Shown in pieces: positions 1 to 64,000 of a DNA stretch of 64,000 bases (positions are counted from its first letter, which is position 1; every line of letters begins with the position of its first letter). A program made the position numbers and the translations under genes. The notes beneath the pieces are model-generated. The model did no database searches, was not told the origin of the DNA, and saw only the letters and a program-made list of their open reading frames with translations. Source of the stretch: Sphingobium indicum BiD32 (GTDB lineage Bacteria > Pseudomonadota > Alphaproteobacteria > Sphingomonadales > Sphingomonadaceae); contig NZ_CAVK010000123.1 of the NCBI RefSeq assembly GCF_000382885.1, positions 1-64,000 on the forward strand, given 5' to 3'.

Positions 1-2
1 TC

Positions 3-407
3 TATTATGTCGGCCCGGTCGATCCGGTCGGCGACGAAGTGGTCGGCCCCGCCGGTCCCACCACCGCGACCCGCATGGACAGCTTCATGGACATGATGCT
101 GGAACAGGGTCTGCTCGGCTGCGTCGGCAAGGCCGAACGCGGGGTCGCCGCGACGAAAGCCATCGCCAAGCATAAGAGCGCCTATTTGATGGCGGTCGGC
201 GGCGCGGCCTATCTTGTCGCCCGTGCGATCAAGGGTGCCAAGGTCGTGGGCTTTGAGGATCTGGGCATGGAAGCGATCTACGAGTTCGATGTGCAGGACA
301 TGCCGGTGACCGTCGCGGTCGATAGCGAAGGCCAGAATGTCCACTACCTCGCCCCACTGGTCTGGCAGGAAAAGATCAAGCGCGAAGGACTGCTGGAGGG
401 CGTGTGA
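3..407 (+). CDS. Fumarate hydratase class I, C-terminal part (partial)
   Basis: This reading frame is open from the left edge of the window, so only the C-terminal 134 residues are visible. The fragment carries the class I (iron-sulfur) fumarase beta-domain signature: a GPAGPTTATRMD stretch near the start, then LLGCVGKAERG, and an AAYLVARAIK segment further on. The enzyme interconverts fumarate and malate in the TCA cycle in the cytoplasm. The related tartrate dehydratase beta subunit shares this fold, but the TTATRMD and VGKAERG context fits single-chain fumarase better. The conserved iron-sulfur cysteines would lie outside the window. A strong hairpin terminator follows the stop codon by 9 bases. 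Confidence 0.9.
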   Translation, partial: YYVGPVDPVGDEVVGPAGPTTATRMDSFMDMMLEQGLLGCVGKAERGVAATKAIAKHKSAYLMAVGGAAYLVARAIKGAKVVGFEDLGMEAIYEFDVQDMPVTVAVDSEGQNVHYLAPLVWQEKIKREGLLEGV

Positions 408-415
408 GTTTCCGA

Positions 416-446
416 TCCTCCCCAGGCTTGCCTGGGGAGGATTTTG
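416..446 (+). terminator. Rho-independent terminator after fumarase
   Basis: A perfect 11-bp inverted repeat (416-426 with 431-441) has a 4-base loop and is followed by four T residues. It lies 9 bases after the fumarase stop. Its TCCTCCCC/GGGGAGGA arms recur in hairpins near 22,126 and 56,268. Confidence 0.85.
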
Positions 447-529
447 TAATCGCACCAACCTGCGTTAATCGCCCGGAACCCCGGCTCCTGCCCGGCATTG
501 TCTCGGCACCTTTTGCCGGAGCATCGCCC

Positions 530-763
530 ATGTCATTTACCCAACTCGATCCACCCCTTCCCGTCCATATCGAGGGCAAGGGGAAGGGTTATGCTCTGGC
601 CGTCATAGATTATGGGCAGGAACATAATCTGATCTGGGTGACGGGCCTGTCCGACAGTGGCGAAATCTGGTGCGCGCCCAATCCGCTGGTGCGGCTGGAG
701 GCGAACTGGACGATGGGACGCGACTGGGCGCGCCATGGGCTGCCCGGTATCAAACCCAGCTAA
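530..763 (+). CDS. Small conserved hypothetical protein
   Basis: This encodes 77 residues starting MSFTQLDPP. The frame is open upstream to 404, but that extension would run through the fumarase terminator hairpin, so the ATG at 530 is preferred. The protein is soluble, with no signal peptide or membrane segment. It contains an HNLIWVTGLSDSGEIWCAPN stretch that looks like a compact beta-rich domain. I do not recognise a characterised family. The downstream gene begins 51 bases later on the same strand. Function unknown. Confidence 0.6.
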   Translation: MSFTQLDPPLPVHIEGKGKGYALAVIDYGQEHNLIWVTGLSDSGEIWCAPNPLVRLEANWTMGRDWARHGLPGIKPS

Positions 764-814
764 GCGCAAACAACTGTCTGGCAAGCGTCATACACCGCTG
801 TTATCCTGTTCCCC

Positions 815-1870
815 ATGACGGGGGAAATCGACGCGGCGGGGGACGCTATCACCGGAGGCATGATCGCACGCGCGGTCGAACCGGGCCATGGCGAATCTCA
901 GCATGAAGGCCACGGCACCTGCCTCAATTGCGGCGCACCGCTGGCGGGTGCCTATTGCGCGCAATGCGGGCAGGCGGCGCATGTCCATCGCAGTTTCGGT
1001 GCGATCGGCCACGATCTGGCCCATGGCGTGCTCCATTTTGAAGGCAAGATATTCAGGACATTGCCCGAACTTGCGTTGCGGCCGGGCAGGCTGACGCGAC
1101 GCTATATCCATGGTGAGCGCGCGAAATTCGTGTCGCCCTTTGCCCTGTTCCTGTTCACCGCCTTCCTGATGTACGCCATCTTCTCGCTGACCAGCGGCCA
1201 TGGTGCCAGTGCGGGCAAGATGGTGCAGATGGATGATGGCGCGATCGCCGAGCTGCGCGCCGAAGAGGCGAAGGCGGACGCGCAGATCGCTAAGATAGAG
1301 ACGCAGTTGAACGCGCCCGGCCTGACTCCGGCGCAGCGCGCGACGCTGAACGAGGATCTGGGCGAGGCGCGCGAGGAGCGAAAGGGCATTTCGCTCGCCG
1401 CCAACATGACCGAGACTCTGCGCGGTGAGGGCATGAATGGCGGGGTCGCCGCCACGGTGGGCGAGGTCGTCAGCGCCGCAGCGAAAGACCCGGAACTGGC
1501 CTATTACAAGCTCAAGGCCAATGCCTATAAATTCTCCTGGGCGTTGATCCTGTTTTCGATGCCGTTCGTGTGGCTGCTCTTTCCGTTCAGCCGCCGCTTC
1601 AAAATGTACGATCATGCGATCTATGTGACCTATTCGATCGCCTTCATGTCCTTGCTCTTTTCGCTGTCGATGCTCCTGTCAGCGCTGCATGTCACCGCCG
1701 GGCTGGTGACGACTGTGCTGCTGCTCTATGCGGCCTGGCACATGTACCGGCAGATGAAGGATGCCTACAGCCTGTCGCGCTTTGGTGCGCTGTGGCGGCT
1801 GCCCTTGCTCTATATGTTCGCCTGCCTCGCGCTGGCGCTGTTCTTCACCATGCTGGTGATGATGGGGTGA
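815..1870 (+). CDS. DUF3667-type zinc-ribbon membrane protein
   Basis: This is a 351-residue protein. Near the N terminus is a zinc ribbon with two CxxC pairs (Cys36/39 and Cys48/51, in CLNCG and CAQCG). It is followed by the HRSFGAIGHDL and LRPGRLTRRYIHGERAKFVSPF motifs typical of DUF3667. Hydrophobic segments follow at about 110-125, and a cluster of three or four lies in the last 120 residues. The middle, about 140-220, is charged and probably helical or coiled. DUF3667 proteins are inner-membrane proteins of unknown function common in sphingomonads and Bacteroidota. The ATG at 815 is the first plausible start. A second Met at residue 16 is possible. Confidence 0.75.
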   Translation: MTGEIDAAGDAITGGMIARAVEPGHGESQHEGHGTCLNCGAPLAGAYCAQCGQAAHVHRSFGAIGHDLAHGVLHFEGKIFRTLPELALRPGRLTRRYIHGERAKFVSPFALFLFTAFLMYAIFSLTSGHGASAGKMVQMDDGAIAELRAEEAKADAQIAKIETQLNAPGLTPAQRATLNEDLGEAREERKGISLAANMTETLRGEGMNGGVAATVGEVVSAAAKDPELAYYKLKANAYKFSWALILFSMPFVWLLFPFSRRFKMYDHAIYVTYSIAFMSLLFSLSMLLSALHVTAGLVTTVLLLYAAWHMYRQMKDAYSLSRFGALWRLPLLYMFACLALALFFTMLVMMG

Positions 1871-1900
1871 CGCACGGCGGCAAGCGGCTATAGCGGCGCG

Positions 1901-2818
1901 ATGATTACATCCCCGATCTGGCTGCCCGCAACGCTGATGGCTGGCGGCGTGCAGGCGTGGCGCACCGCCGTCCAGCGGCGGGTAAGCCACAGCCTGTCGC
2001 TCAACGCCGCGGGACTGGTGCGCTATCTTTACGGGCTTCCCTTCGCGCTGCTGCTGCTGGGCGGATACCGGCTGGCCTTTCCCGCCGCCCTTCCCTCCGT
2101 CGGCCCGTTGTTCCTGCTCTTCTGCATTGGTGGCGGGCTGGCGCAGATCATCGCCACCAACCTGTTGATCCTGGCGTTCGGGCATCGCAATTTCGTCGTC
2201 GGCACGGCCTATTCCAAGACCGAAGCGGTGCAGGGCGCGCTCCTGTCCTTCCTCTTGATGGGGGAGCGATTGTCGCCGTTCGCCTGGGCCGGTATCGGCT
2301 GCGGCGTGGTTGGCGTGATGCTGCTGTCGACCGGGGGCAAGCGTATGGGCGTGATGGATTTTGTCCGCGCGCTGGGCCAGCCCGCCGCACTGTGCGGCAT
2401 CGCGTCGGGCTTTTTCTTTGCGCTGACCGCGATCGGAATCCGTCGCGCGACGCAACAGGTGGAAACGGGCGATCCGATCCTGGCGGCGCTGATCGTGCTG
2501 GCGGTTACGGTCGCGCTCCAGACCGTGATGCAGGGCGGCTGGCTGCTGGCACGCGAACCGGGGGAGATGCGGCGCGTGTTCGCAACCTGGCGGGTATCGG
2601 GACAGGTCGGGATGCTATCGGCCCTTGGGTCGGCTTGCTGGTTCACCGGCTTTGCCACCGCGCCGGTAGCGCTAGTGCGGATCGTTGGCCAGATTGAGGT
2701 CGCCTTCACCATGGGTTTTGCGCATTTTTACCTCAAGGAACAGATACAAGGCAGTGAGGCGATCGGGCTGCTGCTGGTCGTGACCGGCGTGGTGCTGGCG
2801 CTGGCCGGATCGCTCTGA
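1901..2818 (+). CDS. EamA/DMT-family transporter
   Basis: This is a 305-residue, very hydrophobic protein with about ten predicted transmembrane helices in two internally similar halves, the layout of drug/metabolite transporters. The halves end in [25 protein letters not shown] and in [25 protein letters not shown], the usual EamA closing motifs. Such proteins export amino acids, metabolites or drugs across the inner membrane, but the substrate cannot be read from sequence. The gene starts 30 bases after the DUF3667 gene on the same strand. No strong ribosome binding site precedes the ATG. Confidence 0.8.
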
Positions 2819-2864
2819 GGCGTCGCTAATCTTTCCTTTACCATGTTGGATTAGCCCTCGATCC

Positions 2865-4268
2865 GTGGGTAGCGAAGCAAAATCCGAGACCGTCGCACGA
2901 GCGGTGATGAAAGTGGCCAAATTGTCGGGCGACTTGGGCATTCGCACGCTCGATTTGCAGGCAGACATTAGCGAACTGGCCGACCGCGTGACGCAGCAGG
3001 CGCGCACGATCGAGGCGATCAGCGGCGCCGCGTCGCAACTGTCGCGCGATGGCGAAAGCGTGGCGAATGCCGGGCAGGACGCGCGTGCCAAGGCGATTGC
3101 CGCCCGCGCCATTATCGACGATTCGGGGCGGCAATTGTCCGCCGCCAACCATGTGTTCGTCGACCTGATCGATCAGGTCAGCCGCATCCATGATCGGCTG
3201 GACGGCTTTGGCGAGGCGCTCAGGACCGTCGCGCATGTCACCAACATGATCAGCGGCATTGCCCGCCAGACCAATTTGCTCGCGCTCAACGCCACGATCG
3301 AGGCGGCACGGGCGGGTGACGCCGGGCGCGGCTTTGCCGTGGTCGCGGCGGAAGTGAAGAAGCTGGCGCAGGAAACTGGCGCGGCAACGCACACGATCGA
3401 ACAGTCGATCGCGGCGCTGACCGGCGAGGCGGGCGGGATGCTGGACAGCATCAACCGCGGCGCGCAGACGGCGCGCACCGCGCAATCGGACACGCGCAAC
3501 ATCGAAACGCTGGTCGAGCGGCTCGGCACGCTGATGCTGGACCTGTCGAGCAACAGCGAAGGCGTGGCGGAACGGATCGCGTCGATCGTAGGATCGGCAG
3601 GCGAAATTCGCACCGGGCTTGGCGCGCTGGCCAGTACGTCGGCAGACAATGCGGGCGGATTGCAGCGTCTGTCGGGCCGCGTATCGACCGCCAGCGAAGA
3701 TACCAACATGCTGCTGCAATATCTGGCCGAAAGCGGGGTCGCCATCCCCGATTCGCCCTATATCAGTTTCAGCCTGGAATCGGCCGAGATCGTCAGCCGC
3801 GCGATCGAGGAAGCGATCGACCGGGGGCAGGTCAGCGAGGCCGCGATCTTCAGCGACCATCCGGTGCCGATCGCCGGCACCAATCCGCCACAATATCGCC
3901 ATGCCGTACAGGATGTGATGCTGCCTGCCGCGCGTGCGCAGCAGGACAAGGCGCGCGCCTTTACGGGATTGTTCGGCATGACCTTTACCGACCGCAACGC
4001 CTTTGGCGCGATCGCCATGCCCGAACGCGCCCATCCGCAGCGGCCCGGCGACGACAAATGGAATGCGGAATATTCGCGCCAGGGGCTGATCTTCGATTTC
4101 CCCGACACACGCGAACAATGCCGCATCACCCAGCCCTTCTGCATCAAGGCCTATCGCCGCCTGACGGCCGCTGGTGACGTGATCCTGCTCAAACAGGTGA
4201 TCGCGTCGATCCATGTTAAGGGTCGGCACTGGGGCATACTCCAGATGGCCTATCAGGATCAGGGCTGA
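2865..4268 (+). CDS. Soluble methyl-accepting chemotaxis protein with C-terminal sensor
   Basis: This is a 467-residue chemoreceptor-like protein that starts with GTG; an ATG at 2907 is an alternative. Residues about 30-290 form the long helical signalling domain, with the conserved tip at about 129-165 ([20 protein letters not shown]) that binds CheA and CheW. There is no transmembrane segment or signal peptide, so the receptor should be cytoplasmic. The C-terminal ~165 residues are a separate domain ending in a [13 protein letters not shown] segment, which resembles the closing strand of Cache-type sensor domains. The order is therefore reversed, with signalling first and sensing second. 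No other chemotaxis genes are adjacent. The signalling assignment is firm; the sensor fold is inferred. Confidence 0.85.
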
Positions 4269-4480
4269 TGAGCCGACTATAGGGTCGTGCGCCCGATATG
4301 ATCTGTTTCCAACAACAGCATCCTTTGACCGAAAAGCTCCGTTTTGTGGCGATCCCGCCGCCATGCGCCCCGTTTCATCCTGCTCCACGATGAACGGGCG
4401 GTTTTGTATCGTTCATGCAACATCCTTTATCGTCGGTGGTTCTGATATTTAAGATTGCACCCAAGCGAAGGATCCCGCCC

Positions 4481-5047
4481 ATGACGTTCACTTTCAGACA
4501 GGCCATCGCCGCCCTGTCGCTCGGCGCGATGACGCTGACCGGGCTTGCGGCCACCCCCGCCTTTGCACAGCCGGGACGCGACAATCGCGAACGGCGCGAT
4601 GATCGCCAGGATCGACGTGCAGACCGCCGCGATGATCGGCAGGAGCGTCGCGCCGACCGTCGGGATGATCGCCGCGACTGGCGCCAGGATCGCCGGGTCG
4701 ACCGCCGCGTCACTTACCGCCAGCCCGGCCGCCCGGTGTACAGCTATGACTGGAACCGCCCCGATCCGCGCTATGGCCGCAGCTATCGGCCCGACCGCTA
4801 TTATCGCAGCGGGTATCAGCCGATCCGCGTCGATCGCCGCACTCGCATCTATCGCGGTTATGACGACCGCTATTATTGCCGCCGTTCGGACGGCACCACT
4901 GGCCTGATCGTCGGCGCTGCGCTGGGCGGCCTGCTCGGAAGCCAGATCGACCGTGGCCAGTCCAATGTCGCGGGTATCTTGATCGGCGGCGGCGCAGGCG
5001 CGTTGCTGGGCCGTGAAATCGACCGCGGCAGCCTGAACTGCCGCTAG
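4481..5047 (+). CDS. Glycine-zipper periplasmic or outer-membrane protein
   Basis: This encodes 188 residues starting MTFTFRQAIAALSLG. A signal peptide ends near TPAFAQ. The next ~50 residues are a run of Arg/Asp repeats of the RRDDRQ type. A Tyr/Arg-rich middle follows, then a C-terminal glycine-zipper segment, GLIVGAALGGLLG followed by AGILIGGGAGALLG, like the 17-kDa surface antigen family (Rick_17kDa_Anti). The frame is open to 4415, but the signal peptide fixes the start at 4481. A cell-envelope structural or stress role is likely. No lipobox cysteine follows the signal peptide. Highly charged repeats of this kind are common in sphingomonads. Confidence 0.75.
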   Translation: MTFTFRQAIAALSLGAMTLTGLAATPAFAQPGRDNRERRDDRQDRRADRRDDRQERRADRRDDRRDWRQDRRVDRRVTYRQPGRPVYSYDWNRPDPRYGRSYRPDRYYRSGYQPIRVDRRTRIYRGYDDRYYCRRSDGTTGLIVGAALGGLLGSQIDRGQSNVAGILIGGGAGALLGREIDRGSLNCR

Positions 5048-5055
5048 GATAAATG

Positions 5056-5085
5056 AAGGGGCGGGCGGTTAGCGTCCGCCCCTTT
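5056..5085. terminator. Bidirectional hairpin between convergent genes
   Basis: A 9-bp inverted repeat (5056-5064 with 5076-5084) sits exactly between the glycine-zipper gene and the convergent nuclease gene, touching the nuclease stop codon. It has a short T tract on the plus side. Confidence 0.65.
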
Positions 5086-5606
5086 CAGCACCAACTCCGT
5101 CTGGCACCGTCCCATTCGCGCGCCAGCCCCTCGGCCACCAGCATCCCGCCGATCGATTCGCCCCCGCGTGTCACCACCCGCAGCGCCCGGCCATAGCGGT
5201 CGGTGTCACGGTCGCCGCTCTCCAGCGAAAAGGCGCCCTCATTCATCAATACCTGCAACCGCTCCGTCGCCCGCGCGCCCAGTGCGCCCTCGGCGGCGCA
5301 GCGCGGCCCGTGGGTTTCGGGCGTGTCGATATCGGCAATCCGGTATTTTTCGCCGCTGAACCAGAATGTATCGCCATCCACGACGCAATTGACCCCGCCG
5401 CCGCTATGGCAAAAACCAAATTGCGCCGATAGCGTATCGGCAGGCACGCTCTGCCGCGGCATCTCCATCGGCGGCCATGCCCCCCGCTCCATCCACACCG
5501 GCCCATACCAGCCGAGCAGCAGCCCCAGGCACAGCGCATAGATGAGCGCCGGGCCACCAAAGCCCGCACTGCGCCGTTGTGCTCGTCCATATCTCTGTCT
5601 CGCCAT
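5085..5606 (-). CDS. Thermonuclease-family (SNase-like) protein
   Basis: This is a 173-residue staphylococcal-nuclease-fold protein. An N-terminal hydrophobic segment (LIYALCLGLLLGWYGPVW) would act as a membrane anchor or uncleaved signal, placing the nuclease domain in the periplasm. The family motifs VDGDTF, IADIDTPET and DRYGRAL are present, including the acidic calcium-binding and catalytic Arg/Asp positions. It probably degrades nucleic acid outside the cytoplasm. The start is uncertain: ATGs at 5633 and 5627 are also in frame, and no clear ribosome binding site separates them. It is convergent with the upstream plus-strand gene. Confidence 0.8.
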   Translation of the reverse strand: MARQRYGRAQRRSAGFGGPALIYALCLGLLLGWYGPVWMERGAWPPMEMPRQSVPADTLSAQFGFCHSGGGVNCVVDGDTFWFSGEKYRIADIDTPETHGPRCAAEGALGARATERLQVLMNEGAFSLESGDRDTDRYGRALRVVTRGGESIGGMLVAEGLAREWDGARRSWC

Positions 5607-5757
5607 GCCGCCAGGATAGGCAGCCATTGGCAAACGGCGCGTTAAAGCCGGTCCATCGTCTCCCCGATCCGGCGCAGCTTCAATTTGACAGGTATCAATG
5701 ACGCGCCCGGCCCATGTGCCATGCTGACCTTGCCCTCATCCGAAACGGAGCCAGTCG

Positions 5758-6171
5758 ATGAACGCCGCTGCGCCGCCCAGTCCCTATGCCCGCATCGGCG
5801 GCGAACCGGTCGTCGCGGCGATCGTCAACCGCTTCTACGACCTGATCGAACAGGACAGCCTTTACGCTGATCTGCGCGCGCTCCATGCTGCCGATCTGGG
5901 ACCGGTGCGCCATGGCCTGACGCTGTTCCTGACCGGCTGGCTCGGTGGCCCGCGCGACTGGTTCGGGCGTGGCCAGTGCGTCATGTCGCTCCACCGGGCC
6001 TTCCCGATCACGCCCGCACTGGCCGATAACTGGGCGCTGGCGATGGCCTGCGCGATAGCGGGCCAGCAGGATATGGACCCTGCGATCGGTGATGCGATGG
6101 CACAGGCGCTGGGGCATATGGCGCGCGGCATGATCAATTTCGCGCTGGACGGCAGCAGCGCGGCGGCCTGA
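5758..6171 (+). CDS. glbO: Group II truncated haemoglobin
   Basis: This is a 137-residue globin of the 2-over-2 type. Key haem-pocket residues are visible: Tyr27 at B10 (NRFYDLI), the proximal His79 in SLHRAFPI, and Trp92 at G8 (NWALAM), which is characteristic of group II. The LTGWLGGP motif is also present. Group II globins bind oxygen tightly and protect against peroxide or nitric oxide. The usual GHP at the end of the E-F region is replaced by GQC. The gene stands alone between opposite-strand genes. The ATG at 5758 starts a normal-length protein. Confidence 0.88.
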   Translation: MNAAAPPSPYARIGGEPVVAAIVNRFYDLIEQDSLYADLRALHAADLGPVRHGLTLFLTGWLGGPRDWFGRGQCVMSLHRAFPITPALADNWALAMACAIAGQQDMDPAIGDAMAQALGHMARGMINFALDGSSAAA

Positions 6172-6180
6172 TCGACCGGA

Positions 6181-6468
6181 TCAGTCCTCGGCGCGCTCCG
6201 CGCCGTCCTCATCATCCATCGACGGTTCCCCGACATAGGCGTCCATGTCGATCCGGCCGGACCGGTTCATGGCATGCATCGTGTCAACAAGGTCCGGCAC
6301 GTCATCGGGGATGATCTGCGCCGGATTGCTGTGTCCGCCATGTTCGCTTTCCTCGCTCAGGTCCGTGCTGCGCGCCCGTGCAGAGTCCGCCACGTCCTGC
6401 GCCTGCGTTCCCGCCTCGTTCTGTTCGCTATTGTCGTCGATATCATCATCGGGGATGGGGTGGGCCAT
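6181..6468 (-). CDS. Small acidic hypothetical protein
   Basis: This encodes 95 residues starting MAHPIPDDDI. The start is fixed by a good AGGAGAAC ribosome binding site 5-12 bases upstream; the longer open frame to 6597 has no such site. The protein is strongly acidic and low in hydrophobic residues, so it is probably disordered and soluble. It contains IIPDDVPDLVDTMHAMNRSGRIDMDAY, which looks like the only conserved block. It is convergent with the globin gene, with a 9-base gap. I do not recognise a characterised family. Confidence 0.65.
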   Translation of the reverse strand: MAHPIPDDDIDDNSEQNEAGTQAQDVADSARARSTDLSEESEHGGHSNPAQIIPDDVPDLVDTMHAMNRSGRIDMDAYVGEPSMDDEDGAERAED

Positions 6469-6614
6469 GGTCGTTCTCCTGTACAGCAGTGATCCCTCTC
6501 CAACGATCCGCATAGCCCGCTGTTCCTTGTCCTGCGCGCCGAAACCACTGGACAGCATCGGGCCAAGGGGGCAAGGGCGGGCACGATCCTTTCGCACTGC
6601 AGCAGGAATCCGTC

Positions 6615-6995
6615 ATGCCCCGCCAGCTTATTTCTTCCGGCTCGCCCTTTGAGGCGCAGGTCGGCTATTCCCGTGCCGTCGTCCAGGGCGACTGGTGCTT
6701 CGTCGCTGGCACCACCGGCACCGATCCCGAAACCAAGACCATGCCCGACAGCGTTGCCGATCAGGCCACCAACGCACTCAAGGTGATTGGCGGGGCGCTG
6801 GACGAGGCGGGCTTTTCCTTCGCCGACGTTGTGCGTGTCACTTATTATATCACTGACCCCGCCTATTGGGACGAACTGGGTCAGGCGACCGCGCCGGTGT
6901 TCGGCACGATCCGCCCTGCCGCCAGTTGCGTCGTGGCAGGGCTGATCAAGCCGAACATGAAAATCGAAATCGAAGTCACCGCTTTCAAAGGGTAA
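6615..6995 (+). CDS. RidA-family protein
   Basis: This is a 126-residue member of the YjgF/YER057c/UK114 family, normally trimeric and cytoplasmic. The family pattern is clear: GYSRAVVQGDWCFVAGTTG early, then VVRVTYYITD, and a C-terminal KIEIEVTAFKG strand. True RidA deaminates reactive enamines such as 2-aminoacrylate and needs an Arg in the CVEVARL segment. Here that segment reads CVVAGL, so the Arg is replaced by Gly and enamine deaminase activity is doubtful. It lies 6 bases upstream of the ArsC-like gene and probably shares its transcript with the two genes that follow. Confidence 0.85.
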   Translation: MPRQLISSGSPFEAQVGYSRAVVQGDWCFVAGTTGTDPETKTMPDSVADQATNALKVIGGALDEAGFSFADVVRVTYYITDPAYWDELGQATAPVFGTIRPAASCVVAGLIKPNMKIEIEVTAFKG

Positions 6996-7001
6996 GTCGC
7001 C

Positions 7002-7358
7002 ATGATCACGATGTACGGCATTAAAAATTGCGACACGATCAAGAAGGCGCGCAATTTCCTCGATAATGAGCGCGTGTCCTACAGCTTCCACGACTATAAG
7101 GTGTCGGGCGTGGACAAGGCCAAGCTGGAGGAATGGGTGATGGAGCATGGCTGGGAAACCATCCTCAACCGTTCCGGCACCACCTTCAAGGCGCTCGACG
7201 CCGGGGACAAGGCGCATATCGACGCGGACAAGGCGATCCTGCTGATGATGACCAACCCGTCGATGATCAAGCGGCCGATTCTGGACACGGGCAAGCAGAC
7301 CATCATAGGTTTCAAGGCAACGACCTATGAGAATGCGCTGGCAGGTGCCATAGCATGA
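7002..7358 (+). CDS. ArsC/Spx-family protein (YffB-like)
   Basis: This is a 118-residue thioredoxin-fold protein of the arsenate reductase/Spx superfamily. The active-site segment is GIKNCDTIKKARNFL with Cys10, and the downstream SMIKRPIL contributes the conserved Arg-Pro. This pattern matches YffB-like proteins, which may use glutathione; arsenate reduction is unproven. It is the second gene of a tight set: the RidA-like gene ends 6 bases upstream, and the glycerophosphodiesterase overlaps its stop codon by 4 bases (ATGA). Confidence 0.85.
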   Translation: MITMYGIKNCDTIKKARNFLDNERVSYSFHDYKVSGVDKAKLEEWVMEHGWETILNRSGTTFKALDAGDKAHIDADKAILLMMTNPSMIKRPILDTGKQTIIGFKATTYENALAGAIA

Positions 7359-8398
7359 GCGGGCGGCGCCTGATCCGCGCCTGCCTGACGCTTCTGTTCC
7401 TCCTTTTGCCGGTAGAGATCGCCATGGCCGAACCCTTGTTGATCGCCCATCGCGGGGCCAGCGGCGAGCGGCCCGAACATATACTGGCCTCCTACGAACG
7501 CGCGATCGACGCGGGCGCGGATTTTATCGAGCCGGATCTGGTCCTGACCAGGGACGGCGTGCTGGTCGCCCGGCACGAAAATGAAATCAGCGGCACGACC
7601 GACATTGCCGATCATCCCGAATTTGCCGATCGCAAGACGAGCAAGACGATCGACGGTCAGGCGGTGACCGGCTGGTTCACCGAAGATTTTACCCTGGCCG
7701 AACTGCGCACCCTGCGCGCGCGCGAACGGCTGCCCTTGCTGCGCCCCGCCAATACCCGCTTCAACAATCTCTACCTCATCCCGACATTCGAGGAGATATT
7801 GAAGCTGGTTCGCGCCAAGGAGGCCGAAGCCGGTCGCCGCATCGGCATCTATCCCGAAACCAAACATCCCGGCTATTTCGCCGGGATCGGGCTTCCGCAT
7901 CAGGCACCGATGCTCGCTCTGCTGGAACAATATGGTTATCTGACGGAGGTCGACCCGGTCTATATCCAGTCGTTCGAGGTCGGTAATCTTCAGGCGTTGC
8001 GCGCCGCCACCCGGTTGCGGCTGATCCAGTTGATCGACAGCACCGGCGGACCCGCCGACCGGCCGGACCTGACCTATGACGCGATGATGAGCGTGGAGGG
8101 GCTGCGCGCGATCGCCGACTATGCCGACGGCATCGGTCCTTCGACCAGCCGGGTGCTGGCGGACGATGGTGCCACCGCGCTGGTGGGGCAGGCGCATGAT
8201 GCCGGGCTACAGGTGCATATCTGGACGCTGCGAATGGAAAATTTCTTCCTGCCCGCCCAATATCAGCGCCCCGACGACGCGCAGGGCCGGGGCGACTTTG
8301 CGGGCTATGTCCGGGCGGTGGCCGCGACCGGGGTGGATGCGGTCTTTACCGATTTCCCTGCCCAGGCACGCACCGCGCTGGAGAAAGCCGCGCCTTGA
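7355..8398 (+). CDS. glpQ: Periplasmic glycerophosphodiester phosphodiesterase
   Basis: This is a 347-residue GDPD-family enzyme with an N-terminal signal peptide ending near EIAMA. The catalytic TIM-barrel residues are in place: His32-Arg33 (IAHRGASG), Glu59 and Asp61 (FIEPDL), and His74 (ARHE). The enzyme cleaves glycerophosphodiesters released from phospholipids into glycerol-3-phosphate and an alcohol. Its length and the NNLYLIPTFEEIL and YPETKHP motifs match periplasmic GlpQ rather than cytoplasmic UgpQ. It overlaps the ArsC-like gene by 4 bases, indicating translational coupling. Confidence 0.88.
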   Translation: MSGRRLIRACLTLLFLLLPVEIAMAEPLLIAHRGASGERPEHILASYERAIDAGADFIEPDLVLTRDGVLVARHENEISGTTDIADHPEFADRKTSKTIDGQAVTGWFTEDFTLAELRTLRARERLPLLRPANTRFNNLYLIPTFEEILKLVRAKEAEAGRRIGIYPETKHPGYFAGIGLPHQAPMLALLEQYGYLTEVDPVYIQSFEVGNLQALRAATRLRLIQLIDSTGGPADRPDLTYDAMMSVEGLRAIADYADGIGPSTSRVLADDGATALVGQAHDAGLQVHIWTLRMENFFLPAQYQRPDDAQGRGDFAGYVRAVAATGVDAVFTDFPAQARTALEKAAP

Positions 8399-8434
8399 CT
8401 TGTCAAACGCATCACCTGAGCGAATAACGCTAAT

Positions 8435-8863
8435 ATGCTGTCCCAAAAGACCCGTTATGCCATCCGCGCGCTCCAGCATCTCGCCGACCGCTATCGTCAG
8501 GGACCGGTGCCACTGAACGAGATTGCCACGCGCCAGAATATTCCAGGCAAATTCCTGACGGTGATCCTGTCCGAACTGTCGCGCGAAGGGCTGGTGGCGA
8601 CGCAGCGGGGAAGGGACGGGGGCTATTGGCTGGCGCTCGCCCCGGTCGACATCAGCTATGGCGACATTGTCCGCCTGACCCGCGGATCGCTCGCGCTCAC
8701 CCCCTGCGCCAGCCGCTTCGCGCATGAAAGCTGTACCAACTGCCTGCCCGAATCGGAATGTCGCCTGCACCGGGTGATGCTGCGCGTGCGCGACGAAACG
8801 GCGCGGGTGCTGGACGGCATCAGCCTGGCGGAACCCTTCGCGGCGCTGGACGAGGCAAACTAA
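8435..8863 (+). CDS. Rrf2-family transcriptional regulator
   Basis: This is a 142-residue Rrf2/IscR-type regulator. The N-terminal winged helix covers about residues 1-60 (LSQKTRYAIRALQHLA, then RGRDGGYWLA). A cysteine cluster at 91, 100, 103 and 109 resembles the iron-sulfur ligands of IscR and NsrR, although IscR uses three cysteines. It therefore probably senses iron-sulfur status, redox or nitric oxide. It ends 59 bases before a metallo-beta-lactamase-fold hydrolase on the same strand, which may be a target. No iron-sulfur assembly genes are in view. Confidence 0.85.
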   Translation: MLSQKTRYAIRALQHLADRYRQGPVPLNEIATRQNIPGKFLTVILSELSREGLVATQRGRDGGYWLALAPVDISYGDIVRLTRGSLALTPCASRFAHESCTNCLPESECRLHRVMLRVRDETARVLDGISLAEPFAALDEAN

Positions 8864-8922
8864 CCAGGCAGGGAGGTTCGCTTCCCCTTGCGTCCGTCCC
8901 GCCGCTTCGCCACATCGGGCGC

Positions 8923-9591
8923 ATGACGACATCCCCGCAAGACCGTCCGCTCAAAGCCACGCTGATCCCGGTCACTCCGCTCCAGCAGAACTGCACCCTC
9001 TTCTGGTGTACCGCCACCATGCGCGGGGCGTTCGTCGATCCGGGCGGTGACTTGCCGGTATTGAAAAAGGCAGCGGCGCAGCATGGCGTGACTATCGAAA
9101 AGCTGCTCGTCACCCACGGCCATATCGACCATTGCGGTCAGGCCGGCGTGCTGGCCCGCGACCTGGGCGTCCCCATCGAGGGGCCGCATGAGGATGACCG
9201 TTTCTGGATCGACAAGCTGGCGCAGGATGGCGCGCGCTGGGGCGTGCCGGGCGAGAGTTTCGAGCCGGATCGCTGGCTGGTCGATGGCGATCAGGTGCAT
9301 GTGGGCAACCTCACCCTCGACGTTCTCCATTGCCCCGGCCATACGCCCGGCCATGTCGTTTTCCACCATGCGCCGAGCAAGCTCGCGATCGTCGGCGATG
9401 TGCTGTTCCAAGGATCGATCGGCCGCACCGACTTTCCGCGCGGCAATCACCAACAGCTGATCGACGCCATCACCGGCAAGCTGTGGCCATTGGGCGGCGA
9501 TACCGCTTTCGTCCCCGGCCATGGCCAGATGAGCAATTTCGCCCACGAACGCCGCACCAACCCCTTCGTCGCCGATTCGGTGTTGGGTTAA
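8923..9591 (+). CDS. Glyoxalase II-like metallo-beta-lactamase-fold hydrolase
   Basis: This is a 222-residue protein starting MTTSPQDRP. The zinc ligands of the family are present: THGHIDH, the CPGHTPGH motif, the Asp in IVGDVLF, and PGHG near the end. The size and arrangement match the YcbL/GloB-like subgroup, which hydrolyses thioesters such as S-lactoylglutathione or related glutathione species. The open frame extends to 8758 but would overlap the Rrf2 gene, so the internal ATG at 8923 is used. A REP-like repeat follows the stop codon. Confidence 0.85.
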   Translation: MTTSPQDRPLKATLIPVTPLQQNCTLFWCTATMRGAFVDPGGDLPVLKKAAAQHGVTIEKLLVTHGHIDHCGQAGVLARDLGVPIEGPHEDDRFWIDKLAQDGARWGVPGESFEPDRWLVDGDQVHVGNLTLDVLHCPGHTPGHVVFHHAPSKLAIVGDVLFQGSIGRTDFPRGNHQQLIDAITGKLWPLGGDTAFVPGHGQMSNFAHERRTNPFVADSVLG

Positions 9592-9610
9592 TCCTCGTCT
9601 GGCACCCCCT

Positions 9611-9687
9611 CCGTTCACCCTGAGCTTGTCGAAGGGTCGCTCTTCCTGAAGTAAAGGGCAGGGCTTCGACAGGCTCAGCCCGAACGG
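9611..9687. repeat. REP-like inverted repeat
   Basis: Two ~24-base arms, starting CCGTTCACCCTGAGC on the left and ending CTCAGCCCGAACGG on the right, form an imperfect inverted repeat with TTGTCGAAG/CTTCGACA at the inner edges. It lies between convergent genes. A related element is at 24,504-24,617. Confidence 0.75.
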
Positions 9688-9695
9688 ATATGGGG

Positions 9696-10127
9696 TTACA
9701 CCTGCGCCGACAGCGCCGGTGGTGCGGGCACTTCGCGCGTGGCGGTATAGGCGATCGTCAGCGCCGTAATTGCCATGGCGATCATGACGATCCAGGTCAG
9801 CATCGCTCCGCCGCCGCGCAACAGGGTGGGCGCATCCGCATCCATGCCGAACGCATGGGCCACGCGCGCCGCGACATAGACGAGCGCACCGATCCACAGC
9901 CACAGCGAAGCGCCCACGGCCAGCTCGACGAGCAGGAACAGGATCAGCACGATTGGCGTATATTCGATATAATTGGCATGTGCCCGCATCCGCCGCGCCA
10001 GCAGCGCATTGCCGGCATCGCCATGCAGCACCTTGTCCGCGATCCGAATCCGCGCGCATCGCGTCGCGATCCACAGGTTGAGCAGTGCGCAGGCGGCAGC
10101 GAAGGTCAGTGTGATTGGCAATAGCAT
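9696..10127 (-). CDS. MAPEG-family membrane protein
   Basis: This is a 143-residue protein with four transmembrane helices, typical of the MAPEG family (membrane-associated proteins in eicosanoid and glutathione metabolism). The RMRAHANYIEYTPIVLI motif after the first helix is the family's glutathione-contact segment. An upstream GAGGGGAAA site supports the ATG at 10,127 over the one 15 bases further upstream. A glutathione transferase or peroxidase activity is possible but unproven for bacterial members. Confidence 0.82.
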   Translation of the reverse strand: MLLPITLTFAAACALLNLWIATRCARIRIADKVLHGDAGNALLARRMRAHANYIEYTPIVLILFLLVELAVGASLWLWIGALVYVAARVAHAFGMDADAPTLLRGGGAMLTWIVMIAMAITALTIAYTATREVPAPPALSAQV

Positions 10128-10335
10128 CGGTTTTCCCCTCATTTCTGTGGCCTGTACCCTAGCCGCCCCGACCGCGCGGGCAAGGAAGGACTTGCACCCC
10201 GATCAAAAAGCGCTATAGGCGCAGGGCTTCGCGATCACCCAGGGCCGCATGGGTCTGCGGCGCTTTTGGCGTCCGCTTTCATGTCGGATCTGGCCGTTCG
10301 CACAACCTGATAGATTTACGGAACAAGGTGCCGAC

Positions 10336-10515
10336 ATGGCTGTCCCCAAAAGGAAAACGTCCCCCTCCAAGCGCGGTATGCGCCGCAGCCACGATTCGCT
10401 GCGCGTCGAAGCATTCCAGGAATGCTCCAACTGCGGTGAACTCAAGCGCCCCCACAATCTGTGCGGCGCCTGTGGCCATTATAATGGCCGCGAAATCGTC
10501 GCCGTCGGGGCGTAA
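10336..10515 (+). CDS. rpmF: 50S ribosomal protein L32
   Basis: This encodes 59 residues starting [20 protein letters not shown], the invariant start of bacterial L32. A zinc-binding set [18 protein letters not shown] is retained, so this is the four-cysteine form. The open frame begins earlier at 10,249, but L32 always starts MAVPK. It heads the conserved lipid-synthesis cluster with plsX and fabH, starting 34 bases before plsX. Confidence 0.97.
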
Positions 10516-10549
10516 CGACTTTTCGATCTCCGCAAAGGGGTGATCTAGG

Positions 10550-11605
10550 GTGTCCAGCCAACCGCGAATCGCCATAGACGCGATGGGCGGGGATGAAGGC
10601 GTGCGCGTGATGATGGCGGGTGTGGCGCTCGCCCGTCACCGCCACGACGGGCTGCGCTTCACCCTGTTCGGTGACGAAACCCGCATAAAGGCGGCGCTCG
10701 ATAACCATCCCAATTTGCGCGCGGCGTCGGACGTCGTCCATGCCGATACCGTCGTCGATGGTGCCGACAAGCCCAGCGTTGCGATTCGCAAAAAAAGCAG
10801 CTCGATGAGCATGGCCATAGCGGCCGTGAAATCGGGCCAGGCCGGTGCCGCCGTGTCGGCGGGCAATACCGGCGCGCTGATGGCCATGGCCAAGCTGGCG
10901 CTGCGCACCATGCCCGGCATTGATCGGCCCGCTCTGGCCGCGCTGCTGCCGACGCTCGGTGACAATGACGTTGTCATGCTCGATCTGGGCGCAAACACCG
11001 AATGTGACGCCCGCAACCTCGTCCAGTTCGCGGTGATGGGGGCGGCCTATGCCCGCATCGCTTTCGACCTCGAACGGCCCCGCGTGCGCCTGCTCAACAT
11101 CGGCACCGAGGATCTAAAGGGCACGGATGAAATCCGCGACGCTGCGGCCATCCTGCGCGCCGCGCATGCCCTGCCCATGAGCTTTGACGGTTTTATCGAA
11201 GGCGACAAGATCAGCCGGGGCGACACCGATGTCATCGTGTGCGACGGCTTTTCCGGCAATGTCGCGCTCAAGACGATCGAGGGTACGGCCCGCTTCGTCA
11301 CCGACGTGCTGCGCAAAGCCTTTACCAGTTCGATCCGCTCGAAGATCGGCTTTCTGATCTCCAAGCCCGCGATGCACCTGCTCAAGCATCATCTTGATCC
11401 CAACAATCATAATGGCGCGGTGTTTCTGGGCCTCAACGGCGTGGTCGTCAAAAGCCATGGCAGCGCGGATGCCAAGGGTATCGCCAATGCGGTTCATGTC
11501 GCCGCCCGCCTGCTCGAAGAGGACATCACCCGCCGCATCGCCGCCGACATGGCCGCCGTGCAGGCGCTCACCGCCTCGTCAAAGCTGGAGCAGCCCGTCA
11601 AGTGA
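10550..11605 (+). CDS. plsX: Phosphate acyltransferase PlsX
   Basis: This is a 351-residue protein starting with GTG. The family motifs are IAIDAMGGD at the N terminus, [10 protein letters not shown], and [12 protein letters not shown]. PlsX converts acyl-ACP and phosphate to acyl-phosphate, the donor for PlsY in phospholipid synthesis, at the inner face of the membrane. The length is normal. The stop codon overlaps the fabH start by 4 bases (GTGA), giving translational coupling. Confidence 0.97.
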
Positions 11606-12585
11606 TCCGTCGTGCGATTCTTCTTGGGACCGGATCGGCCTTGCCTGTTCGCGCGGTCAGCAACGCTGAACTGGCGCAGACCGTCGACACCAGCGACGAA
11701 TGGATTGTCGAGCGTACCGGTATTCGCAATCGCTATATTGCGGGCGACGATGAAACCACCGCCTCGCTGGCCACGGACGCGGCCCGCGCCGCGCTCGACG
11801 CCGCCGGTATCGCCGCGCAGGACATCGACCTCATCATCCTGGCGACGGCGACCCCGGACCAGACCTTCCCGGCTTCCGCCACCAAGGTGCAGGCAGCACT
11901 CGGTATCAATGATTGCGTCGCGTTCGACGTGGCGGCCGTCTGTTCGGGCTTCCTCTACGCCATAACCGTGGCCGACAGCATGATCCGGTCAGGCGCGGCC
12001 CAGCGCGCGCTGGTGATCGGCGCTGAAACCTTCAGCCGCATTCTCGACTGGGAGGATCGCACCACCTGCGTCCTGTTCGGCGATGGCGCGGGTGCTGTTG
12101 TTCTGGGGGCAGAGGAAAGCGCAGACGGTGCGAGTCCCGAAACGGTCCGGGGCATTCTGGCCAGCAAACTCCATGCTGATGGCCGTCACAACGGCCTTCT
12201 CTATGTCGATGGCGGGCCGTCCACGACGCAGACCGTGGGCAAGTTGCGGATGAAGGGCCAGGAAGTATTCCGCCACGCCGTTGTCAACCTCGCCGCAGTC
12301 CTTAACGAAGTCATGGCGGCAGCGGGCCTGTCCAGCAGCGACATTGACTGGCTGGTGCCGCATCAGGCCAATGCCCGCATCCTTGATGCCACAGCGCGCA
12401 AGCTCAAACTTTCGCCCGACCGCGTCGTCGTGACTGTGGATCGCCATGCGAACACCTCTGCCGCGTCGGTTCCGCTGGCGCTCGATTGCGCCATTCGCGA
12501 TGGCCGGATCAAGCCGGGCGACCTGATCGTGCTGGAAGCGATGGGCGGAGGCTTCACCTGGGGTGCCTGCGTCCTGCGGGTCTGA
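11602..12585 (+). CDS. fabH: 3-oxoacyl-ACP synthase III (KAS III)
   Basis: This is a 327-residue protein starting with GTG inside the end of plsX. The catalytic triad is visible: Cys114 (AAVCSGF), His254 (VPHQAN) and Asn284 ([10 protein letters not shown]). It condenses acetyl-CoA with malonyl-ACP to start fatty-acid synthesis. The N-terminal LGTGSALP and [10 protein letters not shown] motifs confirm KAS III. The gene order rpmF-plsX-fabH-ihfA is conserved across many proteobacteria. Confidence 0.97.
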
Positions 12586-12687
12586 TCCCGCAACATCACG
12601 CAACCTTGCCAAAGCCCTGCAAATCCCGCACATTCCTGTAGAGGCCATCCGACCGTGATGGTCCATGGGGTGGAAATGGGGAATCCA

Positions 12688-12984
12688 ATGACGGGGACAG
12701 GCACATTAACGCGCGCAGACCTTGCTGAAAGCGTCAACCGTCATGTCGGCCTGTCGCGGGCCGAAGCGGCAGCGCTGATCGAATCGATCCTGGATCATAT
12801 GTCCGATGCGCTTGGACGCGGCGAAAATGTGAAGATTTCCAGCTTTGGCACTTTCGTTCTGCGCGACAAGACCCAACGCATGGGCCGCAATCCCAAGACC
12901 GGGGTGGAAGTGCCGATCGAACCGCGCCGCGTCCTGACCTTCCGTGCAAGTCAAACGATGCGGGATCGCGTTGCTGGCGACTGA
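12688..12984 (+). CDS. ihfA: Integration host factor subunit alpha
   Basis: This is a 98-residue HU/IHF-fold DNA-bending protein starting [15 protein letters not shown]. The core signature [16 protein letters not shown] and GRNPKTG, with the intercalating Pro, is present, followed by [12 protein letters not shown]. Earlier in-frame ATGs at 12,655 and 12,676 are possible. The GGGGA site 6 bases upstream and the usual family length favour 12,688. IHF alpha pairs with IHF beta, which is not in this window. It follows fabH by ~100 bases, as is common. Confidence 0.93.
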
Positions 12985-12997
12985 AAATTTGATTTAA

Positions 12998-13009
12998 GCA
13001 AACGTTTGC
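12998..13009. promoter_or_regulatory. LacI-type operator upstream of sugar transporter
   Basis: The sequence GCAAACGTTTGC is a perfect 12-bp palindrome with the central CG step typical of LacI/GalR-family operators. It lies 72 bases before the MFS transporter start and about 1.4 kb before a LacI-family gene, which is the natural candidate to bind it. Confidence 0.7.
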
Positions 13010-13081
13010 AATCATCGCTGCTTCTGCTATTCCATCCCCTGGCGCTCGTCGGATGACAGGGCGCGGGAGAGGACCGGATCG

Positions 13082-14398
13082 ATGGCCAGTGCGTTGAGCA
13101 AACCACGGATGCGTCTGTCACGCATTGTCGAGATGAACCTGGGGTTCCTCGGCATCCAATTCTCCTTCGGCCTGCAACAGGCCAATATGGGACCGATCTA
13201 CCGCTATCTGGGCGCTGACGAGGCGACTATGCCCTTGCTGTGGCTGGCGGGCCCGGTCACCGGCCTGCTGGTGCAACCGATCGTGGGCGCGCTCAGCGAC
13301 CGTACCGTCAGCAAATGGGGCCGCCGCACTCCCTATTTCCTGATCGGCGCGATATTGTGCAGCCTCGGCCTGCTGTTGATGCCCTACAGCCCCACGCTCT
13401 GGTTCGCCGCCAGCCTGCTCTGGATGCTGGATGCAGCCAACAATATCACGATGGAACCCTACCGCGCCTATGTCAGCGACCGGCTCGACGAAAGCCAGCG
13501 CCCGGTCGGCTTCCTGACCCAGAGCGCCTTTACCGGCCTCGCCCAGACGCTCTCCTATCTTGCCCCCTCGCTGCTGGTCTGGTGGGGTTTTGACGGTGAC
13601 CTGATCGACGCCAACGGCATACCACAGGTCACCCGCATCGCTTTCGTTGCAGGGGCGGTCATCTCCATCTCCACCATCCTCTGGTCCGTGCTGCGCGTGC
13701 GCGAATTGCCGCTGCCGCCCGAAGATGTGGCGCGAATGCAGGCGCAGCCCCTTTCCCCTGCCACTGCGCTGCGCGACTTTGTCGCTGCCATCCGCGCCAT
13801 GCCTACCGCTATGCGCCAGCTGGCCCTGTCTATGCTGTTCCAGTGGTTCGCCATGTTCGCCTATTGGCAGTTCATCGCCTTCGCGCTGGCCCGATCGCTG
13901 TTCGACACCGCCGATCCCGCCAGCAGCGGCTTTCGCCAGGCAGTGTTGCTCACGGGCCAGGCGGGGGCGTTCTACAATGCTATCGCCTGCCTCGCCGCCT
14001 TCGCCATGGTGCCGCTCAGCCGTCGCATCGGTGCGCAATATCTCCACGCCATCGCCGTCACCCTGTCGGGCCTTGCCATGCTCGCCATTCCGCAGGTGCG
14101 CGATACAGGCCACTTGTTCCTGCTGATGATCGGTATCGGCATTGGCTGGGCCAGCATGATGGGCAATCCCTATGTCTTGCTCGCCAATGCCATCCCGCCC
14201 GAACGGACTGGCGTCTATATGGGCATTTTCAACATGTTCATCGTCATCCCCATGTTGCTGGAAACGCTGATCGTGCCGCTGATCTACCAGCCTTTGCTGG
14301 GGAGTGATCCGCGTAACCTGTTGTTGATGACCGGGGTGATGATGGTCATGGCGGGTGCAGCGACATTGCTGGTGCGCACGCCCGCGCGCGTGGCCTGA
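13082..14398 (+). CDS. MFS sugar transporter (SLC45/GPH-like)
   Basis: This is a 438-residue protein with about twelve transmembrane helices. The loop motif [17 protein letters not shown] resembles the SLC45/sucrose-maltose branch of the MFS and GPH superfamily. It probably imports an alpha-glucoside or similar sugar by cation symport. A GGGAGAGGA ribosome binding site precedes the ATG. A LacI operator lies upstream and a LacI-family regulator is the next gene downstream, so expression is probably sugar-induced. No glycoside hydrolase is adjacent, so the substrate is inferred from family only. Confidence 0.8.
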
Positions 14399-14445
14399 AC
14401 CACAGGCCGTTGTCGGCGGCGCGACTTTGCCCTAGTCTCAACGCG

Positions 14446-15459
14446 ATGGACGACACAAAGCCCGAACAGGTCAAAAGCATTGCCGATCTGGCGCGGATCG
14501 GTGGGGTATCGGTCTCTACCGTATCGCGGGCGCTTACCGGCAAGGGCGCGCTCAACAAGGGCACGCGGGAACGGATTCAGGCGCTGGCCGACCGGCATGG
14601 TTTCAAGCTGAATGTCGCCGCGCAGAATCTCCGCCTTGGTCGCACGGGTGCCATCGCCGTGTTGCTGCCGTTGGGGCATGAACGGGGCCAGCATCTGTCC
14701 GATCCCTTCTTCATGGCGATGCTCGGCTTCCTCGCCGATGCGCTGACCGATCGGGGCTATGACCTGCTGCTCTCGCGGGTATTGCCGCAGGGCGACGACT
14801 GGCTCGACACTTTCATTCGCACCGGCCGCACCGACGGCGTCATCATCATTGGCCAGTCGAACCAGAGTGCGGTGCTGGATCGCACCGCCGCCCATTATGC
14901 GCCGATGGTGATCTGGGGCGAACAATCGTCCCGCAACGCCCATGTCACCGTGGGTACGGATAATCAGGCGGGCGGCGCGCTGGCCGCGCAGCATCTGGTC
15001 GCGCGGGGCCGTCGTCGCCTCGCCTTTTTCGGCAATGTCGCGGTGCCCGAATTTGCCGCCCGCTATCAGGGCTTTGTCGCCGCGCTGCCCGCCGATCTGC
15101 GCGATACCGTCGAACTGGTCCACACCCATATCACCCCCGAAGCCAGTCTGGAGGTCGCCACCGCCTGGTTCGCCGCCGGCAACCGCCCCGACGGCCTGTT
15201 CGCCGCATCGGACGTGGTGGCGATGAGCCTGCTGTCAGCCGCGACCGACCATGGCCTGTCCGTGCCGGGCGACCTGTCGATCATCGGCTTTGACGACATC
15301 CCCATGGCGCGCCTGGCCAATCCGCCGCTGACCACCGTGGCGCAGGACATAGAGGGCGGCGCGCGCCAGCTGGTCGACCTGCTGTTCCGTCGCCTTGCAG
15401 GAGAAGATGCCGGGTCGATCAGCATCGCCCCGCGCCTCGTCATCCGCGAATCGAGCTAA
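14446..15459 (+). CDS. LacI-family transcriptional regulator
   Basis: This is a 337-residue regulator. The N-terminal helix-turn-helix is at about residues 11-35 (SIADLARIGGVSVSTVSRAL), followed by a hinge helix and a periplasmic-binding-protein-like sensor domain ending in the usual IIGFDDIPMARLANPPLTTV. It starts 47 bases after the sugar transporter and likely represses it through the palindrome at 12,998. Its last 20 bases overlap the convergent phosphatase gene. Confidence 0.9.
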   Translation: MDDTKPEQVKSIADLARIGGVSVSTVSRALTGKGALNKGTRERIQALADRHGFKLNVAAQNLRLGRTGAIAVLLPLGHERGQHLSDPFFMAMLGFLADALTDRGYDLLLSRVLPQGDDWLDTFIRTGRTDGVIIIGQSNQSAVLDRTAAHYAPMVIWGEQSSRNAHVTVGTDNQAGGALAAQHLVARGRRRLAFFGNVAVPEFAARYQGFVAALPADLRDTVELVHTHITPEASLEVATAWFAAGNRPDGLFAASDVVAMSLLSAATDHGLSVPGDLSIIGFDDIPMARLANPPLTTVAQDIEGGARQLVDLLFRRLAGEDAGSISIAPRLVIRESS

Positions 15460-15916
15460 GCTCGGCAATGATGGCCCGCGCCGCGCTGGTCACATCGTCC
15501 CACGTCTGTGCAAATCCGGCTTCATCGCCATAATAGGGATCGGTCACGCCGTTTCCCTCGCGCCCCGGCACCTTGTCCATCAACAGCGCCAACGTCGCTG
15601 TCCCGTCCGAAGGCCGGATGCGCCGCAGATTTTTGAGATTCTCGCCATCCAGCGCAAAGACATGGGTGAAGCGATGGAAATCGGCCGCGCTCACCTGCCG
15701 CCCGCGATAGCCCGAAATGTCGATGCCATGGCGCAGTGCCTGCCGCACCGCGCGCGGATCGGGCGGACAATCCACATGCCAGTCGCCCGTGCCCGCCGAA
15801 TCGACCAATATGTCCAGTCCGACCCGCTCTGCCTCCGCCCGCAAAGCCGCTTCGGCCAGCGGCGACCGGCAGATATTGCCCAGGCACACGAACAGGACGG
15901 ATATCGCAGGCATCAC
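15440..15916 (-). CDS. Low-molecular-weight protein-tyrosine phosphatase
   Basis: This is a 158-residue enzyme with the catalytic P-loop CLGNICRS (Cys11, Arg17) near the N terminus and the general-acid segment VTDPYYGD near the C terminus. It dephosphorylates tyrosine residues in the cytoplasm; the substrate is unknown. It is the second gene of a minus-strand pair and overlaps the stop codon of the HerA-like ATPase by 4 bases. Its 3' end overlaps the convergent lacI-type gene by 20 bases. Confidence 0.9.
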   Translation of the reverse strand: MMPAISVLFVCLGNICRSPLAEAALRAEAERVGLDILVDSAGTGDWHVDCPPDPRAVRQALRHGIDISGYRGRQVSAADFHRFTHVFALDGENLKNLRRIRPSDGTATLALLMDKVPGREGNGVTDPYYGDEAGFAQTWDDVTSAARAIIAELSSIRG

Positions 15917-17364
15917 CCCTCCGCCACTGCCGTCGACAGACCCAGCCCCGGCACGCCGATGGAGCGCTTGCCCGAAAAATCGGTTCGCGCGACGATGACG
16001 CCCAGTTTCTCCATATAGTCGATCAGCCGCCGCACCCGTCCCGGTGAGCTGGTGCCATAGGCCCGCGCCAGCGCCGTGTCGTCGGGGCAGGGGTGCCCCT
16101 GCATCGCGGCGCGCGCGATCAACAGGAACGGAGCGAGCATATCCTCCGGCAGCGGATCGGCGGCGCGCATCGCTGGTTCCCAGCGGACATCGGCGGCGTC
16201 CATCATCCCCGCCTGCGCCATGGCAAAACGCTTGCGAAAGGCGGGCAGGTCGAGCGGCGGTGTGCGCAGCCCCTTCATCCGGCAGCGCACACCGAAATCC
16301 TGATAGAGGGTCGATACGCTCGGTGCAGCATCGCCCAGATCGGCGACGATTTCCTCCAACACCGCCATCACCACCGGCTCATTCTGGCCGAAATCCAGTT
16401 CGGGCGCGGCGGGCTTGGCCGATGGCGAATCGGCCAGTGCGCGGATGATATCTTCGGCGGCGCGGGGCGGTGGGTCGGCGCGTGGCGGCGCGACCGGCGC
16501 TGCATCCGCTGCTTCGGGTGCGAACAATAATTCCTGAAAATCCTCGCAGCTGGTCACCGGCGGGGCCATCAGCTTGTGGGTGCCGCCGCGCGTGCTGGTC
16601 TTGACCGCGCCAATCTTCACCGCGACCGGACGGCGGCAGATCGCCGGACCCAGCGCCAGGAAGCGCCCGCGCTCCAGATCGCGAATCTGCTCCGCCTGTC
16701 GCCGCTCCATGCCCAGCAGGTCGGCGGCGCGCGCCATGTCGATGTCCAGAAAGGTGCGCCCCATCAGGAAGTTGGAGGCTTCGGCCGCGACATTCTTGGC
16801 CAGTTTCGCCAGCCGCTGCGTCGCGATGACGCCCGCCAAGCCGCGTTTGCGCCCCCGGCACATCAAATTGGTCATCGCCGCCAGCGATACCCGGCGCGCG
16901 TCGTCGGACACGTCGCCGGCGGCGGCGGGGGCGAACATCTGCGCTTCGTCCACCACCACAAGCGCGGGATACCAATGGTCGCGTGGGGCATCGAACAGGG
17001 CGTTCAGGAAAGACGCGGCGCATTTCATCTGCGCGTCGATCTCCAGCGCCTCCAGGCTCAGCACCACAGACGCACGATGTTCGCGAATCCGCGTCGCCAT
17101 CTTGACGATCTCGCGCTCATTATAGTCGCCCGCGTCGATCACTACATGGCCATAATTATCGGCCAGCGTGACGAAATCTCCCTCCGGGTCGATCACCATC
17201 TGCTGGACCAGCGGCGCGCTCTCTTCCAGCAGGCGGCGCAGCAGATGCGACTTGCCCGACCCTGAATTGCCCTGGACGAGCAGCCGGGTGGCAAGCAATT
17301 CCTCCACGTCGACCAGCACGTCCTTGCCGTGGCTGTCGGTTCCTATGCTGATGCTGGCGGTCAC
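15913..17364 (-). CDS. HerA-like (DUF87) ATPase
   Basis: This encodes 483 residues from a GTG preceded by an AAAGGACG ribosome binding site; an in-frame start at 17,400 is less likely. Walker A is GNSGSGKSH (Lys38) and Walker B is [11 protein letters not shown]. This resembles bacterial HerA/VirB4-type P-loop proteins annotated DUF87. The C-terminal third contains Ala/Pro-rich linker sequence, then a winged-helix-like part. HerA relatives translocate DNA, but the role of this stand-alone version is unknown. It is translationally coupled to the downstream tyrosine phosphatase, and no NurA nuclease is adjacent. Confidence 0.8.
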
Positions 17365-17447
17365 GCTCGTCCTTTGGCCCAGTGAGCCGGGTCGGCGCAA
17401 GAAGCTTGCTCACCAATTTTCAACCTGTCTGCATTATCCGGGAGAAG

Positions 17448-19352
17448 ATGGTAAAGAAGTCCCTCCTTTTTCAGGCACGACATATGATGCGCAGGCGCGC
17501 ATTGCTGGCGGGCAACAACAATCTGGGGGACACGATGGTGCCGCTGGGCGGCGTCATCCTGCTTGCGATAATCGGTACCGCCATCCTCCTTGGCCTGCTC
17601 AGTGCCCAGATCGAACATAATGCCGACGCCTACCTCCATCGTGTCGTCAATGGCGCGTTGCTGCGTGAACGCGCTGCTCTGGGCGATTCGGTCATGGCGT
17701 CTGCGCGCTGGGACGATGCGGTCGACCATGTCTATGGCGAATTCGACCGGGAATGGGCCGAAACCAACCTGGCTACGGAACTGGCCGATGCCTATGTGCT
17801 CGACGCCAGCGGACGGACCGTCTGGATGGCGGCGGGCACCGACCTGCACCGGCGGGCCAGCCTCCAGCCGCTGGATCGGGCGATGGCCCTGCCAGTCTTG
17901 CATGAAATGATGGCGGCGCTGCCGGGCAGCCAGCGCGCCGCACTGGCCCAGCGCCAAGGGATCGTGCGTTTCGCCCGTTTGCAGGGGCAAGCGGTGATCC
18001 TGGCTGCCCGCGCGATCACCCCATGGAAGGACCGTAGCAGCCTGCCATCCGGGGATCTGCGCTATCTGCTGTTCGCCAAGCCGATCGACGCCAGCCTTCT
18101 GGCTGATATGAGCCGCACCAATCAATTGCCGCTGAAATGGAATGTCGGCACCACCGGGGACACGGAAAACGGTATTCGGATCAAGGATGTTACCGGTCAG
18201 GTGCTGGGGCAGGTAGAATGGCGCCGGTCATCTGCCGGGGCCAAGGCATTGCGCGAGATCATCCCCGCCATGGCCTCCATCATCCTGACATTCCTCGCCA
18301 TGTCGGGCTGGCTGGCATGGCGGCTCGTGGCAGCACATGGCGCCTTGCGCACGCAGGTCCGGCATTCGCGCGATGCGGAGAGTGAAGCGCGCACCGCCGC
18401 TGAACAGGCACGCGACGCGCTGGTGCAGGCTGAAGCCGCCCGGCAGGCATTGGCCGCCAGCGCCGATCGGGTCGCGACCGAGGAACGGCGGCATCAGGAG
18501 GAATTGCGGCGCAACGGGCGGGTGATAGCAGACGCGCTGGAACGGTCCATGGCCGTGCTGGTGGCCCAGTTGTTTGAAACGGCCGCTGCGCTTGAACATA
18601 GCGCCGACGATACGATGCGCACGATCGACGAGCAGCAACGTCATGTCGACACAGTAACCGCGCGTGCGCGCGATACCGCCGGATCGGCCCAGGCGATCAC
18701 GGCGACCATCGACGAACTGACCGCATCGATCGGTGCCATTACCGACACCGCCTATGATATCCGCGAATCGGCCGCGACCGCCAGCGGTCAGTCGGCCGCC
18801 GCGCACCACGCCAATGATAATCTGCGTCGCCATGTCGGCAGCGTCAACGAAGCCACCAACCTGATCGCGGAGATTACCGGCCAGACCAATCTTCTGGCGC
18901 TCAACGCCACGATCGAAGCGGCACGCGCCGGGGAAGCGGGGCGCGGCTTCGTAGTTGTCGCCAATGAAGTCAAGGCGCTGGCTGCCCAGACGGCGCAGAC
19001 CACACGCGAAATCCAGGCGCGCGCGGAAGGAATCGAGCAGGCGGCGGAGCAGACTTTTGCGCTGGTCGGGTCGGTCGATACCGTTCTGGCCAGTCTGGTC
19101 GAGGCGATCGGGCTGGCTGCTGCCTCTGCCCAGCAACAGCTTGCCTCGGTAGAGGATATTCAGCGCGTTTCCCGTTCGGTCGCGCTTGATGCTGGTGCGA
19201 CCAACCAGGCGGTCGATGCGATTTCCCATGCCCTGCGTCATTCGGCACAGGCCGCCGCCACGACCCGTGCACAGGGCGCGGCCGTGCGACAGGGGGTCGA
19301 ACAGGTGCAGGCGGAGTTCGGGCGCCTGATCGAGGCGCTCAAGGCGGCCTGA
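17448..19352 (+). CDS. Membrane chemoreceptor with CHASE4-like sensor
   Basis: This encodes 634 residues from an ATG preceded by GGGAGA; other starts at 17,382 and 17,484 are possible. One membrane helix is at about residues 31-55 and a second at about 272-294. They enclose a periplasmic domain of ~215 residues that resembles CHASE4. A helical linker and the methyl-accepting signalling domain follow, with the conserved tip at about 472-515 ([19 protein letters not shown]). It should sense an external ligand and signal to CheA. No HAMP domain is obvious. It is divergent from the HerA-like gene. Confidence 0.85.
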
Positions 19353-19415
19353 ACGCAACGGCACAGCGGTGGGAATTTCTTGACCCTCAACTTGTTGCGG
19401 TGCAGCATCGTTACC

Positions 19416-22118
19416 ATGGCGACTCTCTCCTCCACGACATCCGCTCCTGCGATCACGCAGAACCCCGACATCCGCTATCTGGGGCGCCTGCTGGGCGACG
19501 TGATCCGGGCCTATGGCGGGGAAAGCCTCTATCGCCAGACCGAATATATCCGCTCCGCCTCGGTCGATCGGGCGCGGGGGATTCAGGGGGCGGACTTTGT
19601 CGATACCGGGCTGGACGCGCTCAGCCTGGACGACACGCTCAATTTCGTGCGCGGTTTCATGCTCTTTTCCATGCTCGCCAATCTGGCAGAGGACCGGCAG
19701 GGGGTTGCAGCCGAACCGGGGGCCGATGTCGCATCAGCCATCGCCCGGCTGGATTCGCATGGGATCGGTCGCGACGCGGTGCTGGGGCTGCTGGCGCACT
19801 CGCTGATCGTCCCCGTCCTCACCGCCCACCCGACCGAAGTGCGGCGCAAGAGCATGATCGATCACAAGAACCGCATCGCCGACCTGATGCTGCTCAAGGA
19901 TGCGGGTCGCGAAGAGACCGACGATGGCGAAAATCTGGACGAGGCGATTTTCCGCCAGATCGCCTTGCTGTGGCAGACCCGCCCGCTGCGCCGCGAAAAA
20001 TTGTTCGTCGCGGATGAGATCGACAATGTCCTTGCCTATTTCCGCGACACATTCCTGCCGGTCCTGCCCGCGCTCTATGCCCGGTGGGAGCGGGTGCTGG
20101 GCGCGCGTCCGCAAAGTTTCCTGCGGGTCGGCAGCTGGATTGGCGGCGACCGCGACGGCAATCCCTTCGTGCAGGCGCCCCAGCTTGAATTCGCGCTGAA
20201 ACGCGGGGCGCAGGCAGCGCTGGCCTATTATCTCGACGCGCTCCATGCGCTGGGCGCGGAACTGTCGCTCTCGACCGAACTGGCCCATGTGCCCCAGGCG
20301 GTGCTGGACATTGCCGACGCCAGCGGCGACACGTCGCCCAGCCGTCAGGACGAACCCTATCGCCGCGCCATTTCAGGCATCTACGCCCGTCTGGTCGCCA
20401 CCTATGCGACGCTGACTGGCGGCCAGCCACCACGCCCGTCCAGCCTGAAAGGGCAGGCCTATGCCAGCCCCGCCGATTTCCGCCGCGATCTCGTCACCGT
20501 GGCGCAAGGGCTGGCGAGCGAGGGCGATGGCGCGCTGTCGAGCGGCGGCGCATTGGGGCGCTTGATCCGCGCGGTCGAAACCTTCGGCTTCCATCTCGCC
20601 ACGCTCGACATGCGCCAAAATAGCGATGTGCATCAGCGGGTGGTGGCCGAATTGCTCAAGGTCGCGGGGGTCGAGGCGGACTATGCCGCGCTCGACGAAT
20701 ATGCCCGCATCGCTCTGCTGCGTCGCGAACTGGCCAACAATCGCCCATTGGGATCGCGCTTCGCCGATTATTCGGAGGAAACCGCGTCCGAACTGGCGAT
20801 CGTCCACGCTGCCGCCGAAGCGCACCGCATCTACGGCCCGCCCTGCATCACCCATTATATCATTTCCAAGGCGGAAAGCGTGTCGGACCTGCTGGAGGTC
20901 AACATCCTGCTCAAGGAAGCAGGGCTGTGGCGCGCAGGTGTCGATGGCGCGCCGCCGCAGGCGTCGATCATGTCGATCCCCTTGTTTGAAACCATCGCCG
21001 ATCTGGAGGCCGCGCCACAGATCATGTCCGCCTATTTCGGACTGCCCGAAATTGCCGGGGTGGTGAAGCAGCGCGGGCATCAGGAAGTGATGATCGGCTA
21101 TTCGGACAGCAACAAGGATGGCGGCTACATCACGTCGACCTGGAGCCTGTTCAAGGCGAGCAAGGCGCTGGAGCCGGTCTTTGCCGATGCAGGCGCGGCG
21201 ATGCAGCTGTTCCACGGGCGCGGCGGGGCGGTGGGGCGCGGCGGCGGTTCCGCCTTCGCCGCGATCCAGGCGCAGCCGCGCGGTACGGTGCAGGGCCGCA
21301 TCCGCATCACCGAACAGGGCGAGATGATCGCCGCCAAATTCGGATCGCGCGATGTTGCCATGACCAATTTGGAAGCGATGACGAGCGCGACCCTGCTCGC
21401 CAGCCTGGAGCCGGAGGGGATTTCGGACAAGGACGCCGCGCGTTTTGCAGGCGCCATGGACGAGCTGTCGCAAAATGCCTTCAACGCCTATCGCGATCTG
21501 GTTTACGGCACGGAGGGGTTCAAGGAATTTTTCCGCGAGCTGACCCCGATTCAGGAGATTTCGGGCCTGAAGATCGGGTCGCGGCCCGCCAGCCGCACCA
21601 AAAGCACCGCGATCGAGGATTTGCGCGCAATTCCCTGGGTGTTCAGCTGGGCGCAGGCGCGCGTCATGCTGCCCGGCTGGTATGGCGTGGGCCATGCGAT
21701 TGCCGCGTTCGAGGACAAGGCGCTGCTGGCCGACATGGCGCAAAGCTGGTCCTTCCTGAAATCCGCGATGGGCAATCTGGAAATGGTGCTGGCCAAATCG
21801 GACCTGGGCATCGCGGCCCATTATCTGCCGCTGGTCGACGATCAGGCACTGGCCGAACGGCTTTTCGGCCGCATTCGGGAGGGCTGGGCGCAGACCCATG
21901 ACGGGCTGCTCGCCGCGACCGGGCAGAGCCGTTTGCTGGAAAAGAACCCGACGCTGGAAACCTCGATCCGGCTGCGTCTCCCCTATATCGAGCCGCTCAA
22001 CCTGCTCCAGGTCGAATTGCTGAAACGGCACCGCGCGGGCGAGGATGATCCGCGCATCAAGGAAGGCATCGAACTGTCGATCAATGCGATCGCGACGGCG
22101 CTGCGCAATAGCGGCTAA
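19416..22118 (+). CDS. ppc: Phosphoenolpyruvate carboxylase
   Basis: This is a 900-residue enzyme that adds bicarbonate to phosphoenolpyruvate to make oxaloacetate, refilling the TCA cycle. The catalytic His lies in VLTAHPTEVRRKS and the phosphate-binding loop is FHGRGGAVGRGGGS. MIGYSDSNKDGGY and the C-terminal Asn-Ser-Gly end are typical. The frame extends to a TTG at 19,380, but MATLSS at 19,416 is a better start. The length is typical of bacterial Ppc. A hairpin follows the stop. Confidence 0.97.
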   Translation: MATLSSTTSAPAITQNPDIRYLGRLLGDVIRAYGGESLYRQTEYIRSASVDRARGIQGADFVDTGLDALSLDDTLNFVRGFMLFSMLANLAEDRQGVAAEPGADVASAIARLDSHGIGRDAVLGLLAHSLIVPVLTAHPTEVRRKSMIDHKNRIADLMLLKDAGREETDDGENLDEAIFRQIALLWQTRPLRREKLFVADEIDNVLAYFRDTFLPVLPALYARWERVLGARPQSFLRVGSWIGGDRDGNPFVQAPQLEFALKRGAQAALAYYLDALHALGAELSLSTELAHVPQAVLDIADASGDTSPSRQDEPYRRAISGIYARLVATYATLTGGQPPRPSSLKGQAYASPADFRRDLVTVAQGLASEGDGALSSGGALGRLIRAVETFGFHLATLDMRQNSDVHQRVVAELLKVAGVEADYAALDEYARIALLRRELANNRPLGSRFADYSEETASELAIVHAAAEAHRIYGPPCITHYIISKAESVSDLLEVNILLKEAGLWRAGVDGAPPQASIMSIPLFETIADLEAAPQIMSAYFGLPEIAGVVKQRGHQEVMIGYSDSNKDGGYITSTWSLFKASKALEPVFADAGAAMQLFHGRGGAVGRGGGSAFAAIQAQPRGTVQGRIRITEQGEMIAAKFGSRDVAMTNLEAMTSATLLASLEPEGISDKDAARFAGAMDELSQNAFNAYRDLVYGTEGFKEFFRELTPIQEISGLKIGSRPASRTKSTAIEDLRAIPWVFSWAQARVMLPGWYGVGHAIAAFEDKALLADMAQSWSFLKSAMGNLEMVLAKSDLGIAAHYLPLVDDQALAERLFGRIREGWAQTHDGLLAATGQSRLLEKNPTLETSIRLRLPYIEPLNLLQVELLKRHRAGEDDPRIKEGIELSINAIATALRNSG

Positions 22119-22121
22119 ACC

Positions 22122-22148
22122 AAAAATCCTCCCCCAGCGGGGGAGGAT
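22122..22148. terminator. Hairpin terminator between ppc and the outer-membrane gene
   Basis: A perfect 10-bp stem (22,126-22,135 with 22,139-22,148) has a 3-base loop. On the minus strand it is followed by TTTTT, so it best serves the convergent outer-membrane gene. It may also stop ppc transcription. Confidence 0.75.
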
Positions 22149-22272
22149 CCGATCTGGGGGAATCCGGGACGGCGGCAGTCCAATGCGCCGTCCCGGACCC
22201 CAGTCCCTGATCAGGGCGGACCCTGATCGGGGATTGGCCGGTGGGGCGGGCCGCTACAGCCCGCCAAACCTT

Positions 22273-22824
22273 TTAAAATTTCGCGACGACGCCCGCCATT
22301 GGGCGGATCGAGCGGAAATTGCCCATCGTATCGGCCTGCACCCGGAAACGGATGTTGCTGCTGGCAGCTGAACCGCCCATGTCTGCAGCCGATAATTCGA
22401 CGCCCGCGCCATAGGTGGTGCCGTGATAGTCCGGGCTATCGGGGCCGAGTGCGTCGAAATTGACCCATTTGTAACCGACCTTGCCGAAGATCAGGCTGTC
22501 CTTGCCCGCCTTCACGCCCACCCGGCCGGCCGCGCCATATTCCCAGTCAATGTCGCCCGACACGCCCTTCGATGCGGTGCCTTCGACGCCGACGACCAGC
22601 GGGCCTGCGACATTATAATTCACGCCCGCGACGCCTTCGACCATGCGGCCTTTATAGCCGACCGGAGGAATACCCTCCTTGCCGGTCTCACTGTCGAAAT
22701 TATGCACGCCGCCCATCACGCCGACATAAGGCTCGATGCGGCTGGGCGCACCAGCCTCATCCTGCGCCATAGCGGCAGGAACGAAGGACGCGGCAGCAAC
22801 TGCCGTCAAAAGCAGTGTCTTCAT
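22273..22824 (-). CDS. Outer-membrane beta-barrel protein
   Basis: This is a 183-residue protein with a signal peptide ending at AAMAQ. The mature part has alternating short Gly-rich strands (VGVMGGVHNF, VGVEGTASKG, IFGKVGYKWVNF), and the protein ends in Phe (VVAKF), the usual C-terminal signal for outer-membrane assembly. This fits the small OmpA/opacity-type eight-stranded barrel group found across alphaproteobacteria. The function is unknown, probably structural or adhesive. It is convergent with ppc. Confidence 0.8.
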   Translation of the reverse strand: MKTLLLTAVAAASFVPAAMAQDEAGAPSRIEPYVGVMGGVHNFDSETGKEGIPPVGYKGRMVEGVAGVNYNVAGPLVVGVEGTASKGVSGDIDWEYGAAGRVGVKAGKDSLIFGKVGYKWVNFDALGPDSPDYHGTTYGAGVELSAADMGGSAASSNIRFRVQADTMGNFRSIRPMAGVVAKF

Positions 22825-23138
22825 AGGGGTGACCCTTTATCTGTTGTGGTTTGATGCGACGGTGTGGACCCGCCGGGTCGCACGGATGAGCGCTGCAAGC
22901 GGCTCAGGCGACGGGAGATAAATGGCTGGCCCTGCCCGAAGGTTTCCTGAACAGAAGATAAAAGCCGCCAAAAATGCGATTATGTGACGGAAAAAACACG
23001 GTTTCTGTCGTCCCGATGAACGAAACCCGACTTATCTGAACCTGCGATAAACACTGGACGTGGCAGGCCAAATCCATTCACAACCAATTCAACCGCCGGA
23101 CGTTACGTCAGGATCAGATGGAGAAGAGGAGAAAGACG
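22825..23138. other. 314-bp gap between divergent envelope genes
   Basis: This stretch separates the outer-membrane gene (minus) and the Tyr/Gly-rich lipoprotein gene (plus), so it should hold both promoters. It is somewhat AT-richer near 22,970-23,060. I found no convincing promoter, operator, RNA gene or coding frame in it. Confidence 0.4.
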
Positions 23139-23792
23139 ATGACGGGTTTCCGACATCGGATTCTGGCCGTGATGGGACTGGCAGGCGCACTTGCTTTGGG
23201 CGGCTGCGCCTATGACGACGGCTATGGTTATGGCGGCGTGAGCGTCGGCACCGGTTACTATGGCGGTGGCGGCTATTATGGCGACGGTTATTATGGCCCG
23301 ACCGGCTATTATCAGCCCGGCCTCTATAATGGCTGGTACGACAATTATTATTATCCCGGCACGGGCTATTATGTCTACGATCGCGCCGGTCGCCGCCAGC
23401 GCTGGAATGACGGCCAGCGCCGCTATTGGGAAGGCCGCCGTGCCGAACGCCGCGATGACCGGCGGGACGACCGTGGCAATGGCCAATGGCGCGGCCGCGA
23501 TCGCGATGGCCGCGACAATCGCTGGCAGGGCCGTGATGGCCAGCCCGGCAATGGCAACTGGACGAACCGCCCCCGCTCGCCGCAAGGGACGGACACCCCC
23601 CGCGGTCGCGGCAACTGGCGCGGCAATGACGCGGTGCGCCCCGCGCCCCAGCCGGGGCTGCGTCAGCCGCAGACACGTCCGCAAACAAGCCAGCCGCGCC
23701 CGCAGCGTGACTGGAGCGCCCGTCCTGCTCCGTCAGAACGCGCCGTCCGATCGCGCGCGCCCGGTGCCTCGCGGCAGGAACGTCCCGACTGA
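23139..23792 (+). CDS. Tyr/Gly-rich lipoprotein
   Basis: This is a 217-residue protein. The start at 23,139 is supported by a GAGGAGAAAG ribosome binding site. The lipoprotein signal ends in LALGGC. Residues about 20-80 are dominated by Gly and Tyr pairs (GYYGDGYYGP type), the next part is Arg/Asp/Asn-rich, and the end is Pro/Gln/Arg-rich. This composition suggests an extended, disordered surface or periplasmic protein. The stop codon overlaps the next lipoprotein start by one base (TGATG), so the two are coupled. Confidence 0.7.
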   Translation: MTGFRHRILAVMGLAGALALGGCAYDDGYGYGGVSVGTGYYGGGGYYGDGYYGPTGYYQPGLYNGWYDNYYYPGTGYYVYDRAGRRQRWNDGQRRYWEGRRAERRDDRRDDRGNGQWRGRDRDGRDNRWQGRDGQPGNGNWTNRPRSPQGTDTPRGRGNWRGNDAVRPAPQPGLRQPQTRPQTSQPRPQRDWSARPAPSERAVRSRAPGASRQERPD

Positions 23793-24478
23793 TGCGGGGT
23801 CCGGTACAGGCCGCCGCCTTGCTTTCCCTCCTGCTCGTCGTGGCCTGCGACGGGCGGGAGGAGAGCGCGATCGACAATCTCGCCAACGGTGCCAATGCGG
23901 TGCAGGTCGAAAATAACGTCCGCGCCGAAGCGATGGCGGTGATGGAACCGCTGACCCCGCCGGAGCCGGGGACACCGGGCGGCCTGCCCGACGATCGCAC
24001 CCCGATCGAAGAAGGCGTGATCGACCCTGACAGCGCGCAGGGCGCGGCGCAGGTGGTGCAGGGCTATTTCGGCCTGCTGGAGGAAAAACGCTTCGAGGAT
24101 GCGCAGGATCTCTGGAATCCTACCGGTGCGATCGGCCAGCAGGACGACGCCCATTTCGCCGCCCGCTTCCGGGGATTCAGCGAAATCCATGCCAATATCG
24201 GCGCGCCGACGCAGCCGGATGGCGCGGCCGGATCGGTCTATGTCAGCGTACCGGTACAGATTTACGGAAGGCTCGCGGCCAATGGCAAGCCTTGGTACGC
24301 GCTACGGCAAGTGATGCTGCGCCGCGTCAACGAAGTGCCCGGATCAACAGCGGAACAGCGCCGCTGGCATATCGAGAGGATCGGGCCTTACACGCCGCCG
24401 GTTGTCGATCCGGCGGATAATGGCGCGGAGGCGGCGCAGGCCGTTTCTGCGACGGATGGCATGGCGGGCAGGCGTTAA
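23792..24478 (+). CDS. Hypothetical lipoprotein
   Basis: This encodes 228 residues. The signal peptide ends in a lipobox at LLVVAC. The middle holds a conserved-looking block (AAQVVQGYFGLLEEKRFEDAQ) reminiscent of small SnoaL/NTF2-like or lipoprotein domains, then YVSVPVQIYGR and the closing HIERIGPY. No known family is recognised with confidence. It is coupled to the Tyr/Gly-rich lipoprotein upstream, and the two probably work together in the envelope. A REP-like element follows. Confidence 0.65.
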   Translation: MRGPVQAAALLSLLLVVACDGREESAIDNLANGANAVQVENNVRAEAMAVMEPLTPPEPGTPGGLPDDRTPIEEGVIDPDSAQGAAQVVQGYFGLLEEKRFEDAQDLWNPTGAIGQQDDAHFAARFRGFSEIHANIGAPTQPDGAAGSVYVSVPVQIYGRLAANGKPWYALRQVMLRRVNEVPGSTAEQRRWHIERIGPYTPPVVDPADNGAEAAQAVSATDGMAGRR

Positions 24479-24503
24479 GGGCGTTGCCTTGCGGTTACCA
24501 ACC

Positions 24504-24617
24504 TCCGTTCGTGCTGAGTAGAGACGGAGCTTGTCGAAGGCTCGTATCGAAGCATCTTGCGCGATCCTTCGATACGCCGCTTCGACTTCGCTCAGCGGCT
24601 ACTCAGGACGAACGGGG
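24504..24617. repeat. REP-like inverted repeat, long form
   Basis: An outer inverted repeat pairs CCGTTCGTGCTGAGTAG on the left with CTACTCAGGACGAACGG on the right, with one mismatch. Inside are further TCGAAG/CTTCGA arms. It resembles the element at 9,611-9,687 and lies between a lipoprotein gene and the convergent cyclophilin gene. Confidence 0.75.
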
Positions 24618-24640
24618 GTAGGTAATGGCATCGCCCGAAC

Positions 24641-24679
24641 AAAAAAGCCCGCCTCCATGCTCTGGAGGCGGGCCTTTTA
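24641..24679. terminator. Bidirectional terminator
   Basis: A perfect 11-bp stem (24,647-24,657 with 24,663-24,673) is flanked by A6 on the left and T4 on the right, so it can work in both directions. It ends the cyclophilin gene on the minus strand. Confidence 0.85.
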
Positions 24680-24696
24680 TTCAGCCGTTCAGCCGT

Positions 24697-25149
24697 TCAG
24701 CCGACGGTCGCCTTGACGATCTTGCCCGGCGTGCGCGGCGGCTCGCCCTTGGGCAGGGCATCGACATGCTCCATGCCCGACGTCACTTCGCCCCAGACGG
24801 TGTACTGGCCGTCGAGGAAGGTGGCATCGTCGAAGCAGATGAAGAACTGGCTGTTCGCGCTGTTCGGGTTGGACGAGCGGGCCATCGAGCAGACGCCACG
24901 GATATGCTTTTCGCGGCTGAATTCGGCCTTGATGTCGGGCAGCTTCGATCCGCCCATGCCGGTGCCGGTCGGGTCGCCGCCCTGCGCCATGAAGCCGGGG
25001 ATGACGCGGTGGAACACGACGCCGTCGTAGAAACCGTCCTTGGCCAGCGTGGTGATGCGCTCGACATGGCCGGGGGCCAGGTCGGCACGCAGCTTGATGA
25101 CGACGTCGCCGCCACTGTCGAGGCTAAGGGTCAGGGTATCGTCAGCCAT
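24697..25149 (-). CDS. Peptidyl-prolyl cis-trans isomerase (cyclophilin)
   Basis: This is a 150-residue cyclophilin starting MADDTLTLSL, preceded by AGAGGA 7 bases upstream. The family motifs are VVFHRVIPGFMAQGGDPTGTG and NSQFFICFDDATFLDGQYTVWGEV, with the catalytic Arg in FHRV. It lacks a signal peptide, so it catalyses proline isomerisation during folding in the cytoplasm. The open frame continues upstream to 25,614, but that part is antisense to mgtE. Confidence 0.95.
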   Translation of the reverse strand: MADDTLTLSLDSGGDVVIKLRADLAPGHVERITTLAKDGFYDGVVFHRVIPGFMAQGGDPTGTGMGGSKLPDIKAEFSREKHIRGVCSMARSSNPNSANSQFFICFDDATFLDGQYTVWGEVTSGMEHVDALPKGEPPRTPGKIVKATVG

Positions 25150-25318
25150 GAAAAATCCTCTCTTGTCGGGGATGGGGTAGTGCTGGCCCCCATATAGAGG
25201 TTGGAGGTCGCGATGGAAGCCCGTGTTTTGGGCTTTGGCTGCCTCTGCGCCATTGCAATTATATTGTGCATGGGCGAAAGCATCGCAATGCAACAGGAAC
25301 CGGACAGTAGGGGGCGCC

Positions 25319-26752
25319 ATGAGCGAGCGCGGCGACACAGCCGAACCCCTGTTGAAGGGGGATGACGCAGATGAAGCGATCGCTGCCGCGGCAGAATCGC
25401 GCCATGACGAGGATGACCGGCTAAAGCCCGAATTCGTCTCCGCCGTGCTGGATGCGGTGGAGGAGGGTGACGCCGAACGCGCGCGCGACCTTGTCTCGCC
25501 GCTCCATCCCGCCGACATTGCCGATCTTCTGGAACTCACCCCTGCCGACCGGCGTGGCGAAGTGGCGGCCGCGCTGGGCGATCTGGTCGGCGCGGAAGTG
25601 CTGTCCGAACTCAATGATTATGTCCGCGACGACCTGATCGGCGATCTGGCGCCCGAACAGGTCGCCGAATTCGCGTCCGAACTCGATACTGACGACGCCG
25701 TCGCGATGATCGAGGATATGGAGGAGGCCGACCAGCAGGCCGTCCTCGACGCGCTCGACCCCGAAGATCGCGCCGCGATCGAAAGCGCGCTGTCCTACCC
25801 GGAAGAATCCGCCGGCCGCCTGATGCAGCGTGATCTGGTCGCGGTGCCCGAACATATGACCGTGGGTCAGGTGATCGACTATCTGCGCGACAATGGCGAC
25901 CTGACCCGCGATTTCTGGGAAATCTATGTCGTCGATGCCAAGCATCGACCGATCGGCTATTGCCAGCTCAGCTGGATTCTCACCTGCCCCCGCGCCATCG
26001 CCATGGCCGACCTGATGAAGCGCGAACAGACGCTGATCCCGGTCGATATGGATCAGGAGGAAGTCGCGCTGCGCTTCCAGAAATATGCGCTCATCTCCGC
26101 CGCCGTGGTCGATGGCGGCGGGCGGCTGGTCGGCATGATCACGGTCGATGACGTCGTCCACATCATTTCCGAAGAAGCGGGTGAGGATATTCTCCGCCTG
26201 TCGGGCGCGGGTGAGGGCGACATCAACGAACCGATCCTGATGACGGTGCGCGCGCGCCTGATCTGGCTGGTCGTCAACCTTGGCACAGCCATGCTCGCCG
26301 CGTCAGTCGTCGGCCTGTTTGAAGGGACGATCGAACGCTTCGCCATGCTGGCCGCTTTGATGGGCATCGTGTCGGGCATGGGCGGCAATGCGGGGACGCA
26401 GACGCTGGCCGTGGTCGTGCGTGCGCTCGCCACCAATCAGCTCACCAGTTCCAACACGGCGCGGATGATCGGCCGCGAATTCCGCATCGCCGCCACCAAT
26501 GGCGCGACGCTGGGGACGCTGATCGGCATCGGCTCCTACATCATCTACGGGCGGATCGACCTGTCGCTGGTGTTCGGCGCGGCGATCGTGACCAATAATC
26601 TGGTCGCGGGGCTGGCGGGTGTGCTGGTGCCGATCACGCTGGAACGCAATAATGTCGATCCTGCCGTGTCCTCCGCCGTATTCGTGACGATGATGACCGA
26701 TTCGCTCGGCTTTTTCAGCTTCCTGGGGCTGGCCACCCTGTTCCTGCGTTGA
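25319..26752 (+). CDS. mgtE: Magnesium transporter MgtE
   Basis: This is a 477-residue protein. An acidic N-terminal superhelical domain covers about residues 30-150, a CBS pair about 155-275, and five transmembrane helices the C-terminal ~180 residues. The ion-pore motif GMGGNAGTQTLAVVVRALA is intact. MgtE is a magnesium-gated cation channel that closes when cytoplasmic magnesium binds the N and CBS domains. The start is the ATG at 25,319; the longer frame upstream is not family-like. Divergent from the cyclophilin gene. Confidence 0.95.
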   Translation: MSERGDTAEPLLKGDDADEAIAAAAESRHDEDDRLKPEFVSAVLDAVEEGDAERARDLVSPLHPADIADLLELTPADRRGEVAAALGDLVGAEVLSELNDYVRDDLIGDLAPEQVAEFASELDTDDAVAMIEDMEEADQQAVLDALDPEDRAAIESALSYPEESAGRLMQRDLVAVPEHMTVGQVIDYLRDNGDLTRDFWEIYVVDAKHRPIGYCQLSWILTCPRAIAMADLMKREQTLIPVDMDQEEVALRFQKYALISAAVVDGGGRLVGMITVDDVVHIISEEAGEDILRLSGAGEGDINEPILMTVRARLIWLVVNLGTAMLAASVVGLFEGTIERFAMLAALMGIVSGMGGNAGTQTLAVVVRALATNQLTSSNTARMIGREFRIAATNGATLGTLIGIGSYIIYGRIDLSLVFGAAIVTNNLVAGLAGVLVPITLERNNVDPAVSSAVFVTMMTDSLGFFSFLGLATLFLR

Positions 26753-26783
26753 ACCGCAGGCCGCGCGTCCCCAGATCGCCGCC

Positions 26784-27182
26784 ATGCCGCTGCACATCAC
26801 CAAGATCGCCTTCCAGAGCGAAAGCCCCGCGACGCTCAAGGCCTGGCTGGAAAGCCATGCCGGTGAAGCGCGCTTGACCACCCGCTATCTGCCCAAGCGG
26901 GTCGAGGAGATGGCGGGCGGATCGCTCTACTGGATCCACGACCACCGCATCGTCGGCCGCAGCCCGATATTGGGCTTTGGTGAAACCGGGCAGGGCCGCT
27001 ACTGGATCCGGCTGGAACCCCGCCTCATCCCCGTCCACCCCATGCCAAAGCGCGCCCATCAGGGCTGGCGTTATCTGGCGCAAGAGGATGCCCCGCACGA
27101 TCTGGCCGAGGGGGAAGAGGATGCCACCGCCGCCATGCCCGCCGCGATGCTGGGGGAATTGGCGAAGCTGGGATTGGTGTAG
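26784..27182 (+). CDS. DUF1489-family protein
   Basis: This is a 132-residue protein of the alphaproteobacterial DUF1489 family. Characteristic blocks are MPLHITKIA, TTRYLPKRVEEMAGGSLYWI and VHPMPKRAHQGWRYL. It is soluble, about the usual family length, and has no assigned activity. It follows mgtE by 31 bases on the same strand. The accessory island begins shortly after its stop. Confidence 0.85.
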   Translation: MPLHITKIAFQSESPATLKAWLESHAGEARLTTRYLPKRVEEMAGGSLYWIHDHRIVGRSPILGFGETGQGRYWIRLEPRLIPVHPMPKRAHQGWRYLAQEDAPHDLAEGEEDATAAMPAAMLGELAKLGLV

Positions 27183-27367
27183 GGGAATACCACTTCTCCC
27201 CCGTCGATACGCCGGAAGGCGTCCCTGAACTTGTCGCTCCGCATAGCCGCCAGCCATGGAAAGCGCCGGATGATTTCACGCGGCCAGCCTACAAGAAGGG
27301 TGACGGCAAAAGCGGTTCGCGCACCGACCATTCGGCATCGCAATAAAATTAGTTTCGGTTCAGGCTC

Positions 27368-28669
27368 TCAGATCCTGCTGGTGTCGCGCGTGTCCGGCAT
27401 TCGCAGATAGACGATCAGCGAGACGCCGATCATGGCGGTGACGTACCAATAGAAGCCCGATTCCATGCCGCTTTGCTTCATCCACAGCGCGGCATATTCG
27501 GCGGTGCCGCCAAACAGGGTGTTTGCGAGCGCATAGGGTAGTGCAACGCCCAGTGCGCGGATGTTGGCCGGGAAAAGCTCAGCCTTCACGATGGCGTTGA
27601 TCGAGGTGTAGCCGGTCACGATCGTCAGTCCCGCGAGTACCAGCAGAAATGCGCTGAAGGATGACGTGACGCTCTCCAGGGCCGTGAAGATCAGCGTGGT
27701 AAAACAGACGCCCGACACACCAAAGGCAATCAGCAGTGGCTTGCGGCCGATCCGGTCCGACAGCAACCCCGCCATCGGTTGCATCAGCATGTAGACGAAG
27801 AGGGCCGAGGCCATGATCGCTGTTGCGGTCTGGCGGCCAAATCCCGCGCTGTTGACGAGGAATTTCTGCATATAGGTGCTGAAGGCGTAAAAGGCGAGGG
27901 TGCCACCGGCGGTCAGCGCCATGACCAGAATGACCTCCCGTGGGTGACGGCGGAACAGGTTCCAGCCACTCGACTGCGGCTGTTCGGTCACCTGCGCACT
28001 GTCAGTAAAAGCATCGGTTTCGCGCAGGCCGCGGCGCAGGCGATAGACGCCAATTGCCATCAGGCCGCCCATGACGAACGGTATGCGCCAGCCCCAGCTT
28101 TCCAGCTGATGTTCGGTCAAAATCAGTTGAAGCAGCAGCAGGACACAGAGCGCCAGCAATTGCCCGGCGATCAGTGTGACATATTGAAAGCTGGAGAAGA
28201 AGCCACGCCTGTCATGCTGCGCCATTTCCGAAAGATAGGTCGCGCTGGCCCCATATTCCCCACCGACCGACAGGCCTTGCATCAGCCGTGCAACGAGCAG
28301 GAGGGCAGGCGCGGCAACGCCGATGACGGCGTAGCTAGGGATAAGCGCGATCATCAGCGACCCCCCGCCCATCATCATGACCGACAGTGTGAGGCCAGCC
28401 TTTCGACCATTTCGGTCGGCATAGATCCCCATCATCCATGCACCGATAGGCCGCATCAGAAATCCAACGGCAAAGATCGCGGCGGCATTCAATAATTGCG
28501 CTGTGCTGTCGTCGGTCGGAAAGAATATCGGCGCGAAATAGAGGGTGAAGGCGGAATATACGTACCAGTCATACCATTCAATGAGATTGCCGATCGATCC
28601 CCCCAAAATGGAGCGGATCCGTTCCTCGCGCGTGATGTCAGCCCGATCGAAAGATGTTTTTTGTTCCAT
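27368..28669 (-). CDS. MHS-family (metabolite:H+ symporter) MFS transporter
   Basis: This is a 433-residue, twelve-helix transporter starting MEQKTSFDRADIT. The MFS motifs are GIYADRNGRKAG in the first half and LSDRIGRKPLL in the second. IGNLIEWYDWYVYS at the N terminus is the signature of the metabolite:H+ symporter branch (KgtP, ShiA, ProP), which carries alpha-ketoglutarate, shikimate, betaine and similar acids. It lies 46 bases downstream of the fecR gene on the same strand, so it probably belongs to that regulatory operon and imports a product released by the island's hydrolases. Confidence 0.85.
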   Translation of the reverse strand: MEQKTSFDRADITREERIRSILGGSIGNLIEWYDWYVYSAFTLYFAPIFFPTDDSTAQLLNAAAIFAVGFLMRPIGAWMMGIYADRNGRKAGLTLSVMMMGGGSLMIALIPSYAVIGVAAPALLLVARLMQGLSVGGEYGASATYLSEMAQHDRRGFFSSFQYVTLIAGQLLALCVLLLLQLILTEHQLESWGWRIPFVMGGLMAIGVYRLRRGLRETDAFTDSAQVTEQPQSSGWNLFRRHPREVILVMALTAGGTLAFYAFSTYMQKFLVNSAGFGRQTATAIMASALFVYMLMQPMAGLLSDRIGRKPLLIAFGVSGVCFTTLIFTALESVTSSFSAFLLVLAGLTIVTGYTSINAIVKAELFPANIRALGVALPYALANTLFGGTAEYAALWMKQSGMESGFYWYVTAMIGVSLIVYLRMPDTRDTSRI

Positions 28670-28715
28670 CCACCCGGTTACGGATGGTGCAGGCCATTCT
28701 GCTATCGGTGGTCGG

Positions 28716-29765
28716 TCATTCGGCTGCGACGAGCAGGATGGAATCGTCGTTCCCGGCGGTCGCGCGGATACCAAAGCTGCTTTCAAGGGCCGTGACGAAA
28801 TCCTGCGAACGATCGATATGAAACGTCCCGCCAACGCGCAAGCTTGCGAGCGACGGATCGCCGATCACAATGGGTTGCGCCCGATAGCGATTAAACTCCT
28901 CAACCGCCTGGGCAAGCGTGTCTCCATCGAACTGCAGCATGCCATCCTGCCAGGCGACCCGCTGTTTGAGCTTCGCGGGATCAAGCTTGTTGACGGCGAT
29001 GCGCCCCCCCCGGACGGCGGCGCTCCGCCCACTGCCGATCTGCCGGACAGGCGATCCGCGATTCTCGACGGCCACGATCCCCTCGATCACCGTCAACTCG
29101 GTCAAGTCAGGCCGCAATCGGATATTGAATATGGTGCCTACGGCGCGGACATGGGTGCCATCTGCATCCACGATGAAGGGGCGATGCTTGTCATGCGCGA
29201 CATCGAACCGCGCTTCCCCTTGGAGGAGCTTGATGGTTCGCACATCGTCCCTCAGCGCGACTTCGACCGAGCTTGCGGTATTGAGGTGAATGATCGATCC
29301 GTCAGCCAGTCGGATCGCACGGGTTTCGCCCAGCGCCGTGCGATAATGATCGACGGTGCCGTAATATCTGAGGCCGACGGTCCCGGCCACACCGGCGAAA
29401 GCGGCGGCAGCGCCCCATTTGAGCGCCGTGCGCCGGTCGAAAACGATGCCGCGCGACGGGCGGCCATTTCCGTCACCCGTGGTTGCGGGAGCGATGGAAG
29501 GCGAAATGACGGCGTCGTCGATTTGCCCTGTCGGCAGTTCAGCAAGCCGTTCGGACAGTTCCCAGCCAGCCTCTGCCTTGGCAAAGGCGAAGCCATGGGC
29601 AGGGTCGAGCGCGACCCACGCATAGGCCTCCGACCAATCTTCAGCGGCGTCGCTGGCCCGCGCCTTGAGGAACAGCCGAACCGCTTCGGCCTCGATCGCC
29701 TCCGTCTGCTCCGCGCTTTTGTAGCGACCAACCAAATCCAGACCCCTCAAACTGTCCGATAGCAT
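28716..29765 (-). CDS. FecR-family anti-sigma regulator (first copy)
   Basis: This is a 349-residue inner-membrane regulator. The N-terminal DUF4880 part is at about 25-70 (EDWSEAYAWVALDPAHGFAF). A membrane helix is near residues 115-132, then the periplasmic FecR domain (RAIRLADGSIIHLNTASSVEV), and a C-terminal DUF4974-like part. FecR receives the signal from a receptor's STN domain and controls its sigma factor. The first 125 bases overlap the upstream sigma gene in another frame. A C8 tract at 29,004-29,011 lies inside the coding region and could shift the frame by slippage. Confidence 0.88.
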   Translation of the reverse strand: MLSDSLRGLDLVGRYKSAEQTEAIEAEAVRLFLKARASDAAEDWSEAYAWVALDPAHGFAFAKAEAGWELSERLAELPTGQIDDAVISPSIAPATTGDGNGRPSRGIVFDRRTALKWGAAAAFAGVAGTVGLRYYGTVDHYRTALGETRAIRLADGSIIHLNTASSVEVALRDDVRTIKLLQGEARFDVAHDKHRPFIVDADGTHVRAVGTIFNIRLRPDLTELTVIEGIVAVENRGSPVRQIGSGRSAAVRGGRIAVNKLDPAKLKQRVAWQDGMLQFDGDTLAQAVEEFNRYRAQPIVIGDPSLASLRVGGTFHIDRSQDFVTALESSFGIRATAGNDDSILLVAAE

Positions 29766-30258
29766 GCATTATCTTGATGGCCGCGCGCGTCAAATGCTTG
29801 TCCACGGTGAATACGGAGAGCTCCATCTCTTCTGCTATCTCCTTGACCGATTTGCCTTGAACGCGCCGCAGGACGAAGGCGCGGCGACATTGCGGCGGCA
29901 ATGAATCAAGGATGGCCTGAAGATGTCGCAGTTCGTCGCGGGCATGAAGCGCCTCCTCGGTCGAACGGTCAACCTGGAGCATGTCCAGTTCGGCCATCAA
30001 TTCAAACGATACGATCTTTTCGCGGCGGGCCTCGTCGGCGAGCAGGTTGCGCGCGATCTGGAACAGGAATGCCTTGCCCGTATTGGCCCGGCTTATATCT
30101 CCCCCTGCGTAAGCGCGTGTCATGCACTCTGCCACGATATCGTCGACGTCGCAGGCTCGCGACATGACGCGGCGCAGGCGGGCGCGAAGCATTCCCTCGA
30201 ACGGCAGTATCGATGCCTTGAACCAATCCAGCCTTGCTCTGACAGATGCGTTGTCCAT
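29641..30258 (-). CDS. FecI-type ECF sigma factor (first copy)
   Basis: This is a 205-residue RNA polymerase sigma-70 factor of the extracytoplasmic group. Region 2 runs from about residue 20 (SRACDVDDIVAECMTRAY) and region 4 from about 115 (LPPQCRRAFVLRRVQGKSVKEIAEEM, VDKHLTRA). It starts with MDNASVRARL after an AAGGGAAA site. After region 4 it has an extra ~34-residue Gly/Arg-rich tail that runs into the FecR gene. It is divergent from the STN-containing receptor at 30,422, which it probably activates. Confidence 0.88.
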   Translation of the reverse strand: MDNASVRARLDWFKASILPFEGMLRARLRRVMSRACDVDDIVAECMTRAYAGGDISRANTGKAFLFQIARNLLADEARREKIVSFELMAELDMLQVDRSTEEALHARDELRHLQAILDSLPPQCRRAFVLRRVQGKSVKEIAEEMELSVFTVDKHLTRAAIKIMHAIGQFEGSGFGWSLQKRGADGGDRGRSGSAVPQGAGQRRR

Positions 30259-30421
30259 CGGTTTCCCTTGTGACGATCCTACTTCATTCTCGCGGCAGGT
30301 CGGCGGATTCTTCATGGTCTGATGCACCGCAATAAAAATGAGATAATTTGAAGCCTCGCTAGCAGAGACGTGTGCGCGCCCCGTTACCACAATCGAGGAA
30401 CAAAAATTTCACGGGGGTTTC

Positions 30422-33217
30422 ATGACGCGGAACTATTTTCATCTCGCCGGCTATGCCGCAGCAACAATGATTGTTGCGGGCGTCCAGCCTGCCGCCGCCG
30501 CCGACGCGGTCACATTCAAGATCCCGGCACAGTCGATGCAGTCGGCTCTGGCGCTGTTCGCCAAACAGTCGGGCGTGCAACTGCTTTTCCCTTATGATCA
30601 GGTTGCCGGGATGCATGCCCAGTCGGTCAACGGAAAGCTGACGCCCGACGCGGCGCTCGCCCGTCTGATCACCGGCACCAGCCTGAAGGTGACGCTTTCC
30701 AACAGCAATGTGATCGCCCTGGCTGTTTCGGGCCGAACCAATCGCGCCCGCCCCGTCGAAGTCGCCAGCCTCGGCGTGACGGGCCTGGCCCTGGCGATGC
30801 AGGGCGCGGCGTCGGCTACCGCCGCGCCGCCGCAGGAAGCGGACGTGGGACCGGCGCAGACGATCGTGGTGACCGGATCGCGCGGCCTCTCCCGCACGGT
30901 GGAGGACAGCCCGACCCCCATCGACGTCATCAAGGCCGAGGAACTGACCAAGACCGGCAAGCCGGGCCTGCTCTCGGCTCTCAATACACTCGTGCCATCG
31001 TTCAACGTGCCAGCACGCGCGGGCGGCGGCACCTCGACGGTCATCTCGACGGGCGGTCTGCGCGGCCTCAACCCCGATCAGACGCTGATCCTGGTCAACG
31101 GCAAGCGTCGCCACAAGACCTCGCTCATCAATGCGGTGTCGTCGCTCTATAATGGCTCGGTCCCTGTCGATCTCGACATGATCCCAACCTCTGCCGTCGA
31201 CCATATCGAAGTTCTGCGCGACGGTGCCGCCGCACAATATGGATCGGACGCCATCGCTGGCGTCATCAACATCATCCTCAAAGATGATAGCCATGGCGGC
31301 ACCGCCAGCTTTTCCGCAGGTCAGAACATGGACCGTAGCGATGGCGAAACCTTCGTCGCCGATGCCAGCATCGGCACCAGGCTTGGCGAGGATGGTTTTG
31401 CCGATTTCTTTGTGAGCGCCAAGAAGCAGTCGGCGTCAAACCGTGCGACCGAAATTGGCGAGTGCACGATGACGACCCGCGCCAACTGTCTCTACACGCC
31501 CATTAATGGCCAGATCGATCCGCGTGACTTCACCGCCGACCGTCTCGTGACCAAGAATTACGGTGCGTTTCCCGCCGAAGCCATCAGCCTGGGCTATAAT
31601 GCCGGCTATGATCTGGGCACGGTCAAGATCTACTCGTTCGGGACGTTCGGTCAGCGCGATTCCACGCTTGATTACACGTTCCGCCGTCCATCGGCACCGG
31701 AATCCCTGCCGGAAGTCTATCCCAACGGCTTTCGTCCGCGCCGCAACATCCGCGAGCAGGATCTTGAATTGCTGCTCGGCGTCAAGGGTGAGCTATCCGG
31801 CTGGGACTGGGATCTGAGCAGCGGCTACGGCAAGAACCGCTCGCGCCAGGAGGGGTCGAACACCATCAATTCATCGCTTGGTCCGACAAGCCCGACTGAA
31901 TTCTATATTGGTTCGCTTATCTCGACCGAGTGGAATACCAGCCTCGACGTCACCAGGGGTTATGACGTGGGCGGCGGCAATCTTCAGTTGTCCGCTGGCG
32001 TCCAGCACCGTCGCGAAACCTATGAAGTGGCGGAAGGCGACGAAGCCAGTTCCGCGCTTGGAACCTATTCCTACGTCAACGCCAACGGCGTGCGGGTGAC
32101 GCCCGAAACCGGCGGCCAGGCGGCCAACGGCTTTACGGCAGAGGATGCGGGCAAGCTGTCGCGCAACAATCTGGCGGCCTATGTCGATGTGGCCTATGAT
32201 CCGACCCGCGACATCACGATCGGCGGCGCCGTGCGCTTCGAGCATTTCGACGACTCATCGGGTGACACGCTGATTGCCAAGCTGAACGGTCGCTATGCCG
32301 TCACGCCCTGGCTTTCCCTGCGCGGCGCGGTGAGCACTGGCTTCCGCGCTCCAGGCCTTGCCCAGCAAATTTATGCGACCACGACTGGCCAGTTCCGCAT
32401 CGTCAATGGTGAACAGGTTCGTTTGCAGATCAAGACGTTGCCAGTCGCCTCCGAAGCCGCCATCGCATTGGGTTCGCAGCCGTTGACGCCGGAAAAGTCG
32501 ACGAACCTGAGCGCCGGTTTTGTGTTGAAGCCCTTGCGCAACTTCACACTCTCGGTCGATGCCTACCAGATCAAGGTGAAGGATCGGATCGCGATTACCA
32601 GCACGCTGACAGGCAGTGCCGTGACCGCCATTCTCGTCGCCAACGGCCTCTCGCCTTATCTGAGCGCCCAATATTACACCAATGCGATCGACACCCGCAC
32701 GCGCGGAATCGACGTGGTTGCCACTTACAACCATGAAATTGGCAGTATTGCCAAGATGGATTGGAATGTCGGATATAATTACAACAAGAATATCATCACC
32801 GGCATCATCGACAATCCTCCTGAACTCAGCGCCATCAACTTCGCGCTGTTCGACCGCGTTTCGCAGGCAAACCTGACGGAAAATCTGCCCAAGACCAAAT
32901 TCTATATCGGCAATGTCCTGACCATGGGCGACTTCTCGCTGAGCACCCGCGTGATCCGCTACGGGAAAGTGGCCACGCTTCAGAATGACAGCACGCGCGA
33001 TCGCTTCTTCGGCGCGAAGTGGATGACCGATGCGGAACTGACCTGGAAGGTCAACGACACGCTGGGCGTCAGCGTGGGCGCGAACAACCTGTTCAACGTC
33101 TATCCCGATGCGAATGGCATCGCGAGCGCCGCCAACGGTTCGGGCTTCTATCCCACGACGATCCCCTACGGCTTTACCGGCGGCTATTATTACGGACGCC
33201 TGACCCTTTCCTACTGA
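30422..33217 (+). CDS. TonB-dependent receptor with STN signalling domain
   Basis: This is a 931-residue outer-membrane receptor. A signal peptide ends near PAAAA. The STN (secretin/TonB N-terminal) domain is at about 30-100, a TonB-box-like QTIVVTGSR at about 147-154, then the plug (VNGKRRHKTSLIN, VEVLRDGAAAQYGSDAIAGVINI) and the 22-strand barrel ending GRLTLSY. The plug type resembles receptors for peptides or other non-siderophore ligands. The STN domain should signal to the adjacent FecR and sigma factor. It leads a plus-strand run with the acylase, dipeptidase and FG-GAP genes. Confidence 0.93.
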   Translation: MTRNYFHLAGYAAATMIVAGVQPAAAADAVTFKIPAQSMQSALALFAKQSGVQLLFPYDQVAGMHAQSVNGKLTPDAALARLITGTSLKVTLSNSNVIALAVSGRTNRARPVEVASLGVTGLALAMQGAASATAAPPQEADVGPAQTIVVTGSRGLSRTVEDSPTPIDVIKAEELTKTGKPGLLSALNTLVPSFNVPARAGGGTSTVISTGGLRGLNPDQTLILVNGKRRHKTSLINAVSSLYNGSVPVDLDMIPTSAVDHIEVLRDGAAAQYGSDAIAGVINIILKDDSHGGTASFSAGQNMDRSDGETFVADASIGTRLGEDGFADFFVSAKKQSASNRATEIGECTMTTRANCLYTPINGQIDPRDFTADRLVTKNYGAFPAEAISLGYNAGYDLGTVKIYSFGTFGQRDSTLDYTFRRPSAPESLPEVYPNGFRPRRNIREQDLELLLGVKGELSGWDWDLSSGYGKNRSRQEGSNTINSSLGPTSPTEFYIGSLISTEWNTSLDVTRGYDVGGGNLQLSAGVQHRRETYEVAEGDEASSALGTYSYVNANGVRVTPETGGQAANGFTAEDAGKLSRNNLAAYVDVAYDPTRDITIGGAVRFEHFDDSSGDTLIAKLNGRYAVTPWLSLRGAVSTGFRAPGLAQQIYATTTGQFRIVNGEQVRLQIKTLPVASEAAIALGSQPLTPEKSTNLSAGFVLKPLRNFTLSVDAYQIKVKDRIAITSTLTGSAVTAILVANGLSPYLSAQYYTNAIDTRTRGIDVVATYNHEIGSIAKMDWNVGYNYNKNIITGIIDNPPELSAINFALFDRVSQANLTENLPKTKFYIGNVLTMGDFSLSTRVIRYGKVATLQNDSTRDRFFGAKWMTDAELTWKVNDTLGVSVGANNLFNVYPDANGIASAANGSGFYPTTIPYGFTGGYYYGRLTLSY

Positions 33218-33275
33218 GGGAAAGGCTGGTTTCCGCGTCAATTGAAATGAACTTGATCTAAAAGAAGGATTGCAC

Positions 33276-35399
33276 ATGCGTTCGGTAGCAGCGGGTCTAA
33301 CGCTGGCGCTGGCTATGCTGGCCGTTGGGACGACCATCCCATCGGCCAGCCAAGCCCAGGCCCAATCGACTGCCCAGAATCGATATGGCAGCGGCGAAAT
33401 CCTTTGGGACAGTTTCGGTGTTCCCCATGTCTATGCCAAGACAGAGGCAGGCGCATTCTACGGCTTTGGTTTTGCCCAGGCGCAAAATCATGGCGACATT
33501 TTGCTGCGCATGTATGGCGAATCCCGCGCCAGGGCGGCGGAATATTGGGGTGAAAAATTCGCCAAGCAGGACGAATGGCTGATCGGCAACGATGTGCCGG
33601 AGCGAGGCCGGGCCTGGTACAAGCTGCAAACTCCGCAGATGCGGGCCAATCTGGATGCCTTCGCCGCAGGCGTTAATGCCTATGCGAAAGCCAATCCCGA
33701 CAAGCTCGACCCGCAAGTGCGCCAGGTGTTGCCGCTGACTGGCATCGACATCATCACCCATGCGCACAAGCTGATGAACTTCCAGTATATCGCGTCGGAT
33801 CGCCGCGTTCTGGCCAATCCCGACACCAACGAAGCGGGCGGCTCCAATGCCTGGGCCGTGGCACCCTCACGCTCCGCCAGCGGCAACGCGATGCTGCTCG
33901 CCAACCCGCATCTCCCCTGGGAGCCGGGTCCGCTCACCTATATGGAAGCGCATATCAATGCGCCGGGCATAGCCATCTATGGCGCAACGCAGGTCGGCCT
34001 GCCGGTGATGCGCTTCGGTTTCAACAATGACCTGGGCTTCACCAACACCGTGAACACGATGCTGGGCTATACCAGCTATGCGCTGACCCTGGCCGAGGGC
34101 GGCTATATGTTCGACGGCAAGACGATGCCGTTCAAGACCGCGCAGAAAAGCTATAAGGTCAAACAGGCCGACGGTTCGTTCAAGACTGTAAGCTTCACCC
34201 AGCGTTACGCGGTTCAGGGTCCGGTATTCGACCTGCCCGGCGGCAAGACGACGGTTGCCGTCAAGGTGGCTGGCCTCGACCGTCCGGGCGTGCTCCAGCA
34301 ATATCTGGACATGGGCAAGGCGCATGACTGGGCGGGGTTCGAGAAGGCACTGCGCCAGATGCAGGTGCCGATGTTCAACATCGTCTATGCCGATCGCGGC
34401 GGCCATATCCTCTATCTGGATAACGGTATCCTGCCCAAACATGCCGATGGCGACATCAAATATTGGTCGAGGCCGGTGCCGGGCGACACCTCCAGGACGC
34501 TGTGGACTGACGTCCATAGCTATGACGAGATGCCCAAGGTGCTCGATCCCGCGTCGGGCTTTGTCCAGAACGCCAATGATCCGCCATGGCTCTCGACCTG
34601 GCCTCGCACGCTCGATCCCAAGGCTTACCCGGCCTATGTCGCCAATGTCGGGCCGGTCAGTCAGCGTGCCCAGATGTCGATCAGGATGCTGAGCGAAGGA
34701 CCAAAATTCTCCTTCGAGGAATTTGTCGCGAAGAAGCACGAAACCCGATCCCTGATGGCCGACCGGATGATTCCGGTCCTCGTCCAGGCAGCGCAGGGCA
34801 ATAATGATGCGGACGTCCGACAGGCTATCGACCTGCTCAAGGCCTGGGATCATCGCGACACGGCCGACAGCCGGGCTGCGTTGCTGTTCGAGACCTGGGC
34901 CGCGATCTTTTCGCCCAATAATTTCACCGATCAGCGCAACTATGCCGTGAAATGGACGATCGACGATCCGCTTCAGACCCCGCGTGGCCTGAAGGATCCT
35001 GTCGCTGCCATCGGGATGCTCAAGCAGGCGGTGGCCAAGACCAAGGAACTTTATGGCGCGGTCGACCGCCCCTATGGCGAAGTGTCGCGCTTCCGCGTCG
35101 GCGACGTCAGCCTTCCTGGCAATGGCGGCTTTGGCAATACCGGCATCTTCCGGACCATTACCTGGGAACCGATGAAGAATGGCGAACGCAAGCCGCGTGC
35201 GGGCGAAACCTGGGTTTCGATGATCGAGTTTGGCACGCCGATGAAGGCGATGGGCCTGATGAGCTACGGCAGTTCCAGCCAGCCCCACTCCAGGCACCGC
35301 ACCGACCAGCTGCAATATCTGTCGGAAGGCAAGCTGCGGACGCTGTGGATCGACCGCAAGGATGTCGAAGCCCATGTCGAAGAAACGACCCGGTTCTGA
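33276..35399 (+). CDS. Penicillin-acylase-family Ntn hydrolase
   Basis: This is a 707-residue secreted precursor with a signal peptide (about 1-28). The Ntn-hydrolase nucleophile is Ser190, in EAGGSNAWAVAP, exposed by self-cleavage between alpha and beta chains. The family includes penicillin acylases, acyl-homoserine lactone acylases and aculeacin-type acylases, which cleave amide bonds of N-acyl groups in the periplasm. The start at 33,276 has an AAGAAGGA site. It follows the receptor by 58 bases and precedes the dipeptidase by 10, indicating an operon. The substrate is unknown. Confidence 0.9.
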   Translation: MRSVAAGLTLALAMLAVGTTIPSASQAQAQSTAQNRYGSGEILWDSFGVPHVYAKTEAGAFYGFGFAQAQNHGDILLRMYGESRARAAEYWGEKFAKQDEWLIGNDVPERGRAWYKLQTPQMRANLDAFAAGVNAYAKANPDKLDPQVRQVLPLTGIDIITHAHKLMNFQYIASDRRVLANPDTNEAGGSNAWAVAPSRSASGNAMLLANPHLPWEPGPLTYMEAHINAPGIAIYGATQVGLPVMRFGFNNDLGFTNTVNTMLGYTSYALTLAEGGYMFDGKTMPFKTAQKSYKVKQADGSFKTVSFTQRYAVQGPVFDLPGGKTTVAVKVAGLDRPGVLQQYLDMGKAHDWAGFEKALRQMQVPMFNIVYADRGGHILYLDNGILPKHADGDIKYWSRPVPGDTSRTLWTDVHSYDEMPKVLDPASGFVQNANDPPWLSTWPRTLDPKAYPAYVANVGPVSQRAQMSIRMLSEGPKFSFEEFVAKKHETRSLMADRMIPVLVQAAQGNNDADVRQAIDLLKAWDHRDTADSRAALLFETWAAIFSPNNFTDQRNYAVKWTIDDPLQTPRGLKDPVAAIGMLKQAVAKTKELYGAVDRPYGEVSRFRVGDVSLPGNGGFGNTGIFRTITWEPMKNGERKPRAGETWVSMIEFGTPMKAMGLMSYGSSSQPHSRHRTDQLQYLSEGKLRTLWIDRKDVEAHVEETTRF

Positions 35400-35409
35400 A
35401 GGGCTGACG

Positions 35410-36648
35410 ATGATCCGAAAGGCAATCCTCTCGGCCTGCGTCGCACTGGTGGCGGGCACCTCCATGCCCGCCTCCGGTGCAACCGATGCCCGGCAGAGCC
35501 ACGAGGCCATGATCGTCCTCGATACCCATTTCGACACGCCGGCCAATCTGGGGCGGCCCGGATGGAGCATCATGGATCGCCATGTCGAAGCCATCGACGG
35601 TGATCAGGTGGATGTGCCGCGGATGGCCGATGGCGGTGTGGATGGCGGCTTCTTCGCCATATTCACGGCATCCGGGCCGCGTACCGAGGAAGGAGATCGC
35701 GCCGCGCGCGACTTCGCCCTGCGACGCGGCGTTCAGATACGGGAGATGATCGCGCGTCATCCCGAAACATTTGCCCTGGCAATCACCGCCGACGACGCGG
35801 AAGCTGCCGTGCAGCAGGGCAAGCGGTTCGTTTTCCTCAGCATGGAAAATGGCTATCCGTTCGAGCGCGACATCAGCCTCATGTCGGCCTTCCGCAGCCT
35901 TGGCGTCACGATGATGAGTCCCGTGCACACCAGGAACAATGATCTGGCTGACAGTTCCACCGACACGCCTGAATGGAACGGGCTGTCGCCTGTCGGCAAG
36001 GCGTTCGTGGCGGAGGCTAACCGGCTCGGTATCCTGATCGACCTGTCCCACGCTTCCGATGCGGTCGTGCGTCAGGCCGTGGCCCTGTCGAAGGCACCGA
36101 TCATTCTTTCCCATTCTGGCATGCGCGGCGTTTTCGACCATCCGCGCAACATCCCGGACGCCGAAGCGAAGCTGATTGCGCAGAAGGGCGGCGTCATCCA
36201 GATCAATGCTTTCAACGCCTATATGATCGCCACGCCGTCGATACCGGAGCGGGAGGCCGCGCTCAAGGAACTGATGGCGGGATTCGCGTCGGGGAGGGCG
36301 CTCTCCAGCGAGCAGCGTCGCGCGCTCATCGCCAAGCGCAAGGCGATCGACACGCAATGGCCGGTGCCCAAGGCCGATTTCGACGATCTGATGGCGCATA
36401 TCCTGCATGCCATCAAACTTGTCGGGATCGACCATATCGGCATCAGCGGCGATTTCGATGGCGGCGGCGGGGTCGAAGGATTTCGCGACATCACCGATTT
36501 CCCCAAAGTGACCGCCGCCTTGCTGAAAGCGGGCTACAAGGCTGACGATATCGCCAAATTATGGGGCGGCAACGCCCTGCGCGTCCTGCGTGCGGCGCAG
36601 GCTGCCGGAGACCCCGGCGTCAGTCCCGCGATCCCGACCACAAACTGA
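35410..36648 (+). CDS. Secreted renal-dipeptidase-family (membrane dipeptidase) enzyme
   Basis: This is a 412-residue enzyme with a signal peptide. The zinc ligands of peptidase family M19 are visible: His40 and Asp42 (LDTHFDTP), the bridging Glu in FLSMENGYPF, His in IDLSHAS, His in IILSHSG, and the catalytic Asp in GDFDGGG. M19 enzymes cleave dipeptides, including ones with D-residues or dehydro residues, and some hydrolyse beta-lactams. It starts 10 bases after the acylase stop and so is probably co-transcribed. The frame extends upstream, but the ATG at 35,410 gives the signal peptide. Confidence 0.92.
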   Translation: MIRKAILSACVALVAGTSMPASGATDARQSHEAMIVLDTHFDTPANLGRPGWSIMDRHVEAIDGDQVDVPRMADGGVDGGFFAIFTASGPRTEEGDRAARDFALRRGVQIREMIARHPETFALAITADDAEAAVQQGKRFVFLSMENGYPFERDISLMSAFRSLGVTMMSPVHTRNNDLADSSTDTPEWNGLSPVGKAFVAEANRLGILIDLSHASDAVVRQAVALSKAPIILSHSGMRGVFDHPRNIPDAEAKLIAQKGGVIQINAFNAYMIATPSIPEREAALKELMAGFASGRALSSEQRRALIAKRKAIDTQWPVPKADFDDLMAHILHAIKLVGIDHIGISGDFDGGGGVEGFRDITDFPKVTAALLKAGYKADDIAKLWGGNALRVLRAAQAAGDPGVSPAIPTTN

Positions 36649-36692
36649 TACCCAAGCGGCTCCGATCCGCCCCATCATGAAAAGGAACCGCC

Positions 36693-38204
36693 GTGAAGAA
36701 TTCGAGCAAGATACGCGCGAAAATGGCCATGCTTCTCCTGTCGAGCGCCACTTTGACAGCCCGCCCCGCGATTGCCGACGCGCCTGAAGGGCAGGGCTTT
36801 GTCGCAATCCAGCGCGACCTGTTCGACGAAGCGGGATCGCTCTCCAACGCATGGGCCGATTTCGACAAGGACGGCGATCTGGATTTTGCGGTTACGATGA
36901 AAAGCGGTGCGATCCACCTCTATCGCAACGACAGCGGGACTTTCGTTGCCGTGGGTGAGGCGATGGGGCTTCCCGTTGCGGGCGGCGAATTCCGCGCAAT
37001 CAGCTGGGGCGACTATGACGGCGATGGCTGGCTTGATCTGTTTGCAGGCTCCTCGCTTCCCGCCAAGCCGAGCGCGCTCTTTCGCAATGTCGGCGGCCAG
37101 CGCTTCGAGAATGTGGCGGAGCAGGTCGGGCTGACCGTTCCGGACCGTGCTTCACGACAGAATAACTGGATTGATCTGGATGGCGATGGCGACCTGGATC
37201 TCTATGCGACGGATCGCATCGGTAAGAACCGGCTGTTTCGCAACGATGGCGGGCATTTTGTCCAGATCCTGGCTGACGCCGCGCCGACCATCTTCAAATC
37301 GACCGTTGGCGCATGCTGGCTCGACTATGATGAGGATGGCGACATCGACCTGTTCCTGGCGAACCAGTCGGGCAAAACAGACTCGCTGTTCCGCAACGAT
37401 GGCGACGCTTTCACGGATGTCGCACCGCAGCTTGGAATGGACCTGCCCGGCCGTGCCAAGGAAGATGGCAGCGTCGGTTGTGCCGTTGGCGATTATGACA
37501 ATGACGGCCATCTCGATATCTTCGTGCCCAATTATGGCAAGAATGTCCTGTGGCGCAACGATGGCAAGGGCGGCTTTACCAATGCCGCGCCTGCATTGGG
37601 GCTGGACGTGGAAAATCATGCCGTCGGCGCTTCATGGGGCGACTATGACAATGACGGCTTCCTCGACCTTTACGTCACCTCCTATCATGGCAAGACCCCG
37701 AACCAGACGCCTGCTGACGCGCTGTTCCACAATGAGGGCGGCAAGCGTTTCGTGAACGTCATCGACCAGCATCCGATCGTCAATGACGGCGATCACGGGG
37801 TCGAATGGGTGGATTATGATGGCGATGGTGCGATCGATCTGTCGGTGACGCACGGCTATAGTGCTGTTGGCGGCCATTTCCTGTTCCGTAACATGATGCC
37901 CAAGAGCCAGGCCCAGCGCAGCCTGAACGTCATGGTGCTCGATGCGGCGGGGCGTGCCATGCCGGGCACCGAAGTCAGGCTATATGACAGCCGCAGGAAA
38001 ATTCTGGGCACGCGGCAGGTTTCGACAGGCGGCGGCTATGGTGCCCAGAGTGTGACGCCGCTGCATTTTGGTCTGCCATCGATGCAGAAACTGTCGATCG
38101 CCGTTACCTATGCCGGGGGAGGCAAGCGCAAGGTCCAATGGCTGCGCAATATCGATCCGGCGCAGTATGAAGGCAAAGCCGTCCTGATCAGGGAGCGGCG
38201 CTGA
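36693..38204 (+). CDS. Secreted FG-GAP/VCBS repeat protein with ASPIC/UnbV end
   Basis: This is a 503-residue exported protein starting with GTG after AAAAGGAA. From about residue 55 it has at least six repeats containing the calcium-binding pattern DxDxDGxxD (for example DKDGDLDF, DYDGDGWLDL, DYDNDGFLDL), forming an FG-GAP beta-propeller. The last ~100 residues are an ASPIC/UnbV-like domain. Such proteins bind ligands or partner proteins at the cell surface. It ends the receptor-acylase-dipeptidase operon, which suggests a role in handling the same substrate. Its specific function is unknown. Confidence 0.85.
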   Translation: MKNSSKIRAKMAMLLLSSATLTARPAIADAPEGQGFVAIQRDLFDEAGSLSNAWADFDKDGDLDFAVTMKSGAIHLYRNDSGTFVAVGEAMGLPVAGGEFRAISWGDYDGDGWLDLFAGSSLPAKPSALFRNVGGQRFENVAEQVGLTVPDRASRQNNWIDLDGDGDLDLYATDRIGKNRLFRNDGGHFVQILADAAPTIFKSTVGACWLDYDEDGDIDLFLANQSGKTDSLFRNDGDAFTDVAPQLGMDLPGRAKEDGSVGCAVGDYDNDGHLDIFVPNYGKNVLWRNDGKGGFTNAAPALGLDVENHAVGASWGDYDNDGFLDLYVTSYHGKTPNQTPADALFHNEGGKRFVNVIDQHPIVNDGDHGVEWVDYDGDGAIDLSVTHGYSAVGGHFLFRNMMPKSQAQRSLNVMVLDAAGRAMPGTEVRLYDSRRKILGTRQVSTGGGYGAQSVTPLHFGLPSMQKLSIAVTYAGGGKRKVQWLRNIDPAQYEGKAVLIRERR

Positions 38205-38306
38205 AGGCCGACCGCTCGCATTGCGGTCCGCAATTTCTCGATAGCATGACCTGGGATCGCTCCGGCTGCATTGCGCGGCCAGGGCGATCCTCTTGGCAAT
38301 TTGCGA

Positions 38307-39713
38307 TTATTTCAGTGCTTCTGGTGGTGACGGCTTGGGCAGGGGGTTGGGGACGTGGCGCGGCATGAAGATGCGCCCGTCCTGCACCACGATATTGCCG
38401 TTACGGATGACCATGTCGACCTTGGCCAGATCGTCCAGATTCTGGTCGGGGTTGCCCGCCACCACGATCACGTCGGCAAGCTTCCCGGCCTCCAGCGTGC
38501 CCAGCTTGTCACCCATGTCCATGATCTGCGCGTTGACCCGCGTTGCGGCTATCAGTGCCTTGGCCGGAGTATAGCCCGCCTTCTGCAGGAATTTGAGGTC
38601 GGCAATATAGATATTGGGGGTGCTGGCGAAGGCACCGCCGATATTATCGGTGCCAACGCCGATCGTCACCCCGGCCGCGATCATCTTCTTGAGCACGTCG
38701 TAATTGGTCTGCGATGCCATCGAGAAGCGGCGCGACGCCGTGCCGGCATAATCGCCGCGCGTATCGAACCCGCCCTGATAGACCTGCATCGTCGGAATGG
38801 AGGCGATCCCCTTCTGCGCCATCATCCGGATCGTCGCGTCGGTGCGCGGCAGCGGATGCTCGATGGAATCGACACCCGCCTCGACCGCCATGGTGGTATA
38901 GATGGTCTCGCAATCGCATGTGACCTTGAGGCCAAGGCGATGCGCTTCCTCTACTGCCGCTTTCACCTCGTCGGGGGCAAAGTGGCTGGCGATCTTGATG
39001 TGACTTGCCCCCATCTTGAAGGTTTCGCGTACCGCCTTGCGCCAATCATCCGCGCCGTCCGCCTCGCGGGTATAGGCGGCCGAATGGATCGGTGTCAGCG
39101 GCCGGTCGGCGGCGTGGCCGCCGGTGCCGGTGATGATGTGGCCAGCGGCAAAGACGCGCGGGCCGGGCGCCATGTCCTTTTCCAGCCATTCGCTGATGAC
39201 ATAGGGCGCGGCGAGCGGCCCGCTCATGTCGCGCACGGAGGTGATGCCATTCTCCAGCAGCATCTGTAGGCTGCGCAGCGCCCGCAGCGTCGCATGACCC
39301 TCGTTCACCGTCATGTCGGCGGGCGTCTCCGGCGTCGGATAGGTCGAATGGACATGCATGTCGATAAGGCCGGGCATCACCGTCTTGCCGCTAATGTCCA
39401 CGATCGTCGCTTCGGCGGGCCAACTCGTCGATCCCGCTGGCAGGATCGACACGATCTTGTTCTGCTGGATGACGACCGACCCGGCATAGGCCTGGCTCTT
39501 CACCGCATCGAACACCCGGCCGCCGGTCAGCACCAGCGTACCCTTGAAGCCCTGCTCGCGCGCCTTGGCGGGGGTGCGCTGCGGGTTGTCGGCCGTCACC
39601 TGCGTAGGGAATTGCACGGTACGGCGATCATGGAACTCCTGCGCCAGGGCGGTGCCGCCCAACAGCCCCCCGATCAACAGGGCACGGGCGAGATGGCGAG
39701 TGGAGTGGATCAT
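38307..39713 (-). CDS. Secreted amidohydrolase with altered metal site
   Basis: This is a 468-residue amidohydrolase-superfamily protein with a signal peptide. The HxH pair is His120/His122 (IDMHVHSTYP). SIEHPL and GVGTDN supply a later His and Asp. The region that normally offers another His reads VTCDCETI, so at least one expected ligand is changed. The closest relatives are the imidazolonepropionase/prolidase-like group (CadB/Sgx type), which hydrolyse cyclic amides or Xaa-Pro-like bonds. A promoter shared with other island genes lies ~107 bases upstream. It is convergent with the FG-GAP gene. Confidence 0.83.
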   Translation of the reverse strand: MIHSTRHLARALLIGGLLGGTALAQEFHDRRTVQFPTQVTADNPQRTPAKAREQGFKGTLVLTGGRVFDAVKSQAYAGSVVIQQNKIVSILPAGSTSWPAEATIVDISGKTVMPGLIDMHVHSTYPTPETPADMTVNEGHATLRALRSLQMLLENGITSVRDMSGPLAAPYVISEWLEKDMAPGPRVFAAGHIITGTGGHAADRPLTPIHSAAYTREADGADDWRKAVRETFKMGASHIKIASHFAPDEVKAAVEEAHRLGLKVTCDCETIYTTMAVEAGVDSIEHPLPRTDATIRMMAQKGIASIPTMQVYQGGFDTRGDYAGTASRRFSMASQTNYDVLKKMIAAGVTIGVGTDNIGGAFASTPNIYIADLKFLQKAGYTPAKALIAATRVNAQIMDMGDKLGTLEAGKLADVIVVAGNPDQNLDDLAKVDMVIRNGNIVVQDGRIFMPRHVPNPLPKPSPPEALK

Positions 39714-39819
39714 GACGAAGGTCTCCTCGGGATCAGGGCAGGGTGTCGCGAAAGGGACGGCGGATGGCCCCTCAACATGCAGCCTGGGCCATCCCCCTGT
39801 CGCGACGACCCGCCTTCCA

Positions 39820-39846
39820 AGACGCAGCCTGGCGTGAAATCCTCCC
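39820..39846 (-). promoter_or_regulatory. Putative ECF-sigma promoter for the 39.7-kb amidohydrolase
   Basis: On the minus strand a GGGAGG hexamer (39,846-39,841) is followed by exactly 16 bases and CGTCT (39,824-39,820), with GCTG just before it. The same layout occurs at 48,918, 54,144 and 56,055. The site lies ~107 bases upstream of the start codon. Confidence 0.6.
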
Positions 39847-40011
39847 GGTAAAAGGGCGGGTGAGGAAATTCCGCGTTTCTATGGCTTTGGCTGTACCGGA
39901 ATAATGAGGGTCGTTCGTATTGATAAGCGTAGGGATCGGACCGTTTCGGCAAGGCGCGCGATCCCGGACAACGCGGCACGGGAGTACGGACGGGGCGGGT
40001 TCATCTTGGGA

Positions 40012-42498
40012 ATGCGGACAGCTTTTGAACATATGTTCGCGCGAACGGGGATTACCGCCGCGTCAGCCATGCTGTGCCTGCCAACCATTGCCGAAGCCCG
40101 AACCGAAATCGCTGTGCCCCGGCAGCGCCTCGAAAAGGCGATCCAGCAGCTTGCCTTGCAAAGTAGGCGGCAGGTCATTTTCTTCCCGTCCTCCCTGACG
40201 CAACAGATGTCGCGGCCGGTTGCGGGCCGCCTCTCCTTCGAGGATGCGCTGCGCCGCCTGCTCGCCGGGACCGGCCTCACCTTCCGGCAGGGGCGGGGCG
40301 GCGTCACCTCGATCGAGCCAGCACCCCAGGACGTCGCGCCCGGCGACGGCGGCGCACTTTCAGAGGACCTGCCATCCCGTTCCGTCGACCTCGTCGTCAT
40401 CGGCTTCCAGCCGACCGATCTGGTCGCTCTCGAAAGCGATGTGCAAGTGCGCCCAACCCGCTTGTCGCTGGATGGCGTGATGGAGGGCAGCGCTGCGACC
40501 AACGCCCAGCCTGGCAGTTCGGGGCAGCAAGGCATAGTCGTGCGCGGCATCGGCACGGCGGGCGAAGCCACCACGGTTGTCTATTTCGGCGACGTTCCCA
40601 TTTCCGGGCCATCAGGCACCGGCAGCGACAGCGCGCGCTCCACCATGGACCTGGCGATGGTCGATATCGCTCGCGTCCAGATTTCGCGCACGTCGCGGGG
40701 TACGGAACATGGCATGGGTGCGCTGGCGGGAGAGGTCGAGGTCGAACCCGAAGCGCCCCGGCTTGGCACATGGCAGGCGACCAGCACGGCTGGCCTTTCC
40801 CTGCTGCGCGGTGGCGATCCGGGCTATCAATTGTCCGGCACGATCAATGCACCGATCGGGGCCAGTGCGGCGATCCGGCTGACGGGTTATGCCCACCGCG
40901 CAGGCGGCTATGTCGACAATGTCCGCACGGGGGGACGCAACCTCAATGACGACGCTCTGCAAGGTGTCCGCCTCATCGCGCGCGCCAGGCCACTCGGCGA
41001 TCTCGACATGTCCGCCATGCTGGTATGGCAGCACCGACGGATCGACGATGGCGCGATGTGGTCTCGCGCGCTTGGCCGGTATAATACGGACCGGCACTTT
41101 GCAGCGCCGACCACCCATGATTTTCTGCTGGGCCGGTTCAAGGTGGAAAAGGGACTGGGCGGTGCCCGACTGACAGGCATCTCCTCCTTCTATCGCTGGC
41201 GCCTCGACCGCAATTATGACCGCACCAATCCTACGCTGCTCCAGGCGCAGGATCCTGCGGCTTGCCAGCGTTTCTTCGATCTGGCCGACACGGCATGCGA
41301 CACAGGGCAGGTCGGCGCATTTGCCGACCATGTCGAAAGCCTGACCCCCTCGCTCCTGCACATTCCCATCACCCTGCGCCGTCTTTCACAGGAGGTACGG
41401 ATCGAAAGCATCGGCGATCAGGGGCTGGGCTGGAAGGCTGGCGCGCTGATCGACCATAGATCGGAACGGTTCACCAGCGGCCTGTCCATCTATGATGGCG
41501 ACGACACGACACCCCCCGACTATTTCGGCCTGCGGCAGCTTTCGATCGGTCGGCTGCAAACCTCGGCCTTCGGCGACATTGGTTATCGCGAAGGCGGCTG
41601 GCAGGCCTCGCTTGGCCTGCGCTACGACCGGCACCGGGTCTCCTCGCGCAACGACGTGCTGGTGCCCAACATCATCAGCGGATCGATCGACAGCTGGCCG
41701 CGAACCGTGAAAAGGTCGCAAGGCGTACATGCCAGGGCGCATCTCGACATACCCATCAGCGCGCGCGCGACCTTTCACGCTCAGGTAACGCGCAGCTTCC
41801 GACCGGCGGGGGTCAATATCGCCTCGGTCCTGCTGGAGGATCGCCGGACCTTTGAAGGCGATTCGCTATGGGGGGTCGAGGTCGGCGCCAAGCTGCGCTG
41901 GTCGCCTGGGCTTTCGCTGACGCTGATCGGCTATATGAACACCTGGCACGACATGCAGTATCGCGCACTGTCGGAAAATCGGTCCCACGCCTATATCGTC
42001 AATGTCGGCACGGTGGCGATCCGGGGGGCGGAACTGGAAATGATCGCCCGCCCGTCCGACGGCGCGACGATCAAGCTGGCGAGCAGTTTCATCTATAGCC
42101 GGCTGGAGAGCGTGAGCGATGCCGGCCCGCTGGTTGGGGGTGCGGCGACGGGCGAGTCCATCCCCTTCGTATCATCGCATCGATCGACCCTGTCGGTCAG
42201 CCAGCGGTGGCCGCTGGGCGGGGACCGGAGCTTCTCCACGAACGCGAATGTGCAATATCAATCGGGATATTGGTCCACCTTCAACCGGCGCGATCCCGAT
42301 TTCCTGGCAACCAAGGGCTTTGTCCTCATGGGCGTGGAGGGTGTTTATCGCGCGGACCAGTCGTCGGTAACGGCCTCGATCCGAAATCTTTTCAACGATC
42401 GCGCGGATTTGCGCGCTTTGAATAATGGGTTTGGGATCGGTCAAACGTTAAGTGCAAGAGCACGGGAAATAGTGATTGCCTGGACAAGGCAGTGGTGA
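40012..42498 (+). CDS. TonB-dependent receptor with STN domain and divergent plug
   Basis: This is an 828-residue receptor from the ATG at 40,012, which gives a signal peptide ending at AEA. An STN domain follows at about 30-100 (RLEKAIQQLALQSRRQVIF, RLLAGTGLTF). The plug is unusual: the usual EVLRGPQG-type turn reads SRTSRGTEHGMGALAGEVE. The barrel then continues to the C-terminal aromatic (IAWTRQW). It precedes a second sigma/FecR pair in the same direction, which it probably signals through. A longer start at 39,904 is less likely. Confidence 0.88.
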   Translation: MRTAFEHMFARTGITAASAMLCLPTIAEARTEIAVPRQRLEKAIQQLALQSRRQVIFFPSSLTQQMSRPVAGRLSFEDALRRLLAGTGLTFRQGRGGVTSIEPAPQDVAPGDGGALSEDLPSRSVDLVVIGFQPTDLVALESDVQVRPTRLSLDGVMEGSAATNAQPGSSGQQGIVVRGIGTAGEATTVVYFGDVPISGPSGTGSDSARSTMDLAMVDIARVQISRTSRGTEHGMGALAGEVEVEPEAPRLGTWQATSTAGLSLLRGGDPGYQLSGTINAPIGASAAIRLTGYAHRAGGYVDNVRTGGRNLNDDALQGVRLIARARPLGDLDMSAMLVWQHRRIDDGAMWSRALGRYNTDRHFAAPTTHDFLLGRFKVEKGLGGARLTGISSFYRWRLDRNYDRTNPTLLQAQDPAACQRFFDLADTACDTGQVGAFADHVESLTPSLLHIPITLRRLSQEVRIESIGDQGLGWKAGALIDHRSERFTSGLSIYDGDDTTPPDYFGLRQLSIGRLQTSAFGDIGYREGGWQASLGLRYDRHRVSSRNDVLVPNIISGSIDSWPRTVKRSQGVHARAHLDIPISARATFHAQVTRSFRPAGVNIASVLLEDRRTFEGDSLWGVEVGAKLRWSPGLSLTLIGYMNTWHDMQYRALSENRSHAYIVNVGTVAIRGAELEMIARPSDGATIKLASSFIYSRLESVSDAGPLVGGAATGESIPFVSSHRSTLSVSQRWPLGGDRSFSTNANVQYQSGYWSTFNRRDPDFLATKGFVLMGVEGVYRADQSSVTASIRNLFNDRADLRALNNGFGIGQTLSARAREIVIAWTRQW

Positions 42499-42579
42499 CG
42501 ATGCCGACGGGCGGCAGCATGCAGGGACGATTAAGGGGCCGGAGAGGGCATCGCTATCAATCGGGGGGCAGCAGCAGCC

Positions 42580-43113
42580 ATGGACCGTTCAAGCAGTTCG
42601 CAACCAAAGGCGGCGCCCCCCGCATCCGGGCTGACGCATGATTTGATCGCCTTCACGCCCGCGCTGCGCACCTATTTCGCGCGCAAGACCCGCAATATGA
42701 ACATCGTCGATGATCTGGTGCAGGACGTCATGGTGCGCGTCCTGGCGCGCCGCACCCAGGACGAGATTGAAAATCCGCAAGCCTATCTGTTCCGCACCGC
42801 CGCCAATGTCCTGCGCGACAAGGCGCGCCGCGACATGGTACGAAAAGTCGAACAGCAAAAAAGTCTCACCGAATTTGATCATCCTGTTGAGGAATGTTCG
42901 CCCGATCGCGTCATATTTGCCAGGGAAGAGATAGCGCGTCTGATCGCGGTGCTGCAGGAACTACCCGAACGGACCCGCGACATCTTTCTGATGAAGCGGT
43001 TCGACGGATTGTCTCACGCCGAAATTTCGGCGCGCGTGGGATTGTCGGTCAGTGGTATTGAAAAGCAGATCGCAAAGGCCGTATCGCATCTCGCCCGGCG
43101 AATGGCCAAGTGA
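42580..43113 (+). CDS. FecI-type ECF sigma factor (second copy)
   Basis: This is a 177-residue ECF sigma factor. Region 2 is at about 35-90 (DDLVQDVMVRVLAR, NPQAYLFRTAANVLRD) and region 4 at about 125-175 (LPERTRDIFLMKRFDGLSHAEIS, SVSGIEKQIAKAV). It follows the STN receptor by 81 bases and precedes fecR by 18 bases. The receptor, FecR and sigma together make a standard cell-surface signalling set. The compact C terminus lacks the tail found in the first copy. Confidence 0.92.
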   Translation: MDRSSSSQPKAAPPASGLTHDLIAFTPALRTYFARKTRNMNIVDDLVQDVMVRVLARRTQDEIENPQAYLFRTAANVLRDKARRDMVRKVEQQKSLTEFDHPVEECSPDRVIFAREEIARLIAVLQELPERTRDIFLMKRFDGLSHAEISARVGLSVSGIEKQIAKAVSHLARRMAK

Positions 43114-43131
43114 AAGGGTAAGAGCGCTCCC

Positions 43132-44193
43132 ATGCCTGATCGGTTCGACGTTGCCGCGTCCTATCTTGCGCGCATCCAGTCGGGGACGGATAGCGTCTCT
43201 GCGCGCCGGGAACTGGATGCCTGGCGGAACGCCGCGCCCGAAAATCGGGACGCAGCGGACAGCGTGTTCGCGGCATGGGATGCGGCCGGATCGGCGGAGA
43301 CATCGCCTGAAATGCAGCAGATGCTGGCCGACATGCGCGCACGCTACGACCAGCCCGGACAGGATCGGGGCGGCGCCTGGAAGGGCTGGGCGATCGCGGC
43401 GGGGCTGGCGGCGATGCTGTCCGTCCCCGCGACGCTGTGGATGATCGATCACCGCCGCACCGCCGATACCGTGCAGCGCCCGGTGCAGTCCGCCGCGATC
43501 GCCGACGCGACGCGCATTGCGAACACCGATGGCGGCCGCCGCACCGTCCGGCTTGACGACGGATCGCGGATCACCCTCGACGTCGGCAGCGCGGTGCGTG
43601 TCGCCTATTCGACAGGGCATCGCGCGGTCACGCTGGAAAAGGGGCGCGCCCATTTCGTCGTGCATAAGGACAAGCAGCGCCCCTTTGTCGTGACGGCAGG
43701 GCGGTTGACGGCGACGGCGGTAGGCACCGCCTTCGACGTGCGGCTGTCCACCGGCGGTGAAGAGGTGATGACGTCCGAAGGTGTGGTCCGCGTCGTCACC
43801 CGGTTTCCCGCGGGTACAGGCGGCCATGCAACCTTGCTCAACGCTGGCATGAAACTGACGCAGAATGCAGCTTCGGTCGCGGTTGCGTCGATCGATGTCC
43901 TGCACGAAACCGCCTGGACCGACGGCAAGATCATCTTCTCGGGTCATTGCCTGTCGGATGTCGCTCGTCAGATGAACCCTTATGGTCGGTCGAGCCTCGT
44001 CGTTGGCGGCGACGCTGCCAATATCGCGATCAGCGGGGTATTCGACCTCGACAATGCCGACGGGTTGGCCGAGGCGCTGGAAAATCAGGGGCTGGCCACT
44101 GTTCGCCACGATGGCAGCCATATATTCCTTTCCCGCGCTGGTGCCACCGCCCCGGTCTCCTGCCGGACGAAGGCCTCAAGCACCCGATCATAA
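43132..44193 (+). CDS. FecR-family anti-sigma regulator (second copy)
   Basis: This is a 353-residue inner-membrane regulator. The N-terminal DUF4880 part (RRELDAWRNAAPENRDAADSVF) is followed by one membrane helix at about 85-105, then the periplasmic FecR domain (GGRRTVRLDDGSRITLDVGSAVRV), and a C-terminal DUF4974-like part. It is the partner of the sigma factor 18 bases upstream and should receive the signal from the STN domain of the 40.0-kb receptor. A long hairpin terminator follows its stop. Confidence 0.92.
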   Translation: MPDRFDVAASYLARIQSGTDSVSARRELDAWRNAAPENRDAADSVFAAWDAAGSAETSPEMQQMLADMRARYDQPGQDRGGAWKGWAIAAGLAAMLSVPATLWMIDHRRTADTVQRPVQSAAIADATRIANTDGGRRTVRLDDGSRITLDVGSAVRVAYSTGHRAVTLEKGRAHFVVHKDKQRPFVVTAGRLTATAVGTAFDVRLSTGGEEVMTSEGVVRVVTRFPAGTGGHATLLNAGMKLTQNAASVAVASIDVLHETAWTDGKIIFSGHCLSDVARQMNPYGRSSLVVGGDAANIAISGVFDLDNADGLAEALENQGLATVRHDGSHIFLSRAGATAPVSCRTKASSTRS

Positions 44194-44202
44194 CCGCATG
44201 GC

Positions 44203-44238
44203 GCAAAAGGCCGGACGGTCGCCCGCCCGGCCTTTTGC
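44203..44238. terminator. Bidirectional terminator between fecR and M14 peptidase gene
   Basis: A perfect 12-bp stem (44,203-44,214 with 44,227-44,238) contains A4 in the left arm and T4 in the right arm. It sits between the convergent fecR and M14 peptidase genes and can serve both. Confidence 0.8.
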
Positions 44239-44252
44239 ATCAACGATGCTGG

Positions 44253-47006
44253 TCAGGGCCGCTGCGCCGGTCCGTAAAGCAATGCGTTGAACAGGAATTT
44301 GAAGGTGCCATAGGATTGGGCGCGCTGCGCCACTTCGGGGGCCATTACGAACAGCTTGCCCTTGCCGACGTCGATATCGGCGACGGCGATTGTCCCGGCC
44401 AGCTTCTCCTGCCCCACGGCCCAGCCGCTGCGCAGCAGGTCGCGCCCGTCGAACCAGGACACATTGGTGTAGCCCGCAGCGCCCGGCGTCGGTGTGAAGG
44501 TCTGCGCCTGGTTGAAGAACATATCGACTTCGCTCGGCAGGCCGAAAGCCAGCGGCTGGCGATTGTCCACCCGCGCGCGCAGGATGGAGCCGGGAATATA
44601 GAAGCTCTTGGTGTCGAGCATCTTCGCCTCGCCATCCACCGCGCGCGTCAGCGCGGGTTTGAGCGGCGTCTGCATCAGTTCGATGAACCGCGCCGAACTG
44701 CCGATCGCGACCACGCTGCCGCCGCCCTTGACGAAGGCGGCAATGGCGGGCGCGGTCCTGGCATCGGTCGCCGCGCCCAGCATCGCCTTATATTCGGTCG
44801 GCGTATCCTTGGGATCGGGCTGACGGCTGGGTCGATCAGGCCCCCATGCGCCGGTGGGCGGCATGGCGTCGTCGGCGAACAGCAGGACGTCGAAATCCTT
44901 GGCCAGGTTGCCTGCGTCCAGCCGTTGCGGATAAACCTGCTCGAAGGAGAACTCGAACTTCTCCAGCAGCCAGCGGGTCCAGCCCGCCGGCATCAGCCCG
45001 CCATAACGATCGATCAGGCCGACGCGGACAGGCTTGAGCGCGATGGTCTCGCCCGTCGGCGGGGCATCCACGGCCTGTGCCGTGATGCCCAATTCCGCGC
45101 TCCCCCTCGTCACTATGTCGCGCGCCTGCGCGGAAGCGGGAATCCAGATCGCGCCGGGCTGCATCGTCTTGCCGTTTACCGTGACCGCCTGCCTGACCCA
45201 TGCCGGCCTGATGCCCGCACCGAGCAGCCGGTTGGTCAGGATGAAACTGTTGTTGGTTTCATGCCCCACGACCCAACCGGCCGATCCTGTGCCCTCGATC
45301 CGGCCGGGCGGTGGTGCCATCACATCGGGCACGGCGGTAAAATTGTCGGGCAGCGGGTCGAGGATGCGATCGAAGGCAACCCCCATCTGATAGGCGAGCG
45401 TATAGCCTGCCACGTCATAGGGTGCCTTGGGTGGTCCGCCGGGAAAATCGGTATCGTGCGGGTGATCCTGCGGCTCGAACATGTCGAGAATGTGCGGGCG
45501 GTATGCCTGGGCCGTGCGCACGACATAAGACCCCGCCGGATAGGTCTTGCCATTCGCCTGAAAGGCGGCGTCCGCCCGTTCGACGTCCACGCCATTCTTG
45601 ATGAGCGCGTTAAGGAAGGTGACGGCAGTTGGCAGATCGCTCTGGTCGGCAGGGATGATATAGGCGCGGGCATCGCGCTCGCCCGGCGCCTCGATCAGTG
45701 TCTTGTAGAGCGCAGGGTCGATCTTCTTGGGGCCGCTCCCCATCGGTCGGTTATATTCATCCTTGCCGACGACCTTGAGCGGTGCGGCGTCCAGCAGCCG
45801 GTCGACCTTTGCCGGCGTCACGGTCCAGCTGTCCTTGCTGCCCTTTTCGATGCTGTTCTGACCCATCCGCCAGATGTTGAAGAGCAGCCGTTCCCGGTTC
45901 CGCGACGCATAGTCCAGCACGGCGCGGTTCAGCGTCCACTGATAGTCGAGCGAATCCTGCAGGTGCCAGTCGCGCGGCGCGATCGGCATCATCTCGTCGC
46001 CGCGCGGCAACTGGGTCGAGGGGACGAGAGGGATTTTGGCGGGCGTCGGACCACCGATGATCTCGGTCAGCAGGCCGATGCTGTTGTGGAAATAGGCGAC
46101 CGATCGTTCCATGCCGTTGTGCCAGGTCGAATAGCGTGCGGCGCTGCGCGTGCCCGATCCGGCCTTGCCCTCCGAAATCAGCCGCGAATGCATCGAAAAG
46201 CCGACCTCGTTGAGCTGCGACATGACGATCGGATCATAGTTGAAGTTAAAAGGGTCGCGGAACGGCGGGACGAACACCACCATGCCCTCCGGCCCGGTCT
46301 GGTGCTGGTTGTAGATGATCTGCGGATACCAGGTGCGAAACAGCTGCCGGTTGACATTTTCCGTCTCCGGCATCGCCATCATATAGCTGTCGCGGTTGTT
46401 ATCGTGGCCGATATATTTCTGGTAAAGGCGCGGCAGGGTCGCGAACTCGCGTGCCTTGGGATCGGCTTTGCGCATATACCAGTTGGACACCAGTTCCATC
46501 CCGTCGGGATTGTCGTGCGCGAACAGAATGATGCAATCGTCGAGCATCCGCATCGTTTCGGCGTCGCTCTGGGTCAGCATCCGATGCAGAACCTGGATCT
46601 GCCCCTGGCTCGTCACTGTCTCGGTCGCGTGCATCCCCGCGTCGATCCACACGATCGCCTTGCCCCTGGCGGCCAGTTGCAACGCTTCCGCCTCGCTCAC
46701 GCCCTTGGCCCGAGCCAGCTTTTGCGCGATCGCGCGATAATCGTCGAGCCTGGCGAGATTGGCCGGTGACGACACGATCGCCATCCATTGCGATCGCCCT
46801 TCCGCCGTCTTGCCGATATCGACCAGTTTCATCCGGTCGCTCTCGCCTGCCAGCTTTTTGAGATAGGCCTCATATTCACTGTAGTTGGCGAGATAATAGT
46901 CGGTGCCCGGCTTCTGCTTGAAGAAGGCTTCGGGCGCGGTCTGCGCCATCAGGGGTGCGGACTGCGCCAGCAGCGCGGTCGTAAGCAACAGCCAGTGCGG
47001 TTTCAT
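44253..47006 (-). CDS. Secreted M14-family metallocarboxypeptidase
   Basis: This is a 917-residue exported peptidase with a signal peptide ending at LMAQ. The zinc pair His126/Glu129 is in GMHATET, the third ligand His is in YNQHQTG, and LLTEIIGG probably holds the catalytic Glu. RDSYMM and HDNPDGM are further M14 motifs. The C-terminal ~250 residues resemble a class I glutamine-amidotransferase-like (DUF4159-like) domain (DVLLFADDAMPP, VKGGGSVVAIG). It is 58 bases downstream of the 47.1-kb amidohydrolase and is probably co-transcribed with it. It should trim peptides in the periplasm. Confidence 0.9.
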   Translation of the reverse strand: MKPHWLLLTTALLAQSAPLMAQTAPEAFFKQKPGTDYYLANYSEYEAYLKKLAGESDRMKLVDIGKTAEGRSQWMAIVSSPANLARLDDYRAIAQKLARAKGVSEAEALQLAARGKAIVWIDAGMHATETVTSQGQIQVLHRMLTQSDAETMRMLDDCIILFAHDNPDGMELVSNWYMRKADPKAREFATLPRLYQKYIGHDNNRDSYMMAMPETENVNRQLFRTWYPQIIYNQHQTGPEGMVVFVPPFRDPFNFNYDPIVMSQLNEVGFSMHSRLISEGKAGSGTRSAARYSTWHNGMERSVAYFHNSIGLLTEIIGGPTPAKIPLVPSTQLPRGDEMMPIAPRDWHLQDSLDYQWTLNRAVLDYASRNRERLLFNIWRMGQNSIEKGSKDSWTVTPAKVDRLLDAAPLKVVGKDEYNRPMGSGPKKIDPALYKTLIEAPGERDARAYIIPADQSDLPTAVTFLNALIKNGVDVERADAAFQANGKTYPAGSYVVRTAQAYRPHILDMFEPQDHPHDTDFPGGPPKAPYDVAGYTLAYQMGVAFDRILDPLPDNFTAVPDVMAPPPGRIEGTGSAGWVVGHETNNSFILTNRLLGAGIRPAWVRQAVTVNGKTMQPGAIWIPASAQARDIVTRGSAELGITAQAVDAPPTGETIALKPVRVGLIDRYGGLMPAGWTRWLLEKFEFSFEQVYPQRLDAGNLAKDFDVLLFADDAMPPTGAWGPDRPSRQPDPKDTPTEYKAMLGAATDARTAPAIAAFVKGGGSVVAIGSSARFIELMQTPLKPALTRAVDGEAKMLDTKSFYIPGSILRARVDNRQPLAFGLPSEVDMFFNQAQTFTPTPGAAGYTNVSWFDGRDLLRSGWAVGQEKLAGTIAVADIDVGKGKLFVMAPEVAQRAQSYGTFKFLFNALLYGPAQRP

Positions 47007-47064
47007 GCAAATCTCTTTCGATGGAAGGTCCGGTTCGGGCGGCGCAGGGGTGCACCGCCCTTGT

Positions 47065-48852
47065 TCAATAGAAGCGGATATTGTCGATGCTCAGCCACAG
47101 ATATTGTCCCGCCGGGCGGGTGCCGCCAATCTCGACCTGGGTTATGCCATCGGGCGTGAAGGCAGCGCCGGTCGCGCCCCGGCCGGTGATCGGCGTGAAG
47201 GCGGTGAAGGGCAGTTGCGCCGTGGTCCAGGCATCGGTCCCGCTCACACGCGCTTCCCATGCCCCCTCCAGCCCGTTGATCCGCACGATGAAGTCGCCAG
47301 CGCCCTTGATGTCGAACGTCACCCCCTTGTACATCGCGATCTTGACCGGCGTCACCGATCCGCGCGTCAGCGGCACGATGACACCCGCATAGGCATTGTT
47401 CTTGATCGACATCTTCGCCGAGAGCGACAGCATCTTGCCGCCCTCGTCGCGTGGTACGATCTGCGTGATTTCCACCGTCCGGTCGAGCCCGCCGTCGGGA
47501 TTTTCCAGGCGCACCGTGTCGAGCGTGGACCGCTTGTCGGGTCGCTCGAAATCGTCGATCAGCGCGGGCACCGTGACGGAGGGGAGATATTTGGCGGCGT
47601 TGCCGACCGGCAGCGGCGGCGCGCCCGGCCCACTCATCAGCTTGCCGTCGATCAGAACCTGCGCGGTCTTGTACAGATCGGTGATGGTCGTCCAGGGCGT
47701 CCCGTCGATCAGGACGATATCGGCGCGCTTGCCGACAGCGATTGTGCCTCTGTCGCCGTCGATGCGCAGCACCTTGGCGCTGTTCCGGGTGCCTGCGACC
47801 AGCGCCTCGCTCGGCGTCATGCCCGCTTTCACCAGCAATTCCATCTCGTGCAGCGTGGAACGCCCATGCGGGGTGCCGGGCATGCCCGCATCTGTGCCCA
47901 CGGCAATCATCACGCCCGCATCGTGCAGCGCCTTCACATTGCCCAGCGCATAGCCGAAATTGACGAGCGACCGCTTGTATCGGGGATCGTCCGTGGTGAC
48001 GGGTGTATCGCGCGGCTTGTAGGGATCATAGACCGCCAGCGTCGGTGCCATCGCCATGCCCGTCGCCTTGATCGCGGCGACTTCCTCTGCCGTGATCGGG
48101 CGATCCTGCATCCCGTGGGCCAGCGAATCCACCCCGCCGCGCGCTGCAACCAGGCCGCGTTCCACCGTCACCGTATGGGTCACGACCGGCCAGTTGCGCT
48201 TGTGCGCCTCGTCCGAAATGGCGCGCAGCGTCCACTGGTCCATGCTGGTGTTGTCGGGCGAACTGCCATAGCGCCAGCCGTCGGCAAAGGCCTTGATAAG
48301 ATCGGGTTGATAGGCGTCGAGCGACTTGATCGCCGTGGCCCCGCCTTCGGCGGTGCTGACGCGGATCGTGGTGTTCGCGTCGCCCCAGTCGGCACCATGG
48401 CCGCCCGGCGTACTCAGCCGCGCGGCGAACGCCACATGGGGCGTCGCCAGCGTCTTGAGCCACGCACGGCGGGGCGCATAGGCTTCGGGCTGCTGGTGGA
48501 AATCGGTCACGGTCGTCACGCCCGACTGCACATAGGCCGTCGCGATCTGCGGCGTGGTGGCGGGGAAGCCGCCGGGTGTCCAATGGACATGCACGTCGAT
48601 GAAACCCGGCAGGACCGCCTTGCCCCTGGCGTTGATGACCTTCGCCCCCCGGGGTACGGCCACATCCTTGCCCACCGCAACGATGCGGTCGCCCTCGATC
48701 AGGATCGTGGCGGGCATCGGTGCCGCGCCGGTGCCGTCGAACAGCATGCCGCCCACGATCGCAGTCATGGTGCCGCCCGTCTGCGCGGGAACCGAGCCGA
48801 GCGGCAGCGTGAGCGCTGACAACAGCAGCGCCGCGAGGAAATGTTTGCGCAT
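47065..48852 (-). CDS. Secreted amidohydrolase fused to a CIA30-like domain
   Basis: This is a 595-residue exported amidohydrolase. The metal ligands are intact: HxH in DVHVHWTP, His in VVTHTVTVE, His in SLAHGM and Asp in VGTDAGMP. After residue ~435 comes a separate domain (LIDDFERPDKRS, FDIKGAGDFIVRI, WLSIDNIRFY) that matches the CIA30/galactose-binding-like jelly-roll fold. It likely hydrolyses a cyclic or amide substrate, perhaps held by the extra domain. A shared island promoter lies ~66 bases upstream. The M14 peptidase gene follows. Confidence 0.87.
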   Translation of the reverse strand: MRKHFLAALLLSALTLPLGSVPAQTGGTMTAIVGGMLFDGTGAAPMPATILIEGDRIVAVGKDVAVPRGAKVINARGKAVLPGFIDVHVHWTPGGFPATTPQIATAYVQSGVTTVTDFHQQPEAYAPRRAWLKTLATPHVAFAARLSTPGGHGADWGDANTTIRVSTAEGGATAIKSLDAYQPDLIKAFADGWRYGSSPDNTSMDQWTLRAISDEAHKRNWPVVTHTVTVERGLVAARGGVDSLAHGMQDRPITAEEVAAIKATGMAMAPTLAVYDPYKPRDTPVTTDDPRYKRSLVNFGYALGNVKALHDAGVMIAVGTDAGMPGTPHGRSTLHEMELLVKAGMTPSEALVAGTRNSAKVLRIDGDRGTIAVGKRADIVLIDGTPWTTITDLYKTAQVLIDGKLMSGPGAPPLPVGNAAKYLPSVTVPALIDDFERPDKRSTLDTVRLENPDGGLDRTVEITQIVPRDEGGKMLSLSAKMSIKNNAYAGVIVPLTRGSVTPVKIAMYKGVTFDIKGAGDFIVRINGLEGAWEARVSGTDAWTTAQLPFTAFTPITGRGATGAAFTPDGITQVEIGGTRPAGQYLWLSIDNIRFY

Positions 48853-48917
48853 GAAGAAGATGCCCCCTTTGTCCCTATGGCCGGACGGAACAGTCCCCAG
48901 GCCTTGTCATCTTCTAG

Positions 48918-48944
48918 AGACGCAGCAACCGCCAACTCCCTCCC
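48918..48944 (-). promoter_or_regulatory. Putative ECF-sigma promoter for the 48.9-kb amidohydrolase operon
   Basis: On the minus strand, GGGAGG (48,944-48,939), 16 bases, then CGTCT (48,922-48,918), again with GCTG before CGTC. The site lies 66 bases upstream of the amidohydrolase start. Confidence 0.6.
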
Positions 48945-48989
48945 AACAAAGGCCGATCCATCACGCAGCGATCCATTTCGGACAAATCC

Positions 48990-50855
48990 TCAATAGCCCA
49001 CGCCATAGCCCATGCGCCGGGGGTCGGACCCACCCATGCGCGCGCCCGACGGATCGGCCAATATCCCCTGGATGCTGCCGATCGCATAGGGACCGACCCG
49101 CTCGATTCTGTGGCCCATGCCGCTCAGCGCGCCAATCATAGCATCGGAATAGCGCCCTTCCATCTGCACTGTAATCGCAGCGCCGGGCTTGTAGAAATTG
49201 GGATCGGCCTCGACCGCAAAGCGCGGTGCCTCGATCGCCGCCTGGATCGGCATGCCACGGTCGATCACGTTCACCAGGAACTGGAACTGGGTCTGGCCGA
49301 TGGTTTCGCCGCCCGGCGAACCGAACACCATCCTGAACCGTCCCTTGTCGAGGATGATCGTGGGACCGTTGCCCAGCAGCGCCTTCTTGCCCGGCGCGAT
49401 CCTGTTGGGATGGCCAACATAGGGTGCTGACGATCCCAGCCGCAGGCCGTTATTGCAAAGCAGGCCCGTGTCCCCCATCACGACGAAAGTGCCGAAGCCG
49501 CCGCCCACGGTGGTCGTCACCGCGATCGCGTTGCCATCCTCGTCCACCACCGACAGGCTGGTCGTATCGCCGCCGCGCGTATGATCGTCGCCGCGCATCG
49601 CGAACATTGGGGGCTGACGATCGAACATCCCTGCCTGGAACCGCGTCGCATCGCCAGCTGTCGGATAGGCCATCGCCCGCGCCCGGTCGATCAGCTTGCG
49701 CCGCTCGGCCGCGAACCGCTTGGATAGCAGACCTTCGACCGGCACCTGGGCGAAGGACGGGTCGGCGGCATAGTGATAGACATCGGCCTTGGCGACCTTG
49801 AACGTCTCGATCAGCAGATGAGTCAGGTCCGGGCCGTCGGCGGGCAGGGTGGATATGTCCCATCCCTCCAGCAGGTTGAGCGCCTCGCACAATTCCAGTC
49901 CCGTGCGCGACGTCAGCGGGCTGGAATAGACGTCCAGCCCGCGATAGTTGGTGCTGACGGGCTTGTCCCATTGCGGCTTGTACGCCTTCATGTCCGCCAG
50001 CCGCAGCCAGCCGCCGGTTGCCTCCGAAAAGCGCGCAAACTCCTGCGCCACCGGGCCGGTGTAGAACCAGTCATAGGCCGCATCCAGCGCCTTGCCATGG
50101 TCCGCGCCGCCCTTGCGCGCCTTCGTGTCGGCATCGGCCAGCGCCTGCAGGGTGCGGCCCAGCGGTTCGTTCATGAAGATGGAGCGCGGCGCGGGCGGCT
50201 GGCCGCCAGGCAGGAAGATCGCCGCGCTGGTGGGATAGAGCCGTAACGTCTTTTGCGCGCGGGTGATGAACATTGCGATCGACGGATCGAGCGGGTGGCC
50301 ATCGCGCGCATAGCCGATCGCAGGTTCCAGCAGCGTCGCGAGCGGCAACCGCCCGAACCGCTTGGCAAGCGCGATCCAGCCACCAAAGGCACCGGGCACC
50401 GCCACCGCCCTGGGGCCATGGTCCAGATCCTTGGGATCGCCGTCGGGATCAAGCAGCATGGGCGCGCCGCCGGTGAAGGCGAGCGAGGATATCTCTCCGC
50501 TCCGCTTGTGGAAACAGGTGGCAAAGCCGTTGCCCGCCGCGCTCGACGCCCAGGGTTCGACCACGTTCATGACCGCCATTGCCGCCACCGCCGCGTCGGC
50601 CGCGCTGCCGCCCTGCATCAGCATCCGCACCCCCGCCATCGACGCGAGCGGATGCCCCGCCGCCACGCCGCCATGCGGCATCGGCACCTCGATCCGGTGC
50701 GCGGGTACGGTCGCCAGGCCGGACCGTGGCGCATCGGGCGCTGCCTTGCCGGACTGCGCAATCGCGCCGAGGGGCAGGGTGGACAGTGCCGCGCCTGCAA
50801 GCCCTGCGGCGATGACCTCACGCCGGCCCAGCCCCTGGGAAATAGTCTCGCTCAT
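48990..50855 (-). CDS. Gamma-glutamyltransferase-fold Ntn hydrolase (atypical)
   Basis: This is a 621-residue exported protein with a twin-arginine-like signal (GRREVIAAGLAGAAL). The Ntn fold is supported by the autoprocessing site: catalytic Thr431 in GGDTTSLSVVDEDGN, where the usual TTH is TTS, and by GSPGGETIGQ. The loop that in classical enzymes reads DFREMAP, with the Arg that binds the gamma-glutamyl carboxylate, reads AFTGGAP here. It is therefore probably a related amidase, not a true gamma-glutamyltransferase. It is 102 bases downstream of the 54-kb receptor gene on the same strand. Confidence 0.8.
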   Translation of the reverse strand: MSETISQGLGRREVIAAGLAGAALSTLPLGAIAQSGKAAPDAPRSGLATVPAHRIEVPMPHGGVAAGHPLASMAGVRMLMQGGSAADAAVAAMAVMNVVEPWASSAAGNGFATCFHKRSGEISSLAFTGGAPMLLDPDGDPKDLDHGPRAVAVPGAFGGWIALAKRFGRLPLATLLEPAIGYARDGHPLDPSIAMFITRAQKTLRLYPTSAAIFLPGGQPPAPRSIFMNEPLGRTLQALADADTKARKGGADHGKALDAAYDWFYTGPVAQEFARFSEATGGWLRLADMKAYKPQWDKPVSTNYRGLDVYSSPLTSRTGLELCEALNLLEGWDISTLPADGPDLTHLLIETFKVAKADVYHYAADPSFAQVPVEGLLSKRFAAERRKLIDRARAMAYPTAGDATRFQAGMFDRQPPMFAMRGDDHTRGGDTTSLSVVDEDGNAIAVTTTVGGGFGTFVVMGDTGLLCNNGLRLGSSAPYVGHPNRIAPGKKALLGNGPTIILDKGRFRMVFGSPGGETIGQTQFQFLVNVIDRGMPIQAAIEAPRFAVEADPNFYKPGAAITVQMEGRYSDAMIGALSGMGHRIERVGPYAIGSIQGILADPSGARMGGSDPRRMGYGVGY

Positions 50856-50888
50856 GGGTCCGCTCCCTCACACCCGGTAAAATAATTA

Positions 50889-50947
50889 CCCCGGCAGGCG
50901 ACGAGGGTTGCTCCCGTCACCGGCCGGGGCGTTACCCCTTTTCGGGG
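50889..50947. terminator. Hairpins between receptor and GGT-like gene
   Basis: Two inverted repeats lie in the gap after the receptor stop: a short CCCC-TTTTC-GGGG stem (50,935-50,947) and an imperfect ~16-bp stem (50,889-50,929). Neither has a long T tract, so they may only weaken transcription into the next gene. Confidence 0.45.
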
Positions 50948-50957
50948 CGTGCGACCG

Positions 50958-53900
50958 TCAGAAGGACTTCTTGGCGCCGACATACCAGTAGCGCGCCTGC
51001 GGTGCGAACAGGGCGGACTGGTAACCGTTGTTGGAGAAGGGCGGGTTCTTGTCGAAAGCGTTACGAACGCCCAGCGTCAGGCTCGATCCCTTGAGCATGC
51101 CTTCGTTCTGGAAATTATAGGTCGCGTAGAAATTGACCGTGGTCAGCCCATCCACGACGAACCGATCGCCTTCCGTGTTGATGACATTGTTCATGTACGT
51201 GTCGCTGATGAACTGGGTGAAGGCACCAAGCTCGACCGGCCCGGACGAGAAGTTGAGGCTTCCCGAAATGCGCCAGCGCGGTTGGCCTTCGCGGCGAAGG
51301 ACGCTGCCGCCACCCTGGACCGCAACCAGCGGATTGATCGTCCCGTCGCCGCGGGCATCGATGATCGCCTGGGTGCTCGCGGCGGCGAGCACGTCATATT
51401 TGATGAGGCGGGCGGCGTTCAGGTTGAGCGAGAATCTGCCGATGCCCGTGCTCACCCGATATTCCAGGTTGAAGTCGATACCGTCGACCTGCACCGGCAA
51501 CAGATTCTCGAACGGTGCGACGACATATTGCAGCTCGCCCACCGCGGCGAGGCCGGTGCCCGCGACCAGCGCTTCGTCGGCGGCGGTCGGGGCCGCGCGC
51601 ACCACGCCGGGGTTGCTGCTGCCCTGGGTGCGCAACAGATAGTCGAGCGTCATCGAGTTCTGGAAATCGACCAGGCCGATCACATTCTTCTGCTTGATCC
51701 GCCAGCGATCGACGGTCAGCGTCACGTTGCCGAAGCCTTCGGGCAGCGGCGGGGAAAATACCGCGCCGAAGTTCCAGCTGGTCGATTCCTCCGGCTTGAG
51801 GTTCGGGTTGCCGCCACTCTGGCGCTGAACCGACAGGCTGCGGTTACAGGTTGCAAAGCTGGTTATGCGACCGGCTCGCAGATCGGCCTCGCACAACACA
51901 TAGTCGGTGCCGGTGCCCACGCGCACCAGCGTGTCGGTATTCACCACCTCCAGGTTCGGCGCGCGGAATCCCTGCGACCAGGAGCCGCGCAGACGGATGC
52001 CGTCCAGCAAGTCCCATGCGACTGCGACCTTGGGCTTCGCCACGCTACCGACATCGCTATATTTCTCGTAGCGGCCGGCGACCTGCACGTCGACCGACCG
52101 GAACATCGGAATGTTCATGTCGGGTGTGAAGAGCGGGATGGCGAGTTCGGCATAGGCCGAATAGACGTTGCGTTTGCCACGCACGTCGGGGCTGACCGAC
52201 GCACCGGCCAGATTGCTGTCATAGACGATGCCGGTGATGCTGTCGGTATATTTGGTCGATCCGTCCTGGTTCGTATCGCGATTATCATGATAGGTTTCGC
52301 GACGGATTTCCACGCCAGCCGCGACGCCGACATTGCCGCCGCCCCACAGGCCGATCAGTTCGGCATTGGAGAGCTTGAAGTCCCACAGGGCGAGCGATGT
52401 CCGGTTCTTGCGGACGCTGGTGATCCGCATGCTGTCCATGGTCGCCGGGTTGTTGACCGTGCAGTCGCCAAGCGAGGGGGTATCAACGCACCCGCCGTTG
52501 AACGGGTTGTAGGCATCGGACGTCGTCCGGTTGATCGCGGCCTGGATCAGGTTGCTGGAAATGCTCTGCATGCTGTCGCGCACGGTCGCCCAATTGTAGA
52601 GCGCGGCCGTGTCATAGTTCCAGGACCCGAAATTGCCCTTCAGGCCACCCAGGAAGCGATACTGGTAATTGACCACGTCCACGGGACGCGGGCCAACATC
52701 GACGAAGCTCAGCGCGCTGATCGTCACCGGCACGCCAGCGTCGGAGATGTTGAGGCCGGGCAGGCGGTTGGGCGATCCGACCGCGCCCAACGGGTTCCAA
52801 TAGGCACTGGCCGCCACGGTGATCGGCGTGGTGTTGAGCGATCCGCCCGGCCCGGTCAACGCATGGGTTTCACCCCGGTAGAAACCGGCCTCGCCATAGA
52901 GGGTCAGCGTATCATTGATGTCGAAATGAGCGGTGCTGAACAGGTTGATGCGGTTGATCGACGGTGTGGCTGTCAGCGACTTGTCCGACAGTGGCGTATT
53001 GTAGCGCAGGTTGGAATCGACAGTGGCCATCTCGGTCGTACCGTTGCCATCGTCGATACACACGCCGGCCGTGCTGGTCGCGACCCGGCAGCCGCTATTG
53101 CCGTCGGGCTGGACGTGGAACTGGCGCGATGCATTGGTGATCGGCGTGCCGTTGCTGGTGATGATGCCGCTGCCCGATGCGCGGAACGTGCCCCAGGGCG
53201 TGCTGTTGCTGGTGCCGTTGAAGGCGGCGACGCCCTCGAACGGCGTGCCGATCACTTCGGCGCGGCGATCGACGTCCGCAGTAAAATCCTGGTCGCTGAG
53301 ATATAGTTTCGTCTTGCGCGCATAGCCTGCGAAGAAGGTGATGTTGCCGCGATCCTCGGCAAAGTTGGCGCCCACAAAGCCGTTGGCCGAGAATTCGCGC
53401 AGGTTCGTGCCTTCCGCGCCGCCATATTGCATGTCGAACTTCGCGCCCGTGAAGTCCGATTTGAGAACATTGTTGATTACGCCTGCGACCGCATCCGATC
53501 CATAGAGCGCCGCCGCGCCATCGCGCAGCACCTCGACCCGCTCGATCGATCCCACCGGGATGGCGTTGGCGTTGTAGCTGAAGATCGGCACGCCCGAATC
53601 GATAGCGCCTGAGATCGACTGCGACGTCGGGTGCAGCACGGTGCGGCGGCCGTTGATGAGCAACAGGGTATTGCCCTGGCCCATGCCACGCAGGCTGATC
53701 GACGACACGTCGCCGCGCGCGGCATTGGGGCTGCCGCCGCCGATCGCCTGCTCGTTGAAGGCAGAGCCGCCCAATTGCGGGATGGAGCGGAACAGGTCGG
53801 CGCCCGACACGGCGGCCACGCCCCTGATCGTCTCTTCGCCTACGGTATTGACGGGGATGGCGCCGCTTGCCTTCAGCCCCTTGATCTGGCTTCCGATCAC

Positions 53901-54044
53901 GACGATTTCGGCCTGTGCCTCGTCGCCGGCCGCGTCCGCCAACGGCGGTTCCTGCGCCATGGCTGATGGAATCCCGGCCATCATCGCCAGGCTGATCGCC
54001 AGAATGCTGGCCGTTGCGCGCGTCTCGAACCGTACGGATTTCAT
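50958..54044 (-). CDS. TonB-dependent receptor without STN domain
   Basis: This is a 1,028-residue outer-membrane receptor starting MKSVRFETRA after an AGGGGACA site, with a signal peptide ending at SAMAQ. A TonB-box-like EIVVIGSQIK is at about 47-56, then the plug (INGRRTVLHP, VEVLRDGAAALYGSDAVAGVINN) and the barrel ending GAKKSF. It has no STN domain, so it transports but does not signal. The long form and plug resemble peptide-type receptors in sphingomonads and xanthomonads. A shared island promoter lies ~100 bases upstream. The open frame upstream of 54,044 is not part of it. Confidence 0.92.
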   Translation of the reverse strand: MKSVRFETRATASILAISLAMMAGIPSAMAQEPPLADAAGDEAQAEIVVIGSQIKGLKASGAIPVNTVGEETIRGVAAVSGADLFRSIPQLGGSAFNEQAIGGGSPNAARGDVSSISLRGMGQGNTLLLINGRRTVLHPTSQSISGAIDSGVPIFSYNANAIPVGSIERVEVLRDGAAALYGSDAVAGVINNVLKSDFTGAKFDMQYGGAEGTNLREFSANGFVGANFAEDRGNITFFAGYARKTKLYLSDQDFTADVDRRAEVIGTPFEGVAAFNGTSNSTPWGTFRASGSGIITSNGTPITNASRQFHVQPDGNSGCRVATSTAGVCIDDGNGTTEMATVDSNLRYNTPLSDKSLTATPSINRINLFSTAHFDINDTLTLYGEAGFYRGETHALTGPGGSLNTTPITVAASAYWNPLGAVGSPNRLPGLNISDAGVPVTISALSFVDVGPRPVDVVNYQYRFLGGLKGNFGSWNYDTAALYNWATVRDSMQSISSNLIQAAINRTTSDAYNPFNGGCVDTPSLGDCTVNNPATMDSMRITSVRKNRTSLALWDFKLSNAELIGLWGGGNVGVAAGVEIRRETYHDNRDTNQDGSTKYTDSITGIVYDSNLAGASVSPDVRGKRNVYSAYAELAIPLFTPDMNIPMFRSVDVQVAGRYEKYSDVGSVAKPKVAVAWDLLDGIRLRGSWSQGFRAPNLEVVNTDTLVRVGTGTDYVLCEADLRAGRITSFATCNRSLSVQRQSGGNPNLKPEESTSWNFGAVFSPPLPEGFGNVTLTVDRWRIKQKNVIGLVDFQNSMTLDYLLRTQGSSNPGVVRAAPTAADEALVAGTGLAAVGELQYVVAPFENLLPVQVDGIDFNLEYRVSTGIGRFSLNLNAARLIKYDVLAAASTQAIIDARGDGTINPLVAVQGGGSVLRREGQPRWRISGSLNFSSGPVELGAFTQFISDTYMNNVINTEGDRFVVDGLTTVNFYATYNFQNEGMLKGSSLTLGVRNAFDKNPPFSNNGYQSALFAPQARYWYVGAKKSF

Positions 54045-54143
54045 GGATATGTCCCCTGTGTGCAGCGCCCCCGGCTGATGCCGTGGGGCCGATCTGCCTT
54101 CCCTCCTCTCCGTCTGATGCGTGTCAGCCTTCTTCACTGCTAT

Positions 54144-54170
54144 TGACGTGGGCTGCGGCATTCCCCTCCG
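54144..54170 (-). promoter_or_regulatory. Putative ECF-sigma promoter for the 54-kb receptor
   Basis: On the minus strand, CGGAGG (54,170-54,165) preceded by a T7 run, 16 bases, then CGTCA (54,148-54,144). It matches the layout at the other island promoters but lacks the GCTG before CGTC. The start codon is ~100 bases downstream. Confidence 0.55.
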
Positions 54171-54205
54171 AAAAAAATGACAAATTCCTTTCAGTCAGGG
54201 GAATG

Positions 54206-54233
54206 CGGCGCCGGTCGTGCGGGACCGGCGCCG
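54206..54233. terminator. GC-rich hairpin after the GGT-like gene
   Basis: A perfect 11-bp stem (54,206-54,216 with 54,223-54,233) lies 8 bases beyond the stop of the minus-strand GGT-like gene. It has no T tract, so termination is likely but not strongly supported. Confidence 0.5.
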
Positions 54234-54240
54234 TTCCTGC

Positions 54241-55992
54241 TCATTCCACGCCCTTGGCCAGCGCGTCGGGCCGCCGCGTGTCGGCCGCGCCCAGGAATTT
54301 TTCGCCCTCGACCATGATCGACTGGGTGCTGCCCATCGTGTCGGACAGCCGCACCTTGTGCCCCTTGGCTTCCAGCAGCGGCTTGAGGTCGGGCGAGAAG
54401 CCTTCTTCCAGCTCCAGAGGATCGTCCGCGCTCGACTGGTGGATACGCGGCCGCTCGGCGGCTTCGGCGATGTTGAGGCCATGGTCGATCGTGTTGACCA
54501 GCACCTGGGTCATCGCCGAGATGATGTAGCCGCCGCCCGGCGACCCCGTCACCAGCCACGGCTTCTTGTCCTTGAACACGATCAGCGGGGTAATGGTCGA
54601 TCCCAGCCGCTTGCCCGGCGCGGGCCAGTTCGCTTCTCTGCCCTTCTCCCGACCCCAGTTGAAGTTGCCCAGCGAATTGTTGAGCAGCACGCCCGTGCCT
54701 TGCGGCACGACATGCGCGCCGTAGGATGCGGTCAGCGTATAGGTGTTGCTCACCGCATTGCCATATTTGTCGGCGACCGAATAATGGGTCGTGTCCGGGC
54801 TTTCGTGGGGATAGGGATTGCCGTCGGGCAGGTTGGCGCCATTGAGCGAGGCGGTGGGCGAAATCAGCTTCACCCGTTCGTCCGCATAGGCTTTGCTGGC
54901 GATGCCCTTGGCTGGTGTTTTCCAGTCGGGCAGGCCGCCGATCAGCCGCCGGTCGGACCCGGCAACCTTCATCGCTTCCGACATGATGTGCAGACCCTGC
55001 ACGCTGCCCCAGCCATAATCCTTCATCGGAAAATGTTCGAGCAGGTTCATGATCTCCGCCAGCGTCGCGCCCGACGATGTCGGCGGCATGAAGGCGATGT
55101 CGTGGCCGCGATAGCTGCCCCAGATCGGCTCCAATATCTCGACCTTGAAGTCGGCCAGGTCCTGCTCGTCGACGATGCCGCCGCCGCTGCGGATGCCCGC
55201 GACCATTTTCTGGGCGAGGGGCCCCTTATAGAAGCCGTCGCGTCCGCGTGCCGCCACCTGCTTCAGGCTCCAGGCGAGATCGGGCTGCTTGAAGATGTCG
55301 CCGGGCTTGTAGGCGGAGCCGTCGCGCTTGAAAAAGGCCTTGGTCGCGCCTGGATCCTTCATCATCACTTCGCGTCGGCCAGCCGTGGCTTCCGCCTCGC
55401 CGTCGCTCAGCCGATAGCCCTGCGCCGCCAGCCGGATCGCCGGTTCGACCAGCTTCTTCCAGGGCAAGGAGCCGAACATGCGATGCGCTTCCCACATGCC
55501 CGCGACCGTGCCTGGCACCGCGACATTCTGGAAGGTCATGGATTTGGACCGGTCGAACTTGCCGTCTGGGCCGAGCAGCAGGCCGGGCGTGGTCGCGCGC
55601 GGCGCCGTGCCATAATAGTTGATGGTGATGGTCTTTGCAGGCTTGCCGTCCTTGGCCGCTATGTGGATCACCATATAGCCGCCGCCGCCGATATTGCCGG
55701 CGCGGGGCAGGGTGACGGCCTCGGCAAAGGCGACCGCGATCGTCGCATCGACGGCATTGCCGCCCTGGCGCAGGATTTCTACGCCGACATCGGTGGCGGG
55801 CGCGCTCTGGCTCGCCACCATGCCCTTGCGGCCGATGACGGGTCCATGAATCTGGCTGTAATTGACGATGTCACCGCCGCTGCCCCGCTCTTGCGGTGGT
55901 GCCACCGGCAACTGTGCCTGACCCATGGTCGCGCTGGCCATCAGGCTGACGATGACGGCATAGGAAATCATGTTGGATGGTCTGTAGTGCAT
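54241..55992 (-). CDS. Gamma-glutamyltransferase-family Ntn hydrolase
   Basis: This is a 583-residue exported protein starting MHYRPSN after AGGGGAATG. The nucleophile is Thr401 in SPDTTHYSVADKYGN, the normal TTH form, and GSPGGGYI follows. The N-terminal part has PRAGNIGGGGYMV. The loop that should read DFREMAP, with the Arg that binds the gamma-glutamyl carboxylate, reads NYYGTAP, so substrate choice may differ. It lies upstream of the 54-kb receptor on the same strand with a shared-type promoter at 56,055. It probably hydrolyses amide or gamma-linked peptides in the periplasm. Confidence 0.85.
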   Translation of the reverse strand: MHYRPSNMISYAVIVSLMASATMGQAQLPVAPPQERGSGGDIVNYSQIHGPVIGRKGMVASQSAPATDVGVEILRQGGNAVDATIAVAFAEAVTLPRAGNIGGGGYMVIHIAAKDGKPAKTITINYYGTAPRATTPGLLLGPDGKFDRSKSMTFQNVAVPGTVAGMWEAHRMFGSLPWKKLVEPAIRLAAQGYRLSDGEAEATAGRREVMMKDPGATKAFFKRDGSAYKPGDIFKQPDLAWSLKQVAARGRDGFYKGPLAQKMVAGIRSGGGIVDEQDLADFKVEILEPIWGSYRGHDIAFMPPTSSGATLAEIMNLLEHFPMKDYGWGSVQGLHIMSEAMKVAGSDRRLIGGLPDWKTPAKGIASKAYADERVKLISPTASLNGANLPDGNPYPHESPDTTHYSVADKYGNAVSNTYTLTASYGAHVVPQGTGVLLNNSLGNFNWGREKGREANWPAPGKRLGSTITPLIVFKDKKPWLVTGSPGGGYIISAMTQVLVNTIDHGLNIAEAAERPRIHQSSADDPLELEEGFSPDLKPLLEAKGHKVRLSDTMGSTQSIMVEGEKFLGAADTRRPDALAKGVE

Positions 55993-56054
55993 CTCATTCC
56001 CCTGTTTCGCGGGAAGCCGGCACGATTCACATGCTTCCGCCACTCAAAGGTCAA

Positions 56055-56081
56055 AGACGCAGCACTCGCGGACAACCCCAC
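56055..56081 (-). promoter_or_regulatory. Putative ECF-sigma promoter for the 56-kb GGT-like gene
   Basis: On the minus strand, GTGGGG (56,081-56,076), 16 bases, then CGTCT (56,059-56,055), with GCTG directly before CGTC. The site lies 63 bases upstream of the start codon. Confidence 0.58.
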
Positions 56082-56264
56082 CACAAAAAGACAAGGGCTG
56101 CACGCCAATCGTCGTCCGGTGCGGCAGAAGGGAGGATGCCCCACGCGCGAACGGAGGGCAGGCCATCGGTGAGGTCCGGAGCCTTCTCCACGCCGCACAC
56201 CTTCTCGATCGCCAGCCGCGCGGGGTTGAAGATGGCGGCATGATTGCCCTTTCAAACCCGGCAC

Positions 56265-56294
56265 CAAAATCCTCCCCTGCAAGGGGGGAGGATT
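56265..56294 (-). terminator. Terminator of the hemerythrin-like gene
   Basis: A 10-bp inverted repeat (56,268-56,277 with 56,285-56,294) is followed on the minus strand by TTTT. It belongs to the same TCCTCCCC/GGGGAGGA group as the hairpins at 416 and 22,126. Confidence 0.7.
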
Positions 56295-56363
56295 GGCTTC
56301 ATTCCCGAAACGCGAATATCAGGTTTGCAAACTATATTATCGCTTAATTTACAGGTCTTTACC

Positions 56364-56828
56364 CTAGCTGTCGGCCTCGGCGCGGGCCAGTTCGGCGGGC
56401 TTGCGCTTGGCGAACAGCGCGGCGAGATTTTTCTCCTCTTCCGCCGTCAATTCCTTCGCGGCGGTCGGGAACATCTCTTCCTCTTCCTCCTCGATATGGT
56501 GGAGGTAGCGCTTCTTCATCTCGGCGAACGTCTTGCGCCACGCCTCGCCGTCGAACTTCAGCCCGTCCAGCTCCTCCAGATAATCGTCGATTTCCTTATG
56601 CTCGGATACGCTATGCTGCGCATCCTCGCGCAGGTCGGGGCGCGACAACATGGTGGCGTAGAGGGTTTCCTCTTCGGCGGCGGCATGGGCGGTGACTTCG
56701 ACCTTGAACTGGTCGAACAGTTTTTTCAGCTTGTCGGCGTCATCCTTTGCGTCCGCCATCTTGGTAAATAATTGGCGATGCGCGTCATGATCCTGTTTCA
56801 GACGGTCGAAAATCGTGGCGTCGGCCAT
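56364..56828 (-). CDS. Hemerythrin-like domain protein
   Basis: This is a 154-residue helical-bundle protein starting MADATIFDRL after an AAGAGGAGG site. His residues typical of hemerythrin HHE domains appear in order: DHDAHRQLF, THAAAEEETLY, SEHKEIDDYL and RYLHHIEEEEEEMFP. Such domains bind a di-iron centre and sense oxygen, nitric oxide or iron. The C-terminal tail (about 120-154) is Lys/Glu-rich. The frame extends to 56,954, but the ribosome binding site fixes the start. Confidence 0.85.
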   Translation of the reverse strand: MADATIFDRLKQDHDAHRQLFTKMADAKDDADKLKKLFDQFKVEVTAHAAAEEETLYATMLSRPDLREDAQHSVSEHKEIDDYLEELDGLKFDGEAWRKTFAEMKKRYLHHIEEEEEEMFPTAAKELTAEEEKNLAALFAKRKPAELARAEADS

Positions 56829-56886
56829 GAACAATCCTCCTCTTGGTTTCGGGAGGAGAACGATGGGACCGGCAAATGGGTCCGTG

Positions 56887-57234
56887 TCAGCTAAACAGGA
56901 AGCGGAAGATGATCGCGACCGGTATCCACAGCATCGCGCCCAGCAGGCTGGCAACCCAAAGCTGGAGCAGGTCGCGACGGAACCGCAACGCCAGTCCGCT
57001 CTGCGACAGGTCGCTGCGCTCCAGCATGTGCCACCGCCGCTCCAGCCCGCGCGCCGCTACCGCAAAACCGCCGATCGCGACGATGATGCCCAGATGCAGG
57101 ACCAGCGATCCGCCCATCTTGGCGACGATGAAAATCTGCAACAGGCAGAAAGTGACAAGCGCCGCCGCCAGATGCGTGCTGATGCGCTTTGCGAAGCCGG
57201 CATTGCGGCTGCCGATGGCATGACTGTCGAACAT
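56887..57234 (-). CDS. Small membrane protein of unknown function
   Basis: This encodes 115 residues starting MFDSHAIGSRN. Three hydrophobic helices are visible (about 20-42, 48-68 and 92-113). Between the second and third is a charged segment (RRWHMLERSDLSQSGL). No family is recognised. The first Met of the open frame (57,303) would add a short hydrophilic extension, so the start is uncertain. It sits 58 bases before the hemerythrin-like gene on the same strand and may be co-expressed. Confidence 0.5.
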   Translation of the reverse strand: MFDSHAIGSRNAGFAKRISTHLAAALVTFCLLQIFIVAKMGGSLVLHLGIIVAIGGFAVAARGLERRWHMLERSDLSQSGLALRFRRDLLQLWVASLLGAMLWIPVAIIFRFLFS

Positions 57235-57387
57235 TGCCGCCAAGACCCTGACCCCCTTGGATGAGCTGATCCCAAGAGTTTCACGAACCATCCCCGCAAT
57301 CAACTGGAAAATGCGTCTTTTTCATGAAAAAGGGTCGCGCCGTTCGCGCCCTTGCCATTGTGCCGCCGCCCCGCCATCACCCGCGCT

Positions 57388-60300
57388 ATGGACTGGCAAT
57401 TCTGGATCGATCGCGGCGGCACATTTACCGATGTGGTGGCGCGCGACCCTGACGGGCGGCTGCATACTGCCAAATTGCTGTCGAGCGACCCGGAACGCTA
57501 TGCCGATGCGGCGGTGGAGGCGGTGCGGCGGCTGACCGGGGCGGGGCAGGGACCTATCCCGCCCTGCGGCCTGCGCATCGGCACCACCATCGCCACCAAC
57601 GCGCTGCTGGAGCGCAAGGGCGAACCAACCCTGCTCGCGATCACGCGCGGATTTCGCGACGCGCTGCGCATCGGCTATCAGGACCGGCCGGATATGTTCG
57701 CGCGCCAGATCATCCGGCCTGACCCGCTCCATGCGCAGGTGACGGAGATGGACGAACGGGTCATGGCCGACGGTACGCTGCTGACCCCGCTGGATCAGGA
57801 CGCGGCCCGCTCTGCGCTGCAATCGGCCTATGATGATGGTCTGCGCGCCGTCGCCATCGTGCTGATGCACGGCTATCGCTACCCGGCCCACGAACAGGCC
57901 ATCGCCACGATCGCGGCGGAGATCGGCTTCACCCAGATTTCGACCAGCCATGATGTCGCGCCGCTGATCAAGCTGATCGGGCGCGGCGACACCACGCTCG
58001 CGGATGCCTATCTCTCGCCTGTGCTGCGCGCCTATGTCGATGGCCTGCGCGACGCATTGGGCGATCAGGCCGACATGCTGTTCATGCAGTCGAGCGGCGG
58101 CCTGATCGACGGCACGCTGTTCCGGGGCAAGGACGCCATCCTGTCCGGCCCGGCGGGTGGTATCGTTGGCCTCGCGCGGACGGCCGAGCAGGCCGGTTTC
58201 CGCGAAGTGATCGGCTTCGACATGGGCGGCACCTCGACCGATGTGTCGCACTATGCCGGTGCTTACGAGCGTGACAATGAAGCGCGCGTTGCCGGTGTCC
58301 GCCTGCGCGCGCCGATGATGCGCATCCACACCATCGCCGCAGGCGGCGGCTCGATCTGCTCCTTTGTCGATGGCCGTTTCCGCGTCGGCCCGGAATCGGC
58401 TGGCGCGGTGCCGGGACCGGCCTGCTATCGGCGCGGCGGGCCGCTCACCATCACCGACTGCAACCTGCTGCTCGGCAAGATCCAGCCCGACCATTTCCCC
58501 AGCCTGTTCGGTCCCAATGGCGACCAGCCGCTCGATTCCGCCGTCGCGCAGGCGCGCGTCGCTACGATCTGCGCGCAGGTGGAGGCGGAAACCGGCCGCA
58601 TCCTGACCGTGCGCGAGGTCGCGCAGGGCTTTGTCGCCGTCGCCGTCGCCAGCATGGCCAATGCGATCAAGCGCATATCGGTCGCGCGCGGCCATGATGT
58701 GACGCGCTATGCGCTGGCCAGTTTCGGCGGGGCAGGGGGGCAACATGCCTGCCTCGTCGCCGACGCACTGGGGATGGACCGGGTGATGATCCATCCGCTG
58801 GGCGGTGTGCTGTCAGCCTATGGCATGGGGCTGGCCGATCGCCGCGCGGTGCGCGAACGCACGCTGGCGCTGCCGCTCGATGCCAAGGGGATGGCGGCGC
58901 TGGATCAGGCGCTGGCGGCCCTTGCTGCCGACGCCCGCGCCGATTTGCCTCAGGCCGACCGGATCGAAACGCTGCTGCGGCTGCGCTATGACGGCACCGA
59001 CAGCCTGTTCGACGTGCCGCTGGCGGGCATCGATACGATGCGCGCCGATTTCCTGACCCAGCACAGCGCCCGCTTCGGCTTCGCCGGGCAGGGCCGCATC
59101 CTCATCGACATGGCGCGGGTCGAGGCGATTGCCGACACCAGCGAAGCGATGACCGACATTGCTGTCATCGCCGCGCATCCCGCCCCGCCGCTCGCCATGG
59201 TCGACTATGCGGGCACAGCCGCTCCGGTTCACGACCGTGCGGGCCTGGCCGCCGCCAGCATCATCGACGGTCCCGCGCTGATCATCGACCCCGTCTCCAC
59301 CACCGCCGTCGAACCCGGCTGGCGCGCCCGGATCGACACCATCGGCAACCTCATTCTCACCCGCCACTCCCCACGCCCCGCGCCGCAGACCGGTGACGCC
59401 AACGCCGTCGATCCCGTCCGGCTCGAAGTCATGGGCGGGCTGTTCATGGCCATTGCCGAGGAAATGGGTGCCGCGCTCCAGAACAGCGCCTCCTCGGTCA
59501 ATATCCGCGAACGGCTCGATTTTTCCTGCGCGCTGTTCGACGCGGCGGGCAATCTGGTCGCCAACGCCCCGCATATGCCGGTGCATCTGGGCAGCATGGG
59601 CGACAGTATCCGCACGATCATGCGGCGGCGCGGTGCCGACGCGGACGGCTCGGCCATCGACGGGCGTGGCATGCAGCCGGGCGACGTGTACGCCCTCAAC
59701 GCCCCCTATGATGGCGGCACTCATCTGCCCGACGTCACCGTGGTCATGCCGGTGTTTGTCGGCAACAACGCCGCGCCGGCCTATTATGTCGCGGCGCGCG
59801 GCCATCATGCCGATATTGGCGGCATCACCCCCGGATCGATGCCGCCCGGCAGCGTCTCGGTGGAGGAAGAAGGCGTCATCCTCGACAATGTCTTGCTGGT
59901 CGATCGCGGCACATTCTGCGAAGCCGCCATTCGTACCCTGCTGGCATCGGGACCATGGCCCGCGCGCAATATCGACCAGAATATCGCCGATCTCACCGCC
60001 CAGATCGCCGCCTGTGCACGCGGCAGCCAGGAATTGTTTCGGATAAGCAACGATTATGGCCCCGCGACCGTTGCCGCCTATATGGCCCATGTCCAGGACC
60101 AGGCCGAAGCCGCCGTCCGCCGCCTGATCGGCCGCCTCGCCGACGGCCAATTCACCTATGCGATGGATAATGGTGCCATTGTTCAGGTCGCTGTCCAGGT
60201 TGATCATGCGACCTGCTCCGCCACCGTCGATTTCACCGGATCGTCGCCCCAGCTCCCCGGCAATTTCAATGCCCCCGTCTCGGTCGTCCGCGCCGCCGTC

Positions 60301-60975
60301 CTCTACGTCGTCCGCACCCTGATCGACGAGGCGGTGCCGATGAATGACGGCTGCCTCAAACCCATCACCATCATCGTCCCGGAAGGCTCGATGCTCCGTC
60401 CCCGCCACCCCGCCGCCGTGGTCGCGGGCAATGTCGAAACCAGCCAGGTCGTCACCGACGCGCTGTTCGGTGCGCTGGGCGTCATGGCCGGGGCGCAGGG
60501 GACGATGAACAACTTCACCTTCGGCAATGCCCGCCACCAATATTATGAAACCATCGCGGGCGGCTCCGGCGCTGGCCCGGATTTCGACGGCGCGCCGGTG
60601 GTGCAGACCCACATGACCAACAGCCGCCTGACCGATCCCGAAATCCTCGAAACCCGTTTCCCGGTGCTGCTGGAGGCCTTTGCGATCCGCCCCGGTTCCG
60701 GCGGGCAGGGCCAGCATCGCGGCGGCGACGGCGCACTGCGGCGCATCCGCTTTCTGGAGGATATGACCGCCGGCATCCTTTCCAACCGCCGCATCGTCCC
60801 GCCCTTCGGCCTGGCTGGCGGCGCGCCGGGCAGCCCCGGCCGCAACGCGATCGAACGGATCGATGGCCACCTCGAACCGCTCGGCCCCACCGCCACCGCG
60901 AATATGCAGGCAGGCGATATATTCATCATCGAAACCCCCGGTGGCGGCGGCTTCGGCGCATCCGATCCCGCTTGA
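57388..60975 (+). CDS. Fused 5-oxoprolinase/hydantoinase (HyuA-HyuB type)
   Basis: This is a 1,195-residue fusion. The first ~680 residues are hydantoinase A/oxoprolinase-like with ATP-binding motifs ([25 protein letters not shown]). The remainder is hydantoinase B-like ([41 protein letters not shown]-like ETPGGGGFG). This architecture is that of ATP-dependent 5-oxoprolinase, which opens pyroglutamate to glutamate in the gamma-glutamyl cycle, but related N-methylhydantoinases cannot be ruled out. It starts at 57,388. It lies just outside the amidase island and could recycle a cyclic amide product from it. Confidence 0.85.
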
Positions 60976-61020
60976 CAAGACCCCCGCGCGGGTCTGTTGT
61001 GACCGGCAGGGGAGGGGTTG

Positions 61021-62016
61021 ATGACGCCGGACGCAGCAACGCAGATCAGATGGGGCGTCGGGGCCGCTTTGCTCGCCGTGGGGCTGGTCGCGATCGTGGC
61101 GCTCGTCCCCGATCCCTTCTTCCGCCAGCGGGTCATCGCCACCACGCTTGACGATGTAGAGGGCGTCTCGCCCGGCGTGCAGGTCTATTTTCGCGGTGCG
61201 CCCATCGGCCAGGTTCGCTCGGTCGCGCTGGACGGAGCCAGCCGCACCTTTGCGGTCCATATGGGCGTGGCAAAGGACTGGCGGCCTTCCTCCTGCGCCT
61301 TCGCCACCGTCGCCGCCGCCAATCCGCTGACGGCGCCGCGCATCGAACTGGTCGCGCTGGAAACCGCGACTGCCCAATGCGCGACCGCCCGCCGCGCCTA
61401 TGGCTGCGACAGTATCGCCGGACCACAGAGCGCCGATGCCATTGCCGGATGCCGCCGCCCGGCCGACCTGTTCGAGACGGCTTCCGTGGCGATCGGTGAA
61501 GCCGCCGCCGTCGCCCGCACCGCCAATGCCATGGCGCAGCGGCTCGCCACTATGTTGCAGGGCGACGGATCGGGCAGTGCGGTCGATATGGCGCAGGTCG
61601 CGCGCAACGCCACCGAAACCCTCGCCGCCTTGAACTCGCTCAGTACCCAGCTCGACCGCAGCTTCACGCCGGGGCAGGGCGACATCGCGCTCACCCTGTC
61701 CCACGTCCGCAAGGCGACCGGCCGCGCGTCGGAAATCGACATCGCCGCGCTGAACGGCATTTTGCGTGAAACCCAGGCGATGGTCGCACAGAACCAGACC
61801 AGCATCGCCGGGCTGCTGGCCGAAGGGAAGGGCAGCGCCAGCGAAGCACGGATGATCCTGGAGGGCGCGTCCGCCTCGCTGATCGCTACCAGCGCCAATC
61901 TGGAACGCACCAGCGCCAGCCTCGGCAATTTGAGCGAAAGGCTGGCGGGCGACCCGACCTTCGCCATCCGGGGTCAGCGCTATGCCGATCCGCCCCCGCC
62001 GGGAGGACAGAAATGA
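61021..62016 (+). CDS. MlaD/MCE-domain protein
   Basis: This is a 331-residue protein with one N-terminal membrane helix (about 10-33), then a single MCE domain (about 40-120) with GVQVYFRGAPIGQV, and a long helical tail (about 160-320). It should be anchored in the inner membrane and carry lipid between the membranes as part of an Mla-like system. The ATG at 61,021 follows a GGGGAGGGG site. The next gene overlaps it by 4 bases (ATGA), and the system's ATPase and permease lie just beyond on the opposite strand. Confidence 0.88.
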   Translation: MTPDAATQIRWGVGAALLAVGLVAIVALVPDPFFRQRVIATTLDDVEGVSPGVQVYFRGAPIGQVRSVALDGASRTFAVHMGVAKDWRPSSCAFATVAAANPLTAPRIELVALETATAQCATARRAYGCDSIAGPQSADAIAGCRRPADLFETASVAIGEAAAVARTANAMAQRLATMLQGDGSGSAVDMAQVARNATETLAALNSLSTQLDRSFTPGQGDIALTLSHVRKATGRASEIDIAALNGILRETQAMVAQNQTSIAGLLAEGKGSASEARMILEGASASLIATSANLERTSASLGNLSERLAGDPTFAIRGQRYADPPPPGGQK

Positions 62017-62606
62017 TGCGCCGCGCCTCGATCCTCCTGCTCCTCGCGCTCCCCGCTTGCGCCGCGCTCAAGGGCGGCGACGCCCCCGTCACCATGCGCC
62101 TGTCGCCCCGCTTCACCCCCGGCCCGGTCCTGCCTGCGCCAACGCTGGCCGTCGCCCCGGTCCAGGCGCGCGGCCTCAGCGGTGGGCTGCGCTACGCCTA
62201 TGTCGATGCGGCCACGCCCGGCGAAATCCGGCAGGCCGCGACCCTCTTCTGGGAAGAACCGCCCGCCACCATGCTTGCCCGCGCGCTGGTCGCCGGGTTG
62301 CGCACCCGCTTTGCCGCCGTCACCGGGCCGGACCTGTCGCTTGCCGCCGATCGCCGGGTCGTGGCGACGCTAGACCGGTTCGAGGAAGTGACCAGCGCCG
62401 GTAGCGCGCAAGCCGTCATCGCCTTCGACGTGACCCAGGTGTCGCAGGGCAAGGCGGTGTGGACTGGCCGCTATTGCGCGATCCAGCCGATCACCTCGGC
62501 GGCAGGCACGACGCGGGCGGCGGCGTTTCAGAGCGCGATCGAACAGGCGGTCGCGGCTTTTGTTGAGGACGCCGTATCGGGCAAGGTGACTGCTGCCTCC
62601 TGTTGA
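62013..62606 (+). CDS. ABC-type transport auxiliary lipoprotein
   Basis: This is a 197-residue lipoprotein with a lipobox ALPAC. It matches the ABC_trans_aux (DUF330/PqiC-like) family: LAVAPVQARGLSGGLRYAYVDA near the N terminus and FQSAIEQAVAAFVEDAV at the C terminus. PqiC-type partners help MCE proteins at the outer membrane. It is translationally coupled to the MCE gene upstream. The pair is convergent with the ATPase gene of the same system. Confidence 0.83.
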   Translation: MMRRASILLLLALPACAALKGGDAPVTMRLSPRFTPGPVLPAPTLAVAPVQARGLSGGLRYAYVDAATPGEIRQAATLFWEEPPATMLARALVAGLRTRFAAVTGPDLSLAADRRVVATLDRFEEVTSAGSAQAVIAFDVTQVSQGKAVWTGRYCAIQPITSAAGTTRAAAFQSAIEQAVAAFVEDAVSGKVTAASC

Positions 62607-62707
62607 AAATGTCATTTCCGTTCGCCGCCATTGTCATCCGCCCCTTAAAGGGGAGAATTGGAAGTGGTGCAGTTCTTGATTGAATGTGACCCCGAACAAG
62701 TGCAGCG

Positions 62708-63364
62708 TCACACCAACCGCCCAGCCTCCAGCCGATACACCCGCTCACACAATCGCCCTGCCAGCGCCGCATCCTGCGTCAGCAGCAGCAGCGCGCGGCC
62801 ATGCGGAACGATCCGCCGCCGCACCTGCTCCTCCAGCGCCGCGCCGCGCGCATAGGCGCCCTCGAACGGCTCGTCCAAAATCAAAAGGTCAGGATCGCGC
62901 ATGAAGGCGCGCGCCAGTTCCGCCCGTCGCCGTTCCCCGATGGACAGCATGTCGGCGCGGATGCTCGCCGCCTGCTCCAGCCCATATTCCAGCAGCAGCC
63001 GGTCGATCCGCCGCCCGGCGCGCGCATCGCGCCCGCCGACGCGCCCCAGCGCCAGCCGCATATTCTCCTCGACGGTCAGGTCGCCCAGCAGCGACCCGCC
63101 CTGCATTGCCAGCCCGCACCGTGCGCGCAACAGCCGGCGCGCGTCGGTATCCGCCTCGTCAAGTGCGACCCCCATCAGCCGCACCGTGCCGCTGCCCGGC
63201 TCGGCCAGCCCGACCGCCAGCCGCAACAGCCAGCCCTTGCCCGACCCACTATCTCCCACGATAGCGACCCGCTCACCCGCGCCGATGCAGATATCTATCC
63301 GGTCCAGCAACCGCACCCCGCCCAGCACCAGGCTCACCCCTTCAAATGCCAGCAACTCGCTCAT
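62708..63364 (-). CDS. ABC transporter ATPase, Mla-type, with unusual Walker A
   Basis: This encodes 218 residues starting MSELLAFEGVS. The ABC signature (LSIGERRRAELARAFMRDP) and Walker B (LLILDEPF) are recognisable. Walker A reads GDSGSGKGW, with Gly where Ser or Thr normally holds magnesium. The H-loop, normally a His, reads TQD. Both changes should reduce ATP hydrolysis. It overlaps the permease stop by 4 bases (TGA inside the ATG), so it is coupled to it, and it is convergent with the MCE/lipoprotein pair. Confidence 0.85.
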   Translation of the reverse strand: MSELLAFEGVSLVLGGVRLLDRIDICIGAGERVAIVGDSGSGKGWLLRLAVGLAEPGSGTVRLMGVALDEADTDARRLLRARCGLAMQGGSLLGDLTVEENMRLALGRVGGRDARAGRRIDRLLLEYGLEQAASIRADMLSIGERRRAELARAFMRDPDLLILDEPFEGAYARGAALEEQVRRRIVPHGRALLLLTQDAALAGRLCERVYRLEAGRLV

Positions 63365-64000
63365 GACAGCGCGGTCCATATCGCCGCCGCCGTGAATATC
63401 CCCAGCAGCCCGGCGGTAAAGGCGGTGGTCGCGCGGCGGCCAATGTCGGCGGGGGATCGCACCGGCTTGGCCCCCACCGCGCCACCCACGCCAAAGGCGA
63501 TCAGCGCATAGACCAGCACCTTGCCCATGCCGGTCAGCATCGCGCGCGCGGCCTCGTGCGAAAAGGCAAAGCCCGCCCATTGCGCCCAGGCAATATTGGC
63601 CATAATTCCCAGCGGCAGGGCGCTGCCCGCGAGCGCCGCCAGACCGGCCAGCATCATATGGATCGGCGCGGACAGCAGCACTGCGACCAGCGCCGGGCCC
63701 AGCGCATGGGCGACCGGATCGCGCCCCAGCGCCTCCAGCGCATCAATTTCCCGGTTGAGCGACATCGCCCCCAGCCGCGAGGAGAGCGCCACCGAGACGC
63801 TGCCCGACGCGAACAGTCCCACCAGCAACGGCACGATATCGCGCAGCAGCGTCTCGGCCAGTGCGGCCTGCACCGGAATCTGTGCATTATAGAGCGCCAG
63901 CAGCCGGGCCGCGCCAATCCCCGCGATCATCCCGGCCAGCGCCGCCAACGGCAGCAAGGTGCGCAAGGGCCGCCACACATGCAGCGGCAGGCCATCGGCC
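63361..64000 (-). CDS. MlaE-family ABC permease (partial)
   Basis: This is an integral membrane protein with five or six predicted helices and the MlaE signature around ALEALGRDPVAHALGPALVAVLL. The frame is open through the right edge of the window, and MlaE proteins usually run to ~250 residues or more, so the N terminus is outside. A GTG at 63,978 could start a shorter version. It should form the inner-membrane pore of the phospholipid transporter with the coupled ATPase. Confidence 0.88.
   Translation of the reverse strand, partial: ADGLPLHVWRPLRTLLPLAALAGMIAGIGAARLLALYNAQIPVQAALAETLLRDIVPLLVGLFASGSVSVALSSRLGAMSLNREIDALEALGRDPVAHALGPALVAVLLSAPIHMMLAGLAALAGSALPLGIMANIAWAQWAGFAFSHEAARAMLTGMGKVLVYALIAFGVGGAVGAKPVRSPADIGRRATTAFTAGLLGIFTAAAIWTALS

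Follow-up and report, generated by a model that had tools for sequence, protein, structure and literature searches.

The window, a stretch of 64,000 nucleotides from a Sphingobium indicum BiD32 contig, holds a gene island that looks built for peptide uptake and breakdown (Table 1). The nine island proteins that were scanned are enzymes, receptors, a sigma factor and a FecR protein. Amid1 appears to be related to Xaa-Pro dipeptidases, the match lying below the NCBIfam cut-off, and Sig2 matched the FecI equivalog NF041727 at 67.2 bits, below the cut-off of 260. The true start of STN2 may lie downstream of position 39904.

Table 1. Genes and promoter-like sites of the island, together with the second sigma gene of the window.
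Feature	Position	Strand	Family match or sequence form	Score (relatives-only model)
Sig1, second ECF sigma factor of the window, FecI-like class; not the likely reader	29641..30258 (about)	-		
Amid1, amidohydrolase	38307..39713	-	PF01979; NF051886 198.3 bits (cut-off 500)	
Promoter-like site before Amid1	39821..39846	-	GGGAGG-N16-CGTC, T-tract directly upstream	24.3 bits
STN2, TonB-dependent receptor with STN signalling domain	39904..42498	+	PF07660 (E=1e-7), PF00593; Plug below its cut-off	
Sig2, FecI-type ECF sigma factor	42580..43113	+	PF04542, PF08281	
FecR2, FecR-type sigma regulator	43132..44193	+	PF04773 (E=1.5e-18)	
M14 zinc carboxypeptidase-like protein, downstream of Amid2	44253..47006	-	PF00246	
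Amid2, amidohydrolase	47065..48852	-	PF01979	
Promoter-like site before the Amid2-M14 pair	48919..48944	-	GGGAGG-N16-CGTC	16.7 bits
GGT2, gamma-glutamyltransferase-like, downstream of TBDR_B	48990..50855	-	PF01019; TIGR00066 324.7 bits, below cut-off (357.85)	
TBDR_B, TonB-dependent receptor (importer)	50958..54044	-	PF00593, PF07715; no STN match	
Promoter-like site before the TBDR_B-GGT2 pair	54145..54170	-	CGGAGG-N16-CGTC	20.5 bits
GGT1, gamma-glutamyltransferase	54241..55992	-	PF01019; TIGR00066 477.6 bits, above cut-off	
Promoter-like site before GGT1	56056..56081	-	GTGGGG-N16-CGTC	17.5 bits

Four two-block sites lie on the minus strand of the window, each consisting of a G-rich hexamer, exactly 16 bases and CGTC, and each ending 63–107 bases before a start codon. 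The hexamers, the spacing and the CGTC are as described in the first-pass annotation, as is the GCTG that directly precedes CGTC in three of the four sites. The three literal patterns match nowhere else on the two strands of the window. The extended motif comprises a T-tract, the G-block, the 16-base gap and CGTC, with CTG common before CGTC and T common after it, and its -10 form is usually CTGCGTCT around CGTC. The T-tract count is 18 of 24; the Amid2-M14 site, which has the lowest score of the four, has just three T in six bases. The CGGAGG before TBDR_B was also considered as the Shine–Dalgarno sequence of a longer frame (ATG at 54161), which was rejected because this ATG is not conserved in relatives.

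The literal pattern by itself is not special, since GGGAGG-N16-CGTC is matched 28 times across the genome and its reversed control 22 times and, with a degenerate hexamer, the window has five matches at a gap of 16 against zero to four at every other gap from 8 to 25. On the genome-wide count it was dropped as a marker. Each of the 26 literal matches outside the window is overlapped by an open frame of at least 133 codons (in one of six frames), and in none of them do the six bases from -8 to -3 include four T. The pattern GGGAGG-N15-17-GCTGCGTC occurs at one place outside the window. Unlike the literal pattern, the extended motif learned from relatives alone is special, so that the genome-wide comparison proposed in the first-pass annotation fails for the bare hexamer pattern and succeeds for the extended motif.

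The relatives-only model (R1) was built from 14 of 20 sites in related genomes, copies and near-copies (G093, G037, G074, G035 and two of G080) being omitted; G032 has Sig2 and contributes no site. The Amid1 sites of G058 and G050 and those before TBDR_B2 were picked by eye, and the relatives' sites were partly selected through the hexamer and CGTC, so that their conservation is partly built in. The 14 sites align as two gapless blocks, the 16–17-base spacing of which was itself part of the selection. In a search of the window's own genome, which scored 60 of the 1413 candidates from the first look, the four window sites took ranks 1–4 (24.3–16.7 bits) and the fifth match reached 13.1 bits. 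Across all window positions, a model from the relatives again placed the four sites at ranks 1–4 (33.2, 26.6, 23.5 and 18.2; next 7.0). In the opposite direction, a matrix built from the window only gave its top rank to an island promoter in 11 of the 12 relatives' regions (79,924 positions per region; 39,924 for G035), with ranks 1–4 in G081 and G080 and ranks 1–2 in G058. The blocks are conserved, but the 16 bases between them have diverged: in 12 pairwise comparisons, 3–8 of 14 gap bases agree, as against 4–6 of six in the hexamer and 4–6 of six in GCGTCT.

Individual sites are conserved to different degrees. The Amid1 and Amid2-M14 sites lie at the same place in G081 and G080, the former also in a looser form in G058 and G050, and the TBDR_B site lies at the same place in G081, G080 and G050, with a related site upstream of TBDR_B2 in seven more genomes. 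The GGT1 site is found at the same place in G058 and is weak in G050 (rank 832 with the window matrix). In G058 no site precedes TBDR_B, a gene that begins about 0.2 kb after GGT1, and G032, the Sig2 of which is 48–49% identical, has no clear site. In G081 and G080 a further site lies upstream of a divergent M20 peptidase gene, for which tblastn gave no match in the window. The strict degenerate pattern matched 11 times in the eight regions that are more distant; seven of these matches share one place within Sig2 itself, and no mapped island gene has one in front of it. An identical 26-base site is common to five of the seven distant genomes.

Orthologs of Sig2 occur in 13 of 94 Sphingobium genomes, the window's own included, and all 12 relatives carry parts of the island. 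Beyond the genus, 397 genomes sampled from the family were searched at E 1e-44, with the eight best candidates of each scored, and only the own genome matched. Matches to the motif of at least 20 bits number 22, all within 12 of the 13 Sig2 genomes, and the best match in the 81 others is 18.0 bits; most of the 22 belong to the training set or closely copy one of its members, and the window sites alone fall fully outside it. The weaker matches in genomes lacking Sig2 (at most 18.0 bits) were set aside after 12 had been viewed in context and two of these followed further: four of the 12 have one sequence in common, and the remainder resemble chance matches. A motif-like site of 18.0 bits is common to G085 and G075.

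The upstream regions of TBDR_B orthologs provide the clearest contrast. With the window matrix, they score at least 12.4 in ten of the 11 relatives' Sig2 islands (39.7 in the window itself), whereas at all 13 loci with no Sig2 beside the receptor they score at most 4.0 and the site is absent. Twelve of these loci are from genomes with no close Sig2; the thirteenth, L041, belongs to G035, where Sig2 is on another contig. When the window's own TBDR_B site is left out of the matrix, G081 and G080 still score 15.9, G069 12.1 and G050 11.7, but the separation is less, with six of seven TBDR_B2 sites at 3.4–4.8 against contrast loci of up to 8.3. The Sig2-bearing G077 and G035 each have two receptor kinds, a copy in the Sig2 island with CGTC and a TBDR_B ortholog elsewhere without the site. 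At L041 and L045 (similarly at L042 and L043, not at L044) the T-tract and G-block are kept and TCTG replaces CGTC. In G035 and G077 the -10 element may, tentatively, set which sigma factor reads which receptor.

The operon of the sigma factor itself lacks the site. The region before STN2 scores 1.9 in the window and -4.5 to 10.0 in nine relatives (in G093 and G074, outside these nine, it reads N), and the highest of these, in G077, has no CGTC. Where the window's first STN receptor starts (30411), the score is 5.9, at background level, and with the four sites removed the window maximum is 8.6 bits, in agreement with the earlier observation that both STN receptors lack the pattern. In the window and the nine relatives scored, STN2 is thus not seen as the sigma factor's own target and, with no site before the sigma operon, nothing shows autoregulation.

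Judged from sequence comparison, the four sites are probably -35/-10 promoters read by RNA polymerase with Sig2, the detected regulon of which is confined to the island. The G-block (GGGAGG, CGGAGG or GTGGGG), preceded by a T-tract, would form the -35 element, followed by 16 bases and CGTC as the -10 element, just downstream of which transcription of the predicted operons would start. The STN2 receptor would sense a substrate and relay the signal by way of its STN domain to FecR2, which would free Sig2. Sig2 would then bind and switch on Amid1, Amid2-M14, TBDR_B-GGT2 and GGT1, so that uptake and breakdown of a presumed peptide-like compound would rise together. The proposed regulon, on the best reading, comprises two amidohydrolases, an M14 peptidase, two GGT-type proteins and an importer.

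That the sites are real ECF-type promoters read by a different ECF sigma factor, for instance an ECF26-like one, or by several with overlapping taste, is unlikely. Promoters of the RpoE4 type in Sinorhizobium meliloti have a closely similar form in the sequences drawn from PMC6180224, with GGGAAT-N16-CGTC before SMc04049 (spacing counted in this analysis), and the genome offers many ECF candidates, 24 at first look. A sigma factor with a similar -35 taste may also exist, as a -35-like block with a different -10 element precedes the receptor away from Sig2 in G077 and G035. However, sites in other places would be expected of a sigma factor with a broader role, and the own genome gave only the four among the candidates scored. 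Of 57 receptor-barrel matches in this genome, three are on the window's contig; the stretches before the 54 elsewhere (53 together with one around Sig1, 150,513 bases, and then the last), several of them shortened by contig ends, contain no motif match. Further, the motif follows Sig2.

Sig1 is a very improbable reader. It lies in the same window and is of the same FecI-like class, but is 30% identical to Sig2. In the ortholog search Sig1 was represented by the frame 29769–30390, which begins before the likely start and misses the end. Six genomes with a close Sig1 and no Sig2 contain nothing above 17.9 bits, whereas G058, G092 and G074 have Sig2 and the motif with no close Sig1; in G080 and G081, Sig1 is on another contig. 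The receptor adjoining Sig1 has a different conserved element in all 12 loci, the own one included. The motif tracks Sig2 across genomes rather than Sig1, and its presence where close Sig1 orthologs are absent favours Sig2. The suggestion in the first-pass annotation that one of the two island sigma factors could drive all four operons thus gains support from phylogenetic footprinting, with Sig2 as the favoured candidate.

Instead of a promoter, two conserved blocks at a fixed distance upstream of gene starts could also be a two-part operator bound by a regulatory protein, or an element of a leader RNA. This is hardly probable: by eye the site is neither a palindrome nor a direct repeat, the scanned island proteins include no such regulator beyond the sigma factor and FecR, no Rfam family was found in 38000–57500 and no sigma-70-like promoter was found before the four genes. 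That the pattern is a chance one picked by eye, as its background-level literal counts might suggest, is extremely improbable given the out-of-sample ranking in both directions and the contrast between receptors beside and away from Sig2.

In the FecI/FecR/FecA cell-surface signalling systems, which are classed as ECF243 (formerly ECF05-09) in the part of PMC9249621 used here, a FecI-type sigma factor, a FecR protein and an STN receptor lie side by side, as found in the island, and as there the proposed targets include an outer-membrane importer. The island differs in that the operon of its signalling receptor has no promoter of this kind and its promoter-bearing importer has no STN domain, and in having peptidases and GGT-type proteins as its proposed targets. 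The likeness to PvdS raised in the first-pass annotation extends to the N16 spacing and CGT but not to the -35 element: the iron-starvation box is given in the text seen of PMC2235872 as TAAAT-N16-CGT, whereas here the G-block is GC-rich and precedes genes for peptidases, GGT-type proteins and a receptor instead of siderophore genes. The ECF26 promoters excerpted from PMC6180224 share a GGGA-containing -35 element, 16–17 bases and CGTC. Their -35 element ends in AT and that of the island in GG, and here the sigma factor is FecI-like and accompanied by FecR, with the sites found confined to one island. Among the titles and abstract openings of open-licence papers retrieved, none reports that a promoter targeted by a FecI-like sigma factor has been mapped in a sphingomonad.

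Related arrangements occur at eight further loci (L046-L052 and L054), where TBDR_B-GGT2 orthologs have a FecI-like sigma gene nearby, as in the window, with a FecR-like gene at seven of the eight (L054 is incomplete). Unlike the window, TBDR_B carries an STN domain at L046 and L047 (the two tested, one below the Pfam cut-off), the sigma factor is 30–34% identical to Sig2, and there is no model match upstream; these genomes have no Sig2 ortholog. The island may, tentatively, represent split cell-surface signalling for peptides, with STN2 mainly a sensor outside the control of the sigma factor and an STN-less importer under it, and the relatives suggest routes of rewiring. A motif tied to one sigma factor and one island offers a test case that predicts which genes switch on together and points to an inducer of peptide-like nature. 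The natural variants, with a changed -10 element or a different sigma factor, lend themselves to the study of how promoters and sigma factors change together.

Pfam assigns to the island around Sig2 (42580-43113), a FecI-type ECF sigma factor gene, two amidohydrolases (Amid1 and Amid2), an M14 peptidase, two gamma-glutamyltransferase-type proteins (GGT1 and GGT2), the Sig2-FecR2 pair (FecR2 being a FecR-type regulator), and TonB-dependent receptors both with and without an STN domain. The four minus-strand hexamer-N16-CGTC sites proposed in the first-pass annotation are all present, with a gap of exactly 16 bases and with correct coordinates and gene starts, and the GCTG proposed directly 5' of CGTC at three sites is seen in three of the four. 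A T-tract is absent from that pattern, yet common among the sites: at least four T occur in the six bases just 5' of the hexamer at 18 of 24 sites (several being mutual copies), compared with 1.4% of all six-base stretches in the window; of 198 other G-block hexamers, 2 have such a tract. An adjacent second set of peptide genes (30422-36648; STN receptor, penicillin-amidase-like protein and M19 dipeptidase) lacks the motif of the four sites.

Promoter-like sites upstream of island genes in the window (TBDR_B, TonB-dependent receptor)
Site	Position	Strand	Pattern	CGTC end to start codon (bases)
Before Amid1	39846-39821	minus	GGGAGG-N16-CGTC	107
Before Amid2-M14	48944-48919	minus	GGGAGG-N16-CGTC	66
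Before TBDR_B-GGT2	54170-54145	minus	CGGAGG-N16-CGTC	100
Before GGT1	56081-56056	minus	GTGGGG-N16-CGTC	63

The literal pattern barely exceeds chance: the 4.79-Mb genome contains 28 copies of GGGAGG-N16-CGTC versus 22 of the reversed pattern. With a degenerate hexamer, N16 gives five matches in the window (every other gap from 8 to 25 gives 0-4) and 23 across the regions of 12 relatives (other gaps 2-17). None of the 26 literal matches outside the window has four T within the six bases from -8 to -3. The case therefore rests on comparing places and on the longer motif. The suggested genome-wide match-rate check accordingly fails for the short pattern and holds for the longer one: a model from 14 relatives' sites ranks the four window sites best in their own genome (24.3, 20.5, 17.5 and 16.7 bits; fifth 13.1). 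Likewise, when 20 sites from relatives are made into a matrix, the four take ranks 1-4 of all window positions (33.2, 26.6, 23.5 and 18.2; next 7.0). In the opposite direction, a matrix built on just the four window sites places an island promoter first in the regions of 11 of 12 relatives (exception G032), with small margins over the second match in G077 (1.6) and G035 (1.1); G050 has its Amid1 site at rank 6 and its GGT1 site at rank 832. Across 12 pairs of orthologous sites, 3-8 of 14 gap bases are identical, compared with 4-6 of 6 in both the hexamer and GCGTCT.

In the 40-kb regions of the four closest relatives the degenerate pattern occurs 12 times, 11 of them immediately upstream of island genes: before Amid1, Amid2, TBDR_B and an M20 peptidase gene in G081 and G080, before GGT1 in G058 and G050, and before TBDR_B in G050. 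The M20 peptidase gene (L040, 11940-13349, minus) is divergent, lies with its own motif copy between GGT2 and Amid2 in strains AP50 and YR768, and has no tblastn match in the window. Across the remaining eight regions the strict pattern gives 11 matches: seven share one place within the Sig2 gene, and no mapped island gene is preceded by one. By eye, a looser form was found upstream of Amid1 in G058 and G050, and ATGGGG or ATGTGG, N16 and CGTC upstream of TBDR_B2, the receptor gene beside Sig2 in seven genomes with a Sig2 of 55-56% identity.

Sig2 orthologs are present in 13 of 94 Sphingobium genomes (own genome included), and parts of the same island in all 12 Sig2-bearing relatives; a sample of 397 family genomes yielded no Sig2 match at E 1e-44 outside the own genome. 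Loci found with GGT2 come from named Sphingobium (14 of 16) or metagenome bins (two). In the 94-genome model search (60 candidates scored per genome, strict filters), all 22 matches of at least 20 bits, mostly training sites or close copies of them, fall within 12 of the 13 Sig2 genomes, and the other 81 genomes peak at 18.0. That score belongs to a motif-like TTTTG-CGGAGG-N16-CGTC site in two loci (L191 and L190) of genomes lacking Sig2 (G085 and G075). Among loci from relatives, the model gives six matches in those of AP50 and YR768 (L040 and L055, whose genomes are G080 and G081, each counted once) and none in 13 others.

The receptors provide a further contrast. Scored with the window matrix, the stretches before TBDR_B or TBDR_B2 within Sig2 islands reach at least 12.4 in 10 of 11 relatives (window itself 39.7); the exception is G058, where TBDR_B sits about 0.2 kb after GGT1. 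Upstream of TBDR_B orthologs without an adjoining Sig2, all 13 loci score 4.0 or less. No close Sig2 was found in 12 of these 13 genomes (the best matches reach 37% identity along most of the protein length, or 45% at E 5e-21); the thirteenth locus, L041, shares its genome with G035, where Sig2 is on another contig. In G077, the GGT2-linked TBDR_B lacks a site and TBDR_B2 beside Sig2 has one. These two genomes indicate that the motif follows the Sig2 island, not every TBDR_B of Sig2-bearing genomes. The contrast weakens when the window TBDR_B site is removed from the matrix (G081 and G080 15.9, G069 12.1, G050 11.7, window 9.1; the remaining six TBDR_B2 sites score 3.4-4.8 and the loci without an adjoining Sig2 as much as 8.3). 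Two TBDR_B orthologs not adjoining Sig2 keep TTTTC-GGGAGG (L041, 6614-6644; L045, 6629-6659) with TCTG replacing CGTC after N16, as if read by another sigma factor.

The earlier proposal that one of the two island sigma factors drives all four genes can be narrowed, since distribution across genomes favours Sig2. Counting matches of E 1e-64 or better as close, orthologs of Sig1, the second ECF sigma factor, are present in 16 of 94 genomes, the own among them, and G005 carries a partial copy. Close Sig1 is missing from three genomes with both Sig2 and the motif (G058, G092 and G074), and six with close Sig1 and no Sig2 (G053, G020, G087, G044, G042 and G007) yield no model match above 17.9 bits. 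A different, AAAATGAGATA...TTAGCAGA-like element lies between Sig1 and its divergent STN receptor (30334-30375), is kept in 12 of 12 loci including the own, and is a candidate Sig1 promoter or operator. Because of this co-occurrence pattern and the separate element, the motif, on present evidence, belongs to Sig2. A third sigma factor with the same distribution may instead read it, and S. meliloti ECF26-type promoters, as excerpted in PMC6180224, resemble the motif.

By analogy, the motif would work as an ECF promoter in a system like FecI-type signalling, in which, according to the excerpted account in PMC9249621, the sigma factor and FecR are placed with an STN receptor; Sig2-FecR2 is likewise located behind one. 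A substrate meeting this receptor would signal to FecR2, which would release Sig2 for predicted transcription of Amid1, Amid2-M14, TBDR_B-GGT2 and GGT1. Of this scheme, only the promoter part is supported by the present data; the signalling order is taken from the known Fec system. In classical Fec systems, however, the signalling receptor is the sigma factor's own target, and the test of that feature failed here: neither the window nor any of the nine relatives scored carries the motif at the sigma operon (the highest score is 10.0, from a G077 sequence without CGTC), and two more relatives read N there. The motif is not a PvdS box: the proposed likeness does not extend to the -35 element as excerpted in PMC2235872, which differs from the GC-rich G-block of the window sites. 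In titles and abstract openings of open-licence literature on sphingomonad FecI-type promoters, the motif is apparently undescribed.

The motif-bearing importer TBDR_B has no STN domain by Pfam, whereas its orthologs in L046 (6567-9962) and L047 (6579-9989; below the Pfam cut-off) have one and adjoin their own FecI-like sigma and FecR-like genes. Taken together with the motif-less sigma operon, this suggests a division of sensing and import between two receptors. The GC-rich -35 element and this split receptor arrangement are what is unusual here.
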